Shown one piece after another: positions 1 to 64,000 of a stretch of 64,000 bases of DNA. The translations under genes were made by a program, and so were the position numbers. Numbering within the stretch: position 1 is the stretch's first letter; every line of letters starts with the position of its first letter. This stretch comes from Micromonospora halotolerans (GTDB taxonomy: Bacteria; Actinomycetota; Actinomycetes; Mycobacteriales; Micromonosporaceae). The notes under the pieces are model-generated. The model searched no databases. It worked only from the letters and a program-made list of their open reading frames with translations, and was not told the origin of the DNA. The DNA lies in contig NZ_CP134876.1 in NCBI RefSeq assembly GCF_032108445.1, positions 2,294,001 to 2,358,000 of the forward strand, written 5' to 3'.

Positions 1-126
1 CTGGATCAGGCTGAGCAGCCGCAGCCGGGCGGGGTCCGCGAGGGCCTTGAGGACCCCCGCGAGCCGCTCGGCGTCGGCACGTTCGATCGGCTCGCCGGCA
101 AGCGGCGAGATCTGAGGCATGGTCAT
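1..126 (-). CDS. ArsR/SmtB-family transcriptional regulator, N-terminal part (runs off the window)
   Basis: The reverse strand encodes 42 residues beginning MTMPQISPLAG and running through LAGVLKALADPARLRLLSL, the first helices of the ArsR/SmtB winged-helix domain. It is cut by the window edge, so the metal- or effector-binding residues cannot be seen. Start could be the ATG at 126 or the in-frame ATG at 120; neither has a clear ribosome binding site. The gene is transcribed away from pyrE. The 87-bp gap between them holds a small palindrome, CTGC-N6-GCAG at 182-195, a possible autoregulatory operator. The family usually represses its own operon and releases it on binding metal or another effector; the effector here is unknown. 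Confidence 0.8.
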   Translation of the reverse strand, partial: MTMPQISPLAGEPIERADAERLAGVLKALADPARLRLLSLIQ

Positions 127-213
127 TTCAGCCAACGCAGTTCCCACGTTTTCCATCCTTCCACCAGCAGCATCGATCCGCCTGCATATCAGCAGATCCG
201 AATCGGCAAACTT

Positions 214-753
214 TTACGCCACAAGGCCGAGGTCAGCCAACGTATAGGCCGCCCGATAAGGCAGTCCGGCGGCTCGCACCGCGTCGCCGGCGCCTCGATC
301 AACAATAACCGCCACACCCACCACCTCGGCCCCGGCCTCGCGCAATGCCTCGACGGCGGTCAACACGCTGCCGCCCGTCGTCGAGGTGTCCTCGACCGCC
401 AGGACCCGGCGGCCGGCCACGTCCGGCCCCTCGATCCGACGCTGGAGGCCGTGCGCCTTGCCCGCCTTGCGGACCACGAAGGCGTCCACCGGGCGGTCGG
501 TCCCGGCGGCCGCGTGCAGCATCGCGGTGGCCACCGGGTCGGCACCGAGGGTCAGCCCGCCCACCGCGTCGTACGCCCAGTCGGCGGTGAGGTCGCACAT
601 CACCCGGCCGATCAACGGCGCCGCCCGGTGATGGAGCGTGACGCGACGCAGATCGACGTACCAGTCCGCCTCCCGACCCGACGAGAGCACCACCCGGCCG
701 TGGACCACAGCCAGGTCAGTGATGAATTTACGCAGGTCGTCGTGGTCCCCCAT
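214..753 (-). CDS. pyrE: Orotate phosphoribosyltransferase
   Basis: PyrE joins orotate to PRPP to make orotidine 5'-monophosphate in pyrimidine synthesis, in the cytosol. The 179-residue product has the usual PyrE length. It shows a phosphoribosyltransferase core: substrate-side residues around RKAGKAHG (about 95-102) and the PRPP loop VEDTSTTGGS (about 120-129). An in-frame TTG at 810 would add 19 residues without family similarity, so the ATG at 753 is preferred. It stands alone here, away from other pyr genes. The 166 bp upstream (754-919) should hold its promoter; I see no clear operator in it. Confidence 0.93.
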   Translation of the reverse strand: MGDHDDLRKFITDLAVVHGRVVLSSGREADWYVDLRRVTLHHRAAPLIGRVMCDLTADWAYDAVGGLTLGADPVATAMLHAAAGTDRPVDAFVVRKAGKAHGLQRRIEGPDVAGRRVLAVEDTSTTGGSVLTAVEALREAGAEVVGVAVIVDRGAGDAVRAAGLPYRAAYTLADLGLVA

Positions 754-919
754 GGCGATAGAGGGTACTTCGCAAGTCTGGGAGGCGAGCGTGGGGTCCA
801 CCCGGGTCAACCCTGCGGGCGACCGACGGGTGGCGATGGCCGACTACGCTGTGCGACCGTCCATCCGGGCCGGCGGGCGAGCATCCCGGCTACGGGACCT
901 CGGTCGGGCCGGCCCGTGG

Positions 920-1729
920 TCAGCCGCCGGGACGGCCGACCCGCCCGCGGGTGTCCCGCGAGACACCGCGCAGCAGCCGCCGGGGCGCGTGCCGGAGCCC
1001 GGCCACGGCCAGCTTGTACTTCCAGCTCGGCACGCTCACCAGCTTGCCTTTGCGCAGGTCACGCAGGCCTTCGTCGACCACGTCCTCGGCCCGCAGCCAC
1101 ATCCACGCCGGCGTGCGCGACATGTCGATGCCGGCCCGCTCGTGGTAGCCGGTGCGGGTGTAGCCGGGGCAGAGCGCCATCACGCGTACGCCGAGCGGGG
1201 CGACCGACTGGCCGATCGATTCACTGAAATTCGTCACCCAGGCCTTGCTGGCCGAGTAGGTCGATCCCGGCATGGGGACACCGAACCCGGCGACGGAAGA
1301 GACATTTATCACTGCCCCGTGGCCGCGCTCGGTCATCGGACCGAGGGCCGCGTGGGTCAGCCGCAGCACGGCCAGCACGTTGAGCCGGACCAGTCGGGCC
1401 TCGTCGGCGACGGCCGACCGGACGAACGGGCTGCTGAGGCTGGTTCCCGCGTTGTTCACCAGAAGGTCCACCGGCGGCTCGGCGGTCAGCCGGCCCTCCA
1501 CGACGGCGCAGCCGTCGTCGGTGGACAGATCCGCGGCGAGGGTCTCGACCCGGTGGCCGTGCCGGCCGGTCAGCTCGGCCGCCAGGCCGTCGAGCCGGCC
1601 CGCGTCCCGGGCCACCAGGACGAGGTCCCAGCCGTCGGCGGCGAGCCGGCGGGCGAACGCCTCGCCGATGCCCAGGCTGGCACCGGTGATCAGGGCCCGG
1701 CGCGGTGCGGGGGTTGGTGCGTCGGTCAC
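920..1729 (-). CDS. Short-chain dehydrogenase/reductase (SDR)
   Basis: NAD(P)-dependent oxidoreductase of the classical SDR type, 269 residues; substrate unknown. The nucleotide-binding TGASLGIG is at 15-22, NNAG at 92-95, and the catalytic triad is Ser145, Tyr158 and Lys162 (YSASK). The C-terminal tail is basic (APRRLLRG), as in the DltE-like SDR subgroup. It starts with GTG at 1729, overlapping the stop of the upstream membrane protein by four bases (GTGA), so the two are probably translationally coupled. The coupling is the only hint at a role: it may act on a lipid or envelope compound. Confidence 0.88.
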   Translation of the reverse strand: MTDAPTPAPRRALITGASLGIGEAFARRLAADGWDLVLVARDAGRLDGLAAELTGRHGHRVETLAADLSTDDGCAVVEGRLTAEPPVDLLVNNAGTSLSSPFVRSAVADEARLVRLNVLAVLRLTHAALGPMTERGHGAVINVSSVAGFGVPMPGSTYSASKAWVTNFSESIGQSVAPLGVRVMALCPGYTRTGYHERAGIDMSRTPAWMWLRAEDVVDEGLRDLRKGKLVSVPSWKYKLAVAGLRHAPRRLLRGVSRDTRGRVGRPGG

Positions 1730-2532
1730 GGGCGGTCCTCGGGGGATGGGGTCGGCCCGGGCGGGGCCGACGGCGGCGGGATCGGGGGCGTGCCGGGCGG
1801 GGGCGGCACCGGTCCGGCCGGCGGCCCCCAGGGCGAGGGGTGCCCGTAGGCCGGAGCGGGGGCACCGGGTCCCGAGGCGGGCGGACCGGCCGGCGGGAAG
1901 GGCGGCCGGCCGTACCCCGCCGGGACCGGACCGGCCGGCGGCGTCGGCCCGGCCGGCGGGCGCGGCGCGCGGCGGTGGAGGAAGGCCCCGGCCGACGGCA
2001 GGGTGAGCAGCGCGGCCACCACCAGGTAGCCGAGGATCTGCGCCACCGACAGCGCCGCGTTCACCGGGATCCACCAGCCCGGGTAGGCGTCGCCCACCAG
2101 GGCCAGCAGGTCGGCGGTGACCCGGTCGTCGGCACCGAGCCGCAGCGGCGCGGTCCGCTGCCCGACCAGCACCGCCAGGCCACAGCAGCCGCAGAACAGC
2201 CCCAGCCCGGCGACCACCCAGGTGGCCACCCGGGCGCCGGCGCGGCCGGCGAGCAGCCCGAGGGCCAGCCCGACGAGCAGCAGCGCGACCAGCACGCCGA
2301 GCACGGCGGAGAGCACCGTCGAGGCGCGCAGCAGCGACGCCACCCCGTCGATCTCGCCGGCGCCCGCGTCGGTCGCCCGAGCCGCCTCCCGGAAGCGGTC
2401 CACCGTGCCCGCCGTGACGAGCAGGTTGGTGACCGCGTACGCCACGGCGCCCACCGCCATCAGCAGCAGCAGCGCTGCCGCCGAGACCACCGCGCCCGGC
2501 CGGCGGGGCGGTGCCTCATGGGGGTACGACAC
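1726..2532 (-). CDS. Four-helix membrane protein with Pro/Gly-rich C-terminal tail
   Basis: Function not recognised. The 268-residue protein has four hydrophobic segments at about 14-38, 67-88, 98-118 and 150-175, and then a tail of about 90 residues rich in Pro, Gly and Ala. The GTG at 2532 is preceded by a good GGAGGG site. Its layout (short N-terminus, helix, roughly 35-residue loop, two helices, loop with WWIPVN, helix, Pro-rich tail) matches the next gene upstream, which has WYQPLN at the same place, so the two are paralogues. It is coupled by GTGA to the SDR downstream. Confidence 0.8.
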   Translation of the reverse strand: MSYPHEAPPRRPGAVVSAAALLLLMAVGAVAYAVTNLLVTAGTVDRFREAARATDAGAGEIDGVASLLRASTVLSAVLGVLVALLLVGLALGLLAGRAGARVATWVVAGLGLFCGCCGLAVLVGQRTAPLRLGADDRVTADLLALVGDAYPGWWIPVNAALSVAQILGYLVVAALLTLPSAGAFLHRRAPRPPAGPTPPAGPVPAGYGRPPFPPAGPPASGPGAPAPAYGHPSPWGPPAGPVPPPPGTPPIPPPSAPPGPTPSPEDRP

Positions 2533-2604
2533 GACGAATCCCTCCGGTAGGCGTCGGCTTGCAACCTACTCGGAGGGATCGTCGGCGTCGCTCTTATCCG
2601 GACG

Positions 2605-3348
2605 TCAACTTGACGTTGGTGGCTCGCCGGCCCGGCGCTCCCCGGACTCCGGCGGCGGACCGGCCTGGCCCGGCTGCCCGGGAGTCGGCTGGCCGGGGTA
2701 ACCGGGGGTGGTCGGGTAGCCCGGGGCCTGCGGGTAGCCGGGCTCCGCCGGGTAGGCGGCACCCGGGACCGGGGGCTCCCAGCCCTGCTTCGGCTTGCGG
2801 AAGAACTCGTTGGCCCTGGGCAGCGCCAGCAGGATCAGCGCGACCAGCAGCGAGATCAGCCCGAGCACACCGAGCACCGTGTTCAGCGGCTGGTACCAGG
2901 ACGGCAGGGCGTCGTTCAGGCTGCGCTGGATCTCGTCGGCGGAGGGCGCGTCGCCGCCCCCGGTGTTGCCACCGACGGCGCCCGTGGCGCCGCTGATCAG
3001 GCTGCCACCGAGGCAGCAGATGAGGATGCCGCCCAGCACCCAGGTGGTGATCCGGGTGCCGTTCCTGCCCCGGTTGTTGAACAGGCCCAGGACGACCAGG
3101 GCCAGCGCGAGGACGAGCAGCAGGACGGCGGTCCCGATGGTGAACGCGACCACGAACGTGCCGACGTCCTGGGCACCCGTCGTCGTGCCCTCGAACGCCC
3201 GCTCGAAGCCCTCCTTCAGCTTGCTGCTGACGGCGACGGTCGCGATCAGACCGATCAACTGGGTGAGCGCGAAGAGCAGCAGCAGATAGAAGGATGCCGC
3301 CACCACGCCCGGACGCGCGCGGCCCGGCGCCGGGGAGGAATCGGTCAT
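2605..3348 (-). CDS. Four-helix membrane protein with PGYP-repeat tail (paralogue of the downstream gene)
   Basis: Function not recognised. The 247-residue protein has four predicted membrane helices (about 13-38, 67-88, 101-125 and 155-176) and a Pro/Gly/Tyr-rich tail with repeated PGYP units. It starts at an ATG with a strong GAAGGAGAG site. Architecture and the WYQPLN loop motif match the 1726-2532 product. Pro-rich tails of this kind on small actinobacterial membrane proteins are usually disordered and cytoplasmic; whether they bind a partner cannot be read from the sequence. Confidence 0.8.
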   Translation of the reverse strand: MTDSSPAPGRARPGVVAASFYLLLLFALTQLIGLIATVAVSSKLKEGFERAFEGTTTGAQDVGTFVVAFTIGTAVLLLVLALALVVLGLFNNRGRNGTRITTWVLGGILICCLGGSLISGATGAVGGNTGGGDAPSADEIQRSLNDALPSWYQPLNTVLGVLGLISLLVALILLALPRANEFFRKPKQGWEPPVPGAAYPAEPGYPQAPGYPTTPGYPGQPTPGQPGQAGPPPESGERRAGEPPTSS

Positions 3349-3418
3349 TGACTCTCTCCTTCTCTAGATCAGGCCCACACAGTATCGGCCCCGACCCATC
3401 GATGCCGCGCGCCGAAGG

Positions 3419-4447
3419 TCAGCTCGTGGGCCGCTCCCCGGCCTCCCGCTGCAGCCGTCGGTACTCGGCGGTCACCACCGCGAGCAGGAAGAGGTCCACG
3501 CCGAGCGCGAAGACCGCGCCGAACTGGTTGACCGTGAAGCTGAAGATCTGCCCGAACAGCAGGTCCACGAGGAGCGCGAGCTTGAACAGCCGGAAGGCCC
3601 GGGTCTGGTCGCTGGGCAGCAGCAGGGCGCCACGGATGCTCAGCAGCGCGGTGATCAGCGCGGAGACGGAGACCCCGAGCAGCGCACCCCATTCCCGCTG
3701 GTCGGGCAGATGGCCGGTGATGGCGTCGAGCAGGACCCGCAGCACGACGACGAACGGCTCGCCGACCACGTAGAGCACCACCAGGGACACCACCCACCGG
3801 TGCGTGGTGATCCAGACCAGGGCCCGGCGGGCCAGGCCGACCCAGCGGTGCCAGAACCGGGGCGCGGGAGTCTCCCGTCGGGGCACCACATCCAGCAGCC
3901 GGGTGACCGCCTCCTCGACCTCCGGGCCGCACCCCTGGACCATCCGCAGCACGGTCGCCCGGCGCCGTGCCGTGAGGCCGGTGGTGAGACCACCGACGAC
4001 GGTGAACAGCGCGTTCGCCGTGCGCTCCGGCCCGGAGAGCCGGGTCCGGCCGCGTAGCGCCTGGGTGAGCACGACCAGCAGGGCGAAGGCGACGTAGATG
4101 ATGCTGGCGGCCGGGGCGTAGAAGTAGTCCGTTCCGGCGGTGACGAACTTGCCGACCTCGTCGATGAACAGCCCGAAGCCCATCCCGCCCAGGATCGCGC
4201 CCAGGACGCGCGCCACGCTGCCGAGGAAGATCAGCCCCACCGCGAGGCCCGCGGTCATCAGCAGGCCGCCCCAGAGCACGTGCGCGATGTGCAGCCCGCC
4301 GCCGCCGAGCTGCGGAAACCCGGTCGCGCGCAGGTACGCCCGGGTGAGCAGCACGGTCACCACCCCGGACAGCACGAACGCCTGGAGGTACGACGGCGCC
4401 TCCAGTGCCCGGGGCGGCCTCGACCAACGGGCGGGACGGGCGGGCAT
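3419..4447 (-). CDS. Polytopic membrane protein of unknown function
   Basis: Not recognised. The 342-residue protein has about eight hydrophobic stretches, including segments near 19-35, 52-72, 76-96 and 108-128 and a C-terminal set after residue 210, with a soluble stretch of about 80 residues in the middle. It begins with a Pro/Arg-rich cytoplasmic leader. Its start lies ten bases after the stop of the spermidine-synthase-like gene, so it probably ends that operon. The start codon has no strong ribosome binding site, which fits translation by reinitiation. Confidence 0.75.
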   Translation of the reverse strand: MPARPARWSRPPRALEAPSYLQAFVLSGVVTVLLTRAYLRATGFPQLGGGGLHIAHVLWGGLLMTAGLAVGLIFLGSVARVLGAILGGMGFGLFIDEVGKFVTAGTDYFYAPAASIIYVAFALLVVLTQALRGRTRLSGPERTANALFTVVGGLTTGLTARRRATVLRMVQGCGPEVEEAVTRLLDVVPRRETPAPRFWHRWVGLARRALVWITTHRWVVSLVVLYVVGEPFVVVLRVLLDAITGHLPDQREWGALLGVSVSALITALLSIRGALLLPSDQTRAFRLFKLALLVDLLFGQIFSFTVNQFGAVFALGVDLFLLAVVTAEYRRLQREAGERPTS

Positions 4448-4457
4448 GGCTACGACG

Positions 4458-6026
4458 CTAGTAGCCGCGCCACTCCACGCGGGCGTACTCCAGCACCCTG
4501 GGCTGCAGCAACGTCGAGGCGGGCACGTCCACCCGGGCCCGGTCGGCGGGGAAGGTGGCCGCCGCGGCGAGCACCGGCGGGGTGAGGAAGCGCAGCGGCG
4601 GCGCGTCGGCGGGCAGCCCCAGCTCGGGTGGCGTGCCGCCCGGCGCGGCGAGCACGAAGCCCCAGTCGCCGAAGCTCGGCACGTCCACGTGGTACGGCAC
4701 GGTGGCGAAACCCGCCTCCCGGATCGACCGCTCGATCGACCAGTACGACCGGGGCGCGAAGTAGGGCGAGCCGGACTGCACCACGAGCCGCCCGCCGGGA
4801 GCCAACGCCGGCCGGATCAGCGCGTAGAACTCGACCGTGTAGAGCTTGGCGGTGGCCGTCTCGTCCGGGTCGGGCAGGTCGGCGACGACGACGTCGAAGC
4901 GTTCCGTGGCGGTCCGCAGCCAGCCGAACGCGTCGACGTTGAGCACCCGGACCCGGGGGTCGGCGAGCGACTGGTGGTTGAGGTTCCGCAGCTGCGGCTC
5001 GGTACGGGCCAGCCGCACCACGGCCGGGTCGAGGTCGACCAGGGTCACCTGCCGCACGTCCGGGTACTTGAGGATCTCCCGCAACGCCAGCCCGTCGCCG
5101 GCGCCCAGCACCAGCACGTCGCCGTGCGGCCCGCGCATCGCCGGGTGGACCAGCGACTCGTGGTAGCGGTACTCGTCGACCGAGCTGAACTGGAGGTCGC
5201 CGTTGAGGAACAGCCGCAGGTCGGTGTCGGCATGGCCGACCTCGCGCACCGACCGGGTCAGCACGATCTCCTGGTAGCGGCTGCGCTCGGCGTGCACCAC
5301 CGGGTCGCGGTAGAGCTGCTGCCGTGCGGTCACCTCGAAGTCGTGGGCGGTGACCCAGGCGTACCCCAGGCAGAGCGCGACCACGACGGCGCCGGCGCCG
5401 AGCGCGACCCGGGACCGGCGGCCGAGGTCGGTGCGGAAGACCGTGCAGACCAGGGCGAGGCCGGCCACGGCGTTCACCGCGCCCACCACGAGGGCGCCCT
5501 TGAGCTGGCCGAAGACGGGCATCAGCAGGAACGGGAAGGCCAGCCCGCCGAGCAGCGCGCCGACGTAGTCGGCGGCGAAGAGGTCGGCCACCGCGCTGCC
5601 GGCGGACTGCTCCCGGATGCGTTGCAGCAGCACCATGAGCAGCGGGATCTCGGCGCCGATCAGCAGGCCCAGCACGAACGCCGTGCCGACCAGCGCCGGC
5701 CCGTAGAGGTCGAGCCAGGCGAACGCGGCGTAGAGGCCGAGCACGGAGAGACCGCCGAGCAGGGCCAGGGCCAGCTCGATCGCGGCGAACGCGGCCGCCG
5801 CCCGGGGCTGGAACGGCTTCGCGACCAGCGCGCCGACGCCCATCGCGAAGACCATCACGCCGAGCACGATCGACGCCTGGCCGACCGTGTCGCCGATCAG
5901 GTAGCTGCCGAGCGCGACCAGGGCCAGCTCGTACACGAGGCCGCAGGCCGCGCAGACGAAGACCGCGAGCAGGACCGCCGCGCGGGCCGGGCGCCACCGC
6001 GGCCGTGCCGGCGCGTCGGTGGTCAT
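4458..6026 (-). CDS. Spermidine-synthase-like aminopropyltransferase fused to an N-terminal membrane domain
   Basis: The 522-residue protein has two parts. Residues about 15-220 form seven or so membrane helices. The rest is a polyamine-synthase methyltransferase-like fold: a substrate-loop stretch (LNGDLQFSSVDEYRYHE), the nucleotide-binding LVLGAGDGLALRE, the acidic VDLDP, and ADLPDPDE, which matches the catalytic D-x-x-D-P region of spermidine synthases. Soluble SpeE is about 290 residues. The family moves an aminopropyl group from decarboxylated S-adenosylmethionine to an amine; the acceptor here is unknown. The ATG at 6026 overlaps the previous stop (ATGA). It lies among DUF350, DUF4247, DUF2617 and DUF4178 genes. 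Confidence 0.85.
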   Translation of the reverse strand: MTTDAPARPRWRPARAAVLLAVFVCAACGLVYELALVALGSYLIGDTVGQASIVLGVMVFAMGVGALVAKPFQPRAAAAFAAIELALALLGGLSVLGLYAAFAWLDLYGPALVGTAFVLGLLIGAEIPLLMVLLQRIREQSAGSAVADLFAADYVGALLGGLAFPFLLMPVFGQLKGALVVGAVNAVAGLALVCTVFRTDLGRRSRVALGAGAVVVALCLGYAWVTAHDFEVTARQQLYRDPVVHAERSRYQEIVLTRSVREVGHADTDLRLFLNGDLQFSSVDEYRYHESLVHPAMRGPHGDVLVLGAGDGLALREILKYPDVRQVTLVDLDPAVVRLARTEPQLRNLNHQSLADPRVRVLNVDAFGWLRTATERFDVVVADLPDPDETATAKLYTVEFYALIRPALAPGGRLVVQSGSPYFAPRSYWSIERSIREAGFATVPYHVDVPSFGDWGFVLAAPGGTPPELGLPADAPPLRFLTPPVLAAAATFPADRARVDVPASTLLQPRVLEYARVEWRGY

Positions 6027-6793
6027 GCCTTCTCCCGGGTACGCCCGGCGGCGCCCGCCCCGGCGCGCTGCGCGGGCACGGCCACCCGGAGCTTGCGGCG
6101 CTGCACCACGCCCACGGTGACGAAGAGCGCGGCGAGCAGGAGCAGCCCGACGGTGGCGAGCAGCCAGCCCCACCGGTCCCGCAGGTAGTCGCTGCCGGCG
6201 TCGGGCAGCGGGGACGGGCTGGCCGCCGCCGGTGCCGGGGAGTCGGCGGGCTCGGCCAGCCCGGCCTCGACGGCGAGCAGCGGCAGCATGACCGCGGCCC
6301 GGGTGACCGCCCAACCCGGGTCGTCGACGAAGACGTCCTCGGTGAGCCCGAGCCGCTCCAGCCCGCTCTCCATCTGCCACAGGTCGGCGGAGTCGAGGTC
6401 CGGGGAACCGGTCACCGCGATCCGCGCGAAGTCGTTGCTCTCACTGCTCTCCGAGACGTAGCCGATGGTGGCCGTCACCTGCACCCAGCGCGGGCAGGCC
6501 GGGTTCTCCTCGACCGCGACCCCGTCGCCCAGGTTGGAGCCGACGTTGCGCGGGGCGGCGCCGTAGTCGTAGTAGTCCACCAGCTCCCAGCCGTAGCAGA
6601 GGCCCTGCTCGGCGCTGCTGCGCTGGAGGATCGCCACGCTGTCGGCGCGCTCGTCGGCGGCCGGCGCCGGCACCGTGGTGTCCCCGCCGCTGTGGAGCAC
6701 CCCCACCACCACGCAGCCGGCGACGACCAGGGCAACAGCCAGCCAGGCGACCCAGGCGGTCTTCCTCCTCGCCGCCCGCTTGCCGGGTGTCAT
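6023..6793 (-). CDS. Exported/membrane-anchored protein of the DUF350-DUF4178 cluster
   Basis: Not recognised as a named family. The 256-residue protein has a membrane helix near the N-terminus (about 13-33), an extracytoplasmic domain of about 160 residues with two cysteines (QGLCYGWEL and NPACPRW), a Pro/Ala/Ser linker and a second helix near 210-230 followed by a basic tail. So both ends should be cytoplasmic and the middle domain outside. Its ATG overlaps the DUF350 stop by one base (TGATG), and its stop overlaps the next start by four, so it is translated as part of the operon. Confidence 0.78.
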   Translation of the reverse strand: MTPGKRAARRKTAWVAWLAVALVVAGCVVVGVLHSGGDTTVPAPAADERADSVAILQRSSAEQGLCYGWELVDYYDYGAAPRNVGSNLGDGVAVEENPACPRWVQVTATIGYVSESSESNDFARIAVTGSPDLDSADLWQMESGLERLGLTEDVFVDDPGWAVTRAAVMLPLLAVEAGLAEPADSPAPAAASPSPLPDAGSDYLRDRWGWLLATVGLLLLAALFVTVGVVQRRKLRVAVPAQRAGAGAAGRTREKA

Positions 6794-7215
6794 CAGCTGA
6801 TGGCGGCGGCGATGATCGCGCCGGTCGCCAGGTGCACGACTGCGGAGACCCAGACCGCGGGGTGCGGCTCCGGGTCGACCAGGATCTCGCCGAGCTTGCC
6901 CGGGGTGGCCATGTCCAGCAGCAGGAACGACGCGGCCATGATGACCAGCCCGAGGATGCCGTACGCGGCCGCGCCCACCAGGCCGAGCGCGAAGTCGTCC
7001 GCGCTGGCGGCGATCGCGGCCACCACGATGATGCCCACGCCCGCCAGGTTCGAGGCGAGCAGCAGCGCGGCGTTGCGGTTGCGCTCGGCCCAGATCAGCT
7101 CGTGCAGCTTGCCCGGAGTGGCGACGTCGACCAGCACGTAGCCGACGGCCATCAGGGCGACGCCGACCACGCCGTAGGCCAGCGTGACGAGCAGATCGGT
7201 GAGGAGGGTCTGCAC
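6793..7215 (-). CDS. DUF350 family membrane protein
   Basis: A 140-residue protein of four membrane helices built as a tandem duplication: each half carries the same signature, DVATPGKL near residue 30 and DMATPGKL near 105. This is the hallmark of the DUF350 (YjfL/UPF0719-like) family. Biochemical function is unknown; in many bacteria the family sits beside spermidine-synthase-like and DUF4178 genes, as it does here. Start is GTG at 7215 with a weak GGAG site. A 28-base gap separates it from the DUF4247 gene upstream. Confidence 0.88.
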   Translation of the reverse strand: MQTLLTDLLVTLAYGVVGVALMAVGYVLVDVATPGKLHELIWAERNRNAALLLASNLAGVGIIVVAAIAASADDFALGLVGAAAYGILGLVIMAASFLLLDMATPGKLGEILVDPEPHPAVWVSAVVHLATGAIIAAAIS

Positions 7216-7243
7216 AGGGGACTCCAGGATTCGTCGGGTCAGG

Positions 7244-7669
7244 TCACTTGCCGGAGCCGGGTCCGCCGCCGCGGACCGTGCTGCCCCGCCCCCAGCCCCA
7301 GTGGCTGCCCACCCGGGAGTGGTAGCGGGGGTACGCGGTGGTCATCCGCTCCAGCAGGATCACCGAACCGGCGGCGAGCGGCAGGATCACCACCGAGTCG
7401 TCGTCGTAGCGCAGGTAGACCCCGCTGCCGTCGACGTACTGGTCGGCCGGCTGCCAGGCGTCGGTGATCTCCTTCGACACCTGGCTGGGCGTCCGGTCCG
7501 ACGTGTACGCGATCGCGTCGGAGCCGAGGTCCCGGCTGGTCGCCCGGGTGTAGCGGTCCTGCACGTAGCCGCGGGGCGAGAAGTTGCCGTAGAAGATCGC
7601 GAAGGCGGCGACCACGGCGCCGATGACGGCGAACGCCACCCCCACCACGAACCACCGTCGGTACGTCAC
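7244..7669 (-). CDS. DUF4247 family membrane-anchored protein
   Basis: A 141-residue protein with one N-terminal membrane helix (about 7-28) and a small extracytoplasmic domain containing YDDDSVVILPL, ending in a Gly/Arg/Ser-rich tail. It fits the DUF4247 family, of unknown function. Start is GTG at 7669, overlapping the DUF2617 stop by four bases (GTGA). Longer readings upstream in this frame are only shadows of the DUF2617 gene. Confidence 0.8.
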   Translation of the reverse strand: MTYRRWFVVGVAFAVIGAVVAAFAIFYGNFSPRGYVQDRYTRATSRDLGSDAIAYTSDRTPSQVSKEITDAWQPADQYVDGSGVYLRYDDDSVVILPLAAGSVILLERMTTAYPRYHSRVGSHWGWGRGSTVRGGGPGSGK

Positions 7670-8157
7670 AGCTTCACCACCGTCTCGGTCAGGACCAGCT
7701 CGTTGGTCTGCGGATACGCGTGCCAGGTGCGCCAGGCCACCGAGCCGGCCGGCGGCTCGGGGCGGACGGCGAGCGCGGTGACCGCGTCCTCGTCGCCGGG
7801 AAAGACACCGACCAGCGCGTACGGGTCGTCGGCCAGGTCGGCGCGGAGCGCGGCGACCCGGGTGCGCAGGCCGTCGCCCGCCGGCCGGAGCACCGTGGCG
7901 GCGAACCGGTAGCCGGTGGTCTCGTCGTGCAGGGCGTCCGGCAGGTGCGGGGGGCGGCCGGGCAGGCAGGCGACCGTCTCGGTGAGGTCGCCGCAGACCA
8001 CCTGGTGCGAGGCGCCGAGCAGGCGCAGGCGCAGCCGCAGCCCGCCGGGCAGGGTCAGCTCGCGCACGTGCAGGGCGGGGTGCTCGGGGCCGCCGAGGGC
8101 GAGGCTCAGGTCGGCCGCGCGGGTGTCGACGTACGGGGCGTGCAGGGCGACGAGCAC
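7666..8157 (-). CDS. DUF2617 family protein
   Basis: A 163-residue soluble protein without membrane segments or signal peptide, beginning VLVALHAPYVDTRAADLSL and matching the DUF2617 family. Function is unknown. Conserved-looking features are the N-terminal strand, HQVVCGDLTETVACLPG in the middle, and the Trp-rich HAYPQTNELVLTET near the end. It begins with GTG two bases after the DUF4178 stop and ends inside the DUF4247 start, so it is firmly within the operon and probably a cytoplasmic partner of the membrane components. Confidence 0.8.
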   Translation of the reverse strand: MLVALHAPYVDTRAADLSLALGGPEHPALHVRELTLPGGLRLRLRLLGASHQVVCGDLTETVACLPGRPPHLPDALHDETTGYRFAATVLRPAGDGLRTRVAALRADLADDPYALVGVFPGDEDAVTALAVRPEPPAGSVAWRTWHAYPQTNELVLTETVVKL

Positions 8158-8159
8158 GC

Positions 8160-8792
8160 TCAGTCCACCTTCTCCGGCCCACCCTGCGGGTAGATCATCA
8201 CCTCGGCGCGGTGCACCTGCTCGCCGAGGTTCACCTCCCAGCCGGCCTCCCCGTACGCCTCGAACGAGAGCCGGGCCCCGCCGGGCGCCTGGTAGTCGTG
8301 GTAGCGCATGGTGCCGCGCGGGTCGAGGCCGGTGCCCTCGGTGGCGGTGAACTTCGCCTGGCCGGACTCGTCCCAGTTGTAGCGACGGCCGGCGATCTCC
8401 AGCGTCGGCGCGCCCGGGGTGACGGTTGCCGACGGCTCGCTGGTCCAGAGCACCAGCTCCAGATCCGGCTCCGATTCGACGGACAGCCAGCGCTTCACCC
8501 CGCCGGCGTCGTCGAGCAGGTGCTCCGCCCAGCTCCAGCCGCCCTCGACCAGGTGCACCGAGCCGCGCACGGTGTAGGGCACCTGGCGGATCTCCACGAT
8601 GTCGCCGGGCTTGAGCGCACGCGGGTCGCCGCGCAGCGCGTCGGCGTCCCGGTCCCGGAACGGGTCACCGGGGGCGGCCTTCGGGCGTGGCGCGGACCGG
8701 GCCCTGCGCAGGGCGATCACGGCGATCACCACGCCGGCCACTCCGACCAGGCACCCCAACGTGGTCACCACGTACGCCAGCGAACCGTTCAC
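8160..8792 (-). CDS. DUF4178 family protein, first gene of the operon
   Basis: A 210-residue protein with one N-terminal membrane helix (about 5-28), a basic stretch, and a beta-rich DUF4178 domain: GDIVEIRQVPYTVRGSV, then WAEHLLDD, WLSVESEPDLELVLW and later RYHDYQAP. DUF4178 function is unknown. The GTG at 8792 is chosen because a GGGGGAG site lies just before it; a longer frame from 8843 lacks one. The 93 bp upstream must carry the operon promoter. The genes that follow down to 3419 are spaced by overlaps or short gaps. Confidence 0.83.
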   Translation of the reverse strand: MNGSLAYVVTTLGCLVGVAGVVIAVIALRRARSAPRPKAAPGDPFRDRDADALRGDPRALKPGDIVEIRQVPYTVRGSVHLVEGGWSWAEHLLDDAGGVKRWLSVESEPDLELVLWTSEPSATVTPGAPTLEIAGRRYNWDESGQAKFTATEGTGLDPRGTMRYHDYQAPGGARLSFEAYGEAGWEVNLGEQVHRAEVMIYPQGGPEKVD

Positions 8793-8885
8793 GGCCGTCT
8801 CCCCCCAAGGTGCATCGGCGGAGACGGTAACAACCCCACGCACGCGTGCCGAAGTGCCGTTCGTTGAGTGACCGGTCAGCTACGG

Positions 8886-9263
8886 TCAGGCGCCGGTGAG
8901 GCGTTCGGCGGCGTACTCGCGCAGGGTGGCGCGGCCCATGAGGCACCCGCTGAAGGTGGTGAACTCGCCGTCGTCGGCGCGCAGCCGTTCCCAGGCGGCC
9001 CGGCCGGCCGCCGGGTCGACCGTGTCCAGCAGCGTGGCCGCGTACGCCTTTCCGGCCGGCGACCCGTGCTTCAGCAGCCGGTCGACCTTCTTCCGGGCCG
9101 CCTCGGGGTGCTCCCGCAGGGCCCGTTCCACGTGCCGGTACGCGTCGGTCGCCGGCAGCATCTGACCGGCGATGCCCACCCCGCCGAAGGCGAGGGTGTC
9201 CGCCCGCCGAAGCTCCTCGACGGCCGCGTCCAGCTCCCGGTCCTTCTCCCCGATCCCCACCAT
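8886..9263 (-). CDS. Small alpha-helical (HEAT-like) protein
   Basis: A 125-residue soluble, helix-rich protein beginning MVGIGEKDRELDAAVEELRR. It has helical repeats such as HVERALREHPEAARKKVDRLL and GKAYAATLLDTVDPAAGRAAW that resemble HEAT-type scaffolds, but I cannot assign a named family. The ATG at 9263 is preferred over a start at 9293, which adds ten unconserved-looking residues. It follows clpB on the same strand, separated by 125 bp that contain a 60-bp perfect palindrome, so it is probably a separate transcript. Confidence 0.65.
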   Translation of the reverse strand: MVGIGEKDRELDAAVEELRRADTLAFGGVGIAGQMLPATDAYRHVERALREHPEAARKKVDRLLKHGSPAGKAYAATLLDTVDPAAGRAAWERLRADDGEFTTFSGCLMGRATLREYAAERLTGA

Positions 9264-9300
9264 GCCCCCACTATTTCCCCGGCCGGCCACCATCGACCCT

Positions 9301-9360
9301 GTTGATCAAGAAGTTTGCGTCGGCCGAGGCGACTCGGCCGACGCAAACTTCTTGATCAAC
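9301..9360. repeat. 60-bp perfect palindromic element
   Basis: Two perfect 27-bp arms (9301-9327 and 9334-9360) surround the 6-base loop GGCGAC. The outer arm begins GTTGATCAAGAAGTTTGCG, less GC-rich than its surroundings. It lies 28 bases after the clpB stop. In RNA it would fold into an extremely stable hairpin, but there is no U-run, so a simple intrinsic terminator is not the only reading. It may be a copy of a dispersed palindromic repeat. Confidence 0.9.
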
Positions 9361-9388
9361 CCCGCCCCGTCGAGGTGGGGCGGGTGGG

Positions 9389-11980
9389 TCAGGCGGCCGT
9401 TACCGTCAGGCTGTCCTTCGTGTCGGACAGGTCGACCGTCACCGTGTCGCCGTCGCGGATCTGGCCGGCCAGCAGGGCCTTCGCGAGCTGGTCGCCGATC
9501 GCCGACTGCACCAGGCGGCGCAGCGGGCGGGCACCGTAGATCGGGTCGTACCCGTGCTCGGCCAGCCAGGTGCGGGCGGCGTCGCTGACGTCCAGCGCCA
9601 ACCGGCGGTCCGCCAGACGGGCCCGCATCCGATCGAGCTGGATGTCGACGATCGCCCGCAGGTCCCCGCCCTGGAGGGCGGCGAACACCACGATGTCGTC
9701 GAGGCGGTTGAGGAACTCCGGCTTGAAGTGCGACCGGACCACCGCGAGGACGCCCTCCCGGCGCTGCTCCTCGGCCAGCGTCAGGTCGCTGATCACCGAC
9801 GACCCCAGGTTCGAGGTGAGGATCAGGATCGCGTTCCGGAAGTCGACCGTGCGGCCCTGGCCGTCGGTGAGCCGGCCGTCGTCGAGCACCTGGAGGAGCA
9901 CGTCGAAGACGTCCGGGTGGGCCTTCTCCACCTCGTCCAGCAGGATCACCGAGTACGGCCGGCGGCGCACCGCCTCGGTGAGCTGGCCGCCCTCCTCGTA
10001 GCCGACGTAGCCGGGCGGGGCGCCGACCAGGCGGGCCACGGAGTGCTTCTCGCCGTACTCGCTCATGTCGATGCGGACCATGGCCCGCTCGTCGTCGAAG
10101 AGGAACTCGGCGAGCGCCTTGGCCAGCTCGGTCTTGCCCACACCGGTCGGGCCGAGGAAGAGGAAGCTGCCCGTCGGGCGGTCCGGGTCGGCGACGCCGG
10201 CCCGGGCGCGGCGGACCGCGTCGGACACCGAGGTGACCGCCTCGGCCTGGCCGACGACCCGGGAGCCCAGCGTCTCCTCCATCCGGAGCAGCTTGGCGGT
10301 CTCGCCCTCTAGGAGCCGGCCGGCCGGGATGCCGGTCCAGGAGGCGACCACGGCGGCGATGTCGTCCGCGCCGACCTCCTCCTTGAGCATCGCGCCGTCG
10401 GCCTGGAGCCGGGCCAGCTCCTCCTCGGCCTGCTTCAGCTCGACCTGGAGGGCGGGGATCCGGCCGTAGCGCAGCTCGGCGGCGCGCTCCAGCTCGCCGT
10501 CGCGCTCGGCCCGCTCGGCCTCGCCGCCGAGCCGCTCCAGCTCCTCCTTGGCCGTGGAGAGCTTGGTGATGTGGCTCTTCTCCAGCTGCCAGCGCTCGGA
10601 CAGCGCGGTGAGCTGCTCACGCTTGTCGGCCAGCTCCTTGCGCAGCCGGGCGAGCCGCTCGGCGGAGGCGGCGTCCGGCTCCTTGGCCAGCGCCATCTCC
10701 TCGATCTCCAGCCGGCGCACCGCCCGCTCGATCTCGTCCACCTCGACGGGCCGGGAGTCGATCTCCATGCGGAGCCGCGAGGCGGACTCGTCGACCAGGT
10801 CGATCGCCTTGTCCGGCAGGAACCGGTCGGTGATGTAGCGGTCGGAGAGGGCGGCGGCGGCCACCAGCGCGGCGTCGGTGATCCGCACGCCGTGGTGCAC
10901 CTCGTAGCGCTCCTTCAGACCGCGCAGGATGCCGATGGTGTCCTCGATGGTCGGCTCGCCGACCAGCACCGGCTGGAAGCGGCGCTCCAGCGCCGGGTCC
11001 TTCTCGATGTGCTCGCGGTACTCGTCCAGCGTCGTGGCGCCGACCATCCGCAGCTCGCCGCGGGCCAGCATCGGCTTGAGCATGTTGCCGGCGTCCATCG
11101 AGCCCTCGCCCTTGCCCGCGCCGACCACGGTGTGCAGCTCGTCGAGGAACGTGATGACCTGGCCGTCGGAGTTCTTGATCTCCTCCAGCACCGACTTCAG
11201 CCGCTCCTCGAACTGGCCGCGGTACTGCGCGCCGGCCACCATGGCGCCGAGGTCGAGCGAGACCAGCTTCTTGTCCCGCAGCGATTCCGGCACGTCACCG
11301 GCGACGATCCGCTGGGCCAGGCCCTCGACGATGGCGGTCTTGCCGACGCCCGGCTCGCCGATCAGCACCGGGTTGTTCTTGGTACGCCGGGACAGCACCT
11401 GGATCACCCGGCGGATCTCCGAGTCGCGGCCGATGACCGGGTCGATCTTCCCCTCGCGCGCGCTCGCGGTCAGGTCGACGCCGTACTTCGCGAGGGCCTG
11501 GTAGGTCTGCTCCGGGTCGGCCGTGGTGACCCGCCGGTCCCCGCCGCGCACGGTCGGGAAGGCGGCGACCAGGTTCTCCTCGGTGGCGCCGGAGTTCTTC
11601 AGCGCGACGGAGACCGCGCCACCCACCCGGGCCAGCCCGGCCAGCAGGTGCTCGGTGGAGGTGTACTCGTCGCCCAGCGGCCGGGCGATCTGCTCGGCGG
11701 CGCCGATGGCGTTGACGAACTCCCGGGCCAGGGTGGGCTCGGCGATGCTGGAGCCGCGCGCCGCGGGCAGGGCGTCGACCGAACGCTGGGCGACCCGGCG
11801 CAGCTCGCCGGGGTCGGCCCCGACGGCGCGCAGCAGGCCGGCGGCGGTCGAGCCCTCGGTGTCGAGCAGCGACAGCAGCAGGTGCCAGGGCTCCACGGTG
11901 GCGTGACCGCGCTGGTTCGCCAGCGCGACGGCACCGGTGATGGTCTCGCGGCTCTTGGTGGTGAGTCGTTCCGTGTTCAT
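9389..11980 (-). CDS. clpB: ATP-dependent disaggregase chaperone ClpB
   Basis: An 863-residue Hsp104/ClpB protein, full length for the family. It pulls polypeptides out of aggregates in the cytosol together with DnaK, DnaJ and GrpE. Domains in order: N-terminal Clp repeats (1-150), first AAA+ module with Walker A GEPGVGKT, the coiled-coil M domain (about 410-530, with [10 protein letters not shown]) that DnaK contacts, second AAA+ module with [14 protein letters not shown], and the C-terminal D2-small domain. The M domain separates it from ClpA and ClpC. The ATG at 11980 has a GGGGGAG site; longer readings are shadows. An HspR-type operator lies upstream at 12025-12047. Confidence 0.96.
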
Positions 11981-12024
11981 GGGCTCCCCCGGATCGGCGT
12001 GTCCACTGGGAAGGACACAACCAG

Positions 12025-12047
12025 AGTTGAGTCTATTCCGCTCAACT
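12025..12047 (-). promoter_or_regulatory. HspR operator (HAIR-like) upstream of clpB
   Basis: AGTTGAGT-N7-GCTCAACT matches the HAIR consensus CTTGAGT-N7-ACTCAAG in its core, with one mismatch between the arms. It is centred about 55 bp upstream of the clpB ATG. The HspR gene is at 18030-18470 and a perfect site precedes dnaK, so repression of clpB by HspR at normal temperature is the likely arrangement, as known in Streptomyces and Mycobacterium. Confidence 0.85.
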
Positions 12048-12065
12048 CCACCGGTGTGACCCCGC

Positions 12066-12707
12066 TCACTCCCGGCGTTTCCAGCGCCAGCCGAACTCCC
12101 CCGCGGCAGGCGGCGGCCCGGGCAGCGGCGGCTCGGCCTGCGCGAGACCGGCCAGCAGCAGCGCCAGGTGGCGGCTGCGCAACTGCCGGGTCCGCTCCGG
12201 ATCGGGTACGCGGATCGCAGCGCACCCCTCGAGCAGCAGCCCGACGTCCTGCGCCACCACGTCCGGCCGGAGCCGCCCCGCCCCCCGCGCCCGCTGCACA
12301 AGCCCCTCGACCAGCTCGTTCGCGCGTATCGCGGCCCGGCCCATCTCCTCGGTCGGGGTGAAGGTGCCGGCGAGGTGCACGGTGAGAGAGTGCACGTCGG
12401 CGTCGACGACGCGGGCCAGGAAGCCGGCGAACGCCGCCCAGGCGTCCGGCTCGGCGGCGGCCTCCTCGCCCGCCGCGATGAACCGCCGCAGCCCGTCGTC
12501 GCAGAGCTTGCGCAGCAGGTCCTCCTTGCTCGCGTACCGCCGGTAGAGGGCGCTGATGCCGACACCGGCGCGCTCGGCGACGGCGGCGATGGGTGCCTTC
12601 GGGTCATCGAGGAAGACGGCGCGCGCGGCCTCCAGGATCACCGCGTCGTTGCGGGCCGCCTGGGCACGTCGGCCGGCGAGCGGCGGAGGGTCGGTCGGAT
12701 TCGGCAT
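12066..12707 (-). CDS. TetR-family regulator of the epoxide hydrolase divergon
   Basis: A 213-residue TetR/AcrR-type repressor. Its DNA-binding domain (about 12-60) includes the recognition region GVGISALYRRYASKEDLLR; the C-terminal ligand domain is variable and its effector unknown. It is divergent from the epoxide hydrolase gene at 12790, and the 82 bp between them hold two palindromes. The N-terminal 65 residues are very close to those of the TetR protein at 36538-37185, including GRRAQAARND and GVGISALYRR, so the two are paralogues with probably the same DNA specificity. Confidence 0.9.
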   Translation of the reverse strand: MPNPTDPPPLAGRRAQAARNDAVILEAARAVFLDDPKAPIAAVAERAGVGISALYRRYASKEDLLRKLCDDGLRRFIAAGEEAAAEPDAWAAFAGFLARVVDADVHSLTVHLAGTFTPTEEMGRAAIRANELVEGLVQRARGAGRLRPDVVAQDVGLLLEGCAAIRVPDPERTRQLRSRHLALLLAGLAQAEPPLPGPPPAAGEFGWRWKRRE

Positions 12708-12724
12708 GCGTCGAGACTAACACT

Positions 12725-12739
12725 GGAACGGATCGTTCC
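12725..12739. promoter_or_regulatory. TetR operator, N5 type (divergon 1)
   Basis: GGAAC-GGATC-GTTCC, a perfect dyad with 5-bp arms (6-bp arms if a 3-bp spacer is used). It ends 17 bp from the TetR start codon. The same GGAAC-N5-GTTCC dyad lies 17 bp from the start of the paralogous TetR gene (36506-36520). Confidence 0.8.
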
Positions 12740-12753
12740 GCTCTGTTACAGTG

Positions 12754-12776
12754 GAACGGAACGAATCATTCCGTTC
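12754..12776. promoter_or_regulatory. TetR operator, N7 type (divergon 1)
   Basis: GAACGGAA-N7-TTCCGTTC, perfect 8-bp arms, ending 13 bp before the epoxide hydrolase ATG, so binding should block its promoter or transcript start. The same element, with 9-bp arms, is found at 36468-36492 in the second TetR divergon. Confidence 0.8.
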
Positions 12777-12789
12777 TGGAGGAGCAGTC

Positions 12790-13926
12790 ATGACGGACAC
12801 CGCCATCCGCCCGTACCGCGTCGAGATTCCGCAGGCCGCGCTGGACGACCTCGCCGACCGGCTGCGCCGGACCAACTGGCCCGGCGAGCTGCCCGGCGTC
12901 GGCGGCGCCTACGGCATGGCGACGGACCGGGTCCGCGAGCTGGCGACGTACTGGTTGGAGAAGTTCGACTGGCGGGCGGTCGAGGCACGACTGAACGCCC
13001 ACCCGCAGTTCGTCACCGGGATCGACGGCGAGGAGATCCACTTCCTGCACGTCCGGTCGTCCCGGCCGGACGCCACCCCGCTGGTGCTCACCCACGGCTG
13101 GCCCGGCTCGGTGGTCGAGTACCTCGACGTGATCGCCCCGCTCACCGAGCCGGCCGACCCGGATGCGCCGGCGTTCCACCTGGTGATCCCGTCGCTGCCC
13201 GGCTTCGGCTTCTCCGGTCCGACCCGCAGCGCCGGCTGGAACCGCTACCGCACCGCCCGCGCCTGGGCGACGCTGATGGCCCGCCTCGGCTACGACCGGT
13301 ACGGCGCGGTCGGCAACGACGCCGGCTCGATGATCTCGCCCGAACTGGGCCGCCTCGACGCGGACCACGTGCTCGGCGTGCACGTCACCCAGCTCTTCTC
13401 CTTCCCGTCCGGCGACCCGGTCGAGTTCCAGGGGCTCTCCGCGGCCGACCAGGCCGCGATGCGGCACCTCCAGTGGTTCGTGGAGAACAAGTTCTCCTTC
13501 AACCAGGTGCAGAGCCAGCAGCCGCAGACCCTGGCGTTCGCGCTGGCCGACTCGCCGGTCGGCCTGCTGGCCTGGAACGGGCAGCTGCTCGACGAGAGCC
13601 TCGACCCGGACTTCGTCCTGGCCAACGTCGCGATCTACTGGTTCACCGGCACGGCCGCCTCGGCGATGCGGTTCTACTGGGAGGACGCGCACGCCACCGA
13701 GCAGCCGGCCGGACCGACCACGGTGCCGACCGCGGTGGCGATGTTTCCCGGCGACTTCCAGTCGATCCGCCGGTTCGCCGACCGGGACCACGCCAACATC
13801 GTCAGCTGGCACACCTTCGACGCCGGACCCGAGCGGCAGGGGGACGTCGGCGGCCACTACGCCGCGCACGAGGCGACCGACCTGCTGGTCGGCGACATCC
13901 GGCAGTTCTTCGCCGGGCTCCACTGA
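12790..13926 (+). CDS. Epoxide hydrolase (alpha/beta-hydrolase, EHN-type)
   Basis: A 378-residue protein of the microsomal-type epoxide hydrolase family, which opens epoxides to diols through an aspartyl ester. It has an N-terminal EHN domain (1-110, with RLRRTNWPGELPGVGGAYG), the oxyanion-hole motif HGWPGS (about 99-104), and the nucleophile elbow GNDAGS (about 175-180) carrying the catalytic Asp. A late His in FADRDH or GHYAAHE completes the charge relay. There is no signal peptide, so it is cytosolic. The ATG has a GGAGGAG site. Its divergent TetR neighbour probably represses it; natural substrate unknown. Confidence 0.9.
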   Translation: MTDTAIRPYRVEIPQAALDDLADRLRRTNWPGELPGVGGAYGMATDRVRELATYWLEKFDWRAVEARLNAHPQFVTGIDGEEIHFLHVRSSRPDATPLVLTHGWPGSVVEYLDVIAPLTEPADPDAPAFHLVIPSLPGFGFSGPTRSAGWNRYRTARAWATLMARLGYDRYGAVGNDAGSMISPELGRLDADHVLGVHVTQLFSFPSGDPVEFQGLSAADQAAMRHLQWFVENKFSFNQVQSQQPQTLAFALADSPVGLLAWNGQLLDESLDPDFVLANVAIYWFTGTAASAMRFYWEDAHATEQPAGPTTVPTAVAMFPGDFQSIRRFADRDHANIVSWHTFDAGPERQGDVGGHYAAHEATDLLVGDIRQFFAGLH

Positions 13927-13937
13927 ACCCTCGACGT

Positions 13938-13972
13938 GTTCGTCGCCGGGCCGGAGCAGCCCGGCGACGAAC
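13938..13972. terminator. Bidirectional terminator hairpin
   Basis: Perfect 14-bp stem (13938-13951 with 13959-13972) and 7-base loop, placed exactly between the convergent stops of the epoxide hydrolase and the lipoprotein gene. No U-run, as is common in high-GC actinobacteria. Confidence 0.8.
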
Positions 13973-13974
13973 CG

Positions 13975-15084
13975 TCAGCCCTCGTCCAGCACCACCCGGA
14001 CCCAGCGCCGGTTCGCCGTCCAGCCCGTGCCGAGCACCACGTCGTCCGGGCCCCGGGCGGCGATCGTGCCCTCCCCCAGGACCGTGAGGTGGTGCTCGGA
14101 GGTGAGCGGCCAGTCCACCCGGTAGTAGCGGCCGCCGGCCACCACACCCACCCCACCCGGGCCGGTCACCGCCACCAGCTCGGCGCCGAGCGGCGCCACC
14201 GAGCGGGCCTGCGCGGGATGCCCGACGGCGCGGACCGGCGCCCACTCCGGGCCACCCACCAGCCGCCAGAGCGCCGGGAAACCCGCCCGGTCCGGGCGCT
14301 CCCCGACCAGCCAGGCGCCGCCGTCCGGTGCGATCACCACCCGCAGCACCCCCACCTCGTCACCCCGCCAGGACAGCGGCGTCGACACCCAGTGCCGGCC
14401 ACCGTCCCGCGACACCGCGGCCGAGGGACGGCCGTCGCGCGCGCCGGCCGCCACCACCAGGTCGCCCGAGTGACCGACGGTGTTCAGCCCCGGTACGGCC
14501 GGCTGGACGGGCAACGGCCGCAGGGTGGCGCCGTCCCGCTCGGCCACCGCACCGAGCCCCTCGGCCACCTGGAAGCGGCCCCGGGCCGCCACCAGAGCCG
14601 CCGGCTCCCCGCCGGTCGTGTGGGCGAAGGTGGCACCGCCGTCGGTCGAGGTGTACCAGCCGTACGGCTCGGCGAGCAGCACCAGCGCCCCCGGCACGGC
14701 GTAGAGCTGCTGGTTCACCGCCACCGGACGAGGGTGCCGCAGGGCCCGCCAGCTACGGCCACCGTCCCCGGTGGCGTACAGGAGGGCGGCGGGGCACCCC
14801 CCGGCGGGCGGCGGGTCGTCGCAGGCGGCGACGAAGAGGGCGTACCCGTGGTCGGCGTCGACGAACTCCACGAACGGGCGGTCGTACCGGCGGTCGACGG
14901 CGACCCGGACGTGCCGTACCTCGTCGAAGCCGACCGGCCGCGACGGCACCAGCGCGGTCGGCGCGGGACGCGGGGACGCGGACGACCGGTCGGGTGGGGT
15001 CCGGCGGACGTCGCCGATCGAGCAGGCGGCCAGGGCCGGCACCAGCAGCAACCCGGTGGTCCGGAGCACGCGGCGACCGATCAT
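13975..15084 (-). CDS. Secreted lipoprotein with BNR/Asp-box repeats
   Basis: A 369-residue lipoprotein: signal peptide 1-20 ending in the lipobox LAAC with Cys21, a Pro/Ser-rich linker, then a predicted beta-propeller with repeated Asp-box units (ATGDGGRSW, STDGGATF, SRDGGRHW). Asp boxes occur in sialidases and in many photosystem-assembly or exo-alpha-like propellers; no sialidase arginine triad is obvious, so enzymatic activity is not claimed. It should be anchored on the outer face of the membrane. It is divergent from the K+/H+ antiporter genes with only 34 bp between start codons. Confidence 0.83.
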   Translation of the reverse strand: MIGRRVLRTTGLLLVPALAACSIGDVRRTPPDRSSASPRPAPTALVPSRPVGFDEVRHVRVAVDRRYDRPFVEFVDADHGYALFVAACDDPPPAGGCPAALLYATGDGGRSWRALRHPRPVAVNQQLYAVPGALVLLAEPYGWYTSTDGGATFAHTTGGEPAALVAARGRFQVAEGLGAVAERDGATLRPLPVQPAVPGLNTVGHSGDLVVAAGARDGRPSAAVSRDGGRHWVSTPLSWRGDEVGVLRVVIAPDGGAWLVGERPDRAGFPALWRLVGGPEWAPVRAVGHPAQARSVAPLGAELVAVTGPGGVGVVAGGRYYRVDWPLTSEHHLTVLGEGTIAARGPDDVVLGTGWTANRRWVRVVLDEG

Positions 15085-15118
15085 GGGGCCCCTCCTCCGC
15101 GACGGTAGCCTTGCGCGG

Positions 15119-15619
15119 GTGCGAGTACGTGTTGAACAGACTGCCCTACCGGGGATCGGCGTCCGTCACGATCTGATGACGGAATCCGGCCGCCGGCTCG
15201 GCGTGGTCTCCCACCGCAATGGCCGCCGCGACCTGGTCCTCTACGACCCGGACGATCCCGACTCCTGTCAACACGACATCCCGCTGACCGACGACGAGGC
15301 GGAGGCCCTGGCCGACATCCTCGGCGCGTCGCTGATGCTCGGCCAGCTCGCCGGGCTGCGCGAGCAGGCCGCGGGGCTGCTCACCGAGCAGATCGCCATC
15401 CCGGCCGGCTCCCGCTACGTCAACCGGCGGCTCGGTGACACCAAGGCACGGACGCGCACCAGCGCCTCCATCGTGGCGGTGCTGCGTCAGGGCGAGGTGA
15501 TCGTCTCGCCCGATCCCACCTTCCGGTTCGCGGCCGGTGACGTGGTCGTCGTGGTCGGCACCCGCCAAGGGCTCGACGGGGTCACCGCGATCCTCGCCGA
15601 AGCCGACCCGGACGGCTGA
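15119..15619 (+). CDS. KhtT-like regulatory subunit of a K+/H+ antiporter (RCK_C domain)
   Basis: A 166-residue cytosolic protein with an N-terminal domain of about 80 residues and a C-terminal RCK_C/TrkA_C domain (about 95-160: SRYVNRRLGDTKARTR, FRFAAGDVVVVVGT). It matches KhtT, the nucleotide- and pH-sensing subunit that gates KhtU in Bacillus. The GTG at 15119 gives MRVRVEQTALPGIGVRHD, the usual KhtT beginning. Seven bases separate its stop from the antiporter ATG, so the two form an operon. Confidence 0.88.
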   Translation: MRVRVEQTALPGIGVRHDLMTESGRRLGVVSHRNGRRDLVLYDPDDPDSCQHDIPLTDDEAEALADILGASLMLGQLAGLREQAAGLLTEQIAIPAGSRYVNRRLGDTKARTRTSASIVAVLRQGEVIVSPDPTFRFAAGDVVVVVGTRQGLDGVTAILAEADPDG

Positions 15620-15626
15620 GGCGCGG

Positions 15627-16835
15627 ATGCACGAATCCACCACGCTGCTCGTCGAGGTCGGCGCGCTGCTGCTCCTGCTCGGCCTGCTCGGCCGGCTCAG
15701 CCGCCGCGTCGGCGTCTCGCCCATCCCCCTCTACCTGCTCGCCGGACTCGCCTTCGGCCACGGCGGCCTGCTGCCGCTCAACGCCAGCGAGGAGTTCTTC
15801 GCCGTCGGCGCGGAGATCGGCGTCATCCTGCTGCTCGTCATGCTCGGCCTGGAATACAGCGCCAACGAACTGGTGGGCAACCTCCGCTCGGCCGCGCCGG
15901 CCGGCCTGATCGACGCGGTGTTCAACGCACTGCCCGGCTTCGCCTTCGCCCTGCTGCTCGGCTGGGGCTGGGTGGCCGCCGTCGTGCTCGCCGGCGTCAC
16001 CTGGGTCTCGTCGTCCGGCGTGATCGCGAAGGTGCTCGGCGACCTGGGCCGGGTCGGTAACCGGGAGACCCCGGTGATCCTCTCCGTCCTCGTCATCGAG
16101 GACCTGGCCATGGCCCTCTACCTGCCGCTGGTCACCGCGCTGCTCGCCGGGGTCGGCCTGGTCAAGGGCGGCATCGCGCTCGCCGTCGCGGTGCTCACCG
16201 TGGTCGTCGTGCTGGCCGTCGCCATCCGGTACGGGCACCTGATCTCCGCCGCGCTCTCCGCGAAGGACCCCGAGGCGCTCCTGCTCGGGGTGCTCGGCCT
16301 GACCCTGCTGGTCGCCGGGGTGGCGGCCAAGCTCCAGGTCTCCGCCGCGGTCGGCGCGTTCCTGGTCGGCATCGCCCTGTCCGGGCCGGTGGCACACCAC
16401 GCCACCCAGCTGCTGTCCCCGCTGCGGGACCTCTTCGCCGCGGTCTTCTTCGTCTTCTTCGGCCTGGTCACCGACCCGCTGGACATGCCGCCGGTGCTGC
16501 TGCCCGCGCTGCTGCTGGCCGTGGTGACCATGGGAACGAAGCTGGCCACCGGTTGGCTGGCCGCCCGCCGGGCCGGGATCGCCGAGCCCGGCCGGTGGCG
16601 CGCCGGCTTCGCGCTGACCCCGCGCGGCGAGTTCTCCATCGTCATCGCCGGCCTGGCCGTCGCCGCGGCGTACCCGGTCGAACCCCGGCTGGCGGCGCTC
16701 GCCACCGCGTACGTGCTGATCACCGTGGTGACCGGGCCGATGCTGGCCCGCCTGCCCGACCTGCCCTGGTTCAAGCGCTGGCTGCGCCGGCGCAGCGCCG
16801 CCCGGCCGCCCGTGCCGGTGGGGGCGGCCGACTGA
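15627..16835 (+). CDS. CPA2-family cation/H+ antiporter (KhtU-like)
   Basis: A 402-residue integral membrane protein of about 12 helices, of the monovalent cation:proton antiporter-2 family. Typical features are the amphipathic start RRVGVSPIPLYLLAGLAFG, LLLVMLGLEYS, VTWVSSSGVIAKVLGDLGR (the unwound TM4-like region), IEDLAMALYLPL with the ion-binding acidic residue, and TPRGEFSIVIAGLA. Unlike KefB and KefC it lacks its own C-terminal RCK domain, which is supplied in trans by the KhtT-like subunit upstream. Expected role: K+ efflux and pH or osmotic balance. Confidence 0.9.
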   Translation: MHESTTLLVEVGALLLLLGLLGRLSRRVGVSPIPLYLLAGLAFGHGGLLPLNASEEFFAVGAEIGVILLLVMLGLEYSANELVGNLRSAAPAGLIDAVFNALPGFAFALLLGWGWVAAVVLAGVTWVSSSGVIAKVLGDLGRVGNRETPVILSVLVIEDLAMALYLPLVTALLAGVGLVKGGIALAVAVLTVVVVLAVAIRYGHLISAALSAKDPEALLLGVLGLTLLVAGVAAKLQVSAAVGAFLVGIALSGPVAHHATQLLSPLRDLFAAVFFVFFGLVTDPLDMPPVLLPALLLAVVTMGTKLATGWLAARRAGIAEPGRWRAGFALTPRGEFSIVIAGLAVAAAYPVEPRLAALATAYVLITVVTGPMLARLPDLPWFKRWLRRRSAARPPVPVGAAD

Positions 16836-16839
16836 CCTC

Positions 16840-16879
16840 GGCCGGGCCGGGTCGGCCGTACGGTGGACCCGGCCCGGCC
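16840..16879 (+). terminator. Terminator of the khtTU-like operon
   Basis: Perfect 14-bp stem (16840-16853 with 16866-16879) around a 12-base loop, starting four bases after the antiporter stop codon. Confidence 0.75.
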
Positions 16880-17005
16880 AACGGTTGCCGAATTGATTCC
16901 GGGAAGGTCTACCGCCACCCGGCGAAACCGCGTTAACGTGTCGCCCCAGCAGCCAGGGTCCGCGGGTGGCCGGTGCCCCCGCCAGCGTAAGCGGAAGGTC
17001 GGCCG

Positions 17006-17434
17006 GTGAGCGTGCAGGAAGAGACGTTCCACGGCTTCGCCAACCCCGTCGATCCCTCGCCCGCCGAGCTGAGGTCGTGGGCCTACCAGCCGGATTCCGT
17101 CCCGCTGACCTCCATGCCGCCGGACTGGGACCTGCTGGTCGCCGGGGACCACCTGGTGCAGACCCTCTTCGACCTGGCCATGGACCCGGCCTGTCCGGCC
17201 CGCCGGTTCGCCCTGCACTGCCTCTACATCTACGCCGCCGACGGCATCCGGACGAACTTCCGGGCCCACCCGAAGCGCCGCTTCCGCAAGCTCGTGGAGC
17301 AGGCCGAGCGGGCCGGCGACGAGCTGATGCGCAACTGGGCGCACAACAGCCGCGTGCTGCTCGCCCGGCCGGACCTCTTCGTCTACCGGGACTGGTGCGA
17401 GGGCGGCCTGGTGCGGGAGAACCGGCGGCTCTAG
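17006..17434 (+). CDS. Conserved actinobacterial protein of unknown function
   Basis: A 142-residue soluble protein, not recognised. It is rich in aromatic residues and has a helical core: DWDLLVAGDHLVQTLFDLAMD, RRFALHCLYIYAADGIRTNF and RAGDELMRNWAHNSRVLL. Start is GTG with GGAAGG twelve bases upstream. It has its own upstream region of about 125 bp after the khtTU terminator, so it is probably monocistronic. Composition is normal for the genome, suggesting a resident gene of the lineage. Confidence 0.72.
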   Translation: MSVQEETFHGFANPVDPSPAELRSWAYQPDSVPLTSMPPDWDLLVAGDHLVQTLFDLAMDPACPARRFALHCLYIYAADGIRTNFRAHPKRRFRKLVEQAERAGDELMRNWAHNSRVLLARPDLFVYRDWCEGGLVRENRRL

Positions 17435-17593
17435 CTCTTGCTTCTCTGTGTGGGGGGTGTGGCCCCACCGTGCCCGGCTCCGGGCGGTCAGGCTTGATCC
17501 CTGCGCCGGTCACGGCGGGGTCACACCTACCTCCGTGGCTCGCCGCCGGGCTTCGTGGGATTGATCTCCTGTGTCCCGCCCTGGGAAGGCGAA

Positions 17594-17624
17594 CGGGCCG
17601 GGACCCCCCGTGGGTCCCGGCCCG
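17594..17624 (-). terminator. Terminator hairpin
   Basis: Perfect 13-bp stem (17594-17606 with 17612-17624) and 5-base loop, 16 bases beyond the stop of the small gene at 17641-17850 in its direction of transcription. Confidence 0.75.
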
Positions 17625-17640
17625 CACGTCGGCGGATCGT

Positions 17641-17850
17641 TCAGCCGGTCGATCCGCCCTGCTTCCGGCGCCGCTCGTCGTCCCTGGCGCGGTCGACGCC
17701 GTGGTCCACCTGGTCCCCGAAGCGCCCTTCCCTGATCTTTTCGGTGAAGCCACCGTCGGTGATCCGGTCGAATCGCTCCCGGACGTTCTCGGCCACCTGC
17801 TCCAGCCGTTCCTCCGCCCGTTCCGCCACCTTCTTCGCCGATTCCGCCAT
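17641..17850 (-). CDS. Small charged coiled-coil protein (MT0933-antitoxin-like)
   Basis: A 69-residue, highly charged protein beginning MAESAKKVAERAEERLEQ. It is predicted helical and coiled-coil in the first 45 residues, followed by GRFGDQVDHGVDRARDDERRRK. The pattern of a helical Lys/Glu stretch plus a QVD-x-G-VD-x-A motif resembles the MT0933-type antitoxin family, but no toxin gene is adjacent, so the label stays tentative. The ATG at 17850 has a GGGGGAG site; the longer frame from 17901 does not. Confidence 0.65.
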   Translation of the reverse strand: MAESAKKVAERAEERLEQVAENVRERFDRITDGGFTEKIREGRFGDQVDHGVDRARDDERRRKQGGSTG

Positions 17851-17972
17851 GGCTCCCCCTGCCAGTTCGGAGGCCGAATTGAGTCGGTTGGCCGCATTCA
17901 CAGGCTAGCGAAACCGGCCCTCCCGGATCCGGCTTTCCCCCGAACCGCACCGCCTGCCGGCGGGATGGAATG

Positions 17973-18018
17973 CGCGAAGGCCGGCGCGGCCCGGGGTGGG
18001 CGCGCGCCGGCCTTCGCG
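17973..18018 (-). terminator. Terminator of the dnaK-grpE-dnaJ-hspR operon
   Basis: Perfect 16-bp stem (17973-17988 with 18003-18018) and 14-base loop, starting 11 bases past the hspR stop. Confidence 0.8.
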
Positions 18019-18029
18019 GCGGGGAAAAA

Positions 18030-18470
18030 TCAGCGGTCGGGGGTCCGGCGGGGACGCCAGACGACGAGCGCGGTGGAGGTGCGGTTGGTGGGGACGAGGT
18101 CGCCACGGGCGAAGCCGCCCAACGACTCCAGCTCGGCGATCCGGCGGTACGCGGCGTCCAGCTCCGCCTCCAGCCGGGCCACCCGCCGCTGGGCCTCCTC
18201 CAGCAACCGCTCCAGGTGGATGATCCGCTTGACCCCGGCCAGGTTGATCCCGTCGTCCTGGCTGAGTCGCTGCACCTCGCGGAGCAGCACCACGTCCCGG
18301 ACGCTGTAGCGGCGACCGCCGCCGGCCGCCCGGCCGGCCTGCACGAGGCCCAGCCGGTCGTACTGGCGCAGCGTCTGCGGGTGCATCCCCGCCATCCGGG
18401 CCGCCACCGAGATCATCAGAACCTTGGCCTCGTAGGCAGGGTCACCCGAGCCGACGAACTCCTGTGACAT
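18030..18470 (-). CDS. hspR: Heat-shock repressor HspR (MerR family)
   Basis: A 146-residue MerR-type protein. The winged helix-turn-helix spans about 18-85 (VAARMAGMHPQTLRQYDRLGLV, then GRRYSVRDVVLLREVQRLS), followed by a coiled coil (about 90-120) and a basic tail. HspR represses dnaK and clpB operons and uses DnaK as co-repressor; when DnaK is titrated by unfolded proteins, repression lifts. It is last in its own operon, 31 bases after dnaJ. Matching operators precede dnaK (22509-22527) and clpB (12025-12047), supporting the name. Confidence 0.95.
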   Translation of the reverse strand: MSQEFVGSGDPAYEAKVLMISVAARMAGMHPQTLRQYDRLGLVQAGRAAGGGRRYSVRDVVLLREVQRLSQDDGINLAGVKRIIHLERLLEEAQRRVARLEAELDAAYRRIAELESLGGFARGDLVPTNRTSTALVVWRPRRTPDR

Positions 18471-18501
18471 CCCCGCTCACCTCCGCTGCCTCGTCACCCG
18501 G

Positions 18502-19683
18502 TCAACTGAATCGACGCACCCGCGCGTCGAGATGTTCCCGCGCGGCCGGCGGGGTCTGCTCGGCGAACGTCTCCAGCGCCGCCCGCGCCTCGTCAGACAG
18601 CGTCGCGGGGACCACCACGTCGAGGGTGACCAGCAGGTCACCGGCGCGGCCGTCCCGGCGTACGACGCCCTTGCCCCGGGCGCGCAGCACCCGGCCGCTG
18701 GGCGTGCCCGGCGGCACCCGCAGCGTCACCGTGCCGTCCAGGGTCGGCACCCTCAGGTCGGTGCCGAGCACCGCCTCCGCGAACGTGATCGGCACGGTCA
18801 GGGTCAGGTCGTCCCCGGTGCGCCCGAACAGCTCGTCCGGGCGGACCTTCACGTGCACGAACAGGTCGCCCGCCGGGCCGCCCCGCTCGCCGGGCTCACC
18901 CCGCCCGGCCAGCCGGATGCGCTGGCCGTCGGCCACCCCGGCCGGGAAGCGCACGTTCAGCGTGCGGGTCTTGGTGACCCCGCCGGTGCCGTGGCACTCC
19001 GGGCACTTCTCCTCGACGACCGTGCCCACGCCCTGGCAGTTGCGGCACGGCTCGGAGAAGCTGAACGACCCCTGGTTGCGGGTGGTCACCCCGGCGCCGT
19101 GGCAGACCGGGCAGGCCACCGGCTGGGTGCCCGGCTTCGCCCCGTTGCCGTGGCAGGTCTCGCAGACCCCGGGGGCACGCAGCGTCAACGGCAGGGTGAC
19201 GCCGCGGACCGCGTCGGGGAAGTCCAGCGCCACCTCGGTCTCGACGTCCCGGCCCCGGGCCGGGCCGCGCGGACGGGCCGCGGCGCCGGCGCCCCCGCCC
19301 GTGAAGATCGAGCTGAACAGGTCGCCCAGGCCACCGCCGCCGAACCGGGCCTCGCCGCCGCCCGCCCCGCCGAACAGGTCGGACACGTCGAACGGCATGC
19401 CACCGGGCTGGCCCGCGCCGCGGGCGTTGCGCCGGAAGGCGCCGGAGCCGAAGAGCGACCGCATCTCGTCGTACTCGCGACGCTTCTTCTCGTCGCCCAG
19501 CACGGCGTACGCCTCGGAGACGGCCTTGAACCGCTCCTCGGCCTTCGGGTCACCGGGGTTGTGGTCCGGGTGCGACTCCCGAGCCAGCTTCCGGTACGAC
19601 TTCTTGATCTCGTCCGAGGAGGCGGACTTCTCCACGCCCAGCGCGGCGTAGTAGTCCTTCTCGATCCAGTCCTTGGAACTCAC
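18502..19683 (-). CDS. dnaJ: Chaperone protein DnaJ
   Basis: A 393-residue type I DnaJ. It has a J domain (about 8-75) with the HPD motif that stimulates the DnaK ATPase, a Gly-rich linker, a zinc domain with four CxxCxGxG-type repeats (CETCHGNG, CPVCHGAG, CRNCQGVG, CPECHGTG), and C-terminal substrate-binding beta domains. The GTG at 19683 (VSSKDWIEKDYY) is the family start; six upstream residues in frame are dispensable. It lies 79 bp after grpE, with a hairpin in the gap. Confidence 0.96.
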   Translation of the reverse strand: MSSKDWIEKDYYAALGVEKSASSDEIKKSYRKLARESHPDHNPGDPKAEERFKAVSEAYAVLGDEKKRREYDEMRSLFGSGAFRRNARGAGQPGGMPFDVSDLFGGAGGGEARFGGGGLGDLFSSIFTGGGAGAAARPRGPARGRDVETEVALDFPDAVRGVTLPLTLRAPGVCETCHGNGAKPGTQPVACPVCHGAGVTTRNQGSFSFSEPCRNCQGVGTVVEEKCPECHGTGGVTKTRTLNVRFPAGVADGQRIRLAGRGEPGERGGPAGDLFVHVKVRPDELFGRTGDDLTLTVPITFAEAVLGTDLRVPTLDGTVTLRVPPGTPSGRVLRARGKGVVRRDGRAGDLLVTLDVVVPATLSDEARAALETFAEQTPPAAREHLDARVRRFS

Positions 19684-19717
19684 CGGTCCACCCCCTTCCA
19701 CGGGACGTACCCCGGTC

Positions 19718-19748
19718 GTCCCGCCCGCCCGGGGTGGGCGGGCGGGAC
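19718..19748 (-). other. Hairpin in the grpE-dnaJ gap
   Basis: Perfect 13-bp stem (19718-19730 with 19736-19748) and 5-base loop, between the grpE stop and the dnaJ start. Being inside the operon, it more likely tunes transcript levels (partial termination or an RNase-protected end) than ends the operon. Confidence 0.6.
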
Positions 19749-19762
19749 GTCACGGGTCGGCA

Positions 19763-20521
19763 CTACTCGGGCTCGGCGACCGCGACCAGGGCCGGCCGCA
19801 GCAGCCGTTCGCCGAGCTGGTAACCCCGGCGCATGACCTGCACGCAGGTCGGCTCGGTCACGTCGGCGGAGGTCTGGTGCGCCACCGCCTCGTGCCGGGT
19901 CGGGTCGAACGGGTCGCCCTGCTCGCCGAACGCGGTCAGGCCGAACTTGGTCAGCGCCGTGGTGAGCTGCTCGGCCACGCTGCCGAACGGACCCACCAGG
20001 TCGCCGTGCTCGCGGGCCCGGTCCAGGTCGTCGAGGATCGGCAGCAGCGCGGTCAGCACCGTGCCGGTCGCCTGCTCCTGGACCAGGCTGCGGTCCCGGT
20101 CGACCCGCTTGCGGTAGTTGGCGTACTCCGCCGACACCCGCTGGACGTCGCGGGTCCGCTCGTCCAGCTCGGCCCGGAGCGACTCCACCTCGCCGCCGAC
20201 CGGCGCCTTCTCGGTGGTGGCCTCCTCGCTCGGCTGGGCCGGCGCGTCGACCACGGGCGGGCCGGAGACCGTGGCCTCGGCCTCGCCCTCGATCTCGTCG
20301 ACCACGACCTCGGCCTCCTCGACCAGCCCCTCGGCGGGCGCGTCGGCCGCGGCGTCGGCGGCCGACGTGTCGGTCACCGCCTGCTCGGTGGTCTTGCCGA
20401 TCTTGCGCTTGTCACGGATGACGACGCGCGGCTCCTCGCCGGCGCCCTGACCGGCGGTCGCGGAGCCACCCGGCGCCGACCCCGTGGAGCCGGGATCGGC
20501 TGCTCGTGGCTTCTCCGTCAT
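19763..20521 (-). CDS. grpE: Nucleotide exchange factor GrpE
   Basis: A 252-residue GrpE, which releases ADP from DnaK. The first 115 residues are acidic and disordered-looking, an extension common in actinobacteria. The long dimerising helix follows (VESLRAELDERTRDVQRVSAEYANYRKR in two stretches), and the C-terminal beta wing contains NP-type family motifs (DPFDPTRHEAV, VMRRGYQLGERLLRPALV). It starts 49 bases after dnaK within the heat-shock operon. Confidence 0.95.
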   Translation of the reverse strand: MTEKPRAADPGSTGSAPGGSATAGQGAGEEPRVVIRDKRKIGKTTEQAVTDTSAADAAADAPAEGLVEEAEVVVDEIEGEAEATVSGPPVVDAPAQPSEEATTEKAPVGGEVESLRAELDERTRDVQRVSAEYANYRKRVDRDRSLVQEQATGTVLTALLPILDDLDRAREHGDLVGPFGSVAEQLTTALTKFGLTAFGEQGDPFDPTRHEAVAHQTSADVTEPTCVQVMRRGYQLGERLLRPALVAVAEPE

Positions 20522-20570
20522 GCGGCTACCTCATCCCTCTCGCGGCGAGAAACGTGTCCGGGACCGAAGG

Positions 20571-22430
<1,860 letters not shown>

Positions 22431-22508
22431 GTTCGCTTCCTCGCTTCGTAACGGTGAGCAGGTCAACGGGCCTGCCCGGCGGGTCGCCCGCAGCGACCGC
22501 ACCACAAG

Positions 22509-22527
22509 TTGAGTGAACTTGACTCAA
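22509..22527 (-). promoter_or_regulatory. HspR operator (HAIR) upstream of dnaK
   Basis: TTGAGT-N7-ACTCAA, a perfect match to the core of the HAIR consensus, about 80-97 bp upstream of the dnaK ATG. It should control the whole dnaK-grpE-dnaJ-hspR operon. Confidence 0.93.
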
Positions 22528-22638
22528 TAGTGCCACGCCCCGGGCGATCCGCAAGTCCAGGTTGAGCCGACCCGACGCAACCTGACCGTTATTACCGTCC
22601 GGTTGTCTTACCTTGCGTCGGTCGGGCACGCTTTAGCG

Positions 22639-24480
22639 GTGACGACGCACGGCGATCCCGCCACCCATGCCGGCGCGCCCGCCGTCGCCGCCCGCACCGG
22701 CCCCGACGACGCCGGCGGGGACCGGCCCGCCGGCGCCGCGGAAGGCCTGCCCGCCGCACTCACCGGCCTGCGGGCCGCGATCGCGGCGGCCCGGTTCCCG
22801 CTGGCCCTGCCCTCGGCCGAGCCCGCCCGCCGCACCGCCACCGGTCTCACCGACCAGCTCGACGACTACCTGCTGCCCCGGCTCGCCCGCCTCGACGCCC
22901 CGCTGCTCGTGGTGGTCGGCGGCTCGACCGGCGCCGGCAAGTCGACGCTGGTCAACAGCCTGGTCCAGGCGCGGGTCAGCGCCGCCGGGGTGCTGCGCCC
23001 CACCACCCGCTCGCCGGTGCTGGTCTGCAACCCCGCCGACGCGGCCTGGTTCCGCCAGGGCGAGCTGCTGCCGGGCCTGACCCGCACCACCGAGCCGAGC
23101 GAGAACCCGGGCACCCTCCAGCTGGTCACCGCCCCCGCGCTCCCGGCCGGGCTGGCCTTCCTCGACGCGCCCGACATCGACTCGGTGGTCGACGCCAACC
23201 GGGCCCTCGCCGGTCAGCTGCTGGCCGCCGCCGACCTCTGGCTCTTCGTCACCACGGCCGCCCGCTACGCCGACGCCGTCCCGTGGGAGCTGCTGCGCAG
23301 CGCCCGGGCCCGGGGCACGGCCGTCGCCATGGTCCTCGACCGGGTCCCCCCGGAGGCGGCCGACGAGATCGCCGCCCACCTGTCCGAGATGCTCGCCGCA
23401 CAGGATCTCGGCGCCGCGCCGCTGTTCGTCCTGCCGGAGACCTGGGTGGACGGGCAGGGCCTGCTCCCCGACCGGGTCACCGCCCCGCTGGCCGGCTGGT
23501 TCGCGCGGCTCGCCGCCGACGCCGAGGCCCGCTCGGCGGTGGTCCGGCAGACCCTCGACGGCGCGCTGGCCAGCCTGCACCCGACCGTGGACGCGCTGGC
23601 CGACGCCGCCGACGAGCAGGCGGCCGCCGCCGACGCGCTGGACGAGCGGGTCCGGGCGGCGTACCGGGGGGCGGAGCGGACCGTCGACCAGGGGCTCAAG
23701 GACGGCCGGCTGCTCCGCGGCGAGGTGCTGGCCCGGTGGCAGGAGTTCGTCGGCACCGGCGAGTTCTTCCGCAGCCTGGAGGCGCGGATCGGCCGCCTGC
23801 GCGACCGGGTGGTGGCCGCGGTCACCGGCCGTCCGGCCCCGGCCGCCGAGCTGCGGAACGCCATCGAGTCACAACTGGTCACGCTGCTGCGCGGGGTGTC
23901 CGCCGAGGCGGCGGAGAACGCCTACACCGGCTGGAAGGCGCACCCGGCCGGGGCGGCGCTGCTCGAACCTGAGCTGGCGCACCCGTCGGCCGATCTCCCG
24001 GAGCGCGCCGAGCGCCTGGTCCGCGACTGGCAGCGCGGCGTGCTCGAACTGGTCCGGGCCGAGGGCGGCGACCGCCGCTTCGTGGCCCGCACCGCCGCGT
24101 ACGCGGTCAACGCCACCGGCCTGGCCGTCATGATCGCGGTCTTCGCGGCCACCGCCTTCATCCCGACCGGGCTGGAGGTCGCCACCGGCGCGGGCACCAC
24201 GGTCGCCGCCCAGGCGGTGCTCCAGGCGATCTTCGGTGACCAGGCGGTCCGCAACCTGGCCAGCAAGGCGCGGGTGGACCTGCTCGACCGGATCGGCGCG
24301 CTGCTGACGGAGGAGGCCGACCGGTTCCTCGCCCGTACCGCCGAGGCGCGCCCGGCCACCGACACCGGTGACGCGCTGCGCCGGTCGGCCCGCGAGGTCG
24401 AGAAGGCCCGGCACCGAGCCGGCCTCTCCGGCACGTCGGGCGCGGCACTGCCCGCCGCGGACCAGGGTGGGCGCGCGTGA
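22639..24480 (+). CDS. Membrane-associated P-loop GTPase (dynamin-like/YfjP type), first of a pair
   Basis: A 613-residue protein. After an Ala/Pro-rich leader, the P-loop GGSTGAGKS is at 94-102 and a switch-II-like FLDAPDIDS near 174-182; the G4 NKxD motif is degenerate (VLDRV). A long helical middle follows, then a hydrophobic stretch (about 500-555: YAVNATGLAVMIAVFAATAF, then an amphipathic hairpin-like segment) and a coiled tail. This layout resembles bacterial dynamin-like or YfjP GTPases. The GTG at 22639 is preferred to a TTG at 22603. Its stop overlaps the next start by four bases (GTGA). Confidence 0.82.
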   Translation: MTTHGDPATHAGAPAVAARTGPDDAGGDRPAGAAEGLPAALTGLRAAIAAARFPLALPSAEPARRTATGLTDQLDDYLLPRLARLDAPLLVVVGGSTGAGKSTLVNSLVQARVSAAGVLRPTTRSPVLVCNPADAAWFRQGELLPGLTRTTEPSENPGTLQLVTAPALPAGLAFLDAPDIDSVVDANRALAGQLLAAADLWLFVTTAARYADAVPWELLRSARARGTAVAMVLDRVPPEAADEIAAHLSEMLAAQDLGAAPLFVLPETWVDGQGLLPDRVTAPLAGWFARLAADAEARSAVVRQTLDGALASLHPTVDALADAADEQAAAADALDERVRAAYRGAERTVDQGLKDGRLLRGEVLARWQEFVGTGEFFRSLEARIGRLRDRVVAAVTGRPAPAAELRNAIESQLVTLLRGVSAEAAENAYTGWKAHPAGAALLEPELAHPSADLPERAERLVRDWQRGVLELVRAEGGDRRFVARTAAYAVNATGLAVMIAVFAATAFIPTGLEVATGAGTTVAAQAVLQAIFGDQAVRNLASKARVDLLDRIGALLTEEADRFLARTAEARPATDTGDALRRSAREVEKARHRAGLSGTSGAALPAADQGGRA

Positions 24481-26156
24481 GCAACATTGTCGGCCGGATG
24501 CGGGAGACGTTCCGGGGCGGGCAGCGCGTCGACCCCGACGTCCTGATCGCGCGGCTCCAGGCCCTCCAGCGTTTCCTCGGCGCGGTCGACGGCCAGGTGC
24601 CCGACGCCGAGCTGGTCGCCGCGCACACCGTGGTCGAGCGGGCCGGCACCCGGCTCGCCCTCTCCGGCCACCACACCGTGGTCGCGCTGGCCGGGGCGAC
24701 CGGCAGCGGCAAGTCGAGCCTGTTCAACGCCCTGGCCCGGCTGGATCTCTCCCCGGTCGGCGTCCGCCGGCCGACCACCGGGGTGGCGCACGCCTGCGTC
24801 TGGGGGCAGCTCGACGGCGCGTCCCGGCTGCTCGACTGGATCGGGGTGCTGCCGCGGCACCGGTTCGTCCGGGAGAGCCCGCTGGACGGCGACGACGAGT
24901 CCACGCTGCACGGCCTGGTCCTGCTGGACCTGCCCGACTTCGACTCGGTGCAGCGGAGCCACCGGCTGGAGGTGGACCGACTGCTCGGCCTGGTCGACCT
25001 GGTGGTCTGGGTGGTCGACCCGCAGAAGTACGCCGACCGGGTGATCCACACCAGCTACCTGCGCGAGTTCCACCGGCACAAGGACGTGACCGTGGTGGTG
25101 CTCAACCAGGCCGACCGGCTGCCCCCGGCCGAGCTGCCGCGCGTCCTCGGCGACCTGCGCCGGCTGCTCGACGCCGACGGGCTGGAGGGGGTGCCGCTGC
25201 TGCCCACGGTGGCGGTGGACCCGGCCGGGCTGGACGGGCTCCGCGCCGAGCTGGAGCGTACGGTCGCCGAGCGGCAGGCCGCGCTGCGCCGGCTGGCCGG
25301 CGACGTCGACGCCGTGGTGGCCGGGCTCGACCCGCTGGTCGGGCCGGAGCCGCCGCGCACCCGGCCGGGTGACGCGTCGGCACGGGAGCTCACCACCGCG
25401 CTGGCCGGGGCGGCCGGGGTGCCGACGGTGGCCGAGGCGGTCGAGAGGGCGTACCGGCACCGGGCGGTCGGCAGCACCGGCTGGCCGCTGGTCCGGGGCT
25501 GGCGGAAGCTGCGGCCGGACCCGCTGCGCCGGCTGCACCTGCCCGGCGGGGGCGCCGACGCGCCCGCGGAGAGCCTGGTCGCGGCCACCTCCGTACCCGA
25601 TCCGACCGCCGCGCAGCGCTCGGCGCTCAACCTGGCCATCCGCGCGGTGGCCGACCGCTCCGCCGCCGACCTGCCGGCGCCCTGGCCGGCCGCGGTGATC
25701 GCCGCGGCCCGGTCCCGGCTGGCCGACCTGCCGGACGCGCTGGACCACGCGGTGGCCGCCACCGACCTGGGCATGGACCGCCGGCCGACCTGGTGGCGGG
25801 TGGTCGGCGCGCTCCAGTGGCTGGTCACCCTCGCCGCGCTGGGCGGCCTGGCCTGGCTGGTCCTGGGCTACGCGCTGCGCATCCTGGGCCTGCCCGCCCT
25901 CGACTACCCGGAACTCGGCGACGTGCCCTGGCCCACCGTGCTGCTGCTCGGCGGCCTGCTGGCCGGGCTGCTCGTGGCGGCGCTGACCCGACCGGTGATC
26001 CGCTGGGCGGCGCGGCGCGCCCGACGCCGGGCCGAGCAGCGGCTGCTCACGTCGGTCGGCAGCGTCGGGGAGAAGCACGTGCTGAACCCGGTCTGGGCGG
26101 TGCTGGCCCGCTACGGCGAGGCACGCGAGGCGCTGCGGGAGGCGGCCCGGGGCTGA
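24477..26156 (+). CDS. Membrane-associated GTPase (YfjP/Era-like), second of a pair
   Basis: A 559-residue protein with a more canonical G domain: P-loop GATGSGKS (73-80), G3 DLPDFDS, G4 NQAD, and an upstream helical segment. Residues about 435-455 and 480-505 are membrane helices, and the C-terminus is basic (RRARRRAEQRLL). GTG start inside the previous stop codon implies coupled synthesis and probably a heteromeric pair. In Streptomyces, paired dynamin-like GTPases act in cell division; a similar membrane-remodelling role is possible here but only inferred. Confidence 0.82.
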   Translation: MSNIVGRMRETFRGGQRVDPDVLIARLQALQRFLGAVDGQVPDAELVAAHTVVERAGTRLALSGHHTVVALAGATGSGKSSLFNALARLDLSPVGVRRPTTGVAHACVWGQLDGASRLLDWIGVLPRHRFVRESPLDGDDESTLHGLVLLDLPDFDSVQRSHRLEVDRLLGLVDLVVWVVDPQKYADRVIHTSYLREFHRHKDVTVVVLNQADRLPPAELPRVLGDLRRLLDADGLEGVPLLPTVAVDPAGLDGLRAELERTVAERQAALRRLAGDVDAVVAGLDPLVGPEPPRTRPGDASARELTTALAGAAGVPTVAEAVERAYRHRAVGSTGWPLVRGWRKLRPDPLRRLHLPGGGADAPAESLVAATSVPDPTAAQRSALNLAIRAVADRSAADLPAPWPAAVIAAARSRLADLPDALDHAVAATDLGMDRRPTWWRVVGALQWLVTLAALGGLAWLVLGYALRILGLPALDYPELGDVPWPTVLLLGGLLAGLLVAALTRPVIRWAARRARRRAEQRLLTSVGSVGEKHVLNPVWAVLARYGEAREALREAARG

Positions 26157-26222
26157 GCCCCGGCGCGGATGCCCGGCGTGCTGACCGTCGTCGGCGCGGG
26201 CCGGGCGGCGTAGGGTCGGTGC

Positions 26223-27440
26223 ATGGCCACGCCACAGACCCCCTACGAGGCGGTGCTGCACGCCGCTCGCGACGTGACGAGGCTCGACTCCGCCCTGGAC
26301 GCGGAGATGCTCGGCGCCGCGCTGCTCGGCAGCGTCTACGCCGTTGCCGAGACCGATCGGGACAACGCCGTCCGCGAGTTCGTGGGCGGCTTCCTCACCG
26401 CCACCTCGCGCCGCCGCAGCGCCGCCGCGACCACCATCCGTGCCGTCTTCGCCACCCTGGTGCCCGACGCCGAGGGCGCCGGCCGGGTCCGCCCCGGCGC
26501 GTACGCCCCCGCGTGGGCCGGCCAGCTCGGCCGGGTGCACCTCACGGGCGCCTGGTCGTACGGCGACGTGTACGGCGATCAGACCTCCTACCTGGCCACC
26601 TTCGCCTACGACGACGACGAGGGCGGTCCGGAGCACGCCCTCGTGGCGCTGGTCGACCACAACATCGGGATCACCAAGGACGTGTTCGTGGGCGGTCCGG
26701 CCGCCCGGATCGTCGAGCAGGCCCGGGAGATCTGCACCCAGGACGAGTTCACCTGGTTCCGCACCGAGGACCCGGCCCGGATGCGCACCGAGGTGGGCCG
26801 CCACCTGGCGATCACCGACGACCTCGGCGAGCTGCCCGCGCAGGGCTCGCTGGCCACCGACCGGGCGCTCGTGGGTGCGCGGCTGGCCGCGCTGCCCGGC
26901 CCGGCCCCGGCGGCGGCCGACCTCCCGCCGCTGACCGACGAGACACGGACCGGGCTGGTACGCGCCTTCCTCGGCTCGCCGGAGGCGGTCCGCTTCGGCC
27001 TGGACCGGGTGGCCGACGGGGAGCTGGCCTCGCTGCACTTCTGCCTGGGGCTGCTGCTGGACCACGCGGCGAGCTTCCCGGACGCCGACCCGATGCGGTG
27101 GAGCCCGACGGTCGCCGAGCTGTTCCTGCTCGACTGGGTGCACCGGCGGGCCGTGCTGGACATGGACGACGCCGCCATGCTGCCCCGGGTGCTGCGCGGC
27201 TGGGCGGCGTACGCGGCCCGCCAGCGGGGGCTCGCGCCGGCGGCGGCCGCCCGCACGGACGAGGCCATCCAGGAGATGGTTCCCGAGTTCGCCCGGCTTT
27301 ACAGCACGGGCGAGCGCCGCAGCCCGGCCACGGCCGCCGTCGCCCAGCTCATGGCGGACGGCGTGGACCCGGACGATCCGGCGGCGCTGGACGCCTGGAT
27401 CGAGGCGAACCGCCACCGCCTCACCGACGACCCGGCCTGA
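26223..27440 (+). CDS. Conserved actinobacterial protein of unknown function
   Basis: A 405-residue soluble protein not assigned to a named family. Features seen: an N-terminal helical region (DAEMLGAALLGSVYAVAETD), a strand-rich segment with ATFAYDDDEGGPEHALVALVDHNIG, and an alpha-helical C-terminal half with FLLDWVHRRAVLDMDD. A TAGGGT hexamer lies about eight bases before the ATG and no ribosome binding site is visible, so a leaderless transcript is possible. It follows the GTPase pair by 66 bp and meets the next gene end to end. Confidence 0.75.
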   Translation: MATPQTPYEAVLHAARDVTRLDSALDAEMLGAALLGSVYAVAETDRDNAVREFVGGFLTATSRRRSAAATTIRAVFATLVPDAEGAGRVRPGAYAPAWAGQLGRVHLTGAWSYGDVYGDQTSYLATFAYDDDEGGPEHALVALVDHNIGITKDVFVGGPAARIVEQAREICTQDEFTWFRTEDPARMRTEVGRHLAITDDLGELPAQGSLATDRALVGARLAALPGPAPAAADLPPLTDETRTGLVRAFLGSPEAVRFGLDRVADGELASLHFCLGLLLDHAASFPDADPMRWSPTVAELFLLDWVHRRAVLDMDDAAMLPRVLRGWAAYAARQRGLAPAAAARTDEAIQEMVPEFARLYSTGERRSPATAAVAQLMADGVDPDDPAALDAWIEANRHRLTDDPA

Positions 27441-27455
27441 CCCGCCGGGAGCGGA

Positions 27456-28235
27456 TCAGCGGCGCGGCCCGGTCGGTGCCGTGCTGCCCGACGCCGTGGC
27501 GCTCGGGTGCGGGTCGTCGCGCGGGCTGAGCGTCGGCGTGGGCGACGCCTCCGGCGGCGTGCCGGTCGGCGACGGCGTGCTGTCGGGCGGCTCGGTCGTC
27601 GGGTCGTCGGTCGGCGACGGCCCGGACGTCGGGGTCGGTTCGGCGGTCGGCGACGGCTCGTCGGTCGGGGTCGGTTCGGTGGTCGGGCTGGGGCTCGGCT
27701 CCGGGTCGGACGGCGACGGTGAGGGCACCGGCGACGGGCGCGGCGGGCCGGCCGGCGTGGTCCGGACGGGGCGCGGCGTCGGCACCGGCGCGGGAGCGGC
27801 CGGGTGGGACCGGTGGCGGGAACCGAGGTCGCTGTCGTCGGGCAGGGCCGGGGCGGCCGGGAGCACCGGTGCCCGGGGCGGCACGGTGGTGGCTCCGGCG
27901 ACCGGCGACGGGGTGGGCAGCAGCGGCGTCTGGGTCCCCTCGGGCAACGGGATCACCACCGGGCCGACCGAGGGGGTCGGGATGAACGGGGTGCTGCTGT
28001 CCGGAAGGGCGCTGTTCCCCACGGTGGCCGACCCCGCGCTGATCGCGGCGAGGATCGGCATGGAGGCCGTGCCGGCCAGCAGCGCGACGGTGAACAGGTA
28101 GCCCCGGCTCGGGCCGCCCAGGCCGTGCGCGCGGTGCGCGCCGACCACCCGCCGGTAGTCGGACCGCGGCACCGCCCGGTGCCGGCCGAGGAACGGAGTT
28201 CCCGGAGGACCCTCTGGCGGCTCGGACACCGGCAC
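27456..28235 (-). CDS. Single-pass membrane protein with long Pro/Ser/Thr-rich extracellular region
   Basis: A 259-residue protein. About 45 cytoplasmic residues, one membrane helix (about 46-68: YLFTVALLAGTASMPILAAI), then nearly 190 residues dominated by Pro, Thr, Ser, Asp and Glu, with many TPSPT and EPTPT-type units. It is probably a wall-spanning or O-mannosylated stalk; no enzymatic domain is present. Start is GTG at 28235. Only 15 bp separate its stop from the convergent neighbour. Confidence 0.75.
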   Translation of the reverse strand: MPVSEPPEGPPGTPFLGRHRAVPRSDYRRVVGAHRAHGLGGPSRGYLFTVALLAGTASMPILAAISAGSATVGNSALPDSSTPFIPTPSVGPVVIPLPEGTQTPLLPTPSPVAGATTVPPRAPVLPAAPALPDDSDLGSRHRSHPAAPAPVPTPRPVRTTPAGPPRPSPVPSPSPSDPEPSPSPTTEPTPTDEPSPTAEPTPTSGPSPTDDPTTEPPDSTPSPTGTPPEASPTPTLSPRDDPHPSATASGSTAPTGPRR

Positions 28236-28717
28236 ACTCCTCGTACGCGTCGACAGGGCGGGATCCCGGCGCAGGCTTAAACGGACAAATGCCTCAAGGG
28301 GACCACCGTCAGCTTGAACCAGTGACGCTCAGTTCACCAGCCACCACAGCGTGTCGACACACAAATTGTCCGTCCCGTGACGGCGGCACACCAGACAAAC
28401 GTGTCAATGCGTCGCGAACACGACGGAACGTCACCGGTGGAGGAGGCCGTACTGTGGGCCCGCTCACCTCCTCTGCAATCATTCAGGCACGACGGCAACG
28501 CAGCCGCCACCTCCGCGCACCCCGCGGCTGGTGCGGTACGGCGCCGGCGCTCCCGGGTCGGGCTCCTCAACGGGACCCGGCTCACGCCGCGCGGCAACCC
28601 TCACCGGGGCTAGGCGCGGCCGCCAGGGACCGGTCCGGCACCAGCCGGGTCGGGCGCACGATGTGCGCGGCACGGGTCACCCCCCGACGCCGGCGCAGAC
28701 CAGACAGGGAGAGACGG
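28236..28717. other. Long intergenic region upstream of the 2-oxoacid dehydrogenase operon
   Basis: 482 bp without a convincing gene, less GC-rich than its flanks. The E1alpha reading frame stays open through it, but its translation is compositionally non-protein-like. It contains a 10-bp palindrome GTGTCGACAC (28351-28360) and CGGACAA at 28282-28288 with its inverse TTGTCCG at 28366-28372. It should hold two divergent promoters and the pdh leader; I cannot name the regulator. Confidence 0.5.
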
Positions 28718-29896
28718 ATGGCAAAGGGCGATCCCGGGGCCGCCACCCGCAGCAAGCGGGCCGCACCCCGTACCAAGCGCGCCGCCGCCACGGGCGAACC
28801 GGAGCTCGTGCAGCTGCTGACGCCCGAGGGCGAGCGGATCGAGAGCGCGCTCGGCCCGGATGGGACCGAGTACCGCGTCGACTTCACCGACGAGGAGTAC
28901 CGCGGGCTCTACCGCGACCTCGTGCTGGTCCGGAAGCTCGACGCCGAGGCCACGGCGCTACAGCGCCAGGGCGAGCTGGGCCTCTGGGCCAGCCTGCTGG
29001 GCCAGGAGGCCGCGCAGGTCGGCTCCGGCCGGGCGCTGCGTACGCAGGACATGGCCTTCCCGACCTACCGGGAGCACGGCGTCCTCTACTGCCGGGGCAT
29101 CGACCCGATCATGCCGCTCGGCCTGTTCCGCGGCGTCGACCAGGGCGGCTGGGACCCGAACGAGTTCAAGTTCAACATGTACACGATCGTCATCGGGGCG
29201 CAGACCCTGCACGCGACCGGCTACGCCATGGGTGTCGCCATGGACGGCAAGACCGGCAGCGACGAGGGCGAGGCGGTGATCGCCTACTTCGGCGACGGCG
29301 CCACCAGCCAGGGCGACGTCAACGAGGCGTTCGTCTGGGCCAGCGTCTTCAACGCCCCGCTGGTGTTCTTCTGCCAGAACAACCAGTACGCCATCTCCGA
29401 GCCGCTGGAGCGGCAGACCCGCGTCCCGCTCTACCAGCGGGCCGGCGGCTTCGGCTTCCCCGGCGTCCGGGTGGACGGCAACGACGTGCTCGCGTCGTAC
29501 GCGGTGACCCGGCACGCGCTGGACAACGCGCGGCACGGCCAGGGCCCGAGCCTCATCGAGGCGTACACCTACCGGATGGGCGCGCACACCACCTCCGACG
29601 ACCCGACCCGCTACCGGATCGCCAGCGAGGTCGAGGCCTGGCAGGCCAAGGACCCGATCGCCCGGATGAAGGCGTTCCTCACCAAGCAGCAGATCGTCGA
29701 CGAGTCGTTCTTCGCCGAGGTCGACGAGCAGGCCCGCGCCGAGTCGGTGCACCTGCGCGAGCGGGTGCTCGCCATGCCCGACCCGGAGCCGGTGACCATG
29801 TTCGACCACGTCTACCCCAACGGGTCCCCGGAGCTCGACGAGCAGCGGGCCCAGTTCAGCAAGTACCTGGAGTCGTTCGAGGGGAGCGCCCACTGA
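28718..29896 (+). CDS. pdhA: 2-oxoacid (pyruvate or branched-chain) dehydrogenase E1 alpha subunit
   Basis: A 392-residue thiamine-diphosphate enzyme subunit that decarboxylates a 2-oxoacid. It has a basic, Ala-rich leader (1-30), then the E1alpha fold: TYREHGVLYCRGI, the TPP/Mg motif GDGATSQGDVNEAF ending in NNQYAIS, and the phosphorylation-loop-like YRMGAHTTSDDPTRYR. Start is ATG with GGGAGAG upstream. Its stop overlaps the E1beta start by one base. Similar genes are annotated pdhA or bkdA; pyruvate seems likelier from the overall type, but the sequence alone does not settle it. Confidence 0.88.
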   Translation: MAKGDPGAATRSKRAAPRTKRAAATGEPELVQLLTPEGERIESALGPDGTEYRVDFTDEEYRGLYRDLVLVRKLDAEATALQRQGELGLWASLLGQEAAQVGSGRALRTQDMAFPTYREHGVLYCRGIDPIMPLGLFRGVDQGGWDPNEFKFNMYTIVIGAQTLHATGYAMGVAMDGKTGSDEGEAVIAYFGDGATSQGDVNEAFVWASVFNAPLVFFCQNNQYAISEPLERQTRVPLYQRAGGFGFPGVRVDGNDVLASYAVTRHALDNARHGQGPSLIEAYTYRMGAHTTSDDPTRYRIASEVEAWQAKDPIARMKAFLTKQQIVDESFFAEVDEQARAESVHLRERVLAMPDPEPVTMFDHVYPNGSPELDEQRAQFSKYLESFEGSAH

Positions 29897-30885
29897 TGGC
29901 CACGGAGACGCTCACCCTCGGCAAGGCCCTCAACGCCGGCCTGCGCAAGGCCCTGGAGAACGACCCGAAGGTCGTCATCATGGGCGAGGACGTCGGCAAG
30001 CTCGGCGGCGTGTTCCGCATCACCGACGGCCTCCAGAAGGACTTCGGCGACCAGCGGGTGATCGACACCCCGCTCGCCGAGTCCGGCATCATCGGCACCG
30101 CGGTCGGCCTGGCCATCCGCGGCTTCCGGCCGGTCTGCGAGATCCAGTTCGACGGCTTCGTCTACCCGGCGTACGACCAGATCGTGTCGCAGGTGGCGAA
30201 GATGCACTACCGCTCGCAGGGCAAGGTGCGGATCCCGATGGTCATCCGGATCCCCTACGGCGGTGGCATCGGCGCGGTCGAGCACCACTCGGAGTCGCCC
30301 GAGGCGTACTTCGCGCACACCGCCGGCCTGAAGGTCGTCACCTGCGCGAACCCGCAGGACGGCTACTCGATGATCCAGCAGGCCATCGCCTCCGACGACC
30401 CGATCGTCTTCCTGGAGCCGAAGCGGCGCTACTGGGAGAAGGGTCCGGTCGAGCTGGACGCCCCGCTGACCGACGCGTATCCGCTGCACGCCGCGCGGGT
30501 CGCCCGGCCGGGCACCGACGCCACCGTGCTGGCGTACGGCCCGATGGTGCGCACCGCCCTGGACGCGGCCACCGCCGCCGCCGAGGACGGCCGGGAGCTG
30601 GAGGTCATCGACCTGCGCACGCTCTCCCCGCTGGACCTGACCGCCGCGTACGAGTCGGTGAAGCGCACCGGCCGCTGCGTGGTCGTCCACGAGGCCCCGG
30701 GCAACCTGGGTCTCGGGTCGGAGATCGCCGCCCGGATCACCGAGGAGTGCTTCTACTCCCTGGAATCCCCGGTGCTGCGGGTCACCGGCTTCGACACCCC
30801 CTACCCGGCCGCCCGGGTGGAGGAGGAGTACCTGCCCGACCTCGACCGGGTGCTCGACGCCGTCGACCGCACCTTCGGCTGGTGA
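29896..30885 (+). CDS. pdhB: 2-oxoacid dehydrogenase E1 beta subunit
   Basis: A 329-residue partner of E1alpha forming the alpha2beta2 decarboxylase. Family motifs: MGEDVGKLGGVFRIT, DTPLAESGIIGTAVGLA with the TPP-contacting Glu, EIQFDGFVYPAYDQIVSQ, IRIPYGGGIGAVEHHS, and the C-terminal transketolase-like domain (VIDLRTLSPLD, VHEAPGNLGLG). Translation begins in the TGATG overlap. Five bases after its stop the E2 gene begins. Confidence 0.92.
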   Translation: MATETLTLGKALNAGLRKALENDPKVVIMGEDVGKLGGVFRITDGLQKDFGDQRVIDTPLAESGIIGTAVGLAIRGFRPVCEIQFDGFVYPAYDQIVSQVAKMHYRSQGKVRIPMVIRIPYGGGIGAVEHHSESPEAYFAHTAGLKVVTCANPQDGYSMIQQAIASDDPIVFLEPKRRYWEKGPVELDAPLTDAYPLHAARVARPGTDATVLAYGPMVRTALDAATAAAEDGRELEVIDLRTLSPLDLTAAYESVKRTGRCVVVHEAPGNLGLGSEIAARITEECFYSLESPVLRVTGFDTPYPAARVEEEYLPDLDRVLDAVDRTFGW

Positions 30886-30890
30886 GCGGC

Positions 30891-32342
30891 ATGTCACGGA
30901 TCAAGGAATTCAACCTCCCCGACCTGGGCGAGGGCCTGACCGAGGGCGAGATCCTCGCCTGGCTGGTCAAGGTGGGCGACGACATCGAGCTGAACCAGCC
31001 GATCGTCGAGGTGGAGACCGCCAAGGCGGCGGTCGAGATCCCGGCGAAGTGGGCCGGCCGGGTGCAGGCGATCTTCCACCCGGAGGGCGCCACGGTCGAG
31101 GTCGGCAGCCCGATCATCGCGATCGACACCGACCCGAACGCCGGGCCGATCGAGCAGTCGACGACCGGTGCGCCGGCCGCCGACCTGCCCACCCCGTCGG
31201 CGGCGTCGCTGGCCGCCGTCGAGGTCGCGCCCGAGGAGGGCATGGTCGAGCCGGGCCTGATCGGCGGCGTGGCGCCGGGCGGGCGTACCGCGGTACTGGT
31301 CGGCTACGGCCCGCGGAACGCGCCGGCCAAGCGCCGGCCGCGCAAGGGCGGCGTCCCGGCCCAGGCCGCGGCGGCCCCGGTCCAGCCGGCACCCGCGCCG
31401 GTCGTTCCGGCACCGGCTGCCCCGGCGGTCAACGGCAACGGCCGGGTGACCGGCGCCGTGCTGGCCAAGCCGCCGGTGCGCAAGCTCGCCAAGGACCTGG
31501 GCGTCGACCTCGCCACGCTGACCGGGTCGGGCCCGCTGGGCTCGATCACCCGGGAGGACGTACAGCGGGCGGCGGCGGCCCCGGCGGCGGCCGAGCCGCT
31601 GACGGTCGCGACGCCGGCCACGGCGGCCGCGAGCTTCGGCGCCGACCGCGAGCAGCGCATCCCGGTCAAGGGGGTACGCAAGCTCACCGCGGAGAACATG
31701 GCCCGCTCGGCGTTCACCGCGCCGCACGTCACGGAGTTCCTGACCGTGGACGTGACCCGGGCGATGAAGGCCCTGGACCGGCTCCGCGAGCGGCGCGAGT
31801 GGCGGGACGTGCGGGTCTCGCCGCTGCTGCTGGTCGCGAAGGCGGTGCTGCTGGCGGTCAAGCGCCACCCGATGGTCAACTCGACCTGGGCCGGCGACGA
31901 GATCGTGGTCAAGGACTACGTGAACCTGGGCATCGCGGCGGCCACCGAGCGTGGCCTGATCGTGCCGAACATCAAGGACGCCGGCCGGCTCTCGCTGCGC
32001 GAGCTGGCGGACGCGATGACCGCGCTCGTCCAGACCGCCAAGGCGGGGAAGACCTCGCCGGCCGACATGTCCGGCGGCACGCTGACCATCACCAACGTCG
32101 GCGTCTTCGGCGTCGACACCGGCACCCCGATCCTGCCTCCGGGCGAGTCCGCGATCCTCGCCTTCGGCGCGGTGCGGGAGCAGCCCTGGGTGCACAAGGG
32201 CAAGGTCAAGCCGCGCCTGGTCACCACGCTGGGCCTCTCCTTCGACCACCGGATCATCGACGGTGAGCTCGGCTCGAAGTTCCTCCGCGACATCGGGGAC
32301 TTCCTGGCCGATCCGGAGGCGGCGCTGCTCGCCTGGACCTGA
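30891..32342 (+). CDS. pdhC: Dihydrolipoyl acyltransferase E2 component
   Basis: A 483-residue E2 core enzyme that takes the acyl group from E1 and passes it to CoA. One lipoyl domain (1-80) with the lipoylated Lys in VETAKAAVEI, a linker with Ala/Pro-rich segments, a peripheral-subunit-binding domain (about 193-230: VRKLAKDLGVDLATL, SITREDV), and the catalytic acetyltransferase domain ending with DHRIIDGELG, which carries the active-site His and Asp. E3 is not in this window, so the complex must use a distant lipoamide dehydrogenase. Confidence 0.92.
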   Translation: MSRIKEFNLPDLGEGLTEGEILAWLVKVGDDIELNQPIVEVETAKAAVEIPAKWAGRVQAIFHPEGATVEVGSPIIAIDTDPNAGPIEQSTTGAPAADLPTPSAASLAAVEVAPEEGMVEPGLIGGVAPGGRTAVLVGYGPRNAPAKRRPRKGGVPAQAAAAPVQPAPAPVVPAPAAPAVNGNGRVTGAVLAKPPVRKLAKDLGVDLATLTGSGPLGSITREDVQRAAAAPAAAEPLTVATPATAAASFGADREQRIPVKGVRKLTAENMARSAFTAPHVTEFLTVDVTRAMKALDRLRERREWRDVRVSPLLLVAKAVLLAVKRHPMVNSTWAGDEIVVKDYVNLGIAAATERGLIVPNIKDAGRLSLRELADAMTALVQTAKAGKTSPADMSGGTLTITNVGVFGVDTGTPILPPGESAILAFGAVREQPWVHKGKVKPRLVTTLGLSFDHRIIDGELGSKFLRDIGDFLADPEAALLAWT

Positions 32343-32362
32343 CGGTCGCATCGCACCAGGCC

Positions 32363-32403
32363 ACGGCCGGTGTGCACGGGTGAACGCCCGGCACACCGGC
32401 CGT
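32363..32403 (+). terminator. Terminator of the pdhABC operon
   Basis: Perfect 13-bp stem (32363-32375 with 32391-32403) around a 15-base loop that can itself pair, starting 20 bases past the E2 stop. Confidence 0.78.
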
Positions 32404-32565
32404 TGCCGTTGGGGAAAGGAAACGTCGGCTCAACGGGGCTCCCGGCCTACGATCCTTAGGCACGTGGCTCAGCTCACCTAAGAATCGATGGAAGTTCGCG
32501 ACGTTCTGGGGTTCAATAGAGACATCAAGGGGCTGACAACCGAATAGCCAGGAGGAGAGACCCAG

Positions 32566-32703
32566 ATGAGCATGATCGAGCGAATCCGCAACCGCCGCGA
32601 CGCCAACCGCCGCGCCCGTGCCATCGAGCACGCGCTGCGTTCCGCCAACTCGCCGGCCGTCCGCGAGGAGCTTCTCGCCATCGCCCAGCGTCACATGAGC
32701 TGA
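32566..32703 (+). CDS. 45-residue basic small protein
   Basis: An ATG with a near-perfect GGAGGAG site opens 45 codons: MSMIERIRNRRDANRRARAI, then EHALRSANSPAVREELLAIA and QRHMS. The protein is strongly helical, Arg-rich in the first half and acidic-amphipathic in the second. It sits alone between two strong terminators with about 160 bp of upstream DNA, so it is a single-gene transcript. From memory, proteins of this type recur in Micromonosporaceae and Streptomyces; function unknown, possibly nucleic-acid- or ribosome-binding. Confidence 0.78.
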   Translation: MSMIERIRNRRDANRRARAIEHALRSANSPAVREELLAIAQRHMS

Positions 32704-32734
32704 CGCTCCCCGACTTTCCTCACCTCCTCCAGTT

Positions 32735-32768
32735 CGAAGACCCGCCCGGGCAACCGGGCGGGTCTTCG
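32735..32768. terminator. Terminator after the 45-residue gene
   Basis: Perfect 15-bp stem (32735-32749 with 32754-32768) with the tetraloop GCAA, a classical stable GNRA loop. It lies 31 bases past the stop codon. Between here and the next gene (to 33052) I see no further gene. Confidence 0.85.
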
Positions 32769-32994
32769 GCGTCTCACGTCGATTGACACCGGGATTCCAC
32801 CTCGCCGCACCGCCCGGTACGGTGGGGCTCGGTCGCCAACCGCCCGCCTCCGGACCGATCGCCTTCGAGAGCAACCGATCGATACCGTCCGGTGACGTTC
32901 GGTGACGGCCGGTGCTCCCCCGGGCGCCTCCGGGCGGCCACCGGATACGGTGCGGGGAGCCCGCACGGCCGGTACCCGCCGGCGACTCCGGCAG

Positions 32995-33021
32995 CGATGC
33001 CGACGGTCCCGATCGGCATCG
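32995..33021 (+). promoter_or_regulatory. Small hairpin in the leader of the 922-residue membrane protein gene
   Basis: Perfect 9-bp arms (32995-33003 and 33013-33021) with a 9-base loop, ending about 15 bases before the GGAGGAG ribosome binding site. It could affect translation or be a protein-binding dyad; no family is recognised. Confidence 0.4.
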
Positions 33022-33052
33022 GCGGCCGACATGTGATGGAGGAGGCGCACCC

Positions 33053-35821
33053 ATGACGTCCGAGGCCCCGCACCGCCCCGGCCAGGAGCCGGGCGAGGTG
33101 TCGCCGGGCGCCGGCGGACCGGTGCCGTACGGCGACCGCCCGGCGCAGCAGGACAACGGGTACGGCGCACCCGACCTCGGCTGGGCCCCGCCCCCGCCGG
33201 CCGGTCGGCCCGCCCAGCCCGCCCCCGCCTGGGCCGCGGCCGACGACCAGCCCCCCGCCTGGACACCGCCGGGCGGCCAGCCCGCCGCCGGCCGGGCCAC
33301 CGCGCAGGTGCCGCCGCCGGCCGAGCCGGGCGGCTGGAGCCCCGCCTCGCAGCCCGCCTGGGCCGCTCCGGAGCAGTCCGCCCCGTCCTGGGGCGGGCCG
33401 GACCAGGGAGCACCCGCCTGGGGCGCGCCCGAGCAGGCCGACGCCCACCGCGGCGCCGAGCCCGGGCCGTCCGCCTGGGCCGCCGCCCCACCGCACAACC
33501 CCACCGAGTCGACCCCGCCGGCCTGGGGCGCCCCGGCGGCGGCCGGCGAGCAGCCGGCCTGGGCGCAGGCCGGCGACCCCGGTGCCCGCGGCGCCGCCCA
33601 CGTGCCCGCGCCCGCCACCGTCCCGAACGAGTCGTGGGCCACCCCCGCCGGGCAGGACGACCCGAACCGGTCCGGTGGGTGGAACCCGCCGACCGGTCAG
33701 CAGGACGACGACCCGGGCCGCTCCGGCGGCTGGCGCGCGGCGCAGGAGGACAACTCCGGCGGTTGGGCCGTCGGGGCCGCCGCCCAGCAGCAGGACGACC
33801 GGCCCGCCTGGGGCCAGCAGGGCGAGCAGGCCGCTCCCGGCTGGACGCCGGCCGAGCCGACCGCGCGCGCGGCCGCCAAGGTCTCGGTCCCGGGCGCCGT
33901 CCGCCCGGAGGGTGCCTGGTCCAGCCAGGACCACCAGGGCCAGGCCGCGAGCTGGCAGAACGGCCCGAACGCCACGCACGGCGACGACCAGGGCCAGGCC
34001 CCGAGCTGGCAGAACGGCCCGAACGCCACGCACGGCGACGACCAGGGTCAGGCCGCGAGCTGGCAGAACGGCTCGGCGACGCAGGACGACGACCCGGACC
34101 GCTCCGGTGGCTGGGCCGCGGGCCGGTCCGCCGGCGGCGCTGAGGCGCCGCAGCAGGCCGCCTGGGGTGCGCCGGAGGAGCAGCGCCCGTCCGCCGCGTG
34201 GAGCGGCGCCGCGGCGGTGCCGCAGCAGCGTGAGCCGGAGCAGCCGGCGGACGAGCCGGCGCAGCCCGGCTGGGGTTCCGCCGCCGTCCCGGCACCGGCC
34301 GAGGCGCGGGCCAGCGCGTCCGTCCCGTCCCCCGACTCGCCGCCCGCCTGGGGCGGCAACCAGGACAACCCGGGGCAGTGGACGCGCGACCGTCCGGCCA
34401 TCCCGGAGGCCGAGCCGTGGGCACCCGGCCAGGCCTGGGGCCGCGCCGCCGAGGCCCAGCCCGAGCAGTCCGCGTCGCCGGGCTGGGAGCCGGCCCGCGC
34501 CGACGACGGACCGATCTACCAGCCGGCGCCGGGCCCGGGGATCTCCCCGGCCAACGCGGTGCCGCTGCCCCCGCAGGAGCAGCGGGTGCCGGGCGCCGCC
34601 CTGGCCGCCGCACCGCCCGCCGACTATGCGCCGTTCAACCCGGGCGGCGAGCCGGGCGACCGCAACCCGCAGGCGTACGAGCCGGAACCGGCCGCCGACG
34701 CCAGCTGGGGTACGCCCGGCCCGGCGCACGACGAGCCGCAGTCACCGGCCGGGCCGGTGGTGCCCGGTCCGCGGACCTCGCCGGAGGCCGGCGCGGGCGG
34801 CGCCGTCTCGGCCAGCGCCTCGGTGCCGATGACCAGCCGGGTCACGCCGCCGGCCGACCAGCCGCTGCCCACGGGTGGCACGCCCGCCCCGCAGCCGCGC
34901 GTCTACGGCCGCCCCGCGCGGCCCGAGCGGGAGGAGGCGCCCGGGCAGGACGGCCCGAACGGCTTCGCCGAGCCGGGCCCGCACTCCCGGGCGGACGAGT
35001 CGGACCGCCAGCACGGATACGCCGAGGCGCCTCCGGTGCACTCGGCCCCGCCGTCCTCGCCGGCCGCCCCGCCGCCGTTCCCGCCCGGCGTGCCGTCCTT
35101 CGTTGACCCGCCGGGCAACAGCCGGCCGGTCAACGGGGTGCACCCGCACAACGGTGAACGCCCCGGTGGCCCGCACGATCCGTTCGGTGGCCCCGGCGGC
35201 CCGCACGAGCCGTTCGGCGCGCCCGCCGGGCACCAGGACCCGTTCGGCCCGCCCCACCGCGACCAGTTCGGCGGGCCCGGGGGCGGTGACCCGTTCGGCG
35301 GTCCGGCCGGCGGCCGCGCCTCCGTCGCCGTGCCGGGGCAGATGCCGATGGGCGAGCCGGGCGGCTTCCCGCCCGCGTTCCCGCCGCCGCCCCAGCAGGG
35401 CCCGCCGGCCTGGCCGCAGGCGGGTCAGGGCGGCGACGCGGACCAGGGCCGCTTCGAGGCGTTCAAGCCGGAGGCGGAGCCGAAGACCGAGGCGCCCACG
35501 CCGAAGGTGCGCAACGGCCGGGTGCTGGCCCTGGTGCTGATCGCCGCGGTGCTCATCCTGGCCGTGCCGCTCGGCCTGCTCACTCTGCTCGGCAAGATCG
35601 GCGGGGACGACAAGCCGGCGGGCTTCGACCCGGCGGTGGGCTCCTGCGTCAAGCAGTCCAACGCGACCGCCGTGGCGGCCGACTGCGGCGAGCAGGGGGC
35701 GTTCACCGTGGTGTCGAAGGTGGACAGCAAGGACAAGTGTGCGGACCCGGCGCAGCCCCAGGTGGTGCTTCCCGGCGACGGGTCCAACCGGGTGCTCTGC
35801 CTCAAGCCGGCCGGCCAGTAG
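33053..35821 (+). CDS. Very large low-complexity protein with one C-terminal membrane helix and a small cysteine-containing outer domain
   Basis: A 922-residue protein. Residues 1 to about 815 are low-complexity: Pro, Gly, Gln, Ala and Trp dominate, with W-G-x-P/A-type units and a near-perfect tandem repeat (SWQNGPNATHGDDQGQA, three copies around residues 300-345). A single helix follows (about 823-845: VLALVLIAAVLILAVPLGLL), then about 75 outer residues with four Cys (GSCVKQSN, ADCGEQ, DKCADP, RVLCLKPA). The outer domain recalls LppU-type proteins of Streptomyces. So the disordered part is cytoplasmic. Function unknown. The ATG has GGAGGAG upstream. Confidence 0.83.
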   Translation: MTSEAPHRPGQEPGEVSPGAGGPVPYGDRPAQQDNGYGAPDLGWAPPPPAGRPAQPAPAWAAADDQPPAWTPPGGQPAAGRATAQVPPPAEPGGWSPASQPAWAAPEQSAPSWGGPDQGAPAWGAPEQADAHRGAEPGPSAWAAAPPHNPTESTPPAWGAPAAAGEQPAWAQAGDPGARGAAHVPAPATVPNESWATPAGQDDPNRSGGWNPPTGQQDDDPGRSGGWRAAQEDNSGGWAVGAAAQQQDDRPAWGQQGEQAAPGWTPAEPTARAAAKVSVPGAVRPEGAWSSQDHQGQAASWQNGPNATHGDDQGQAPSWQNGPNATHGDDQGQAASWQNGSATQDDDPDRSGGWAAGRSAGGAEAPQQAAWGAPEEQRPSAAWSGAAAVPQQREPEQPADEPAQPGWGSAAVPAPAEARASASVPSPDSPPAWGGNQDNPGQWTRDRPAIPEAEPWAPGQAWGRAAEAQPEQSASPGWEPARADDGPIYQPAPGPGISPANAVPLPPQEQRVPGAALAAAPPADYAPFNPGGEPGDRNPQAYEPEPAADASWGTPGPAHDEPQSPAGPVVPGPRTSPEAGAGGAVSASASVPMTSRVTPPADQPLPTGGTPAPQPRVYGRPARPEREEAPGQDGPNGFAEPGPHSRADESDRQHGYAEAPPVHSAPPSSPAAPPPFPPGVPSFVDPPGNSRPVNGVHPHNGERPGGPHDPFGGPGGPHEPFGAPAGHQDPFGPPHRDQFGGPGGGDPFGGPAGGRASVAVPGQMPMGEPGGFPPAFPPPPQQGPPAWPQAGQGGDADQGRFEAFKPEAEPKTEAPTPKVRNGRVLALVLIAAVLILAVPLGLLTLLGKIGGDDKPAGFDPAVGSCVKQSNATAVAADCGEQGAFTVVSKVDSKDKCADPAQPQVVLPGDGSNRVLCLKPAGQ

Positions 35822-35872
35822 CGACTCCCACGACGGCGGGGCCACGGTGATCCGTGGCCCCGCCGTCGTTCG

Positions 35873-36451
35873 TCACCGCTGCCAGTGGGGGTCGCGACCG
35901 AGGTAGGCCAGCAGGGCGGCGACCGGGTCGGCACCGGGTTCGGTGGGCAGCGCGGCGGCGTACGCGAATCCGCGCAGCGGCTCGGCGGTCGCCCGGGCCG
36001 CCGGCATGAGCTGTGCGGCCAGCTCGGCGGTGAGCGGCGCCGGCTGCCCGGTGGCCACCGCGACGTCCCAGGCGTGGATCGCGGCGTCGAGCGCGCAGGT
36101 CGCGGCGGCGAGCTCGGGGTCCATGGTCGGCGCGGGCGGCAGCGGCGTGCCGACCGGACCGGCCGCCGAGTCGATGCCCGCCCAGGCCGCGGTGGCGGCC
36201 TCGACCGCGCTCCGCACGACGCTCTGGACGCCCTCGTCGTGGCCGCGCGGCGGGTCGAACGGGTTGTACGCCGGCATCGTGCCGGCGCCAACGGACGCCG
36301 CCCACGCGTGCTGGTCGCCGGCGGCGTGCATGAGCACCTGCCCGACGGTCCACCGGTCGCACGGCGTCGGGTCGTCGAGCCGGTCGGCCGGCACTCCCTC
36401 GGCGGTGCGGCGCAGGAGGTCGAGGGCGGTGGTGAGGACGGGAAAGCTCAC
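35873..36451 (-). CDS. TIGR03086/DinB-fold mycothiol-type enzyme (maleylpyruvate isomerase N-terminal family)
   Basis: A 192-residue protein of the DinB/MDMPI fold. The N-terminal family signature PTPCDRWTVGQVLMHAAGDQH (two stretches) includes a putative metal-binding His, with later His in ALDAAIHAWDVAVA. Relatives are mycothiol-dependent transferases or isomerases, which detoxify electrophiles; the precise reaction is unknown. It starts with GTG at 36451 with AAAGGA upstream and is divergent from a TetR gene, with paired operators between them. Position mirrors the epoxide hydrolase in the other TetR divergon. Confidence 0.82.
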   Translation of the reverse strand: MSFPVLTTALDLLRRTAEGVPADRLDDPTPCDRWTVGQVLMHAAGDQHAWAASVGAGTMPAYNPFDPPRGHDEGVQSVVRSAVEAATAAWAGIDSAAGPVGTPLPPAPTMDPELAAATCALDAAIHAWDVAVATGQPAPLTAELAAQLMPAARATAEPLRGFAYAAALPTEPGADPVAALLAYLGRDPHWQR

Positions 36452-36467
36452 GGGCCGGTCCTTTCAG

Positions 36468-36492
36468 GGAACGGAATACTTCGTTCCGTTCC
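36468..36492. promoter_or_regulatory. TetR operator, N7 type (divergon 2)
   Basis: GGAACGGAA-N7-TTCCGTTCC with perfect 9-bp arms, 16 bp upstream of the DinB-fold gene start. Same arms and spacer length as 12754-12776. Confidence 0.82.
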
Positions 36493-36505
36493 AGCTTAGC
36501 AGAAC

Positions 36506-36520
36506 GGAACGATCTGTTCC
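36506..36520. promoter_or_regulatory. TetR operator, N5 type (divergon 2)
   Basis: GGAAC-GATCT-GTTCC, perfect 5-bp arms, 17 bp from the TetR start. Spacing to the TetR gene and to the N7 element (14 bp between 8-bp-arm cores) is identical to divergon 1. Confidence 0.82.
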
Positions 36521-36537
36521 ACTGCTATGGTCGACCC

Positions 36538-37185
36538 ATGCCCGAACCCGAGACCGGCCCGCTCAGCGGTCGCCGCGCCCAGGCGGCCCGCAACGACACC
36601 CGCATCCTCGACGCCGCCCGCGAGGTCTTCCTGGCCGATCCCGACGCGCCCGTCTCGGCCGTGGCCACCCGCGCGGGCGTCGGCATCAGCGCCCTCTACC
36701 GGCGGCACCCCAGCAAGCAGGACCTGCTGCGCGCCCTCGCGGCCGACGGCCTGGCCCGCTACATCGCCGACCTGGAGGAGGCGCTCGCCGCCGAGGCCCC
36801 GCCCTGGGACGCGTACGTGGCCTGCCTGCACCGGGTCGTCGAGGGTGGCGGCCAGGCGCTCGCGCAGCGGCTCGCCGGCACGTTCGTCCCCACCCCGGAG
36901 TTGAGCCGGCTGGCCGAGCGGGCGACGCGGCTGGCCGACACGCTCCTCGACCGGGTGCGTGAGTCGGGCGACCTGCGCGACGACGTCAGCGGGGCCGACA
37001 TCGTGCTGCTGGAGACCGTCATGCTGGTCGACCTCCCCGGCGCCGACCGTGGGGCCGCGCTCCGGTACCGCTACCTCACCCTGCTGCTCCAGGCCCTGCA
37101 CAACCCCGTGGAGGGCCCGCTCCCCGGCGTCCCGGCGCGGCAGGAGGACCTGGTGGCCCGCTGGCGGGGCCGGCCCGGCGGATGA
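36538..37185 (+). CDS. TetR-family regulator, paralogue of the one at 12066-12707
   Basis: A 215-residue TetR-type repressor. The DNA-binding half begins with GRRAQAARNDTRILDAAREVF in two stretches and has GVGISALYRRHPSKQDLLR as recognition region, nearly the same as the other TetR of this window; the ligand half diverges (for example LHRVVEGGGQALAQRLAGTF). Operators of matching design flank both genes. It is divergent from the DinB-fold gene and precedes the NHLRC2-like gene by 62 bp. Confidence 0.9.
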   Translation: MPEPETGPLSGRRAQAARNDTRILDAAREVFLADPDAPVSAVATRAGVGISALYRRHPSKQDLLRALAADGLARYIADLEEALAAEAPPWDAYVACLHRVVEGGGQALAQRLAGTFVPTPELSRLAERATRLADTLLDRVRESGDLRDDVSGADIVLLETVMLVDLPGADRGAALRYRYLTLLLQALHNPVEGPLPGVPARQEDLVARWRGRPGG

Positions 37186-37247
37186 TCGTGTCGCGCTTCA
37201 CCGCCCCATCGGGCCGGACGCCGCCGGCGGTGCGGCACGATAAGGGC

Positions 37248-39080
37248 ATGAGCGCACGAGTACGGGCACCCGAGCTGCGCGGCCGGGGCTGGCTGAACAC
37301 CGGCGGCAAGGACGTCACCCTGGCCGACCTGCGCGGCAAGATCGTCCTGCTGGACTTCTGGACCTTCTGCTGCATCAACTGCCTGCACGTGCTCGACGAG
37401 CTGCGCCCGCTCGAGGAGAAGTACGGCGACGTCCTGGTCGTGATCGGGGTCCACTCGCCGAAGTTCGAGCACGAGAAGGACGCCGCGGCCCTCGCCGCCG
37501 CCGTCGAGCGGTACGGCGTGCACCACCCGGTGCTCGACGACCCCGAGATGGACATGTGGCAGCAGTACGCGGCGAAGGCCTGGCCGACCCTGTCGGTGGT
37601 CGACCCCGAGGGCTACGTGGTCGCCACCATGGCCGGCGAGGGGCACGCCGAGGGGCTGGCCCGGCTGATCGACGACCTGATCGCCACCCACGAGGCGAAG
37701 GGCACCCTGCACCGGGGCGGGGGCCCGTACGTGCCGCCGGCCGAGCCGGAGACGGCACTGCGCTTCCCCGGCAAGGCCGTGGTGCTCGACGGCGGCAACC
37801 TGCTGGTGTCCGACTCGGCCCGGCACTCCCTGGTCGAGCTGGCCCCCGACGGGGAGACCATGGTGCGGCGGATCGGCACGGGCAGCCGCGGCCACGCCGA
37901 CGGCCCGGCGGAGGCTGCGACCTTCTCCGAGCCGCAGGGGCTGTGCCTGCTGCCCCCGCACGTGGCCGAGGTGGCCGGCTACGACCTGGTCGTCGCGGAC
38001 ACCGTCAACCACCTGCTGCGCGGCGTGAAGCTGGACACCGGCGAGGTGGTGACGGTCGCCGGCACCGGGCGGCAGTGGCGCTCGACGGTCGACGACCACG
38101 CGCACGACGCCGGCTCGGTCGACCTCTCCTCCCCCTGGGACGTCGCCTGGTACGACGACCGCGTCATCGTGGCCATGGCCGGCATCCACCAGCTCTGGTG
38201 GTTCGACCCGGCGAAGCGGACCGCCGGCATGTACGCCGGCACCACGGTGGAGGCGCTGCGCGACGGCCCGCTGCCGGACGTGTGGATGGCCCAGCCCTCC
38301 GGCCTCTCCGTCTCGGCCGACGGCGCCCGGCTCTGGGTCGCCGACAGCGAGACCAGCGCGATCCGCTACGTGGAGAACGGCGTGATGGGCACCGCCGTGG
38401 GGCAGGGCCTCTTCGACTTCGGCCACGTCGACGGCCCGGCGGACCGGGCGCTGCTCCAGCACCCGCTGGGGGTGTGCGCACTGCCGGACGGCTCGGTGCT
38501 GATCGCGGACACCTACAACGGCGCGGTGCGCCGCTTCGACCCGGAGACCGAGCAGGTCGGCACGGTGGCCGACGGGCTGGCCGAGCCGAGCGACCTCGTG
38601 CTCACCGCCGAGGGCGAGGTGCTGGTGGTCGAGTCGGCCGCGCACCGGCTGACCCGGCTGGCCCCGGGCGCGTTGACCGCGGCGGGCGCGAACACCGTGG
38701 ACGGGCCGCGGCACAAGCTGGAGCGCAAGCCCACCGACGTGGCGGCCGGCGAGCTGACCCTCGACGTGATCTTCACGCCCGCGCCCGGGCAGAAGCTGGA
38801 CGAGACGTACGGGCCGTCGACCCGGGTGGTGGTCTCGGCGTCCCCGCCGGAGCTGCTGGTCGACGGCGCCGGGACGAGCACGGACCTGTCCCGCCGGCTG
38901 GTGCTCAGCGGCGACGTGGCGGAGGGCGTGCTCCAGGTGACCGCCCAGGCGGCCACCTGCGACGCCGACGTCGAGCACGCGGCCTGCCACCTCACCCGCC
39001 AGGACTGGGGCGTCCCGGTCCGGGTGGTGGCCGGCGGCGCGACCCGCCTGCCGCTGGTGCTGCGCGGCCTGGACGCCTGA
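37248..39080 (+). CDS. NHLRC2-like protein: thioredoxin-like domain plus NHL beta-propeller
   Basis: A 610-residue cytosolic protein. Residues about 10-150 form a thioredoxin/TlpA-like domain with LLDFWTFCCINCLHVLDEL, which contains the redox-type CxxC (CINC) and the family's extra Cys. A six-bladed NHL propeller follows (about 175-490, repeats such as GNLLVSDSARHSLVEL and GSVLIADTYNGAVRRF), then a C-terminal beta domain. This order matches animal NHLRC2 and its bacterial relatives, whose function is poorly defined. An earlier ATG at 37182 overlaps the TetR stop, but 22 extra residues lack similarity, so 37248 is chosen. Confidence 0.87.
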   Translation: MSARVRAPELRGRGWLNTGGKDVTLADLRGKIVLLDFWTFCCINCLHVLDELRPLEEKYGDVLVVIGVHSPKFEHEKDAAALAAAVERYGVHHPVLDDPEMDMWQQYAAKAWPTLSVVDPEGYVVATMAGEGHAEGLARLIDDLIATHEAKGTLHRGGGPYVPPAEPETALRFPGKAVVLDGGNLLVSDSARHSLVELAPDGETMVRRIGTGSRGHADGPAEAATFSEPQGLCLLPPHVAEVAGYDLVVADTVNHLLRGVKLDTGEVVTVAGTGRQWRSTVDDHAHDAGSVDLSSPWDVAWYDDRVIVAMAGIHQLWWFDPAKRTAGMYAGTTVEALRDGPLPDVWMAQPSGLSVSADGARLWVADSETSAIRYVENGVMGTAVGQGLFDFGHVDGPADRALLQHPLGVCALPDGSVLIADTYNGAVRRFDPETEQVGTVADGLAEPSDLVLTAEGEVLVVESAAHRLTRLAPGALTAAGANTVDGPRHKLERKPTDVAAGELTLDVIFTPAPGQKLDETYGPSTRVVVSASPPELLVDGAGTSTDLSRRLVLSGDVAEGVLQVTAQAATCDADVEHAACHLTRQDWGVPVRVVAGGATRLPLVLRGLDA

Positions 39081-39142
39081 GCCTCCGCGTTAGGAAGGGG
39101 CCCCTCCTCTACCGGAGGCGTTAACAAGGGGCCCCTCCTTTC
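39081..39142. repeat. Tandem GTTA..AAGGGGCCCCTCCT repeats between convergent genes
   Basis: Two 22-bp units, GCGTTAGGAAGGGGCCCCTC at 39087-39106 (continuing CT) and the same with GTTAACAAGGGG at 39118-39139, repeat at 31-bp spacing. Each has the 10-bp palindrome AGGGGCCCCT at its centre. GCCTCCG (39081-39087) and CGGAGGC (39113-39119) also pair. It occupies the gap between the NHLRC2-like and pxpA stops and may work as a two-way terminator. Confidence 0.8.
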
Positions 39143-39890
39143 AGGCGAGCGAGGTGGGGGTGACGCCGGCGTCGATGAGGGCGGCCCGGACCAGTTCGGC
39201 GCAGCGCACCGCGCCGGGGGTGTCGCCGTGGAGGCAGATCGACTCGACCGGGGTGGGCACCACGCTGCCGTCGACCGCCACCACGGTCTTCTCGGTGGCC
39301 ATCCGGACCGCCCGCGTGGCCACCTCGTCGGGGTCGGTGACCAGCGCGTTCGCGGCGCTCCGGGGCACCAGCTGCCCGTTGGGCAGGTAGTTCCGGTCGG
39401 CGAAGCCCTCGGCGACCACCCGCAGGCCCGCGCCCACGGCGAGCTGGGCGAGCACGGAGCCGGGCGGGCAGAGCACCGGCAGCTCGTGGTCGTACCCGCT
39501 CACCGCGGCGACCAGCGCGGCGGCCTGGGCCTCGTCGCAGGCGGCCGCGTGGTAGAGCGCGCCGTGCGGCTTGAGGTAGCGCACGCGGGTGCCGGCGAGC
39601 CGGCAGAAGGCGTCCAGCGCGCCGAGCTGGTAGATCGTCTCGTCGCGCAGGACGGCGAAGTCGTACGCGATGTGCCGCCGGCCGAAGCCGGCGAGATCCC
39701 GGTAGCCGACCTGGGCGCCGACGGCCACCCCGCGCCGCGCGGCGCCGGCGCAGATCCGGTGCATGGTGGACGCGTCACCGCCGTGGAAGCCGCAGGCGAC
39801 GTTGGCGGAGGTGACCAGCCCCAGCAGCGCCTCGTCGTCGCCGAGCCGCCAGATGCCGAATCCCTCACCGAGGTCAGCGTTGAGGTCCAT
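39141..39890 (-). CDS. pxpA: 5-oxoprolinase subunit A (LamB/YcsF family)
   Basis: A 249-residue cytosolic enzyme subunit. With PxpB and PxpC it hydrolyses 5-oxoproline (pyroglutamate) to glutamate using ATP. The family is clear from MDLNADLGEGFGIWRLGDDE, SANVACGFHGGDASTM, VGAQVGYRDLAGFGRR, RYLKPHGALYHAA and the closing SICLHGDTPGA. The ATG at 39890 lies inside the 3' end of pxpC (17-bp overlap). It is the last gene of a pxpB-pxpC-pxpA operon. Confidence 0.95.
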   Translation of the reverse strand: MDLNADLGEGFGIWRLGDDEALLGLVTSANVACGFHGGDASTMHRICAGAARRGVAVGAQVGYRDLAGFGRRHIAYDFAVLRDETIYQLGALDAFCRLAGTRVRYLKPHGALYHAAACDEAQAAALVAAVSGYDHELPVLCPPGSVLAQLAVGAGLRVVAEGFADRNYLPNGQLVPRSAANALVTDPDEVATRAVRMATEKTVVAVDGSVVPTPVESICLHGDTPGAVRCAELVRAALIDAGVTPTSLA

Positions 39891-40752
39891 GGAACGTCAC
39901 CGTAGTCCCTGGGCGGGCCTGCGCGAGCGGGGTCACGTCCTCCACCACCCCGATGACCGGGTATCCGCCCGTGGTGGGGTGGTCGGCCAGGAAGATCAGC
40001 GGTTGGCCGTCCGGCGGCACCTGCACCGCGCCGAGGACGAGGCCCTCGCTGGGCAGCTCGCCGGCCACCGCGCGGGGCAGGGCCGCGCCGACCAGTCGCG
40101 CGCCGACCCGGTTGCTGGCGGGGCTGATCGCGTACGCGGTGCCGAACAGCAGGTCGAGAGCCGCGGGGGTGAACCAGTCCTGCCGGGGGCCGGGGTGCAG
40201 GGCCAGCCGCAGCTCCGCCGGCACGCCCGGGGCGACGGTGAGGTCCACCGGGGCCGGCGGGCCGGTCGGTGTGCCCACCGGCAGCCGGTCGCCGTCCCGT
40301 AGCGGGGGCGGGCCGAGTCCGGAGAGCGTGTCGGTGGCCCGGCTGCCGAGCACCGGCTCGACCGCGATCCCGCCGGAGACGGCCAGCCAGCTGCGCACCC
40401 CGGCGCGGGCCGGACCGACGCGCAGGGTCGCCCCGGCGGGCAGCGACAGCGGCCGGCCCAGGTCGCCGGGCCGGCGCTCGGCCGGCCGGGCACCGCCGGG
40501 CGGGTGCTCGACCAGCAGGTCCACCTCCGCGCCGGTGAGCGCCACGGTGACGGCCCGGGTGAACCGCAGCTCGGCGCCGGTCAGGGTGATCTCCAGGCCG
40601 GCGGCGTGCTCGGGGTTGCCCACGAGCCGGTTGGCCAGCCGCAGGGCGGCCGGATCGAGCGCGCCCGAGCGGGGCACGCCGAGGTGGGCCCAGCCGGGGC
40701 GGCCCTGGTCCTGCACGGTGGTGAGGGCACTGGCCCGGAGCACCTCGATCAC
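39874..40752 (-). CDS. pxpC: 5-oxoprolinase subunit C (biotin-dependent-carboxylase-like, AHS2)
   Basis: A 292-residue AHS2/KipA-type subunit. Signature stretches: VLRASALTTVQDQGRPGWAH in two parts, GVPRSGALDPAALRLANRLVGN, SWLAVSGGI, VAPG-x-PAELRL and ASNRVGARLVG, with LPSEGLVLGAVQVPPDGQP near the end. Start is GTG at 40752, overlapping the pxpB stop by four bases. Annotated in other genomes as urea-amidolyase-like; with PxpA and PxpB present, 5-oxoprolinase is the better name. Confidence 0.94.
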   Translation of the reverse strand: MIEVLRASALTTVQDQGRPGWAHLGVPRSGALDPAALRLANRLVGNPEHAAGLEITLTGAELRFTRAVTVALTGAEVDLLVEHPPGGARPAERRPGDLGRPLSLPAGATLRVGPARAGVRSWLAVSGGIAVEPVLGSRATDTLSGLGPPPLRDGDRLPVGTPTGPPAPVDLTVAPGVPAELRLALHPGPRQDWFTPAALDLLFGTAYAISPASNRVGARLVGAALPRAVAGELPSEGLVLGAVQVPPDGQPLIFLADHPTTGGYPVIGVVEDVTPLAQARPGTTVTFHGPQR

Positions 40753-41360
40753 GCGGCCACCAGCCGGACGCGGGTGCCCGGGGTGAGCCGGGCGGGCGGG
40801 TCGGCGCGCACGTCGAACAGGTCCAGGTCGGTCCGCCCGACCAGCAGCCAGCCGCCGGGCGAGGCGGTCGGGTAGATCCCCGCGTACGGGCCGGCCAGCG
40901 CCACCGAGCCGGCCGGCACCCGGGTACGCGGGGCGGCGAGCCGGGGCACCGCCAGCCCGGCCGGCAACCCGGTGAGGTACGCGAAACCGGGCGCGAAGCC
41001 GCAGAACGCCACCCGGAACTCGGTCCGGCGCAGGCGCTCGACCACGGCGGGCACGTCGACCCCCCAGTGTTCGGCGACGGTGGGCAGGTCCGCGCCGTCG
41101 TACACCGTGGGGACCCGGACCTCGGCGGTGCCGGCGGTGGTCTCCACGTGTTCCGGGCTCCACCCGGCGATCCGCGCGGCGGCCGCCGCCCGGTCCGGCA
41201 CGCCGTCGACCAGGACGGTGGCCGCCGCCGGGACGATCTCGACGGCGCTCAGCTCCCCGGCCGCCCGGCGGCGCCACAGCTCGGCCCGCCACGCCTCGAC
41301 CTGCTCGGGGCCGTCGCAGTCGATCAGCAGGGCGTACGCGCCGACGGGCCGGATCCGCAT
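40749..41360 (-). CDS. pxpB: 5-oxoprolinase subunit B (AHS1)
   Basis: A 203-residue AHS1/KipI-type subunit: MRIRPVGAYALLIDCDG, the central EVRVPTVYDGADLPTVAEH in parts, and the diagnostic VAFCGFAPGFAYLTGLP and PRTRVPAGSVALAG. It is the first gene of the operon. The ATG at 41360 has GAGGATGAAGGG upstream; longer frames to 41510 are rejected because they cross the divergent promoter region. Confidence 0.94.
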   Translation of the reverse strand: MRIRPVGAYALLIDCDGPEQVEAWRAELWRRRAAGELSAVEIVPAAATVLVDGVPDRAAAAARIAGWSPEHVETTAGTAEVRVPTVYDGADLPTVAEHWGVDVPAVVERLRRTEFRVAFCGFAPGFAYLTGLPAGLAVPRLAAPRTRVPAGSVALAGPYAGIYPTASPGGWLLVGRTDLDLFDVRADPPARLTPGTRVRLVAA

Positions 41361-41401
41361 CCCTTCATCCTCGCGTCGGCGGCCGTGACAAGCCACACTA
41401 C

Positions 41402-41429
41402 TTGCAAGTAACCTACGCTGTCGTAACCT
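41402..41429 (+). promoter_or_regulatory. Candidate leaderless promoter of the hemolysin III gene
   Basis: TTGCAA, a 16-bp spacer, then TAACCT, with the GTG start codon only eight bases after the -10-like hexamer. There is no ribosome binding site, so transcription probably starts at or next to the start codon. Confidence 0.5.
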
Positions 41430-41436
41430 GGTTGAC

Positions 41437-42114
41437 GTGACCACCTCCGCACCGCTCCGGCTCAGGCCGGCCGACATCGGGAAACCCCGCATGCGCGGCT
41501 GGCTGCACACCTACGCGTTCTTCGCCGCGCTGGTCTGCGGCCTCGTGCTGTGCTCCGTCGCCGCCGTCCGCCCCGGCTGGGCGCCGCTGGTGAGCTGCGT
41601 GGTCTACAGCCTGACCGTGTGCGGCCTGTTCGGCACGAGCGCGCTCTACCACCGCCGGGTCTGGTCGGAGCGGGGCTACCAGATCATGCGCCGGATGGAC
41701 CATTCGATGATCTTCGTGTTCATCGCCGGCACCTACACACCGTTCTGCACGCTGCTGCTGGACACCCGGCACGCCACGATCATGCTCGGCCTGGTGTGGG
41801 GCGGGGCGCTGGCCGGGGTGGCGATCAAGCTGATCTGGCCGCACGCGCCGCGCTGGGTCTCGGCCCCGCTCTATCTGGCGCTCGGCTGGGTCGCCGTGGC
41901 GATGCTGCCGGAGATCCTGCACGCCGGCGGCGTCACCGCCCTGGTGCTGCTGACGGTCGGTGGGACGATCTACAGCGTCGGCGCGGTCTTCTACGCGCTG
42001 CGCCGGCCGAACCCGTGGCCCACCGTCTTCGGCCACCACGAGTTCTTCCACGCCTGCACGCTCGTCGCGGCCATCTGCCACCACATCGCGATCTACTTCG
42101 CGCTGTTCGCCTGA
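41437..42114 (+). CDS. Hemolysin III family (PAQR-like) membrane protein
   Basis: A 225-residue protein with seven membrane helices, of the hemolysin III/YqfA/PAQR superfamily. The metal-site motifs are present: TSALYHRRVW with its His, RRMDHSMIFVFIAGTYTPF with the D-H-S triad, and FGHHEFFHACTLVAAICHH near the end. Relatives include the adiponectin receptors, thought to be zinc-dependent lipid amidases; true haemolysis is not implied. It begins with GTG at 41437, apparently leaderless, divergent from the pxp operon. Confidence 0.9.
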   Translation: MTTSAPLRLRPADIGKPRMRGWLHTYAFFAALVCGLVLCSVAAVRPGWAPLVSCVVYSLTVCGLFGTSALYHRRVWSERGYQIMRRMDHSMIFVFIAGTYTPFCTLLLDTRHATIMLGLVWGGALAGVAIKLIWPHAPRWVSAPLYLALGWVAVAMLPEILHAGGVTALVLLTVGGTIYSVGAVFYALRRPNPWPTVFGHHEFFHACTLVAAICHHIAIYFALFA

Positions 42115-42134
42115 TCGCCGGTCCGGAAGACGGG

Positions 42135-42164
42135 CGAGGGCCCCGCGCCGTCGCGGGGCCCTCG
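42135..42164. terminator. Terminator between hemolysin III and DUF6458 genes
   Basis: Perfect 13-bp stem (42135-42147 with 42152-42164) and 4-base loop CCGT, between two convergent stops, probably serving both. Confidence 0.8.
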
Positions 42165-42182
42165 ACAGTTCGTGGTGCCGGG

Positions 42183-42473
42183 TCAGACCGGGTAGCCGGA
42201 GCCCGGGCGGCGCACCTCGCGGTACTCCTCGCGCACGACCCGGTCGTCCTGCACCGGCACGACCGGCTCGGCGACGACGCGCTCCCGCACCGGGGCGGCC
42301 ACCACCCGGCGGCGGCTGTTCCAGAAGTAGAGCGTGGTGAGCAGGCCCGCCACTCCGGCGAGCATGAGCACCCAGCCCACCACGTTCAGGTTCAGCCATC
42401 CCAGGTTGGCGTCGATCGCGAACGCGAAGATCGCGCCGAGCGCGATGAGGAAGATGCTGGCACCGATGCCCAT
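42183..42473 (-). CDS. DUF6458 small membrane protein (copy 1)
   Basis: A 96-residue protein starting MGIGASIFLIALGAIFAFAI, with two membrane helices (about 5-24 and 31-52) and a charged tail of about 40 residues with RRRV, RERVVAEP and YREVRRPG. This matches the small DUF6458 family of actinobacteria, function unknown. The ATG has a strong AAGGAGG. Its paralogue lies at 43156-43425; sixA lies between them. Confidence 0.85.
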   Translation of the reverse strand: MGIGASIFLIALGAIFAFAIDANLGWLNLNVVGWVLMLAGVAGLLTTLYFWNSRRRVVAAPVRERVVAEPVVPVQDDRVVREEYREVRRPGSGYPV

Positions 42474-42590
42474 GACGTCGCCTCCTTGGCGTCCTGCTGG
42501 CGTTTCCTGCCCGCCGCGGCCATGGAATGAGGTAGCGGCACACATCGACATACCCAGGCGCCGAGATCGCCAATCAGGCAAGCTGAGCGC

Positions 42591-43127
42591 ATGACCGACG
42601 GCACGAACCAGCAGCGGACGTTGGTGCTGTTGCGACACGCCAAGGCCGAGCAGTCCGCGGAGATCCCGGACGAGGAGCGGCCGTTGACCGCCCGCGGCCA
42701 CGCCGACGCGGCCGCGGCCGGCGCCTGGCTGGCCCGGCACGCGCTCCTCCCCGACGTGGTGCTCTGCTCGACCGCCCGGCGGACCCGGCAGACCTGGCAC
42801 GGGGTGGCGCTGGGCGCGACGGGATCCCCGCCGGAGGGAGGTCCGGCCGGGGCGGCGCCGGTGGTGCGCTACGAGCCGGCCGCGTACGACGCGCACCCGG
42901 ACGTGCTGCTGGACGTGGTCCGGGAGGTCGACCCGAACGCCCGCTCCGTGCTGCTCATCGCCCACAATCCGGGCATCTCACTGCTCTCCGCGCTGCTCGA
43001 CCCGGAGCGGGCGGATCCGGACGGGCTGCGCACCACCGACCTGGTCGTGCACCGGCCGACCGCGCGATGGGTCGAGCTGGGGCCGGGCGGGGCGCCCATC
43101 ACGGCCCGGCACACCGCACGCGGCTGA
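42591..43127 (+). CDS. sixA: SixA-like phosphohistidine phosphatase
   Basis: A 178-residue histidine-phosphatase superfamily protein. The catalytic LLRHAKAE near residue 14 supplies the nucleophilic His, ERPLTARGHADAAAAG is typical for SixA, STARRTRQTW holds the second Arg, and LLIAHNPGISLL the second His. In E. coli SixA acts on phosphohistidine of phosphotransfer proteins; the target here is unknown. It is flanked on both sides by minus-strand DUF6458 genes. Confidence 0.88.
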   Translation: MTDGTNQQRTLVLLRHAKAEQSAEIPDEERPLTARGHADAAAAGAWLARHALLPDVVLCSTARRTRQTWHGVALGATGSPPEGGPAGAAPVVRYEPAAYDAHPDVLLDVVREVDPNARSVLLIAHNPGISLLSALLDPERADPDGLRTTDLVVHRPTARWVELGPGGAPITARHTARG

Positions 43128-43153
43128 GCCCGCCGCGGGCGGCGGGCTCAGCC
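43122..43153. terminator. Terminator spanning the sixA stop codon
   Basis: Perfect 14-bp stem (43122-43135 with 43140-43153) and loop CGGG. The sixA stop codon lies inside the left arm and the convergent DUF6458 stop begins three bases past the right arm, so one compact hairpin ends both genes. Confidence 0.82.
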
Positions 43154-43155
43154 GG

Positions 43156-43425
43156 TCAGGACGGTGGCGCTGTGGGCGGCGGCGGGTCCGGCGGCGGCGG
43201 CATCATCGCGGTCGGGTGGGAGAGCCGGTTCTCCTCCACGATGAGCGTGCGTGCCCGCTTGCGGCGGTCCTGCCAGAACCAGAGCGTGGTGAGCAACACG
43301 CCCAGCCCGGCCAGGATGAACACCCAGCCGACCGCGCGCAGGTCGATCCACCAGACGTTGGCCCGGATGGCGAAGGTCATGATCGCGCCGAGCGCGATGA
43401 GAAAGATGGCGCTGCCAATGCCCAT
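43156..43425 (-). CDS. DUF6458 small membrane protein (copy 2)
   Basis: An 89-residue protein starting MGIGSAIFLIALGAIMTFAI, with two membrane helices (about 5-24 and 31-52), a basic segment (WFWQDRRKRARTLIVEEN) and a Pro-rich end. The first 50 residues are closely similar to copy 1 at 42183-42473, indicating local duplication around sixA. Function unknown. Confidence 0.85.
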   Translation of the reverse strand: MGIGSAIFLIALGAIMTFAIRANVWWIDLRAVGWVFILAGLGVLLTTLWFWQDRRKRARTLIVEENRLSHPTAMMPPPPDPPPPTAPPS

Positions 43426-43530
43426 GTGCGCTGCACTCCCCTGTGCGGTGGCCCTTGGGCGTGCCCTGTCGTGGTCCGCGACGGTTACCCGCCAGGGGCC
43501 GGGCCTATCGGCCGGGGGAGGAAAACACGG

Positions 43531-43565
43531 CGGCGGCCGGCGAGCTGTCCGCTCGCCGGCCGCCG
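43531..43565 (-). terminator. Terminator of the acyl-CoA dehydrogenase gene
   Basis: Perfect 15-bp stem (43531-43545 with 43551-43565) and 5-base loop; on the minus strand it is followed closely by GTGTTTTCC, a short U-run, making it one of the more classical terminators here. Confidence 0.82.
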
Positions 43566-43599
43566 GCCGGTCGTCAGGGTCGAATCACCCCGTCGGGGA

Positions 43600-45456
43600 T
43601 CAGAACGCCTCCTCCGGGAGGTCCATGATCTCCAGGTCGGCGCCCTCGATGATCCGCCGGTCGGCGCCGATGCGGGGCAGCACCTCGCGGGCGAAGAACC
43701 GGGCGGCGGCCACCTTGCCGGTGTAGAACGCCTTGTCGGTGGCGGAGACATCGCCGCCGAGCGCCTTCAACGCCACGTCCGCCTGCTTCTGCAGCAGCCA
43801 GCCGACCACCAGGTCGCCGACCGCCAGCAGGAACCGGCGGCTGCTCAGGCCGACCTTGTAAAGGGCGCGGGCGTCGCCGCCCTGGGCCTCGGTCAGCCAG
43901 CCCATCATCACGCCGAGGATGTTCTGGATCTCGCCGAGGGCCTTGCCGAGCGCCTGCCGCTCCTCCTTGAGCTGGCCGTTGCCGGCCTCGGAGGCGATGA
44001 ACTCCTGGATCTCGCCGGCGACCGCCATGAGCGCCTTGCCGTTGTCCCGGACGATCTTCCGGAAGATCAGGTCGAGGCTCTGGATCGCCGTGGTGCCCTC
44101 GTAGAGGGTGTCGATCTTGGCGTCCCGGACGTACTGCTCCAGCGGGTAGTCCTGAAGGAAGCCGGAGCCGCCGAAGGTCTGCAGCGACTCATGGCCGAGC
44201 AGCTCGTACGCCCGCTCCGAGCCGACGCCCTTCACCAGCGGGAGGAGCAGGTCGTTGACCCGCTTGGCCAGCTTGGTGGCCTTCTCGTCACCGGCCGCCT
44301 CGGCGACCGCGACCCGGTCCTGCCAGGTGGCCGTGTAGCAGACCAGCGCGCGCAGGCCCTCGGCGTACGACTTCTGCATGAGCAGGGAGCGGCGCACGTC
44401 CGGGTGGTGCGTGATGGTCACCCGCGGGGCGGTCTTGTCGGTCTGCTGGACCAGGTCGGCGCCCTGCACCCGGTTCTTGGCGTACTCCAGGGCGTTCAGG
44501 TAGCCGGTGGAGAGGGTGGCGATCGCCTTGGTGCCGACCATCATCCGGGCGTACTCGATGATCATGAACATCTGCCGGATGCCGTCGTGCTTCTCGCCGA
44601 GCAGCCAACCCTTGGCCGGCACGCCATGCTCGCCGAAGGTCACCTCGCAGGTGTTGGAGACCTTCAGGCCCATCTTGTGCTCGACGTTGGTGGCGAAGAC
44701 GCCGTTGCGCTCGCCCAGCTCGCCGGTCTCCTCGTCGAAGTGGAACTTCGGCACGACGAAGAGGGACAGGCCCTTGGTGCCCGGGCCGCCGACGCCCTCG
44801 ACGCCGACCGGGCGGGCCAGCACGTAGTGGACGATGTTGTCGGTCAGGTCGTGCTCACCCGAGGTGATGAAGCGCTTGACGCCCTCGATGTGCCAGGAGC
44901 CGTCCGGCTGCGGGACGGCGCGGGTGCGGCCGGCGCCGACGTCCGAGCCGGCGTCCGGCTCGGTCAGCACCATGGTCGAGCCCCACTGCTTCTCGATGAA
45001 GAGCCGGGCCCACTTCTTCTGCTGCTCGGTGCCCTCGACGTGCAGCACGTGCGCGAAGGACGGGCCGGAGGCGTACATCCAGATCGGGGCGTTGGCGCCG
45101 AGCACCAGCTCGGCGAGCGACCACCAGAGGGCGCGCGGGGCGTTGGTGCCGCCGAGGACCTCCGGCAGGTCCAGCCGCCAGAACTCCGAGTCCATGAACG
45201 TCTGGTAGGACTTCTTGAACGACTCCGGCAGCGGCGCGGTGTGCGTCGCGGGGTCGAAGACCGGCGGGTTGCGGTCGCTGTCCGTGTAGCTGGCGGCCAG
45301 ATCCTCGCGGGCCAGGCGGTCGACCTCGGAGAGGAAGCTGCGGGCGGTGTCGACGTCCAGGTCCGTGTACGGCGCCTGGCCGAACGTCCGGTCCGCCCCG
45401 AAGACCTCGAACAGGTTGAACTCGAGGTCCCGAAGATTGCTCTTGTAGTGGGTCAT
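43600..45456 (-). CDS. Acyl-CoA dehydrogenase, long FadE5-like type
   Basis: A 618-residue flavoprotein that oxidises an acyl-CoA to the 2-enoyl-CoA in beta-oxidation. Longer than classical 380-residue enzymes, it matches the FadE5-type subgroup: an N-terminal extension ([18 protein letters not shown]), the FAD-domain [28 protein letters not shown], and the catalytic Glu in [19 protein letters not shown], then a C-terminal helical domain. Mycobacterial FadE5 has broad chain-length range, so the same may hold here. Two TTAC-N6-GTAA dyads upstream suggest TetR-type control. It is followed by a strong terminator. Confidence 0.92.
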
Positions 45457-45484
45457 GCTCGCTGGCCCCGCTTCCGGACAGGTG

Positions 45485-45524
45485 TTACCGATCAGTAACT
45501 CCAGACTGTATTACTCGCCGGTAG
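45485..45524. promoter_or_regulatory. Paired TTAC-N6-GTAA operators upstream of the acyl-CoA dehydrogenase
   Basis: TTAC-N6-GTAA at 45485-45498 (extended to GTTAC/GTAAC) and TTAC-N6-GTAG at 45511-45524, centres 26 bp apart, 28-70 bp before the start codon. This is the look of tandem TetR-type fatty-acid regulator sites; no matching regulator gene is adjacent. Confidence 0.6.
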
Positions 45525-45594
45525 CCAACGACAAGCCGATCTCGGAAGTGACAGCGATTACACACTTCCGGTTCACCCGACGGTGACCGTCGGC

Positions 45595-46722
45595 TCAACT
45601 CTCGGCCGCGCCGACCTCCCAGCTCGGCACCGGCGTGGCGGCAGCGCTGCGCGGCCCGGTGTATTCCATCAGGACCAGCGCGATGTCGTCGTCGAGCCGG
45701 CCGTGCACCCACTCGACCAGGGCGGTCTCCAGCGAGGCCAGACCGTCGGCGACGGTGCCGTGGCCGAGCAGCCGCCAGGCCCGGTCGGCGGTCGGGAAGA
45801 ACTCCCCGTCCCGGCGCGCCTCGCCCAGCCCGTCGGTGAAGAGCAGCAGCCGGTCGCCCGGCTCCAGCCGCTCCACCCGGGGCCGCACCACCGGCATGAA
45901 GCCGAGCGGCGGCGCGGGCGCCGGCGGTTCGAGCGGGATGACCGCGCCCCGGCGCAGCAGCAGCGGTGGCGGATGGCCACAGTTGACGATCGTGAGGGTG
46001 CCGCCCCGCTCCTCGACCAGCGCGGCGGTGACGAAGTCCTCGTCACCCACGTTGCGGGCCACCGCCCGGTCCAGGTCGGTCACCACCGCGCGGAGGTCCG
46101 CCCGCTCGTACGCCACGTGCCGGTAGGAGCCCAGCACGATGCTGGCCAGCCGGACCGCGTCCAACCCCTTGCCGCGCACGTCACCGATGATCATGCGGAC
46201 GCCGTACGGGGTGTCCATCGCCTCGTACAGGTCGCCGCCGATCTCGGCGGTCGCCGTGGAGGAGATGTAGCGGGCGGCCACCGCCAGGGTGCCGACCTGC
46301 GGGCCGAGCGACCGGAGCACCGCCTGCTGGGCGACCGAGGCGAGCCGGGACAGCTCCGCGATCTGCTCGGACTGGCGCCCGCGGACCGCCGCCACGGCAC
46401 CGGCGATCGCGGTGGCCAGCGCGATGCCGGCCACGTTGACCGCGGTGACCAGCGACATGGTCTGCTCCGCGAGGGCGAACGCGGCCCCGATCCCGGTGGC
46501 GAGCAGGCCCACCCCGAGCACCACCCGCCAGGACGCGAGCGCGGCGGCGAGGAACGGGGCGGCCACCATGAGCGCGATGTAGTGCGCCGGACGCCCGTCG
46601 GCCAGCTCGACGGCGGAGACGATCGCGAGCAGGGCGAGGGCCGCGCCGAGGCCGGCGCGGGATCCGGGGCTCAGTGGGCCGCGGCCCGACTGGAAGGGTT
46701 GCGTGCGTACATCGGACAGCAT
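45595..46722 (-). CDS. Membrane-bound PP2C (RsbU/SpoIIE-type) serine phosphatase
   Basis: A 375-residue protein. N-terminal membrane region of about four helices (about 20-110), a short coiled linker (GRQSEQIAELSRLASVAQQAVL), then a SpoIIE-type PP2C domain: EIGGDLYEAM, VRMIIGDVRGKGLDAV (metal-binding Asp), LVEERGGTLTIVNCGHPPPLLL, DRLLLFTDGLGEARR and DDDIALVLMEY. Such enzymes dephosphorylate anti-anti-sigma factors in partner-switching systems. No sigma or STAS gene is adjacent. The ATG at 46722 is chosen because the longer frame from 46818 extends to within five bases of the RlpA-like stop without a clear site. Confidence 0.87.
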   Translation of the reverse strand: MLSDVRTQPFQSGRGPLSPGSRAGLGAALALLAIVSAVELADGRPAHYIALMVAAPFLAAALASWRVVLGVGLLATGIGAAFALAEQTMSLVTAVNVAGIALATAIAGAVAAVRGRQSEQIAELSRLASVAQQAVLRSLGPQVGTLAVAARYISSTATAEIGGDLYEAMDTPYGVRMIIGDVRGKGLDAVRLASIVLGSYRHVAYERADLRAVVTDLDRAVARNVGDEDFVTAALVEERGGTLTIVNCGHPPPLLLRRGAVIPLEPPAPAPPLGFMPVVRPRVERLEPGDRLLLFTDGLGEARRDGEFFPTADRAWRLLGHGTVADGLASLETALVEWVHGRLDDDIALVLMEYTGPRSAAATPVPSWEVGAAES

Positions 46723-46822
46723 GCCTGATGGACGTGAACGGGTGAATGAACCTGGCCCGTCGTCCGAGGAGGTTCTGGCCGGCCGGATCCTGTCGCCGAC
46801 CCGATCGCCGCCGGTCACCCGG

Positions 46823-47452
46823 TCAGCCGAGGACCTCGTACCTGACGGTCAGCTCGCCGAGGTCGGTCGAGGCGATCGCGGCGAAGGCGGCCCGGGACAG
46901 GTCCAGGCAGCGGCCCGCGACGAACGGGCCGCGGTCGTTGATCCGCACCACGACGGACTTGCCGTTGGCCGGGTTGGTCACCCGGACCTTCGTGTTGAAC
47001 GGCAGCGTCTTGTGCGCGGCGGTCAGCGCGTCCGGGTTGAACGTCTCGCCGTTCGCGGTCATCTGCCCCTCGTCGTAGAAGGACGCGCCGCAGGAGCCGC
47101 TGTCCACGACCTTCGCGGCCGCGGTGGTCTTCTTCGCGGTCGGCTTCGGGCTCGCGGTCCGGGTCTTGCTCCGGGAGGCCGCCTGGGTCCGCGTCGCCGT
47201 CGGGCTCGGGGTGGCCTTCGGCGAGGGGGTCAGGCTCGGCGACACGCTCGGGGAGGCGGAGGGCGACGCCGAGCTGGGGGCGAGCGTGCTGGGCAGGGCC
47301 TCGACCGCGGCCGGGGTCGCGGCCGGCTCGGCCGAGGTGAGCTGGACGGCGCCGACCGTGCCGCCGATGGCGAGCACGACGCCGACCGCCGCGGTGGCGG
47401 CGATGCCGGCCGGTGAGGAGAACTTGCGGGTACGAAGGTGCCTACCAGCCAC
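46823..47452 (-). CDS. RlpA-like (double-psi beta-barrel) secreted protein
   Basis: A 209-residue protein. N-terminal signal anchor (about 12-35), a Pro/Ser/Thr/Lys-rich linker of about 80 residues, and a C-terminal RlpA-like double-psi barrel: [38 protein letters not shown] and [17 protein letters not shown] with the catalytic-type Asp. In Gram-negatives RlpA cleaves naked glycan strands; actinobacterial relatives act on the wall or are resuscitation-factor-like. GTG at 47452 with AAAGGA is preferred over a TTG at 47479 that lacks a site. Confidence 0.85.
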
Positions 47453-47657
47453 CGCCCGGTCCTTTCGTCTGCTGAACAAACCGGCTCGGACCGTAACGAG
47501 AGAAGCACTTCGGAAGTCAACGTGATCATGGTGCTATGCCCGCATTTACCCTGGTACGTGTAGCCGATCAAGCCAGCACCACTCCACCGAACGGATGAAG
47601 GAGCGCTGGCCGGGGCCGGTGCGACACCGCCTGGCACCGGTGCCCCAGGATGGAGGC

Positions 47658-48197
47658 GTGCTGAGCCGACGCCTGGTCGAACTGTTCCGGTGGGTCGACC
47701 CCGGCCCGGAGAGCAGCCATCTGGTCAGCGACCTCTCCACCTGGTGGCGCGATCCCGAGGTGCTGGCCGGGGTCGGGCCCGCCCTGGCCGGCCTCTTCCC
47801 GGCCACCCGGCCCACGGTCGTGATCGCCCCCGAGGTGACCGGGCTGCTGCTCGGTCCGCTGGTCGCGGTGGCCGCCGGCGCCGGGTTCCTGCCGGCCTAC
47901 AAGGACGGCGGGGAGCGGCGCCGGGTCGGACCCGTGCGCTGGGCCGGGACACCCGCCGACTACCGGGGTCGGCAGCTCCGGATCGGCGTGGACGCCCGGC
48001 ACCTCGGCCCCGGCGACCGGGTGCTGCTGGCCGACGACTGGGTGGCCACCGGGGCGCAGCTCGACGCGCTGCACCACCTGGTCCGGGACAGCGGGGCCGA
48101 GTTCGTCGGAACGGCCGCGCTCGTCGCGACCTGTCCGGCGCCGGTCGCCGAGCGGCTCCGGGTGCGTGCCCTGCTCACCGAAGAACAGTTGCCCTGA
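47658..48197 (+). CDS. Phosphoribosyltransferase-like protein
   Basis: A 179-residue protein with a type I phosphoribosyltransferase fold. The PRPP loop is GDRVLLADDWVATGAQLDAL (about 118-137), and RPTVVIAPEVTGLLLGPLVA forms the preceding strand-loop. Adenine phosphoribosyltransferase-like by length, but no base-specific motif is visible, so the substrate is open. GTG at 47658 with GATGGAGG upstream is chosen over an ATG at 47595. Confidence 0.75.
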   Translation: MLSRRLVELFRWVDPGPESSHLVSDLSTWWRDPEVLAGVGPALAGLFPATRPTVVIAPEVTGLLLGPLVAVAAGAGFLPAYKDGGERRRVGPVRWAGTPADYRGRQLRIGVDARHLGPGDRVLLADDWVATGAQLDALHHLVRDSGAEFVGTAALVATCPAPVAERLRVRALLTEEQLP

Positions 48198-48237
48198 GGG
48201 TTGACCTCAAGGGAGCTTCAACTCCGAAGATCGACGC

Positions 48238-49257
48238 ATGGACGACGGCATCCTGGACGAGGCGTACCAACGGCTGCACCGGACCGGCCCGGAGTTCGAG
48301 GGCTGGCTCTCCAACCACGGACCCATGGCGGTCGAGGCGCTGATCCGCCACGGCCACGGCACCCGCGTACACCGCTGGCTCGACGACTACCTGCGCCGGC
48401 TGGACGAGCTGCCCCGCGGGTTGCGACCGATCGACGACTGGCGGGCCGCGCTGGGCGACGCGAAACGCGCCGGCGACTGGCTCGCCCACTTCGACCGGGA
48501 GCTGCGGGAGCGCCCCTGGCGCCAGGTGCTCGGCGACTGGTGGCCGCGGCTGCTACCGGGCATCGCCGCCGGGGCCACCCACGGGGTGATCCGGGTCGGG
48601 CACGCGGTGCGGGTGCTGCGTACCGACGGGGAGAACCCGCAGCGGCTGGCCGAGCTGGGCCAGGCACTCGGCTACTGGGCCGCCCGCTGGCAGCCGGTGC
48701 CCGGGGCCGGCCCGCTCACCGGGCGATCCGACGTCCCGACCGCGCTCGCGGCGGTGCCCCGGCTGCCGGCCCAGACCGGCGGGATCCGGGACCGGCTGGG
48801 CCGGCTGACCGACGTACCCGAATGGCCCGGCGCCGTCGCGGCGCTGCACCCGCCCGCCGGCCCGGCCGCGGCCGAGCAGACCCTCACCGACCTGGTGCAC
48901 CGGACCGCGCTGGACTACCTGCGGTTCGGGCACGGCAACCCGGTGATGCTGGTGCACGCGGTGACCGCGCCGACCGCGGTGCTGCGCACCCTCCCGGCCC
49001 TGGATCCGGCGCTCTGGGCGCCGAGCGTCGCCGCGGCCTGGTCGGCCACGGCCGCCGTGACCTCGGTGTACGCCCCACCCACCCCGGCCCCCGCACCCGC
49101 CGTTGCGGAAGGCGAGCCGGCGGAGGTGTTCGCCCGGGCGGCCCGGCACGGCGACGCGCACGTGGTGAAGCTGGCCGACGCGGTGCTGGAGGCGCACGCG
49201 GCGACCCGTGACGCCCGGGTGCTCGCCGCCGCCGGCTACGCCGGCCAGCTCATCTGA
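48238..49257 (+). CDS. Questin-oxidase-like family protein
   Basis: A 339-residue protein matching the questin oxidase-like (former DUF4243) family: FEGWLSNHGPMAVEALIRHG, the Trp-rich LHVLGDWWPRLLPGI-type stretch, AAGATHGVIRVGHAVR, and later FGHGNPVMLVHAVTAP with conserved His. Fungal questin oxidase is a Baeyer-Villiger-type enzyme of anthraquinone breakdown, but bacterial members are uncharacterised. It begins 40 bp after the phosphoribosyltransferase gene and is probably co-transcribed with it. Confidence 0.8.
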   Translation: MDDGILDEAYQRLHRTGPEFEGWLSNHGPMAVEALIRHGHGTRVHRWLDDYLRRLDELPRGLRPIDDWRAALGDAKRAGDWLAHFDRELRERPWRQVLGDWWPRLLPGIAAGATHGVIRVGHAVRVLRTDGENPQRLAELGQALGYWAARWQPVPGAGPLTGRSDVPTALAAVPRLPAQTGGIRDRLGRLTDVPEWPGAVAALHPPAGPAAAEQTLTDLVHRTALDYLRFGHGNPVMLVHAVTAPTAVLRTLPALDPALWAPSVAAAWSATAAVTSVYAPPTPAPAPAVAEGEPAEVFARAARHGDAHVVKLADAVLEAHAATRDARVLAAAGYAGQLI

Positions 49258-49350
49258 GGAGGTGCTCGACGGCGTCGCAGACCCGGCCCAGCCGTTGGGG
49301 ACGGGCGAAATCCCGCGACGGGCCGACGGCCGGCGGTTAGCCTCGGCAGG

Positions 49351-49785
49351 ATGTGGCCCCGCATCGGTGGACTCCGCACCCTCGCCCTCGGCACGCCGGG
49401 CGAGCTGCGCACCACCCTCAACACCCTCGTGCTCTCCGGCGTGAAGACCGCCACGGCCGGATTGCTGACCGACGAGTACGCCACCGAGAACGAGGAGCTG
49501 GAACACGTCGGCGAGCGCCTCGTCCTGGTGGACGACGACGACAAGCTGATCGGCGTCGTCGAGGTCACCGACGTCGAGGTGGTCCGTTTCGCCGACGTGT
49601 CCTGGGATTTCGCCCGCTCCGAGGGTGAGGGGGACCGGTCCATCGAGGAATGGCGCGAGGGCCACCGCCGCTACTGGGCCCGGGTGGGCTTCCCCGTCGA
49701 CGACGACTCGCAGGTGGTCTGCATCCGGTTCCGGCTGGTCTCCGCCGGCGACGGCGGCATCAGCACCGGCGATCTGGGCACCTGA
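49351..49785 (+). CDS. ASCH-domain protein
   Basis: A 144-residue protein with the ASCH fold, a beta-barrel related to PUA domains that binds RNA or modified nucleosides. Seen: LGTPGELRTTLNTLVLSGVKTATAG with the conserved GxKT-like site, VLVDDDDKLIGVVEVTDVEV, and SIEEWREGHRRYW near the end. Members may act as amidohydrolases on acetylated cytidine or as RNA-binding regulators; which applies is unknown. Its stop lies four bases from the convergent oxidoreductase stop. Confidence 0.85.
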   Translation: MWPRIGGLRTLALGTPGELRTTLNTLVLSGVKTATAGLLTDEYATENEELEHVGERLVLVDDDDKLIGVVEVTDVEVVRFADVSWDFARSEGEGDRSIEEWREGHRRYWARVGFPVDDDSQVVCIRFRLVSAGDGGISTGDLGT

Positions 49786-49789
49786 CCGG

Positions 49790-50668
49790 TCAGAGCCGGC
49801 GCAGCTCGGGCAGCAGCTCCGCCGCCCGGACCAGCACCGCCTCGTCGCCGGCGTACCAGCTGCTGGCCCGGGGCCAGTGGGTCACCACGTCGGTGAAGCC
49901 CAGCCGCGCGGCCCGGGCGACCTGCTCGGCGAAGAAGTCCGCGTCGCGCAGGGAGAAGACCGGCGCCGAGTCCAGCGACAGGTAGCGGTCCAGGGTGGCC
50001 GGGTCGCGTCCCGCCTGCTCCAGCGTGCCGTCCAGCCGGGCGGACAGCTCGGCCACGGTCGACCACCAGCTCTCCAGGTCGTCGCCGCCGAGACCGGTGG
50101 TCACCCAGCCCTGCCCGAAGCGGGCGACCAGTCGCATCGAGCGGGGCCCGTTCGCGGCGACCACGAACGGCACCCGGGGCTGCTGGACGCAGCCGGGATT
50201 GTTCCGCGCGTCGACCGCGGCGAACCACTCGCCCCGCCAGGTCGTGCCGTCCTCCCGCAGGATCAGGTCGAGCAGCTCGGTGAACTCGGCGAACCGGTCG
50301 ACCCGCTGCCGGGGCGGCAGGGTCTCCCCGCCGAGGACCGCCGAGTCGAAACCGATGCCCCCCGCCCCGAGGCCGAGCAGCACCCGCCCCTCGGAGACGT
50401 CGTCCAGCGCGGTCACCTGCCGGGCGAACGCCGCCGGATGCCGGAAGTTCGGCGAGGCGACCAGGGTGCCGAGGCGGATCCGGGAGGTCACCGTCGCGGC
50501 GGCGGTCAGCGTGGTCATCGAGTCGAACCAGGGGCCGTCGACCAGGTCGCGCCACCCCAGGTGGTCGTAGGTCCAGGCGTGGTCGAAGCCCCACTCGTCC
50601 GCCTGCCGCCAACGCCGCCGGGAGTCCGACCAGCGCTGGTCGGGCAGGATCACGATGCCAATTCGCAT
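49790..50668 (-). CDS. LLM-class (F420-dependent) oxidoreductase
   Basis: A 292-residue TIM-barrel flavin/F420 oxidoreductase of the luciferase-like family: MRIGIVILPDQRWSDSRRRW, ADEWGFDHAWTYDHLGW, TLTAAATVTSRIRLGTLVA, FRHPAAFARQVTALDDVSEG and LGLGAGGIG. Actinobacterial members of this group generally use coenzyme F420; substrate unknown. It starts 49 bp before the end of the MerR-PP2C gene on the same strand. Confidence 0.88.
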   Translation of the reverse strand: MRIGIVILPDQRWSDSRRRWRQADEWGFDHAWTYDHLGWRDLVDGPWFDSMTTLTAAATVTSRIRLGTLVASPNFRHPAAFARQVTALDDVSEGRVLLGLGAGGIGFDSAVLGGETLPPRQRVDRFAEFTELLDLILREDGTTWRGEWFAAVDARNNPGCVQQPRVPFVVAANGPRSMRLVARFGQGWVTTGLGGDDLESWWSTVAELSARLDGTLEQAGRDPATLDRYLSLDSAPVFSLRDADFFAEQVARAARLGFTDVVTHWPRASSWYAGDEAVLVRAAELLPELRRL

Positions 50669-50717
50669 GATCGCCAGGGTACGACCCGGGTCGGACAGGC
50701 CGACCCGGGTCGGGGGA

Positions 50718-51770
50718 CTACCCCTCCACCAGGTCGGCGACCACGCAGGCGATGTTGTCGGGCGCGCCCGCGGCGTACGCGAGGTCGACCAGGCGCCCGA
50801 CGGCGGTCTCCGGGTCGTCGGCCCCGGCGAGCGCGGCGTGCAACGCCTCCGGGTCGACCACCGCCGCGAGCCCGTCGGAGCAGAGCAGGTAGCGGTCGCT
50901 GGCCAGGGCGGTCCGCAGCGCCAGGTCCGCCTCGACCTCGCCGGCACCGAGCGCCCGGGCCAGCAGGGCCCGCTGCGGATGCGCCCCGGCCTCGGCCGGG
51001 CTGAGCTTCCCCTGGTCGACCAGTGACTGGACATAGGTGTGGTCCTGGGTGAGCCGGGACAGCTCACCGCCACGCAGCAGGTACGCCCGGGTGTCCCCGA
51101 CGTGCACCAGGGCCAGCCGGGTGCCGCGCCGCAGGACAGCCGTGAGCGTGGTGACCGGCTGGTGGGCGGCGGTCGCGTGGGCGCGTACCGCCCGGTCGGC
51201 GGTCGCCACCGCATCGGCCAGCGCGGCGAGCAGGTCGGTGGCGGGCGCATCGGCCGACTCCAGCGGCCGCAGGGCGTCCACGGCGGCGGTGCTGGCGGAT
51301 GCCCCGCCCGGGCCCCGCATGCCGTCCGCCACGGCGAGCAGCGTCCCGCTGGCGTACGCGGTGTCCTCGTTGGATTCCCGGACGGCGCCCGTCTCGCAGC
51401 GGACGGCGTACCGGAAGGTGGTGTCGGACATGGTGGTGCCCCTCTCGGTGAGCTGGTCGACGAGGAGCGCGACGGCGCGGCCGCGGGCGGCCGTGTCGGC
51501 GCTGACCCGCCGCCACCAGGCGTCGACGGCCTCGGCGGCGGCCTCCGGCGGCAGGCCGCAGACGGCCCGGATCTCGGCCAGCGGCATGCCGGCCCGGCGC
51601 AGCGCGGCGATCAGCCGGGCCCGGTCGAGCTGGTCCGGCGCGTAGTACCGGTAGCCCGAGTGCGGGTCGACGGCGGCCGGTGGCAGCAGCCCCAGCTCGT
51701 CGTAGAGCCGCAGCGCCTTCGGCGTCAGGCGCGCCGCGCGGGCGAACGCCCCGATGGTCAGCAGCTCCAC
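50718..51770 (-). CDS. MerR-type regulator fused to a PP2C serine/threonine phosphatase
   Basis: A 350-residue two-domain protein. Residues 1-70 are a MerR winged helix (LLTIGAFARAARLTPKALRL, DPHSGYRYY); 75-112 a short helical linker; 118-350 a complete PP2C with RESNEDTAYA, VADGMRGPGG, VHVGDTRAYLLRGGELSRL, LLCSDGLAAVV and DNIACVV, so the metal-binding aspartates are intact. The GTG at 51770 has GAGGAGG upstream. An internal ATG at 51431 also has GAGAGGGG before it and would give a 237-residue stand-alone PP2C, the usual size. A phosphatase in the place of the MerR effector domain is unusual. Confidence 0.85.
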   Translation of the reverse strand: MELLTIGAFARAARLTPKALRLYDELGLLPPAAVDPHSGYRYYAPDQLDRARLIAALRRAGMPLAEIRAVCGLPPEAAAEAVDAWWRRVSADTAARGRAVALLVDQLTERGTTMSDTTFRYAVRCETGAVRESNEDTAYASGTLLAVADGMRGPGGASASTAAVDALRPLESADAPATDLLAALADAVATADRAVRAHATAAHQPVTTLTAVLRRGTRLALVHVGDTRAYLLRGGELSRLTQDHTYVQSLVDQGKLSPAEAGAHPQRALLARALGAGEVEADLALRTALASDRYLLCSDGLAAVVDPEALHAALAGADDPETAVGRLVDLAYAAGAPDNIACVVADLVEG

Positions 51771-51903
51771 GAACCCATCCTCCTCGCGCCGCTCGTGTCT
51801 CGTCGTGCCGGTCGCGGCGACCGGCACGGACCACGCTGGGCCTTGCCGCAGGGGCAGGGTCAAGGCGTTGACGATGTATCGATCACTTAACTATGTTGCC
51901 GGT

Positions 51904-52233
51904 GTGACCCAGATGCGGGAGCCCACGTTCCTGATCCTCACCGTGCTCGCCGGTGGGCCCCGGCACGGTTACGGGATCATCCAGGAGGTCACCACGCTCT
52001 CCGCCGCGCGCGTCGCCCTGCTGCCCGGCACCCTCTACACCGCGTTGGACCGCCTCACCGCGCAGGGCCTGGTCGAGCCCGACCACGAGGAGGTGGTGGA
52101 CGGCCGGCTGCGCCGCTACTACCGGCTCACCTCCACGGGCCTCGACGCGCTGCGCGCCGAGACCGCCCGGCTGCGCCAGCTCACCACCGCCGCCGAGACC
52201 CGGCTGCGCGCCCTGCGCCCCCGCACCGCCTGA
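51904..52233 (+). CDS. PadR-family regulator
   Basis: A 109-residue PadR winged-helix protein: REPTFLILTVLAGGPRHGYG, then LLPGTLYTALDRLTAQGLVE and RRYYRLTSTGLDALRAETARL. Start is GTG at 51904; ATG at 51913 is possible. TTGACG at about 51868 and TAACTA or TATGTT after it could be the promoter. Such small PadR proteins usually repress themselves and the membrane protein next door, as the layout here suggests. Confidence 0.88.
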   Translation: MTQMREPTFLILTVLAGGPRHGYGIIQEVTTLSAARVALLPGTLYTALDRLTAQGLVEPDHEEVVDGRLRRYYRLTSTGLDALRAETARLRQLTTAAETRLRALRPRTA

Positions 52234-52288
52234 CCCGCGTCCCGGGCCGCCACCGGCCCACCACCCGACCGACCTGAAGGGGACGGCC

Positions 52289-53377
52289 ATGCCACCGACG
52301 GGGGACCCCCTCGCCCGCCACTACCGGCGCCTGCTGCTCGCCTATCCGCGCGCCTACCGGCGGGAGCGCGGCGAGGAGATCCTCGGCCTGCTGCTGGACG
52401 GCGCGCCCGCCGGGCGGACCCGGCCCACCCGGCGCGAGGCGGCCGACCTGGTCCGGGCGGGCCTGCGCTGCCGCCTCGGCCGGCCGGCCAGCCGCACGGT
52501 CGGCGTGTGGGCGGTCCTCACGGCGCTGATCTGCGGGTTGTTCAGCGGCGCGCTGGCCGCCCGGGCCGCCTGGGAGACCTCCCGGCCGCAACCCGGCCGG
52601 GCCGAGTTCGCCGCGGCCTTCGCCGAGGCCTTCCCCGGCCACCGGCTCGGCGAGGACGTGTCGACCGCCCGTGCGCTGTTCGTCATCTACGGCCAGCCGC
52701 TGTCCCGGGCGTCCCTGCGCAGCCTGCTGCTGGGCGACGGTGGCGAATACCAGGAGGGGGTCGCCGGTGGCTCGGCGGCCGGCCCGATGCCGACGTCCGA
52801 GGCGGAGACGCTGGCCACGGCGCAGCGGCGCCTCCGGGACGCCGGCTGGCGGGTGTACGAGCCGACCTCCGAGGTGCTCCAGACCTGCGCCGACCCGCGC
52901 TGCGACCCGGCGAGCCAGCCGGTCGAGACCGTCCTGACGGCCCGCCGGGGTGACACCGTGCTCCGGGCCACCTTCGACGATCCCCGGACCTACAGCTCGT
53001 ACCTCTTCGTGGAACTGCAGCGGGCCGCGCCGCCGGCCGTGCTGCCCGCCGCCGTGCTGGCCGGAGTGGTCGGCGGCGCGCTGGCCTGGCTGGTCTTCGC
53101 CTGGGCGAGCCGGCGCACCGAGCGCCGCCGGCGGGCGCCCCTGCTGCTGGGCATCACCCTGTTCCTCTGGTGGGCGCCCGCGCTGCTCGCCGGCCCGTCG
53201 CTGGCCCGACACCACCTCGACGAGCCGCACCCGAACTGGCACCCGCTCTGGGAGTGGCTCGGTCAGCCGACCCTCTCGCTGTTCTTCCTGCTCGGCCTGG
53301 CCAGCGCGCTGGTCCTGCTGCTCACCGCGCTGACGCCGCGCCGGGACCCGCGCCCGCTGACCGTGCGCCTCGGCTGA
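52289..53377 (+). CDS. PadR-linked membrane protein
   Basis: A 362-residue protein. The N-terminus ARHYRRLLLAYPRAYRRERG is a hallmark of proteins encoded after PadR regulators. There follow one membrane helix (about 72-92), a 140-residue outer domain with two close cysteines (QTCADPRCDP), and four helices in the C-terminal third (about 250-350). Function unknown; possibly a permease-like or stress-sensing membrane protein. RBS GAAGGGG. The last 56 bp overlap the convergent NUDIX gene. Confidence 0.78.
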   Translation: MPPTGDPLARHYRRLLLAYPRAYRRERGEEILGLLLDGAPAGRTRPTRREAADLVRAGLRCRLGRPASRTVGVWAVLTALICGLFSGALAARAAWETSRPQPGRAEFAAAFAEAFPGHRLGEDVSTARALFVIYGQPLSRASLRSLLLGDGGEYQEGVAGGSAAGPMPTSEAETLATAQRRLRDAGWRVYEPTSEVLQTCADPRCDPASQPVETVLTARRGDTVLRATFDDPRTYSSYLFVELQRAAPPAVLPAAVLAGVVGGALAWLVFAWASRRTERRRRAPLLLGITLFLWWAPALLAGPSLARHHLDEPHPNWHPLWEWLGQPTLSLFFLLGLASALVLLLTALTPRRDPRPLTVRLG

Positions 53378-53924
53378 GCTTCGCCAGCATCCGGCGCAGG
53401 TGCGGCTCAACCGTCCCGGGCGCGGCCTCGGCCACCTCGCGCGGCGTCCACCAGCGGACGCCCCGGAACTCCGCCGGGTCGGGAATCAGCTTCTGGTCGC
53501 GGCTGCCCGCCAGCACGTACCAGAGGCTGACGTCGGTGTGCCGCCCCTCCGGCGGGCCCACGGTCTCGGTCACCGTGAGGAAGGCCGGGCGCTCGCCGAG
53601 GGCCGGCGCGAAGACGGCCGGCACGCCCAACTCCTCCAGCATCTCGCGGCGCACAGTCTGCGCGGGGTGCTCGCCCGGCTCGACGTGGCCGCCGCTGGGC
53701 AGCCACATCCCCGCCTTGCGGTGGTCGACCAGCAGCACCGCGCCGTCGGTCTCGTCGCGGAGCAGGAAATAGGCCACCAGGTGCGGTGAGGGGGTGCGCG
53801 GCTTCACCCGGCGGAAGATGTCCTCCGTCGCGGCCAGCCAGGCCAGCGTCGTGGCGCGGTGCCGCGCCTCCTGCTCGTCGCCCGGCGTGAGCGCCTCGAC
53901 CAACGCCCGGATCTCGTCCTGCAC
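53322..53924 (-). CDS. NUDIX hydrolase
   Basis: A 200-residue NUDIX protein. The complete Nudix box GGHVEPGEHPAQTVRREMLE, continuing ELG, lies at about 78-100, with catalytic Glu residues in place. LVAYFLLRDETDGAVLLVDHRKAGMWLPSG in two stretches precedes it. Substrate probably a nucleotide-linked compound; not specified. GTG at 53924. The C-terminal 18 codons overlap the PadR-linked gene on the other strand; an earlier true stop is not available, so the overlap is real. Confidence 0.88.
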   Translation of the reverse strand: MQDEIRALVEALTPGDEQEARHRATTLAWLAATEDIFRRVKPRTPSPHLVAYFLLRDETDGAVLLVDHRKAGMWLPSGGHVEPGEHPAQTVRREMLEELGVPAVFAPALGERPAFLTVTETVGPPEGRHTDVSLWYVLAGSRDQKLIPDPAEFRGVRWWTPREVAEAAPGTVEPHLRRMLAKLSRGARSAGAGPGAASAR

Positions 53925-53955
53925 ATCGCCATGCTGCCAGCGGGGTCCGACAACC

Positions 53956-54849
53956 TCAGGCCGCCGGGGCGGGGTTGGCATCGACCGCGGCGCGGACGAA
54001 CTCGCGTACCCGGGTGGTGGTGTTGCTGGCCAGCCACACCGGACCGCGCCGGATCGGCGGCGCGTCGTGGATCGGCACGTACGCCAGGTCCGGGCGGGCG
54101 TGGTAGTGCCTGGTCTGCTCACCCACCGGCAGCACCCCGCGCCCCATCGCGACCAGGGCCAGCATCTCGGAGAACGAGTTGCCGGCCGGGCCCCGCGGCA
54201 CCGGCCGCCCCGACGGGGTGCGGTCCGGGGTGCGGTCCCGCTTGAAGGCGGCCGAGGTCACCGCCGGGTACTGCACCACCGGATGGTCGGCCAGCGCCTC
54301 CAGCGACACCGACTCCGCACTCGCCAGCGGATGGTCCGCGGCCACCGCGAGCACCCGGGCCTCGTGCAGCAGCGCCGGGCCGTTCGCCATGCCGTCGAAG
54401 GGGTACGCGGCGATCAGCACGTCGAGCGTGCCGTCCCGCAGGCTCGACCGGGTGGTGGCGAGCGGGGCCTCGTGGACGTGCACCACGCAGTCCGGATGGC
54501 GCTCGGTGAACAGGGTGACCGCCCGGAGCAGCACCGGGGCGGTCGACTCACCGACGTACGCCACCCGCAGCTCGCCGGTGAGCCCGCGCCCGGCGTCGAC
54601 GGCGCGCTGGACCGCTTCCTCCATGCCGGCGACGAGCGGACGCAGGTCGTCGGCGAGGCGGGCGCCGATCGGAGTGAGCCGGACCACCCGGCTGGTCCGC
54701 TCGAAGAGCGGCGCGCCGATCCGGCGTTCCAGCTTCCGCACCACGTGGCTGATCCGCCCGGTGGTCACCCGCAGCCGCTCGGCGGTACGCCCGAAGTGCA
54801 GCTCCTCGGCGAGGGTCAGGAACGTCTCGACCTCGTACCGCTCCAGCAC
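53956..54849 (-). CDS. LysR-family transcriptional regulator
   Basis: A 297-residue LysR-type regulator. N-terminal helix-turn-helix (about 3-62: YEVETFLTLAEELHFGRTAERL in two parts, TGRISHVVRKLERRIGAPLF) and an effector domain (about 90-290: LTGELRVAYVGEST, HPDCVVHVHEAP, VLIAAYPFDG, and MLALVAMGRGVLPV). It is divergent from the two-gene unit at 54965, with 115 bp between, the usual place for its target promoter. Confidence 0.9.
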   Translation of the reverse strand: MLERYEVETFLTLAEELHFGRTAERLRVTTGRISHVVRKLERRIGAPLFERTSRVVRLTPIGARLADDLRPLVAGMEEAVQRAVDAGRGLTGELRVAYVGESTAPVLLRAVTLFTERHPDCVVHVHEAPLATTRSSLRDGTLDVLIAAYPFDGMANGPALLHEARVLAVAADHPLASAESVSLEALADHPVVQYPAVTSAAFKRDRTPDRTPSGRPVPRGPAGNSFSEMLALVAMGRGVLPVGEQTRHYHARPDLAYVPIHDAPPIRRGPVWLASNTTTRVREFVRAAVDANPAPAA

Positions 54850-54964
54850 CGCCAGCCCCCACCGTTGAATCCCGGTCAACGATCGTAGCCCGATCGCGTC
54901 TTGGTCCGGATGGCGCCGCGGACGAGGGTTGACGGTGTTCCCGACACACCCAGGAGGACCACTC

Positions 54965-55321
54965 ATGGATCCCGTCACCACCTACCTGACCGGCCTCGAC
55001 GCGCCGCTGCGCGAGACCGGCGAGAAGCTGCGTTCCGTCATCGAGGCCGCGCTGCCGGAGGCCACCGGCGCCATGTGGCACGGCCACCCCGTCTGGGGGC
55101 TCGGCGACCGGCCCGGCAAGACCCCGGTCTGCCTGGTCAAGGCGTACCCGGCGTACGTCACCTTCGGGCTGTGGCGGGGGCAGGACGTCGCGGACGGCTC
55201 CGGGCGGCTCGTCCCGGGCGCGCGCCGGATGGCGTCGATCAAGCTGCGCGCCGTCGACGAGATCGACCCGGAGCTGTTCACCGGCTGGCTGCGCGGCGCG
55301 TACGCGCTGGAGACCCGGTGA
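54965..55321 (+). CDS. DUF1801-domain protein
   Basis: A 118-residue protein of the YdhG/DUF1801 type: LRETGEKLRSVIEAALPEAT, GAMWHGHPVWGLGDRPGK, VCLVKAYPAYVTFGLWRG and SIKLRAVDEIDPELFTGWLR. Function unknown; the fold resembles iron-chaperone frataxin-like proteins in some members. The ATG has CAGGAGG upstream. It is divergent from the LysR gene and coupled by GTGA to the VOC gene after it. Confidence 0.88.
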   Translation: MDPVTTYLTGLDAPLRETGEKLRSVIEAALPEATGAMWHGHPVWGLGDRPGKTPVCLVKAYPAYVTFGLWRGQDVADGSGRLVPGARRMASIKLRAVDEIDPELFTGWLRGAYALETR

Positions 55322-55704
55322 GCGCCGTGCGGGTGACCGGCTTCGACCACCTGGTCCTCGCCGTCACCGACGTCGAACGGTCCCTGCAGTTCTACTGCGG
55401 CACCCTCGGCCTGGCGCCGGTGCGCGTCGACCGCTGGCGGGCCGGCGAGGTGCCCTTCCCGTCGGTACGCGTCAACGCCGACACCATCATCGACCTGGTC
55501 CGTGGCGAACCGGACGGGTCGAACGTGGACCACTTCTGCCTGGTGGTCGAGCCGCTCGACTGGACCGAGGTGGTCGACTCCGGCGTGTTCACGGTGCTGA
55601 CCGGGCCGGTGCCGCGCTTCGGCGCGCGGGGCACGGCCACCTCGATCTACGTCCGCGACCCGGACGGCAACACCGTCGAGCTGCGCTGGTATCCGGGGTC
55701 TTGA
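55318..55704 (+). CDS. VOC-family (glyoxalase/dioxygenase-like) protein
   Basis: A 128-residue vicinal-oxygen-chelate protein. The metal-site His in TGFDHLVLAVTDVERSLQFY, the second in VDHFCLVVEPLDW, and the Glu in VRDPDGNTVELRWYPG fit a VOC domain that binds a divalent metal. Substrate unknown. Begins with GTG inside the DUF1801 stop codon. Confidence 0.9.
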   Translation: MSAVRVTGFDHLVLAVTDVERSLQFYCGTLGLAPVRVDRWRAGEVPFPSVRVNADTIIDLVRGEPDGSNVDHFCLVVEPLDWTEVVDSGVFTVLTGPVPRFGARGTATSIYVRDPDGNTVELRWYPGS

Positions 55705-55771
55705 CTTCCAGTTCGCTCGAAGCCGCAGAGTGACAACCGGCAGAAGCACGACGCGGACCGGGGAGCGGATC

Positions 55772-56770
55772 ATGAAGCGCACGTTGGGGCGGAGCGGCAT
55801 CGAGGTCAGCGCGCTGGGCATGGGCTGCTGGGCGATCGGCGGCCCGTACGCCGGTGGCACCAACCAGTACGGCTGGGGCCGGGTCGACGACGACGAGTCG
55901 ACCCGGTCCGTTCGCCAAGCCCTCGAACTCGGCGTCACCTTCTTCGACACGGCGAGCAGCTACGGCGCCGGGCACAGCGAGGTGGTGCTCGGCAGGGCGC
56001 TCGGCGCCGACCGGGACCGGGTGGTGATCGCCACGAAGTGGGGGTTCACGTTCGACGAGCGGACCCGGGAGGCGCTCGGCACGGACAGCAGCGTCGCGTA
56101 CCTGCGCAGTTGTCTGGACGGCTCGCTGCGGCGGCTGGGGACCGACCACGTCGACCTCTACCAGCTCCATCTCGGCGACCTGCCGGTCGCCGAGGCTTTG
56201 GACCTCGTCGCCCCGCTGGAGGACCTGGTCACCGCCGGCAAGATCCGGGCGTACGGCTGGAGCACCGACGACCCGGAACGCGCCGCGGCCTTCGCCGACG
56301 CGGGCCCGCACTGCACGGCCGTGCAGCATGACATGTCGGTGCTGGCCGACCGGCCCGCGATGATCGAGCTGTGCGAACGGGCCGGCCTGGCCAGCATCAA
56401 CCGGGGGCCGCTCGCCATGGGCCTGCTCAGCGGCAAGTACGCCGACGGCCGCACGGTGCCCCGGGACGACGTCCGCTCGCAGAGCTACGACTGGATGACG
56501 TACTTCCGTGACGGCGCCGGGGCGCCCGAGTGGCTGGCCCGGGTGGAGGTGCTGCGGGAGGTGTTCGCCACCGGCGGTCGTACGCCGACGCAGGGCGCGC
56601 TGGCCTGGCTCTGGGCCCGCAGCGGGGCCACCGTCCCGATCCCCGGTTTCCGCACCGTCGCCCAGGTCGAGCAGAACGCTGCCGCGCTCGCCCAGGGCCC
56701 GCTGCGGCCGGACGAGTTCGCCGCCGTGGAGGAGCTGCTGGCCGACCTGCGGGTTGCTAGCGTCGCCTGA
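55772..56770 (+). CDS. Aldo/keto reductase
   Basis: A 332-residue NADPH-dependent aldo/keto reductase with a TIM barrel. Catalytic tetrad: Asp in VTFFDTASSYGAGHSE, the following Tyr, Lys in VVIATKWGFTF, and His in DLYQLHLGDLP. C-terminal cofactor-binding motif PIPGFRTVAQVEQN. Substrate unknown. RBS GGGGAG. Its stop overlaps the next gene's start by one base. Confidence 0.92.
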   Translation: MKRTLGRSGIEVSALGMGCWAIGGPYAGGTNQYGWGRVDDDESTRSVRQALELGVTFFDTASSYGAGHSEVVLGRALGADRDRVVIATKWGFTFDERTREALGTDSSVAYLRSCLDGSLRRLGTDHVDLYQLHLGDLPVAEALDLVAPLEDLVTAGKIRAYGWSTDDPERAAAFADAGPHCTAVQHDMSVLADRPAMIELCERAGLASINRGPLAMGLLSGKYADGRTVPRDDVRSQSYDWMTYFRDGAGAPEWLARVEVLREVFATGGRTPTQGALAWLWARSGATVPIPGFRTVAQVEQNAAALAQGPLRPDEFAAVEELLADLRVASVA

Positions 56771-57258
56771 TGCCCGCACTCGAACGGCTCGCCGTCCGCC
56801 ACGCTCCGGCCCTGCTCCGCTTCGAGCAGGTGAACCGGGCGTACTTCGCCCGGTTCGTGGCGGACCGCGGCGACGACTACTTCGCCGAGTTCGACGACCG
56901 GCTCGCGGGGCTGCTGGCGGAGCAGGACGCCGGGGAGTGCCACTTTCACGTGCTCGTCGACGGCGAGGACGGCACGGTGCTGGGCCGGTTCAACCTGGTC
57001 GACGTCGCCGACGGCGGCGCCGAGCTGGGCTACCGGATGGCCGAGCGGGCCAGCGGACGCGGCCTGGCCCAGGAGGGTGTCCGCCGGGTCTGCGCGCTGG
57101 CCCGCGACGAGTACGGGCTGCGCCGGCTGGTCGCCTCGGCGGCGCTGGCGAACCCGGCCTCCCTGGCGGTGCTCCGGCGGACCGGGTTCGTGCCGGTCGA
57201 GGAGGTCCTGCTCCACGGCAAGCCCTCCCTCCGGCACGTCCTCGACCTCACGAGCTGA
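56770..57258 (+). CDS. GNAT-family N-acetyltransferase (RimJ/RimL-like)
   Basis: A 162-residue acetyltransferase: FHVLVDGEDGTVLGRFNLVDV, AELGYRMAERASGRGLAQEG containing the acetyl-CoA pyrophosphate loop, and LVASAALANPASLAVLRRTGF. Of the RimJ-like type that acetylates protein N-termini or small amines; target unknown. ATG overlaps the aldo/keto reductase stop (TGATG). Confidence 0.9.
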   Translation: MPALERLAVRHAPALLRFEQVNRAYFARFVADRGDDYFAEFDDRLAGLLAEQDAGECHFHVLVDGEDGTVLGRFNLVDVADGGAELGYRMAERASGRGLAQEGVRRVCALARDEYGLRRLVASAALANPASLAVLRRTGFVPVEEVLLHGKPSLRHVLDLTS

Positions 57259-57300
57259 CCAGGCCTGCCCGGTCTGGCGTCGGCGGCTACCGTCACCGGG

Positions 57301-57447
57301 GTGATCGAGGAGCTGACTCGGCGCTATCTGCACGCGGTGGACCAGGCGCTGCCCGGGTACGTGTGCGGCCTCTACGTCGTCGGGTCCGCAGCCTGCGACA
57401 GCGTCATCGCGGTTGCCGACGACGCCTGGCGTCGCTTCGGCGGCTGA
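57301..57447 (+). pseudogene. Collapsed nucleotidyltransferase gene (internal deletion)
   Basis: A GTG start opens 48 codons: MIEELTRRYLHAVDQALPGY, then VCGLYVVGSAACDSVIAV and ADDAWRRFGG. The first 35 residues look like the N-terminus of an aminoglycoside-adenylyltransferase-like (DUF4111-type) nucleotidyltransferase up to its GS motif (YVVGSAA), after which the catalytic DxD region should follow. Instead the frame passes directly to what looks like a C-terminal tail. About 200 codons are missing. The deletion keeps the frame, so a short peptide could still be made. Confidence 0.62.
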
Positions 57448-57474
57448 CCCCGCACTCCGTCATCGTCCCGCCGG

Positions 57475-58125
57475 TCAGCGCCGCCGCACCGGCATCCCGT
57501 AGATCCCTGCGTCGCCGACCTGTGCGCCGTCGACCAGCATCGGGTTGAGGCTCCACCGGGCCGCCAGCTCGAGCACGTCGTGTTCGTTGGGCGCCGACTC
57601 GTACCAGGCGTCCCAGTCCTCCTCCTGCCAGTCCCGCCAGTTGTCCCCCCAGCCCCGGAGGCCCTTGCCGACCTCGCGCTCGGCCGGCGTGACGTCACCG
57701 ATGAACAGCGGGACGTTGCCGTCAAAGGTGGCGAACACCCGCAGGACCACCCCGTCGACCGCGTGCGCCCACCCGTGAGAGGACCATCCCCGCTCGTTGA
57801 CGAAGAACTGGACCTCACCCAGCCGCACGCTCAGGGCCGCCAACGACTCGGGGAACCGCGGATCGGCGGCGCTGTAGTCGAGCGGCGTGAGATCGCGTCG
57901 GCCGTGCGCCAGGGTCCACCCGTCCACGGGACCGGCCACGAACACGCCGGAGACGTACGCGCGGTCGACGCCCTCGTCCCAGGAGAGACGCTCGCGGTCG
58001 GCCAACCGCAGCACGTCGGCGACCTCCTCCGGGCTCCGCTCCCGCACGGCGAGCCACGTGGTCTTGAAACCAAACCCCATGCGGCTCATCATCGCGTCGA
58101 CAGACCACCGGCGACACTCCGCCAT
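57475..58125 (-). CDS. Conserved protein of unknown function
   Basis: A 216-residue soluble protein, not named. It has FGFKTTWLAVRERSPEEVAD near the N-terminus, DRAYVSGVFVAGPVDGWTLAHG, an aromatic-rich core (RGWSSHGWAHAVDG, VLRVFATFDGNVPLFIGDVT) and a Trp-rich acidic stretch (RDWQEEDWDAWYES). From memory, related proteins are common in Streptomyces, where they are also uncharacterised. The ATG at 58125 is chosen for its GGAGA site; ATG at 58080 is possible. It is divergent from the sulfotransferase gene. Confidence 0.72.
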   Translation of the reverse strand: MAECRRWSVDAMMSRMGFGFKTTWLAVRERSPEEVADVLRLADRERLSWDEGVDRAYVSGVFVAGPVDGWTLAHGRRDLTPLDYSAADPRFPESLAALSVRLGEVQFFVNERGWSSHGWAHAVDGVVLRVFATFDGNVPLFIGDVTPAEREVGKGLRGWGDNWRDWQEEDWDAWYESAPNEHDVLELAARWSLNPMLVDGAQVGDAGIYGMPVRRR

Positions 58126-58242
58126 CCGGTCGTCTCCAAGGCCAGGAACGCGGCCGGGAGGCGCAGCGGCGACGGCGACAGCAGTGGGTGAAAGGGATAA
58201 ATGGCTTGCACAGGCGCCGCAATGAGAGTTTGACTGCTCGCC

Positions 58243-59199
58243 ATGCCTTCCCCCTCACCGATCTTTGTTGCGGGAACGGGTCGTTCGGGAACGTCACGGA
58301 TCGCCGACATCATCGGCGAACATCCGCTGATCCATCGGATTCCCATGGAGACCAAGTTCCTCGTCGACCCGGGTGGCCTGCGGGACCTGGCCGACGCGCT
58401 CACCTATCGATACGACCCCACCGTCGGTGAGGACGCCCTGCAACGGCTGAGCGACTTCCTCACCGTACGAGTACCCGGCCGGCGCGACGATCGCGGCAAG
58501 ACCGTTCCCGAGCTGGTCGGCGAGCGGCGCTACCGGGACGCGGTGCAACGGCTCTGGCCGCAGTTGATCGCGTACACGTACGACGAACCCGCGCCCGCGG
58601 AGGGCTTCGGGAACGCCGACCGGCCCGCCGGGCCGTTCGCGCCGCTGAGCCGCCGGCGGGTACTTCCCAGGTATTTCAGCGACCGGGCCGAACTGCTCGG
58701 AATCCTGCGGGGCCTGATCGACACCCTGTTCGGCGGAGCAGCCGCCGACGCGGGCAAGCCGACCTGGTGCGAGAAGACACCGTTCAACCTGCTGTGCATG
58801 GAGTTCCTCTGGGAACTGGTCCCCGAAGCGACCATCGTGCACATCAAGCGTCACCCGGTCTCAGTGCTCGCGTCCCACCTGGCCCAGCCATGGGCGCCGC
58901 CCACCGTCGACGGTGCGCTCGCCTACCTCAAGCCGGTCTACCACCGATGGCTCACCTGGAGGAACACGGTCGACCTGACGGACAGGCGATACATCGAGGT
59001 GAAAGCGGAAGATCTCGCGGCCGACTGGCCCGGGCAGCGCCGCGCCCTGTTCGAACGGCTCGGCGTCGACGACTTCGCCACCGTTTCAACGTTCCAGTCG
59101 CACAAGCTGGCGTACCGCAACGATCAGTTCGACGACGAAACCCGCGAGTTCATCGAAGAAGCACTCGGCAAGGTCATCCCGGCCATGGGATATGAGTGA
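58243..59199 (+). CDS. Sulfotransferase family protein
   Basis: A 318-residue protein with the PAPS-binding loop FVAGTGRSGTSRIADIIGEH (GTGRSGTS at 11-18), the WCEKTPFN motif, and the 3'-phosphate-binding region IVHIKRHPVSVLASHLA. The family transfers a sulfuryl group from PAPS to a hydroxyl or amine; acceptor unknown, perhaps a glycan or metabolite. Base composition is less GC-extreme than the resident genes before it, and it lies at the start of the accessory zone, which suggests horizontal acquisition. Confidence 0.88.
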   Translation: MPSPSPIFVAGTGRSGTSRIADIIGEHPLIHRIPMETKFLVDPGGLRDLADALTYRYDPTVGEDALQRLSDFLTVRVPGRRDDRGKTVPELVGERRYRDAVQRLWPQLIAYTYDEPAPAEGFGNADRPAGPFAPLSRRRVLPRYFSDRAELLGILRGLIDTLFGGAAADAGKPTWCEKTPFNLLCMEFLWELVPEATIVHIKRHPVSVLASHLAQPWAPPTVDGALAYLKPVYHRWLTWRNTVDLTDRRYIEVKAEDLAADWPGQRRALFERLGVDDFATVSTFQSHKLAYRNDQFDDETREFIEEALGKVIPAMGYE

Positions 59200-59255
59200 C
59201 GGCTCCCGCTCCACCTTGACGACCGTTGCAGTGTCGGCGCCGGCCCTGTACTCGT

Positions 59256-60188
59256 CTAGGGCTGGACGTCGTTGGAAAGATTGATACGGATCTCCGTGTT
59301 GCGGTATCCGGCGCGACCGAAAGCTGCTGCCATCGGCGCGTTGCCCATGTCGGTGGTGGCGGTGATGCGCGACTCCCCGTTGGCCGCGTGAAGGCGGGTG
59401 ATCTCGGCGAGCACCTCGTCCACGTAGCCGCGCCCGCGGAACTCCGGCACCACCCCGAGATAGCCGACGTTCACGTTGTACGGGGTTGCGGAGGGAATCC
59501 CCATGCCCGCCACCTCGCCCTCGCGCGTGTAGGCGATCCGCCACCACTCCCGCTTGCCCGGCGCACCGAGATAGAAGTCCATTTCTTCGCGCGCGGTCGC
59601 GTCCACGCCCTTGGCGGCCAGGTTCGCACGGGTCTGGGCGTCCAGGCTGCCCTCGGCGATTCTCCTGAACACCGCGAGGAACTCCTCGTCGGAGGCCTCG
59701 GCGAACCGCAGCCGGCTGGCCGCGGGGGGCACCCCGTCGGCGGGTGCCCACTCGAACTGCAGCCGCTCCACCTCCCGCGTGAGGCCCGCCGCGTGCGCCG
59801 CCGCCCGCCGCCACTCCACGGCCGCCGAGGTGGCCGGATCGTCGCGCCAGCCACCGGCGACCTTGATCGCGTACTGCACCGGCTCCGGGAACCCGGCCAG
59901 CGCGGCCCTGATCAGTTCGGCGGCGACGGTGGCACGGTCGCCCACGGCAGGATTGACGTCGAGGCAGTCGAGCGCGACCGGATGTGCGCTGCCCTTCGGC
60001 CCCCACCACAACGCCCGTCCCACGACCTGGCCGTCGCGCTCGGCGATCCAAGTCCATTCCGCCCGGTACATGTCGTCGGCCAGTTCGGCCAGGTAACGGT
60101 CGGCGCTGATCCACCCGACGGGCTCGGTCACGATCCACGAGGTCACGCGGTCGAGTTCTGCGGGGGCGGCAGCGCGGTAGAAGATCAC
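59256..60188 (-). CDS. Two-domain GNAT acetyltransferase
   Basis: A 310-residue protein with two GNAT-like halves. The first (1-140) keeps AEWTWIAERDGQVVGRALWWG but no clear CoA loop; the second (about 165-310) has VAGMGIPSATPYNVNVGYLG, VVPEFRGRGYVDEVLAEITR with the acetyl-CoA loop, and TDMGNAPMAAAFGRAGYR. Such tandem proteins resemble mycothiol synthase-type architecture, though identity is not shown. GTG at 60188. Confidence 0.85.
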   Translation of the reverse strand: MIFYRAAAPAELDRVTSWIVTEPVGWISADRYLAELADDMYRAEWTWIAERDGQVVGRALWWGPKGSAHPVALDCLDVNPAVGDRATVAAELIRAALAGFPEPVQYAIKVAGGWRDDPATSAAVEWRRAAAHAAGLTREVERLQFEWAPADGVPPAASRLRFAEASDEEFLAVFRRIAEGSLDAQTRANLAAKGVDATAREEMDFYLGAPGKREWWRIAYTREGEVAGMGIPSATPYNVNVGYLGVVPEFRGRGYVDEVLAEITRLHAANGESRITATTDMGNAPMAAAFGRAGYRNTEIRINLSNDVQP

Positions 60189-60506
60189 CTGCAGAGACTA
60201 GTGCAGCTCCGCACCCTGATTCGCAGGCCGTGGCAACCTGAACAAGCGGTCAGCTCGCCGCGGTCGGGCGCACCCAATGTTGACTGGTGGTGACCGCTGC
60301 GCCGGGCACGCAGCGGGCACGGCGGCCGCTTCGGGGCGAAGGAAGGATCGCCCGGTCGATGAGCTGTGTGAGCAGCGGTGAGCGCGCGGTCCGACGGCGT
60401 CGACGAGGTCGTCAAGCGCCGCTCCGGCACCTGATTCGGCAAGGCACTCGGAGGCGTTGCCGCCGGGCCCGCCCTGCTCGGGCGGGCCCGGCGCTTCCTG
60501 GAGCAG
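60189..60506. other. Intergenic region with no recognised gene
   Basis: 318 bp between two minus-strand genes. Apart from the terminator at 60462-60492 I see no coding signal; short frames on either strand lack a start site and have biased, non-protein composition. It should include the promoter of the GNAT gene. Confidence 0.5.
60462..60492 (-). terminator. Terminator of the sigma-factor operon
   Basis: Perfect 13-bp stem (60462-60474 with 60480-60492) and 5-base loop, 14 bases past the stop of the gene at 60507-61781 in its direction. Confidence 0.8.
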
Positions 60507-61781
60507 CTATGAGCCGAGTCGTTGCCAGCCCTGATTTGTGGCGGAGGGACGGTACGACCACACCTGCTTTCCGCTTGTGGTCGTGACGGTCACCTGCACG
60601 GTGCTCCCGCTGACTTCCGCCTTCTCGATGCGGGTGACTCCGTTGGTGCCCGACCGGAGAACCTCCCAGCCGAGCGGGTAGTCCCCATCCTGCTGGAAGG
60701 ATTGCAGGGTCTGCGACATCTCGCCCCTGGGGGACCGCAGCGTGAGGATGGCGAACGTCGCTTCGCCGTCGCTGGCGTCGACGAAGGAAACGCCGCCGAT
60801 AGTGACGGTGTAGCGGGTCGTGCCCTTGTCGTCGCCGTTGTCCAGGTCGGCTTCGCCGACGCCATTCACCATCGGTACGCAGTAGACCCGACCGGACCCG
60901 TCGGGATTCCCGCGGCCCATGAGGAGGCCGGTGTTGCGGAAGTCGACCTCGTGGAAGTTCTTGGACGGTACCCGGAAGGTGGTCGGACCGCTCACCTGAC
61001 GGAAGACACCATTCCGGAACGCGTAGCCCCGCACCTGTCGGTCACAGGCCGGCCACCCGTTGGTCTGGTACGGGCCATAGACGGCGAGCCGAACGACGCC
61101 GTTAGCGACCGTGACGGCCTCGTGGGAGAACGTCGCGGCCACGTTGGGGGTGTCCGCCGAGTTGATCACGTATCCCAACGGTGTCAGTGCACCGTTCGAG
61201 GCGACCTTCAGCGCCAGCAGCTGGGTGACGTTCACCGAGCCATCGTTCTGGCATCGGATGGTGGTGAGTTGCTCGTCGCCTGGCACGCCATCGAGGTCGG
61301 CCACGATCGGAGCCAACTCCCCGATGACCAGTTTCACGCCATCCGCGGGCTTCGTCGTACCGTTGACAAACTTCCTCGTCCCCTTCGCCTTGCACCCGTC
61401 TTCCAAGCCGGGAAACGCCGGGAGCTTGAGGGTGGCATTGCGCAGATCGGCCGCCGTCGGAGCCGACGACGCTGGAGTCGACGACGGCGAAGCCGACGAC
61501 GGGCCGACCGAGGGAGTCGGACTCGCCGGTTCGACAGGGCTGGCGGATCCGACCACATTTGGTGGCGAGTTGTTACCCCGTGGGTTGGCGGCGTAGGCAG
61601 CGATCGGTACGGCGACCAGCATTGCACCGGCCACGCTGAATGCCGCGAGGCGGACTCTCCGCCGGACCGCCACCTTGTGGCGGACCGCGGGGGCACCCGG
61701 CGCCGGCAGGTAGGAGGAGCGCTCCACCGCATCGAATTCGGCGAGCGCGTTGTCGAGGAGGTTGTCGAAGTTCTCAGACAT
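60507..61781 (-). CDS. Membrane-anchored exported protein, probable partner of the ECF sigma factor
   Basis: A 424-residue protein. A cytoplasmic N-terminus of about 43 residues (MSENFDNLLDNALAEFDAVE) leads into one membrane helix (about 44-65), a Pro/Ser/Thr linker, and a 310-residue outer domain with Cys residues (EDGCKAKG, IRCQNDG, PACDRQ, VYCVP). This topology and its place 17 bp after the sigma gene are those of an anti-sigma factor or sensor, but no zinc-binding anti-sigma motif is present. A GAAAGGAAA site selects the ATG at 61781. Confidence 0.75.
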   Translation of the reverse strand: MSENFDNLLDNALAEFDAVERSSYLPAPGAPAVRHKVAVRRRVRLAAFSVAGAMLVAVPIAAYAANPRGNNSPPNVVGSASPVEPASPTPSVGPSSASPSSTPASSAPTAADLRNATLKLPAFPGLEDGCKAKGTRKFVNGTTKPADGVKLVIGELAPIVADLDGVPGDEQLTTIRCQNDGSVNVTQLLALKVASNGALTPLGYVINSADTPNVAATFSHEAVTVANGVVRLAVYGPYQTNGWPACDRQVRGYAFRNGVFRQVSGPTTFRVPSKNFHEVDFRNTGLLMGRGNPDGSGRVYCVPMVNGVGEADLDNGDDKGTTRYTVTIGGVSFVDASDGEATFAILTLRSPRGEMSQTLQSFQQDGDYPLGWEVLRSGTNGVTRIEKAEVSGSTVQVTVTTTSGKQVWSYRPSATNQGWQRLGS

Positions 61782-61798
61782 GAGAGTTTCCTTTCCGG

Positions 61799-62317
61799 TC
61801 ATCCCTGGAGGTGCTCAGCGAGGGCGGTTCTCCCGCGACTGAGCCAACTTTTTACGGTGCCCTCGGCCACGCCTTCCTGCAGAGCGATTTCCGCGACGGA
61901 CAACTGGCCCAGGTAGTGAAGGACGACGGCCTTGCGAAGCTTCGGCGGTATCTTGGACAAGGCCGCGACCAGCGCCACACGATCTGGTGACGGGCCGTCG
62001 TGATGTTCTTCGCGCTGACGGCGCAGGAACATCGCGGACGTCTTCTGTCGCCGGAGCCTGCTGGTGGCCAGATTCCACGCGACCCGACGCACCCAGGCAT
62101 AGGGGTCTTCGTATTTTCTGATCCTGGCCCACCTGGTGTAAGCGCGGCAGAACGCCTCCTGGACCAGGTCCTGTGCCTCTGCTCGGTCACCCAGGTACGC
62201 GTAGAGCTGCGACCGGAGGACGTCGAACTTCGCCGCATAGAATTCGTCGAAATCGCGCTGGTCGTCTTTCCTCGACACTCGAGGTGCGGCCGCGGCTGCG
62301 GTCATCACTGCGGTCAC
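61799..62317 (-). CDS. ECF sigma factor (SigE-family type)
   Basis: A 172-residue sigma-70 factor of the ECF group. Region 2 (about 20-85: FDEFYAAKFDVLRSQLYAYL, AQDLVQEAFCRAYTRW, DPYAWVRRVAWNLA) binds core polymerase and the -10 element; region 4 (about 110-165: LSKIPPKLRKAVVLHYLGQL, SVAEIALQEGVAEGTVKSWL) reads the -35. No C-terminal extra domain. The GTG at 62317 has an excellent GGAGGAAGG. An ECF-like promoter with GCAACC and CGTGTT lies just upstream, so it is probably self-activated. Confidence 0.9.
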   Translation of the reverse strand: MTAVMTAAAAAPRVSRKDDQRDFDEFYAAKFDVLRSQLYAYLGDRAEAQDLVQEAFCRAYTRWARIRKYEDPYAWVRRVAWNLATSRLRRQKTSAMFLRRQREEHHDGPSPDRVALVAALSKIPPKLRKAVVLHYLGQLSVAEIALQEGVAEGTVKSWLSRGRTALAEHLQG

Positions 62318-62361
62318 GTTTCCTTCCTCCCGTGGTGCCACCCTCGTGGGCGGGCAGCACG

Positions 62362-62389
62362 AACACGTGCGGGCACTCCCGTCGGTTGC
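62362..62389 (-). promoter_or_regulatory. Candidate ECF promoter driving the sigma-factor gene
   Basis: On the minus strand, GCAACC (62389-62384), a 16-bp spacer, then CGTGTT (62367-62362). AAC in the -35 and CGT in the -10 with 16-bp spacing is the standard ECF pattern. A start near 62355 would give a leader of about 37 bases ending in the GGAGGAAGG site. Confidence 0.6.
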
Positions 62390-62563
62390 GTAAATCTTTT
62401 CCGGTGTCGCCCTGGGGCTCGGGCGGCAGGATGGGCAACGACCGAAACCGACAGCGTGTCAAGCAATCCCCGCCGAGTGGGCGACCCGGCTCGTCAGCCG
62501 TCGGCGGTGGTCGAGGTTGTGGGTGCCACCTGGCGGCCAAAGTCGACGACAACCCCGGCGCGC

Positions 62564-62713
62564 TCTGGAAACACCCTCGCCGCCCAGAGCGGGGCGAGCA
62601 CCCGCGACCTGATGGCGCGGATGGGACACGACTCGCCGCAGACGATGATCTACCAGCACGCAACAGCGGAGGCGGATGGGGCCATCGCCGAGACGCTGCG
62701 GCACGCCGCATGA
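62564..62713 (+). pseudogene. C-terminal remnant of a phage-type tyrosine recombinase
   Basis: 49 codons read SGNTLAAQSGASTRDLMARM, GHDSPQTMIYQHATAEADGA, IAETLRHAA. This is the end of an actinobacterial integrase: the conserved GH and the nucleophile Tyr (IYQHA) are present, but the N-terminal domain and the Arg of box I are gone. Nothing upstream in frame is integrase-like and no start codon belongs to it. It marks an old integrated element. Confidence 0.8.
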
Positions 62714-62810
62714 TCCTTGGCCTTGGAACGTCGAAGGCCCTGGCCTACCCGGAGCCCGCCGCTGGCCCTTGCTGACCCCTGCGTCGGGGCACGGTTCGGG
62801 CACGCCGACC

Positions 62811-63206
62811 TCAAGACTTCGTCTGCGGCTTGGCTGAAAGGCCCCATAGCTCAACGATGCGATCGTTCTCGATGGCGAACATCTCCAGCATTGTTGCCGC
62901 CGAGCCATCGGCGAAGCCGACCATCTCGGTCCGAGTTGCCACGCGTTGGCCGTCCGCGACTAGGTCCTTGAGGGTTACCTTCAGGGCGGGATGCTGGTCC
63001 CACATACGCTGCCAGGCCCTTTGCACGCACTCCCAACCGCTGGCCTTCAACGGATGGCTGTAGAAGCTGCTGGCGAAGATGTCTTTGGCGGCCACCGCGT
63101 CCCGACGGTTGAAGGCTTCGTACATACGCTCTGCGATCTGGCGTCCTTGATCCACAAAGTGACTATGCCCCCACCCCACGACATCATCAGCCATCCCGAT
63201 GCTCAC
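62811..63206 (-). CDS. SnoaL-like (NTF2-fold) protein
   Basis: A 131-residue protein of the SnoaL/NTF2 fold: QIAERMYEAFNRRDAVAAKD, FYSHPLKASGWECVQRAWQR, VADGQRVATRTEMVGFADGS and IENDRIVELWGLS. Members include polyketide cyclases and many unknown small enzymes or binding proteins. GTG at 63206 is chosen because AGGGTGG precedes it; ATG at 63194 or 63224 are alternatives. It is an island between mobile-element fragments, so either the cargo of an old element or a survivor. Confidence 0.72.
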   Translation of the reverse strand: MSIGMADDVVGWGHSHFVDQGRQIAERMYEAFNRRDAVAAKDIFASSFYSHPLKASGWECVQRAWQRMWDQHPALKVTLKDLVADGQRVATRTEMVGFADGSAATMLEMFAIENDRIVELWGLSAKPQTKS

Positions 63207-63301
63207 TGATCCACCCTGGTCCATGCCGGCTGCTGTCAGGCTGTCGGTGCAAGGCCCGGTTGCCGCCGAGTCACTGCTACTGATGCTTGCCCTCCGAGGG
63301 C

Positions 63302-63568
63302 CAATAGGAGTGAGGCAGGGCTCGGCGGCCCGGCGTTGAGACTGGCGATAGGGCCATGCGCTTCGAGCGCCGTGCAGTGAGCGACCAGCACCAACGCTGC
63401 TACCGGGAACCCAACCCCTCGGGACGAGTGGAAGCAGGATTGTCGTGAACAGCGGGTCAGTGGCGGGGATCGACTGGGCGTCGCAGGTGCATGACCACAC
63501 AGCCTTCCAGCCCGACCTGCACCGCACCCGCCAACACCGTCTCGGGTTGACATAGGGCACTCCTATTG
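63302..63568. mobile_element. 267-bp segment bounded by 11-bp inverted repeats, containing an IS110 N-terminal fragment
   Basis: CAATAGGAGTG at 63302-63312 is perfectly inverted as CACTCCTATTG at 63558-63568. The segment includes a transposase N-terminal fragment (63445-63555). AT-rich repeats like this are unlikely by chance in such GC-rich DNA. It may be the collapsed body of an IS or a small non-autonomous derivative. Confidence 0.55.
63445..63555 (+). pseudogene. IS110-family transposase, N-terminal fragment
   Basis: GTG opens 36 codons: MNSGSVAGIDWASQVHDHTA, FQPDLHRTRQHRLGLT. VAGIDWAS is the first DEDD-type catalytic strand of IS110 transposases (first acidic residue Asp). The normal continuation is missing and the frame stops after 36 residues. 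Confidence 0.7.
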
Positions 63569-63571
63569 AGG

Positions 63572-63649
63572 TCAAGGGGTGAGGGCGGCGAAGTCGGCGC
63601 GTAGGGCGGTGTAGACGTCGCGGACGATGTAGCGCTTCAGGCAGCGGCG
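63572..63649 (-). pseudogene. Transposase C-terminal fragment (IS110-like)
   Basis: The minus strand ends a frame with RRCLKRYIVRDVYTALRADF, AALTP, stop at 63572. The CLKRY-x-x-R-x-x-Y pattern recalls the C-termini of IS110/IS116-type transposases as I remember them. Upstream the frame is broken. Its stop is three bases from the inverted repeat at 63558-63568, which would then be the end of that element. Confidence 0.5.
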
Positions 63650-63842
63650 GCCCGCCACGTCAAGCGGACCTTGACGGCTCGTACGGACGCTGGCGGGTCG
63701 GCGGTGGTCTGCTCGGCTAGCCCGGGTCAATGGCAGGCGGGATGGCCTACCGCAACCACCCATGGGCCGTAACCCGCCAACGGGCCGCCGGCGCGCGCCC
63801 AGGCGGCTGCGCGCGCGGCCCGCTTGTCGGGCCGCCTTGACC

Positions 63843-63944
63843 CGGGCGGCGATGACCTACCAGCACACCGCCCGTGAGCGCGACGAGCACATCGCCGACG
63901 CGCTCAGCTCACAGATCAAGCAGAGCAGGGGATCGGGTACGTAG
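63843..63944 (+). pseudogene. Second C-terminal remnant of a tyrosine recombinase
   Basis: 33 codons read RAAMTYQHTARERDEHIADA, LSSQIKQSRGSGT. The TYQH nucleophile region and following helix match integrase C-termini and resemble, but are not identical to, the remnant at 62564-62713. It is therefore the trace of a different integration event; the rest of the gene is not upstream. Confidence 0.65.
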
Positions 63945-64000
63945 CGGGCGCGGCCAGCGCAAGAAGTGGTAGCAACGACCGAGGCCCCAGCCAGGAAACC

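Follow-up and report, generated by a model that had tools for sequence, protein, structure and literature searches.

Two TetR-type regulators and one shared two-dyad operator predicted to control two putative detoxifying enzymes in Micromonospora halotolerans

Introduction

TetR-type regulators are expected to repress a divergently transcribed neighbor if the two genes lie less than 200 bp apart, a rule put forward in a Streptomyces survey (PMC3511530). The window analyzed here, a stretch of 64,000 nucleotides from the complete 6.96 Mb genome of Micromonospora halotolerans, contains two such pairs, termed divergons A and B (Table 1). They agree with the divergons of the survey, since a TetR gene and an enzyme gene are divergent, the intergenic regions are short (82 and 86 bp for the two divergons, which fits the rule) and contain dyads, and repression would be expected. 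In contrast to the surveyed cases, the two TetR proteins appear to share one two-dyad operator and likely have targets in trans as well. While the kind of system is already known, what deserves attention is that nature provides a series of genomes, some with the second regulator and some lacking it.

For the C-terminal domain of the SbtR-like subfamily (PF21597, cut-off 27 bits), TetR-A scores above the cut-off (35.2 bits) and TetR-B just below it (25.3 bits). The papers searched yielded neither this operator nor these targets, and the operator is not described in the consulted portions of PMC3511530, PMC8476842, PMC7413915, PMC5500506, and PMC5815605.

The enzyme of divergon A matches the EHN N-terminal domain (PF06441, 127.3 bits, cut-off 22.8) and the alpha/beta hydrolase fold (PF00561, 42.8 bits, cut-off 25.8). 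Asp177, Asp322, and His356 are present, which we take to be the catalytic triad of nucleophile Asp, acid, and His. Epoxide hydrolases of the EHN type are expected to have two tyrosines that polarize the epoxide. The enzyme aligns with two of them, 5f4z and 4i19, over nearly its whole length and keeps Tyr296, yet it differs in the second tyrosine of 5f4z, which is replaced by Phe237 (F in 67 of 69 at that position). Thus epoxide hydrolysis is unsure.

The enzyme of divergon B matches TIGR03086 (105 bits, cut-off 83) and MDMPI_N (PF11716, 42.6 bits, cut-off 24.2). His42, Asp122, and His126, presumably metal ligands, are each invariant (37/37). A search of PDB sequences gave no significant match among solved structures. 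The domain matches relate this protein to mycothiol maleylpyruvate isomerase and to DinB/S-transferase-like thiol transferases; PMC5815605 describes a thiol-transferase role for the DinB fold and the detoxification of electrophiles by mycothiol. We infer that both enzymes would remove electrophiles.

Table 1. Features of the two divergent regions, with positions counted in the window
Feature	Position	Strand	Basis or remark
TetR-A, 213 aa	12066..12707	-	ORF; Pfam PF00440 and PF21597 above cut-off; recognition helix GVGISALYRR
Putative -10 of tetR-A, TAGTCT extended by TG, 6 bp before ATG	12714..12719	-	inferred from sequence
Dyad 1 of A, GGAAC-N5-GTTCC	12725..12739	.	sequence; left half doubles as putative hydrolase -35 (TGGAAC 12724-12729)
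Putative hydrolase -10, TACAGT after TGT, 17 bp from -35	12747..12752	+	inferred
Dyad 2 of A, GAACGGAA-N7-TTCCGTTC, core 12758-12772	12754..12776	.	sequence; spans likely transcription start
Epoxide-hydrolase-type enzyme, EHN + alpha/beta hydrolase, 378 aa, ATG at 12790	12790..13926	+	ORF, domain matches
DinB-fold TIGR03086 / mycothiol maleylpyruvate isomerase N-domain protein, 192 aa, GTG at 36451	35873..36451	-	
Dyad 2 of B, GAACGGAA-N7-TTCCGTTC, core 36473-36487	36469..36491	.	sequence
Putative dinB -10, TAAGCT after TGC; -35 TGGAAC 36516-36521, 17 bp off	36493..36498	-	inferred
Dyad 1 of B, GGAAC-N5-GTTCC	36506..36520	.	sequence
Putative tetR-B -10, TATGGT after TGC, 6 bp before ATG	36526..36531	+	inferred
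TetR-B, 215 aa, ATG at 36538	36538..37185	+	ORF, TetR_N match

Results and Discussion

A sequence-only reading of the window had proposed that each divergon contains two dyads with identical spacing, and this is borne out. Region B is the mirror image of region A; in both, dyad 1 lies 17 bp from the TetR start codon, 14 bp separate the dyads, and their centers are 33 bp apart. If the two divergent promoters are compared in the same orientation, 55 of 69 bp match, so that the similarity extends past the dyads. Dyad 1 (the short dyad) and dyad 2 (the long dyad) represent one motif, because the long dyad holds the same 15 bp core with one mismatch.

The sequence TGnTAnnnT between the dyads would make a good extended -10 element for the enzyme gene, 17 bp from the TGGAAC that forms the left border of dyad 1. 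Toward tetR, another TGnTAnnnT is found beyond dyad 1, and the same form recurs in relatives; as 6 bp separate its end from the ATG, the tetR transcript probably has no leader. The enzyme -10 TAnnnT is present at the same place in the 86 loci matched by a search expression that itself demands TAnnnT. The dyads are spaced 32–35 bp apart in 81 of 84 loci with a recognizable dyad 1 and an enzyme partner, if the second dyad is taken as NGAAC-N5-ATTCC with up to one mismatch; two of the remaining three have 37 and 40 bp and one is without a second dyad. Outside this count, some loci of genus g29 have 44–46 bp between the dyads, and in one Micromonospora group a better score is reached in an overlapping register that is shifted onward by 5 bp (39 bp).

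We propose, with a probability of about 0.78, that two enzymes, both putative detoxifiers of electrophiles, are repressed through one operator that either TetR-A or TetR-B can read. In the enzyme promoter, dyad 1 would span the -35 element and the spacer, and it would lie immediately before the tetR -10 element; the enzyme -10 element would come next, with dyad 2 across the transcription start. A TetR dimer bound at dyad 1 might be aided by a second one on dyad 2, with 33 bp being about three helical turns and thus placing both on the same face. Bound TetR would keep both the enzyme gene and its own gene silent, and a ligand would release it. Electrophiles are a plausible signal, and the ligand would probably be one of them or a product of one.

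The long dyad is rare. Allowing up to three mismatches, it has three matches in the window compared to 0.09 expected, and 11 in the whole genome compared to 2 in the control. Exact copies occur at just two places, the two divergons, and the other nine matches have three mismatches each, one of them being dyad 1 of B itself. A three-mismatch site at L045 appears unrelated. Dyads common throughout the genome without TetR genes, named beforehand as contrary evidence, were thus not what we found here. The short dyad is common, with 297 genome matches at up to one mismatch vs. 199 in the control, and is no evidence of a regulon by itself; therefore our regulon claims rest on dyad 1 together with the -10 element.

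Both regulators match TetR_N (34.4 and 35.1 bits, cut-off 24) and are 52% identical overall. Their N-terminal domains had been called near-identical, which holds for the recognition helix GVGISALYRR, common to both, but not for the domain, where 49 of 68 aligned columns agree. Since the recognition helix is the same, TetR-A and TetR-B should both read both units, and the hydrolase and DinB genes would form one small regulon.

To compare the genus, 151 Micromonospora genomes were searched with GGAACNGATCGTTCCGNTCTGNTA (dyad 1 plus -10) at up to two mismatches. This yielded 75 sites in 59 genomes and no control match: 55 sites lie at tetR-A, 4 at tetR-B/dinB, 15 at dinB without an adjacent TetR gene, and 1 elsewhere. 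The last of these, in G087, reads as sigma-factor coding sequence and was set aside. Counts here and below take no account of shared ancestry. Full TetR-A matches (E<=1e-25) were found in 55 genomes, all of which have a motif site. Any TetR-A match at all occurs in 67 genomes, and the 12 that are not full comprise four TetR-B-like proteins, two fragments (G085, G044), and six distant TetRs. Absence means no match at the threshold, with 15–21 candidates scored per genome (up to 20 in the TetR-A search of the genus). The hydrolase gene adjoins tetR-A in 54 of the 55 fetched loci, G022 being the exception.

DinB homologs (E<=1e-25) occur in 21 of the 151 genomes. All 21, including G009 with only a truncated TetR-B, also have TetR-A or TetR-B, compared to 59 of 151 overall (hypergeometric 2e-10, kinship ignored). 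Seven are of the window DinB type; the other 14 are 46–54% identical, and no TetR gene was found within their fetched flanks. Joint control of both enzymes, as suggested earlier, gains support from the 15 dinB genes that have a site but no neighboring TetR gene, since all of them belong to genomes with TetR-A. Among the 14 more distant dinB genes, that of G075 matches in two frames, an apparent frameshift, and that of G109 has both dyads at more mismatches and stands outside the 75 sites.

Natural contrasts come from genomes that lack one repressor. In G022, labelled as the same species, DinB is 96% identical and both dyads are kept, while tetR-B is gone from between dyad 1 and the next gene, which is thioredoxin-like. 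G135 likewise has DinB and both dyads, with one base of dyad 1 changed, and lacks tetR-B with different ends. Both retain tetR-A, 22.6 and 23.8 kb from the dinB locus, respectively. This persistence of both dyads without tetR-B backs the proposed cross-regulation. At the tetR-A locus of G022, the hydrolase gene and dyad 2 are gone as well; its best hydrolase is a 62% paralog that is also present in the window genome. Conversely, G033, G097, and G143 have TetR-B and DinB but no TetR-A match. The same dinB operator therefore occurs in genomes with A only, with B only, and with both. Named relatives of TetR-B are found in M. chaiyaphumensis, M. fulviviridis, and Micromonospora sp. AMSO31t. Two losses of tetR-B, in G022 and G135, would fit these facts; alternatively, TetR-B might have been gained in the lineage of the window.

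These genomes also bear on the idea that each TetR acts on its own divergon, such that the operators look alike because of one subfamily code and small differences in bases, or differences in ligands, keep the pairs separate. In line with it, region B of the window, G033, and G143 have GGAACAGATC where region A has GGAACGGATC, and the C-terminal domains of the regulators diverge more than their N-termini. However, the A-type GGAACGGATC is found in G097, where TetR-B occurs without a TetR-A match, G022 retains the B-type GGAACAGATC with TetR-A only, and the 15 dinB sites of the genus have no TetR of their own. We thus regard insulation of the two pairs as unlikely.

The comparison was extended to 200 genomes of the Micromonosporaceae, a set that includes 38 Micromonospora. 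Homologs of TetR-A (E<=1e-25, distant ones included) are present in 106 of the 200 genomes and in 22 of 44 genera. Their neighbor is a hydrolase gene in some genera and dinB in others, frequently together with both dyads. The motif scan recovered 107 sites, spread over 77 genomes, against none in the control. A TetR gene is present within 700 bp of 56 sites and about 1.65 kb from 17, all of genus g11; the other 34, of which 31 were newly fetched and 3 already known, have no such link. Of the g11 sites, six were examined, and all six have an MFS transporter gene downstream. The gene 3' of every unlinked site encodes an EHN hydrolase (11), DinB (9), an NmrA-like reductase (12), or a VOC-like protein (2). 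The names NmrA-like and MFS stem from one identified protein each, the rest being grouped by blastp, and VOC-like is a reading of the sequence, with L348 lacking an NCBIfam match. When 12 diverse TetRs were used as tblastn queries, no TetR was found in the stretches around unlinked sites; these mostly cover some 350–480 bp upstream of the site (shortest 181 bp). Among relatives, dyads without TetR genes do exist, yet they precede the same few gene families.

In all ten genomes with cis and trans EHN/DinB sites, the enzyme in trans is the other one of the pair (a table compiled by hand; four of these genomes are Micromonospora). The hydrolase and DinB thus swap their places in cis and trans in other genera, which speaks for joint control. 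In such relatives, one TetR would act on the neighboring enzyme gene in cis and on the gene of the other enzyme in trans, and the operator of a second TetR could remain where that TetR itself is absent.

Two other explanations of these trans sites could be envisioned. Dyads without TetR might be leftovers of lost divergons, unbound and kept as core promoter. Dyad 1 includes the -35 element and therefore part of its retention may be promoter conservation; furthermore, at two such loci the interval from dyad 1 to the following gene lacks tetR-B, and dyad 2 is absent or unrecognizable before several trans dinB genes (L333, L334, L343, L362). However, dyad 2 and the right half of dyad 1, neither part of the core promoter, are intact in G022 and nearly so in G135, and trans dinB and EHN genes have dyad 1 across genera. 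Furthermore, G009, which has a TetR-B shortened by its first 24 residues and no TetR-A match, has also lost the operator, a coincidence that a single deletion of the TetR-B start and the operator may explain. Taken together, we consider mere relics quite improbable.

The other explanation assigns the trans genes to a different regulator, namely another TetR paralog with the same site. Genomes do contain many TetR paralogs, nine further ones in this genome at E<=1e-5, and one genome of the family scan, G298, shows a site upstream of an NmrA-like gene while no TetR match reaches E<=1e-25 there. Yet the nine paralogs are each at most 42% identical, and every genus site at up to two mismatches, save the one that resembles coding sequence, belongs to a genome in which TetR-A or TetR-B is present. 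Control by such a paralog is thus highly improbable. We regard the predicted regulon of two TetRs on one operator as real and well supported.

At the level of the class, 394 genomes were scanned at up to one mismatch, a sample in which the family is represented by three Micromonospora only. Outside the genus, five genomes have a site: two TetR/hydrolase divergons, one lone hydrolase, L390, and L393. The L390 site reads as coding sequence.

The recognition helix and the half-site covary. In 108 rows, a count that includes two loci twice, the helix ALYRR is paired with dyads made of GGAAC only, vs. 4 rows with other dyads, while S/TLYRR stands with GGAGC or mixed dyads in 14 and with GGAAC only in 1 (Fisher P 3e-14, kinship ignored; 7 rows are without a recognizable helix). 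No dyad was found in the 150 bp examined for 31 ALYRR and 3 S/TLYRR TetRs; at least 17 of these 31 belong to genus g11, with its site about 1.65 kb away, and for some others the start was misjudged.

A quick tree of 105 TetRs places TetR-A and its relatives in a clade of 61 rows (SH-aLRT 99) and TetR-B in a separate clade of 7 rows (SH-aLRT 100). Fragments, truncated copies, double entries, two plasmid-collection records, and most Micromonospora and g11 rows were excluded; six long end branches were flagged, L199 and L203 inside the 61-row clade among them, and 38 of 102 inner branches are unresolved. On this tree the partner changes 7 times for DinB (at least 3 forced by the starred branches) and 12 times for the hydrolase (at least 6 forced). 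Given the separate clades and the repeated partner changes, the duplication is old and partners were exchanged repeatedly. The sequence-only reading had suggested an ancient duplication of regulator plus operator. This is borne out in part: A and B form separate clades, and the three B-like TetRs fetched from other genera (L246–L248) have no dyad within one mismatch, so that the shared operator may have been captured rather than inherited with the duplication. These three loci speak against a simple joint inheritance.

Conclusion

We lean slightly toward the view that operators outlive their regulators. A fixed cassette of dyad, -10 element, and dyad would be common to unrelated detoxification genes of the Micromonosporaceae, and divergons would fuse if a paralog with the same code takes over and the resident repressor is deleted. 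Such a takeover with deletion probably happened twice near the lineage of the window, in G022 and G135, whose deletion ends differ. If true, the window shows the stage at which both repressors are still present.

The case would be a naturally replicated example of how a small regulon forms, as genomes of the same species exist with and without the second repressor while the operator is kept. Furthermore, it gives a predicted regulon to proteins without known substrates, the hydrolase and DinB, and in a single genus also the NmrA-like, VOC-like, and MFS proteins. For a subfamily of TetR regulators, it predicts a simple rule that relates the recognition helix to the half-site.

Variation of the Divergons

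The gene that follows tetR-B, the repressor gene divergent from dinB, may overlap its end by 4 bp and be co-translated with it. This thioredoxin-like gene is retained where tetR-B is absent. At the locus of genome G009 (L114/L054), the first 24 residues of TetR-B are missing, the operator region is absent and DinB directly adjoins the TetR-B remnant. Fragments of TetR-A, the repressor divergent from the epoxide-hydrolase-type gene, were found in two further genomes and are possibly leftovers of lost divergons.

Coordinates of the gene after tetR-B and of the TetR-A fragments
Feature	Location	Remark
Long thioredoxin-like protein gene	window 37182-39080	NCBIfam ResA match
C-terminal TetR-A fragment, 87%	G085:C71:145024-145248	genome without motif site
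C-terminal TetR-A fragment, 84%	G044:C1:971869-972051	genome without motif site

Catalytic residues are missing in 12 of the 69 compared hydrolase sequences (L187, L198, L200, L202, L204, L205, L207-L212): Asp177 is replaced by Gly and His356 by Asn, and Gly103 has in addition become Asp. All 12 (11 from genus g29, one from G166) still lie within the same TetR divergon, and judged by these substitutions they are apparently dead enzymes retained next to the same TetR.

Several more distant TetRs (L251-L263, L288-L292), 36-44% identical to TetR-A, show a similar layout with CGGAGC half-sites, which in some of these loci form two dyads. Judged from their sequences, the genes after these sites are putative MFS, alcohol-dehydrogenase-like or SnoaL-like genes. 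The layout may be a trait of the TetR subfamily. In genus g11, the motif (GGAAC-N5-GTTCC dyad plus enzyme -10) precedes NmrA-like reductase genes at 12 sites unlinked to a TetR gene (L336, L339, L342, L344, L345, L347, L349, L352-L356). The predicted regulon of hydrolase and DinB enzyme would consequently widen in this genus by NmrA-like reductase genes.
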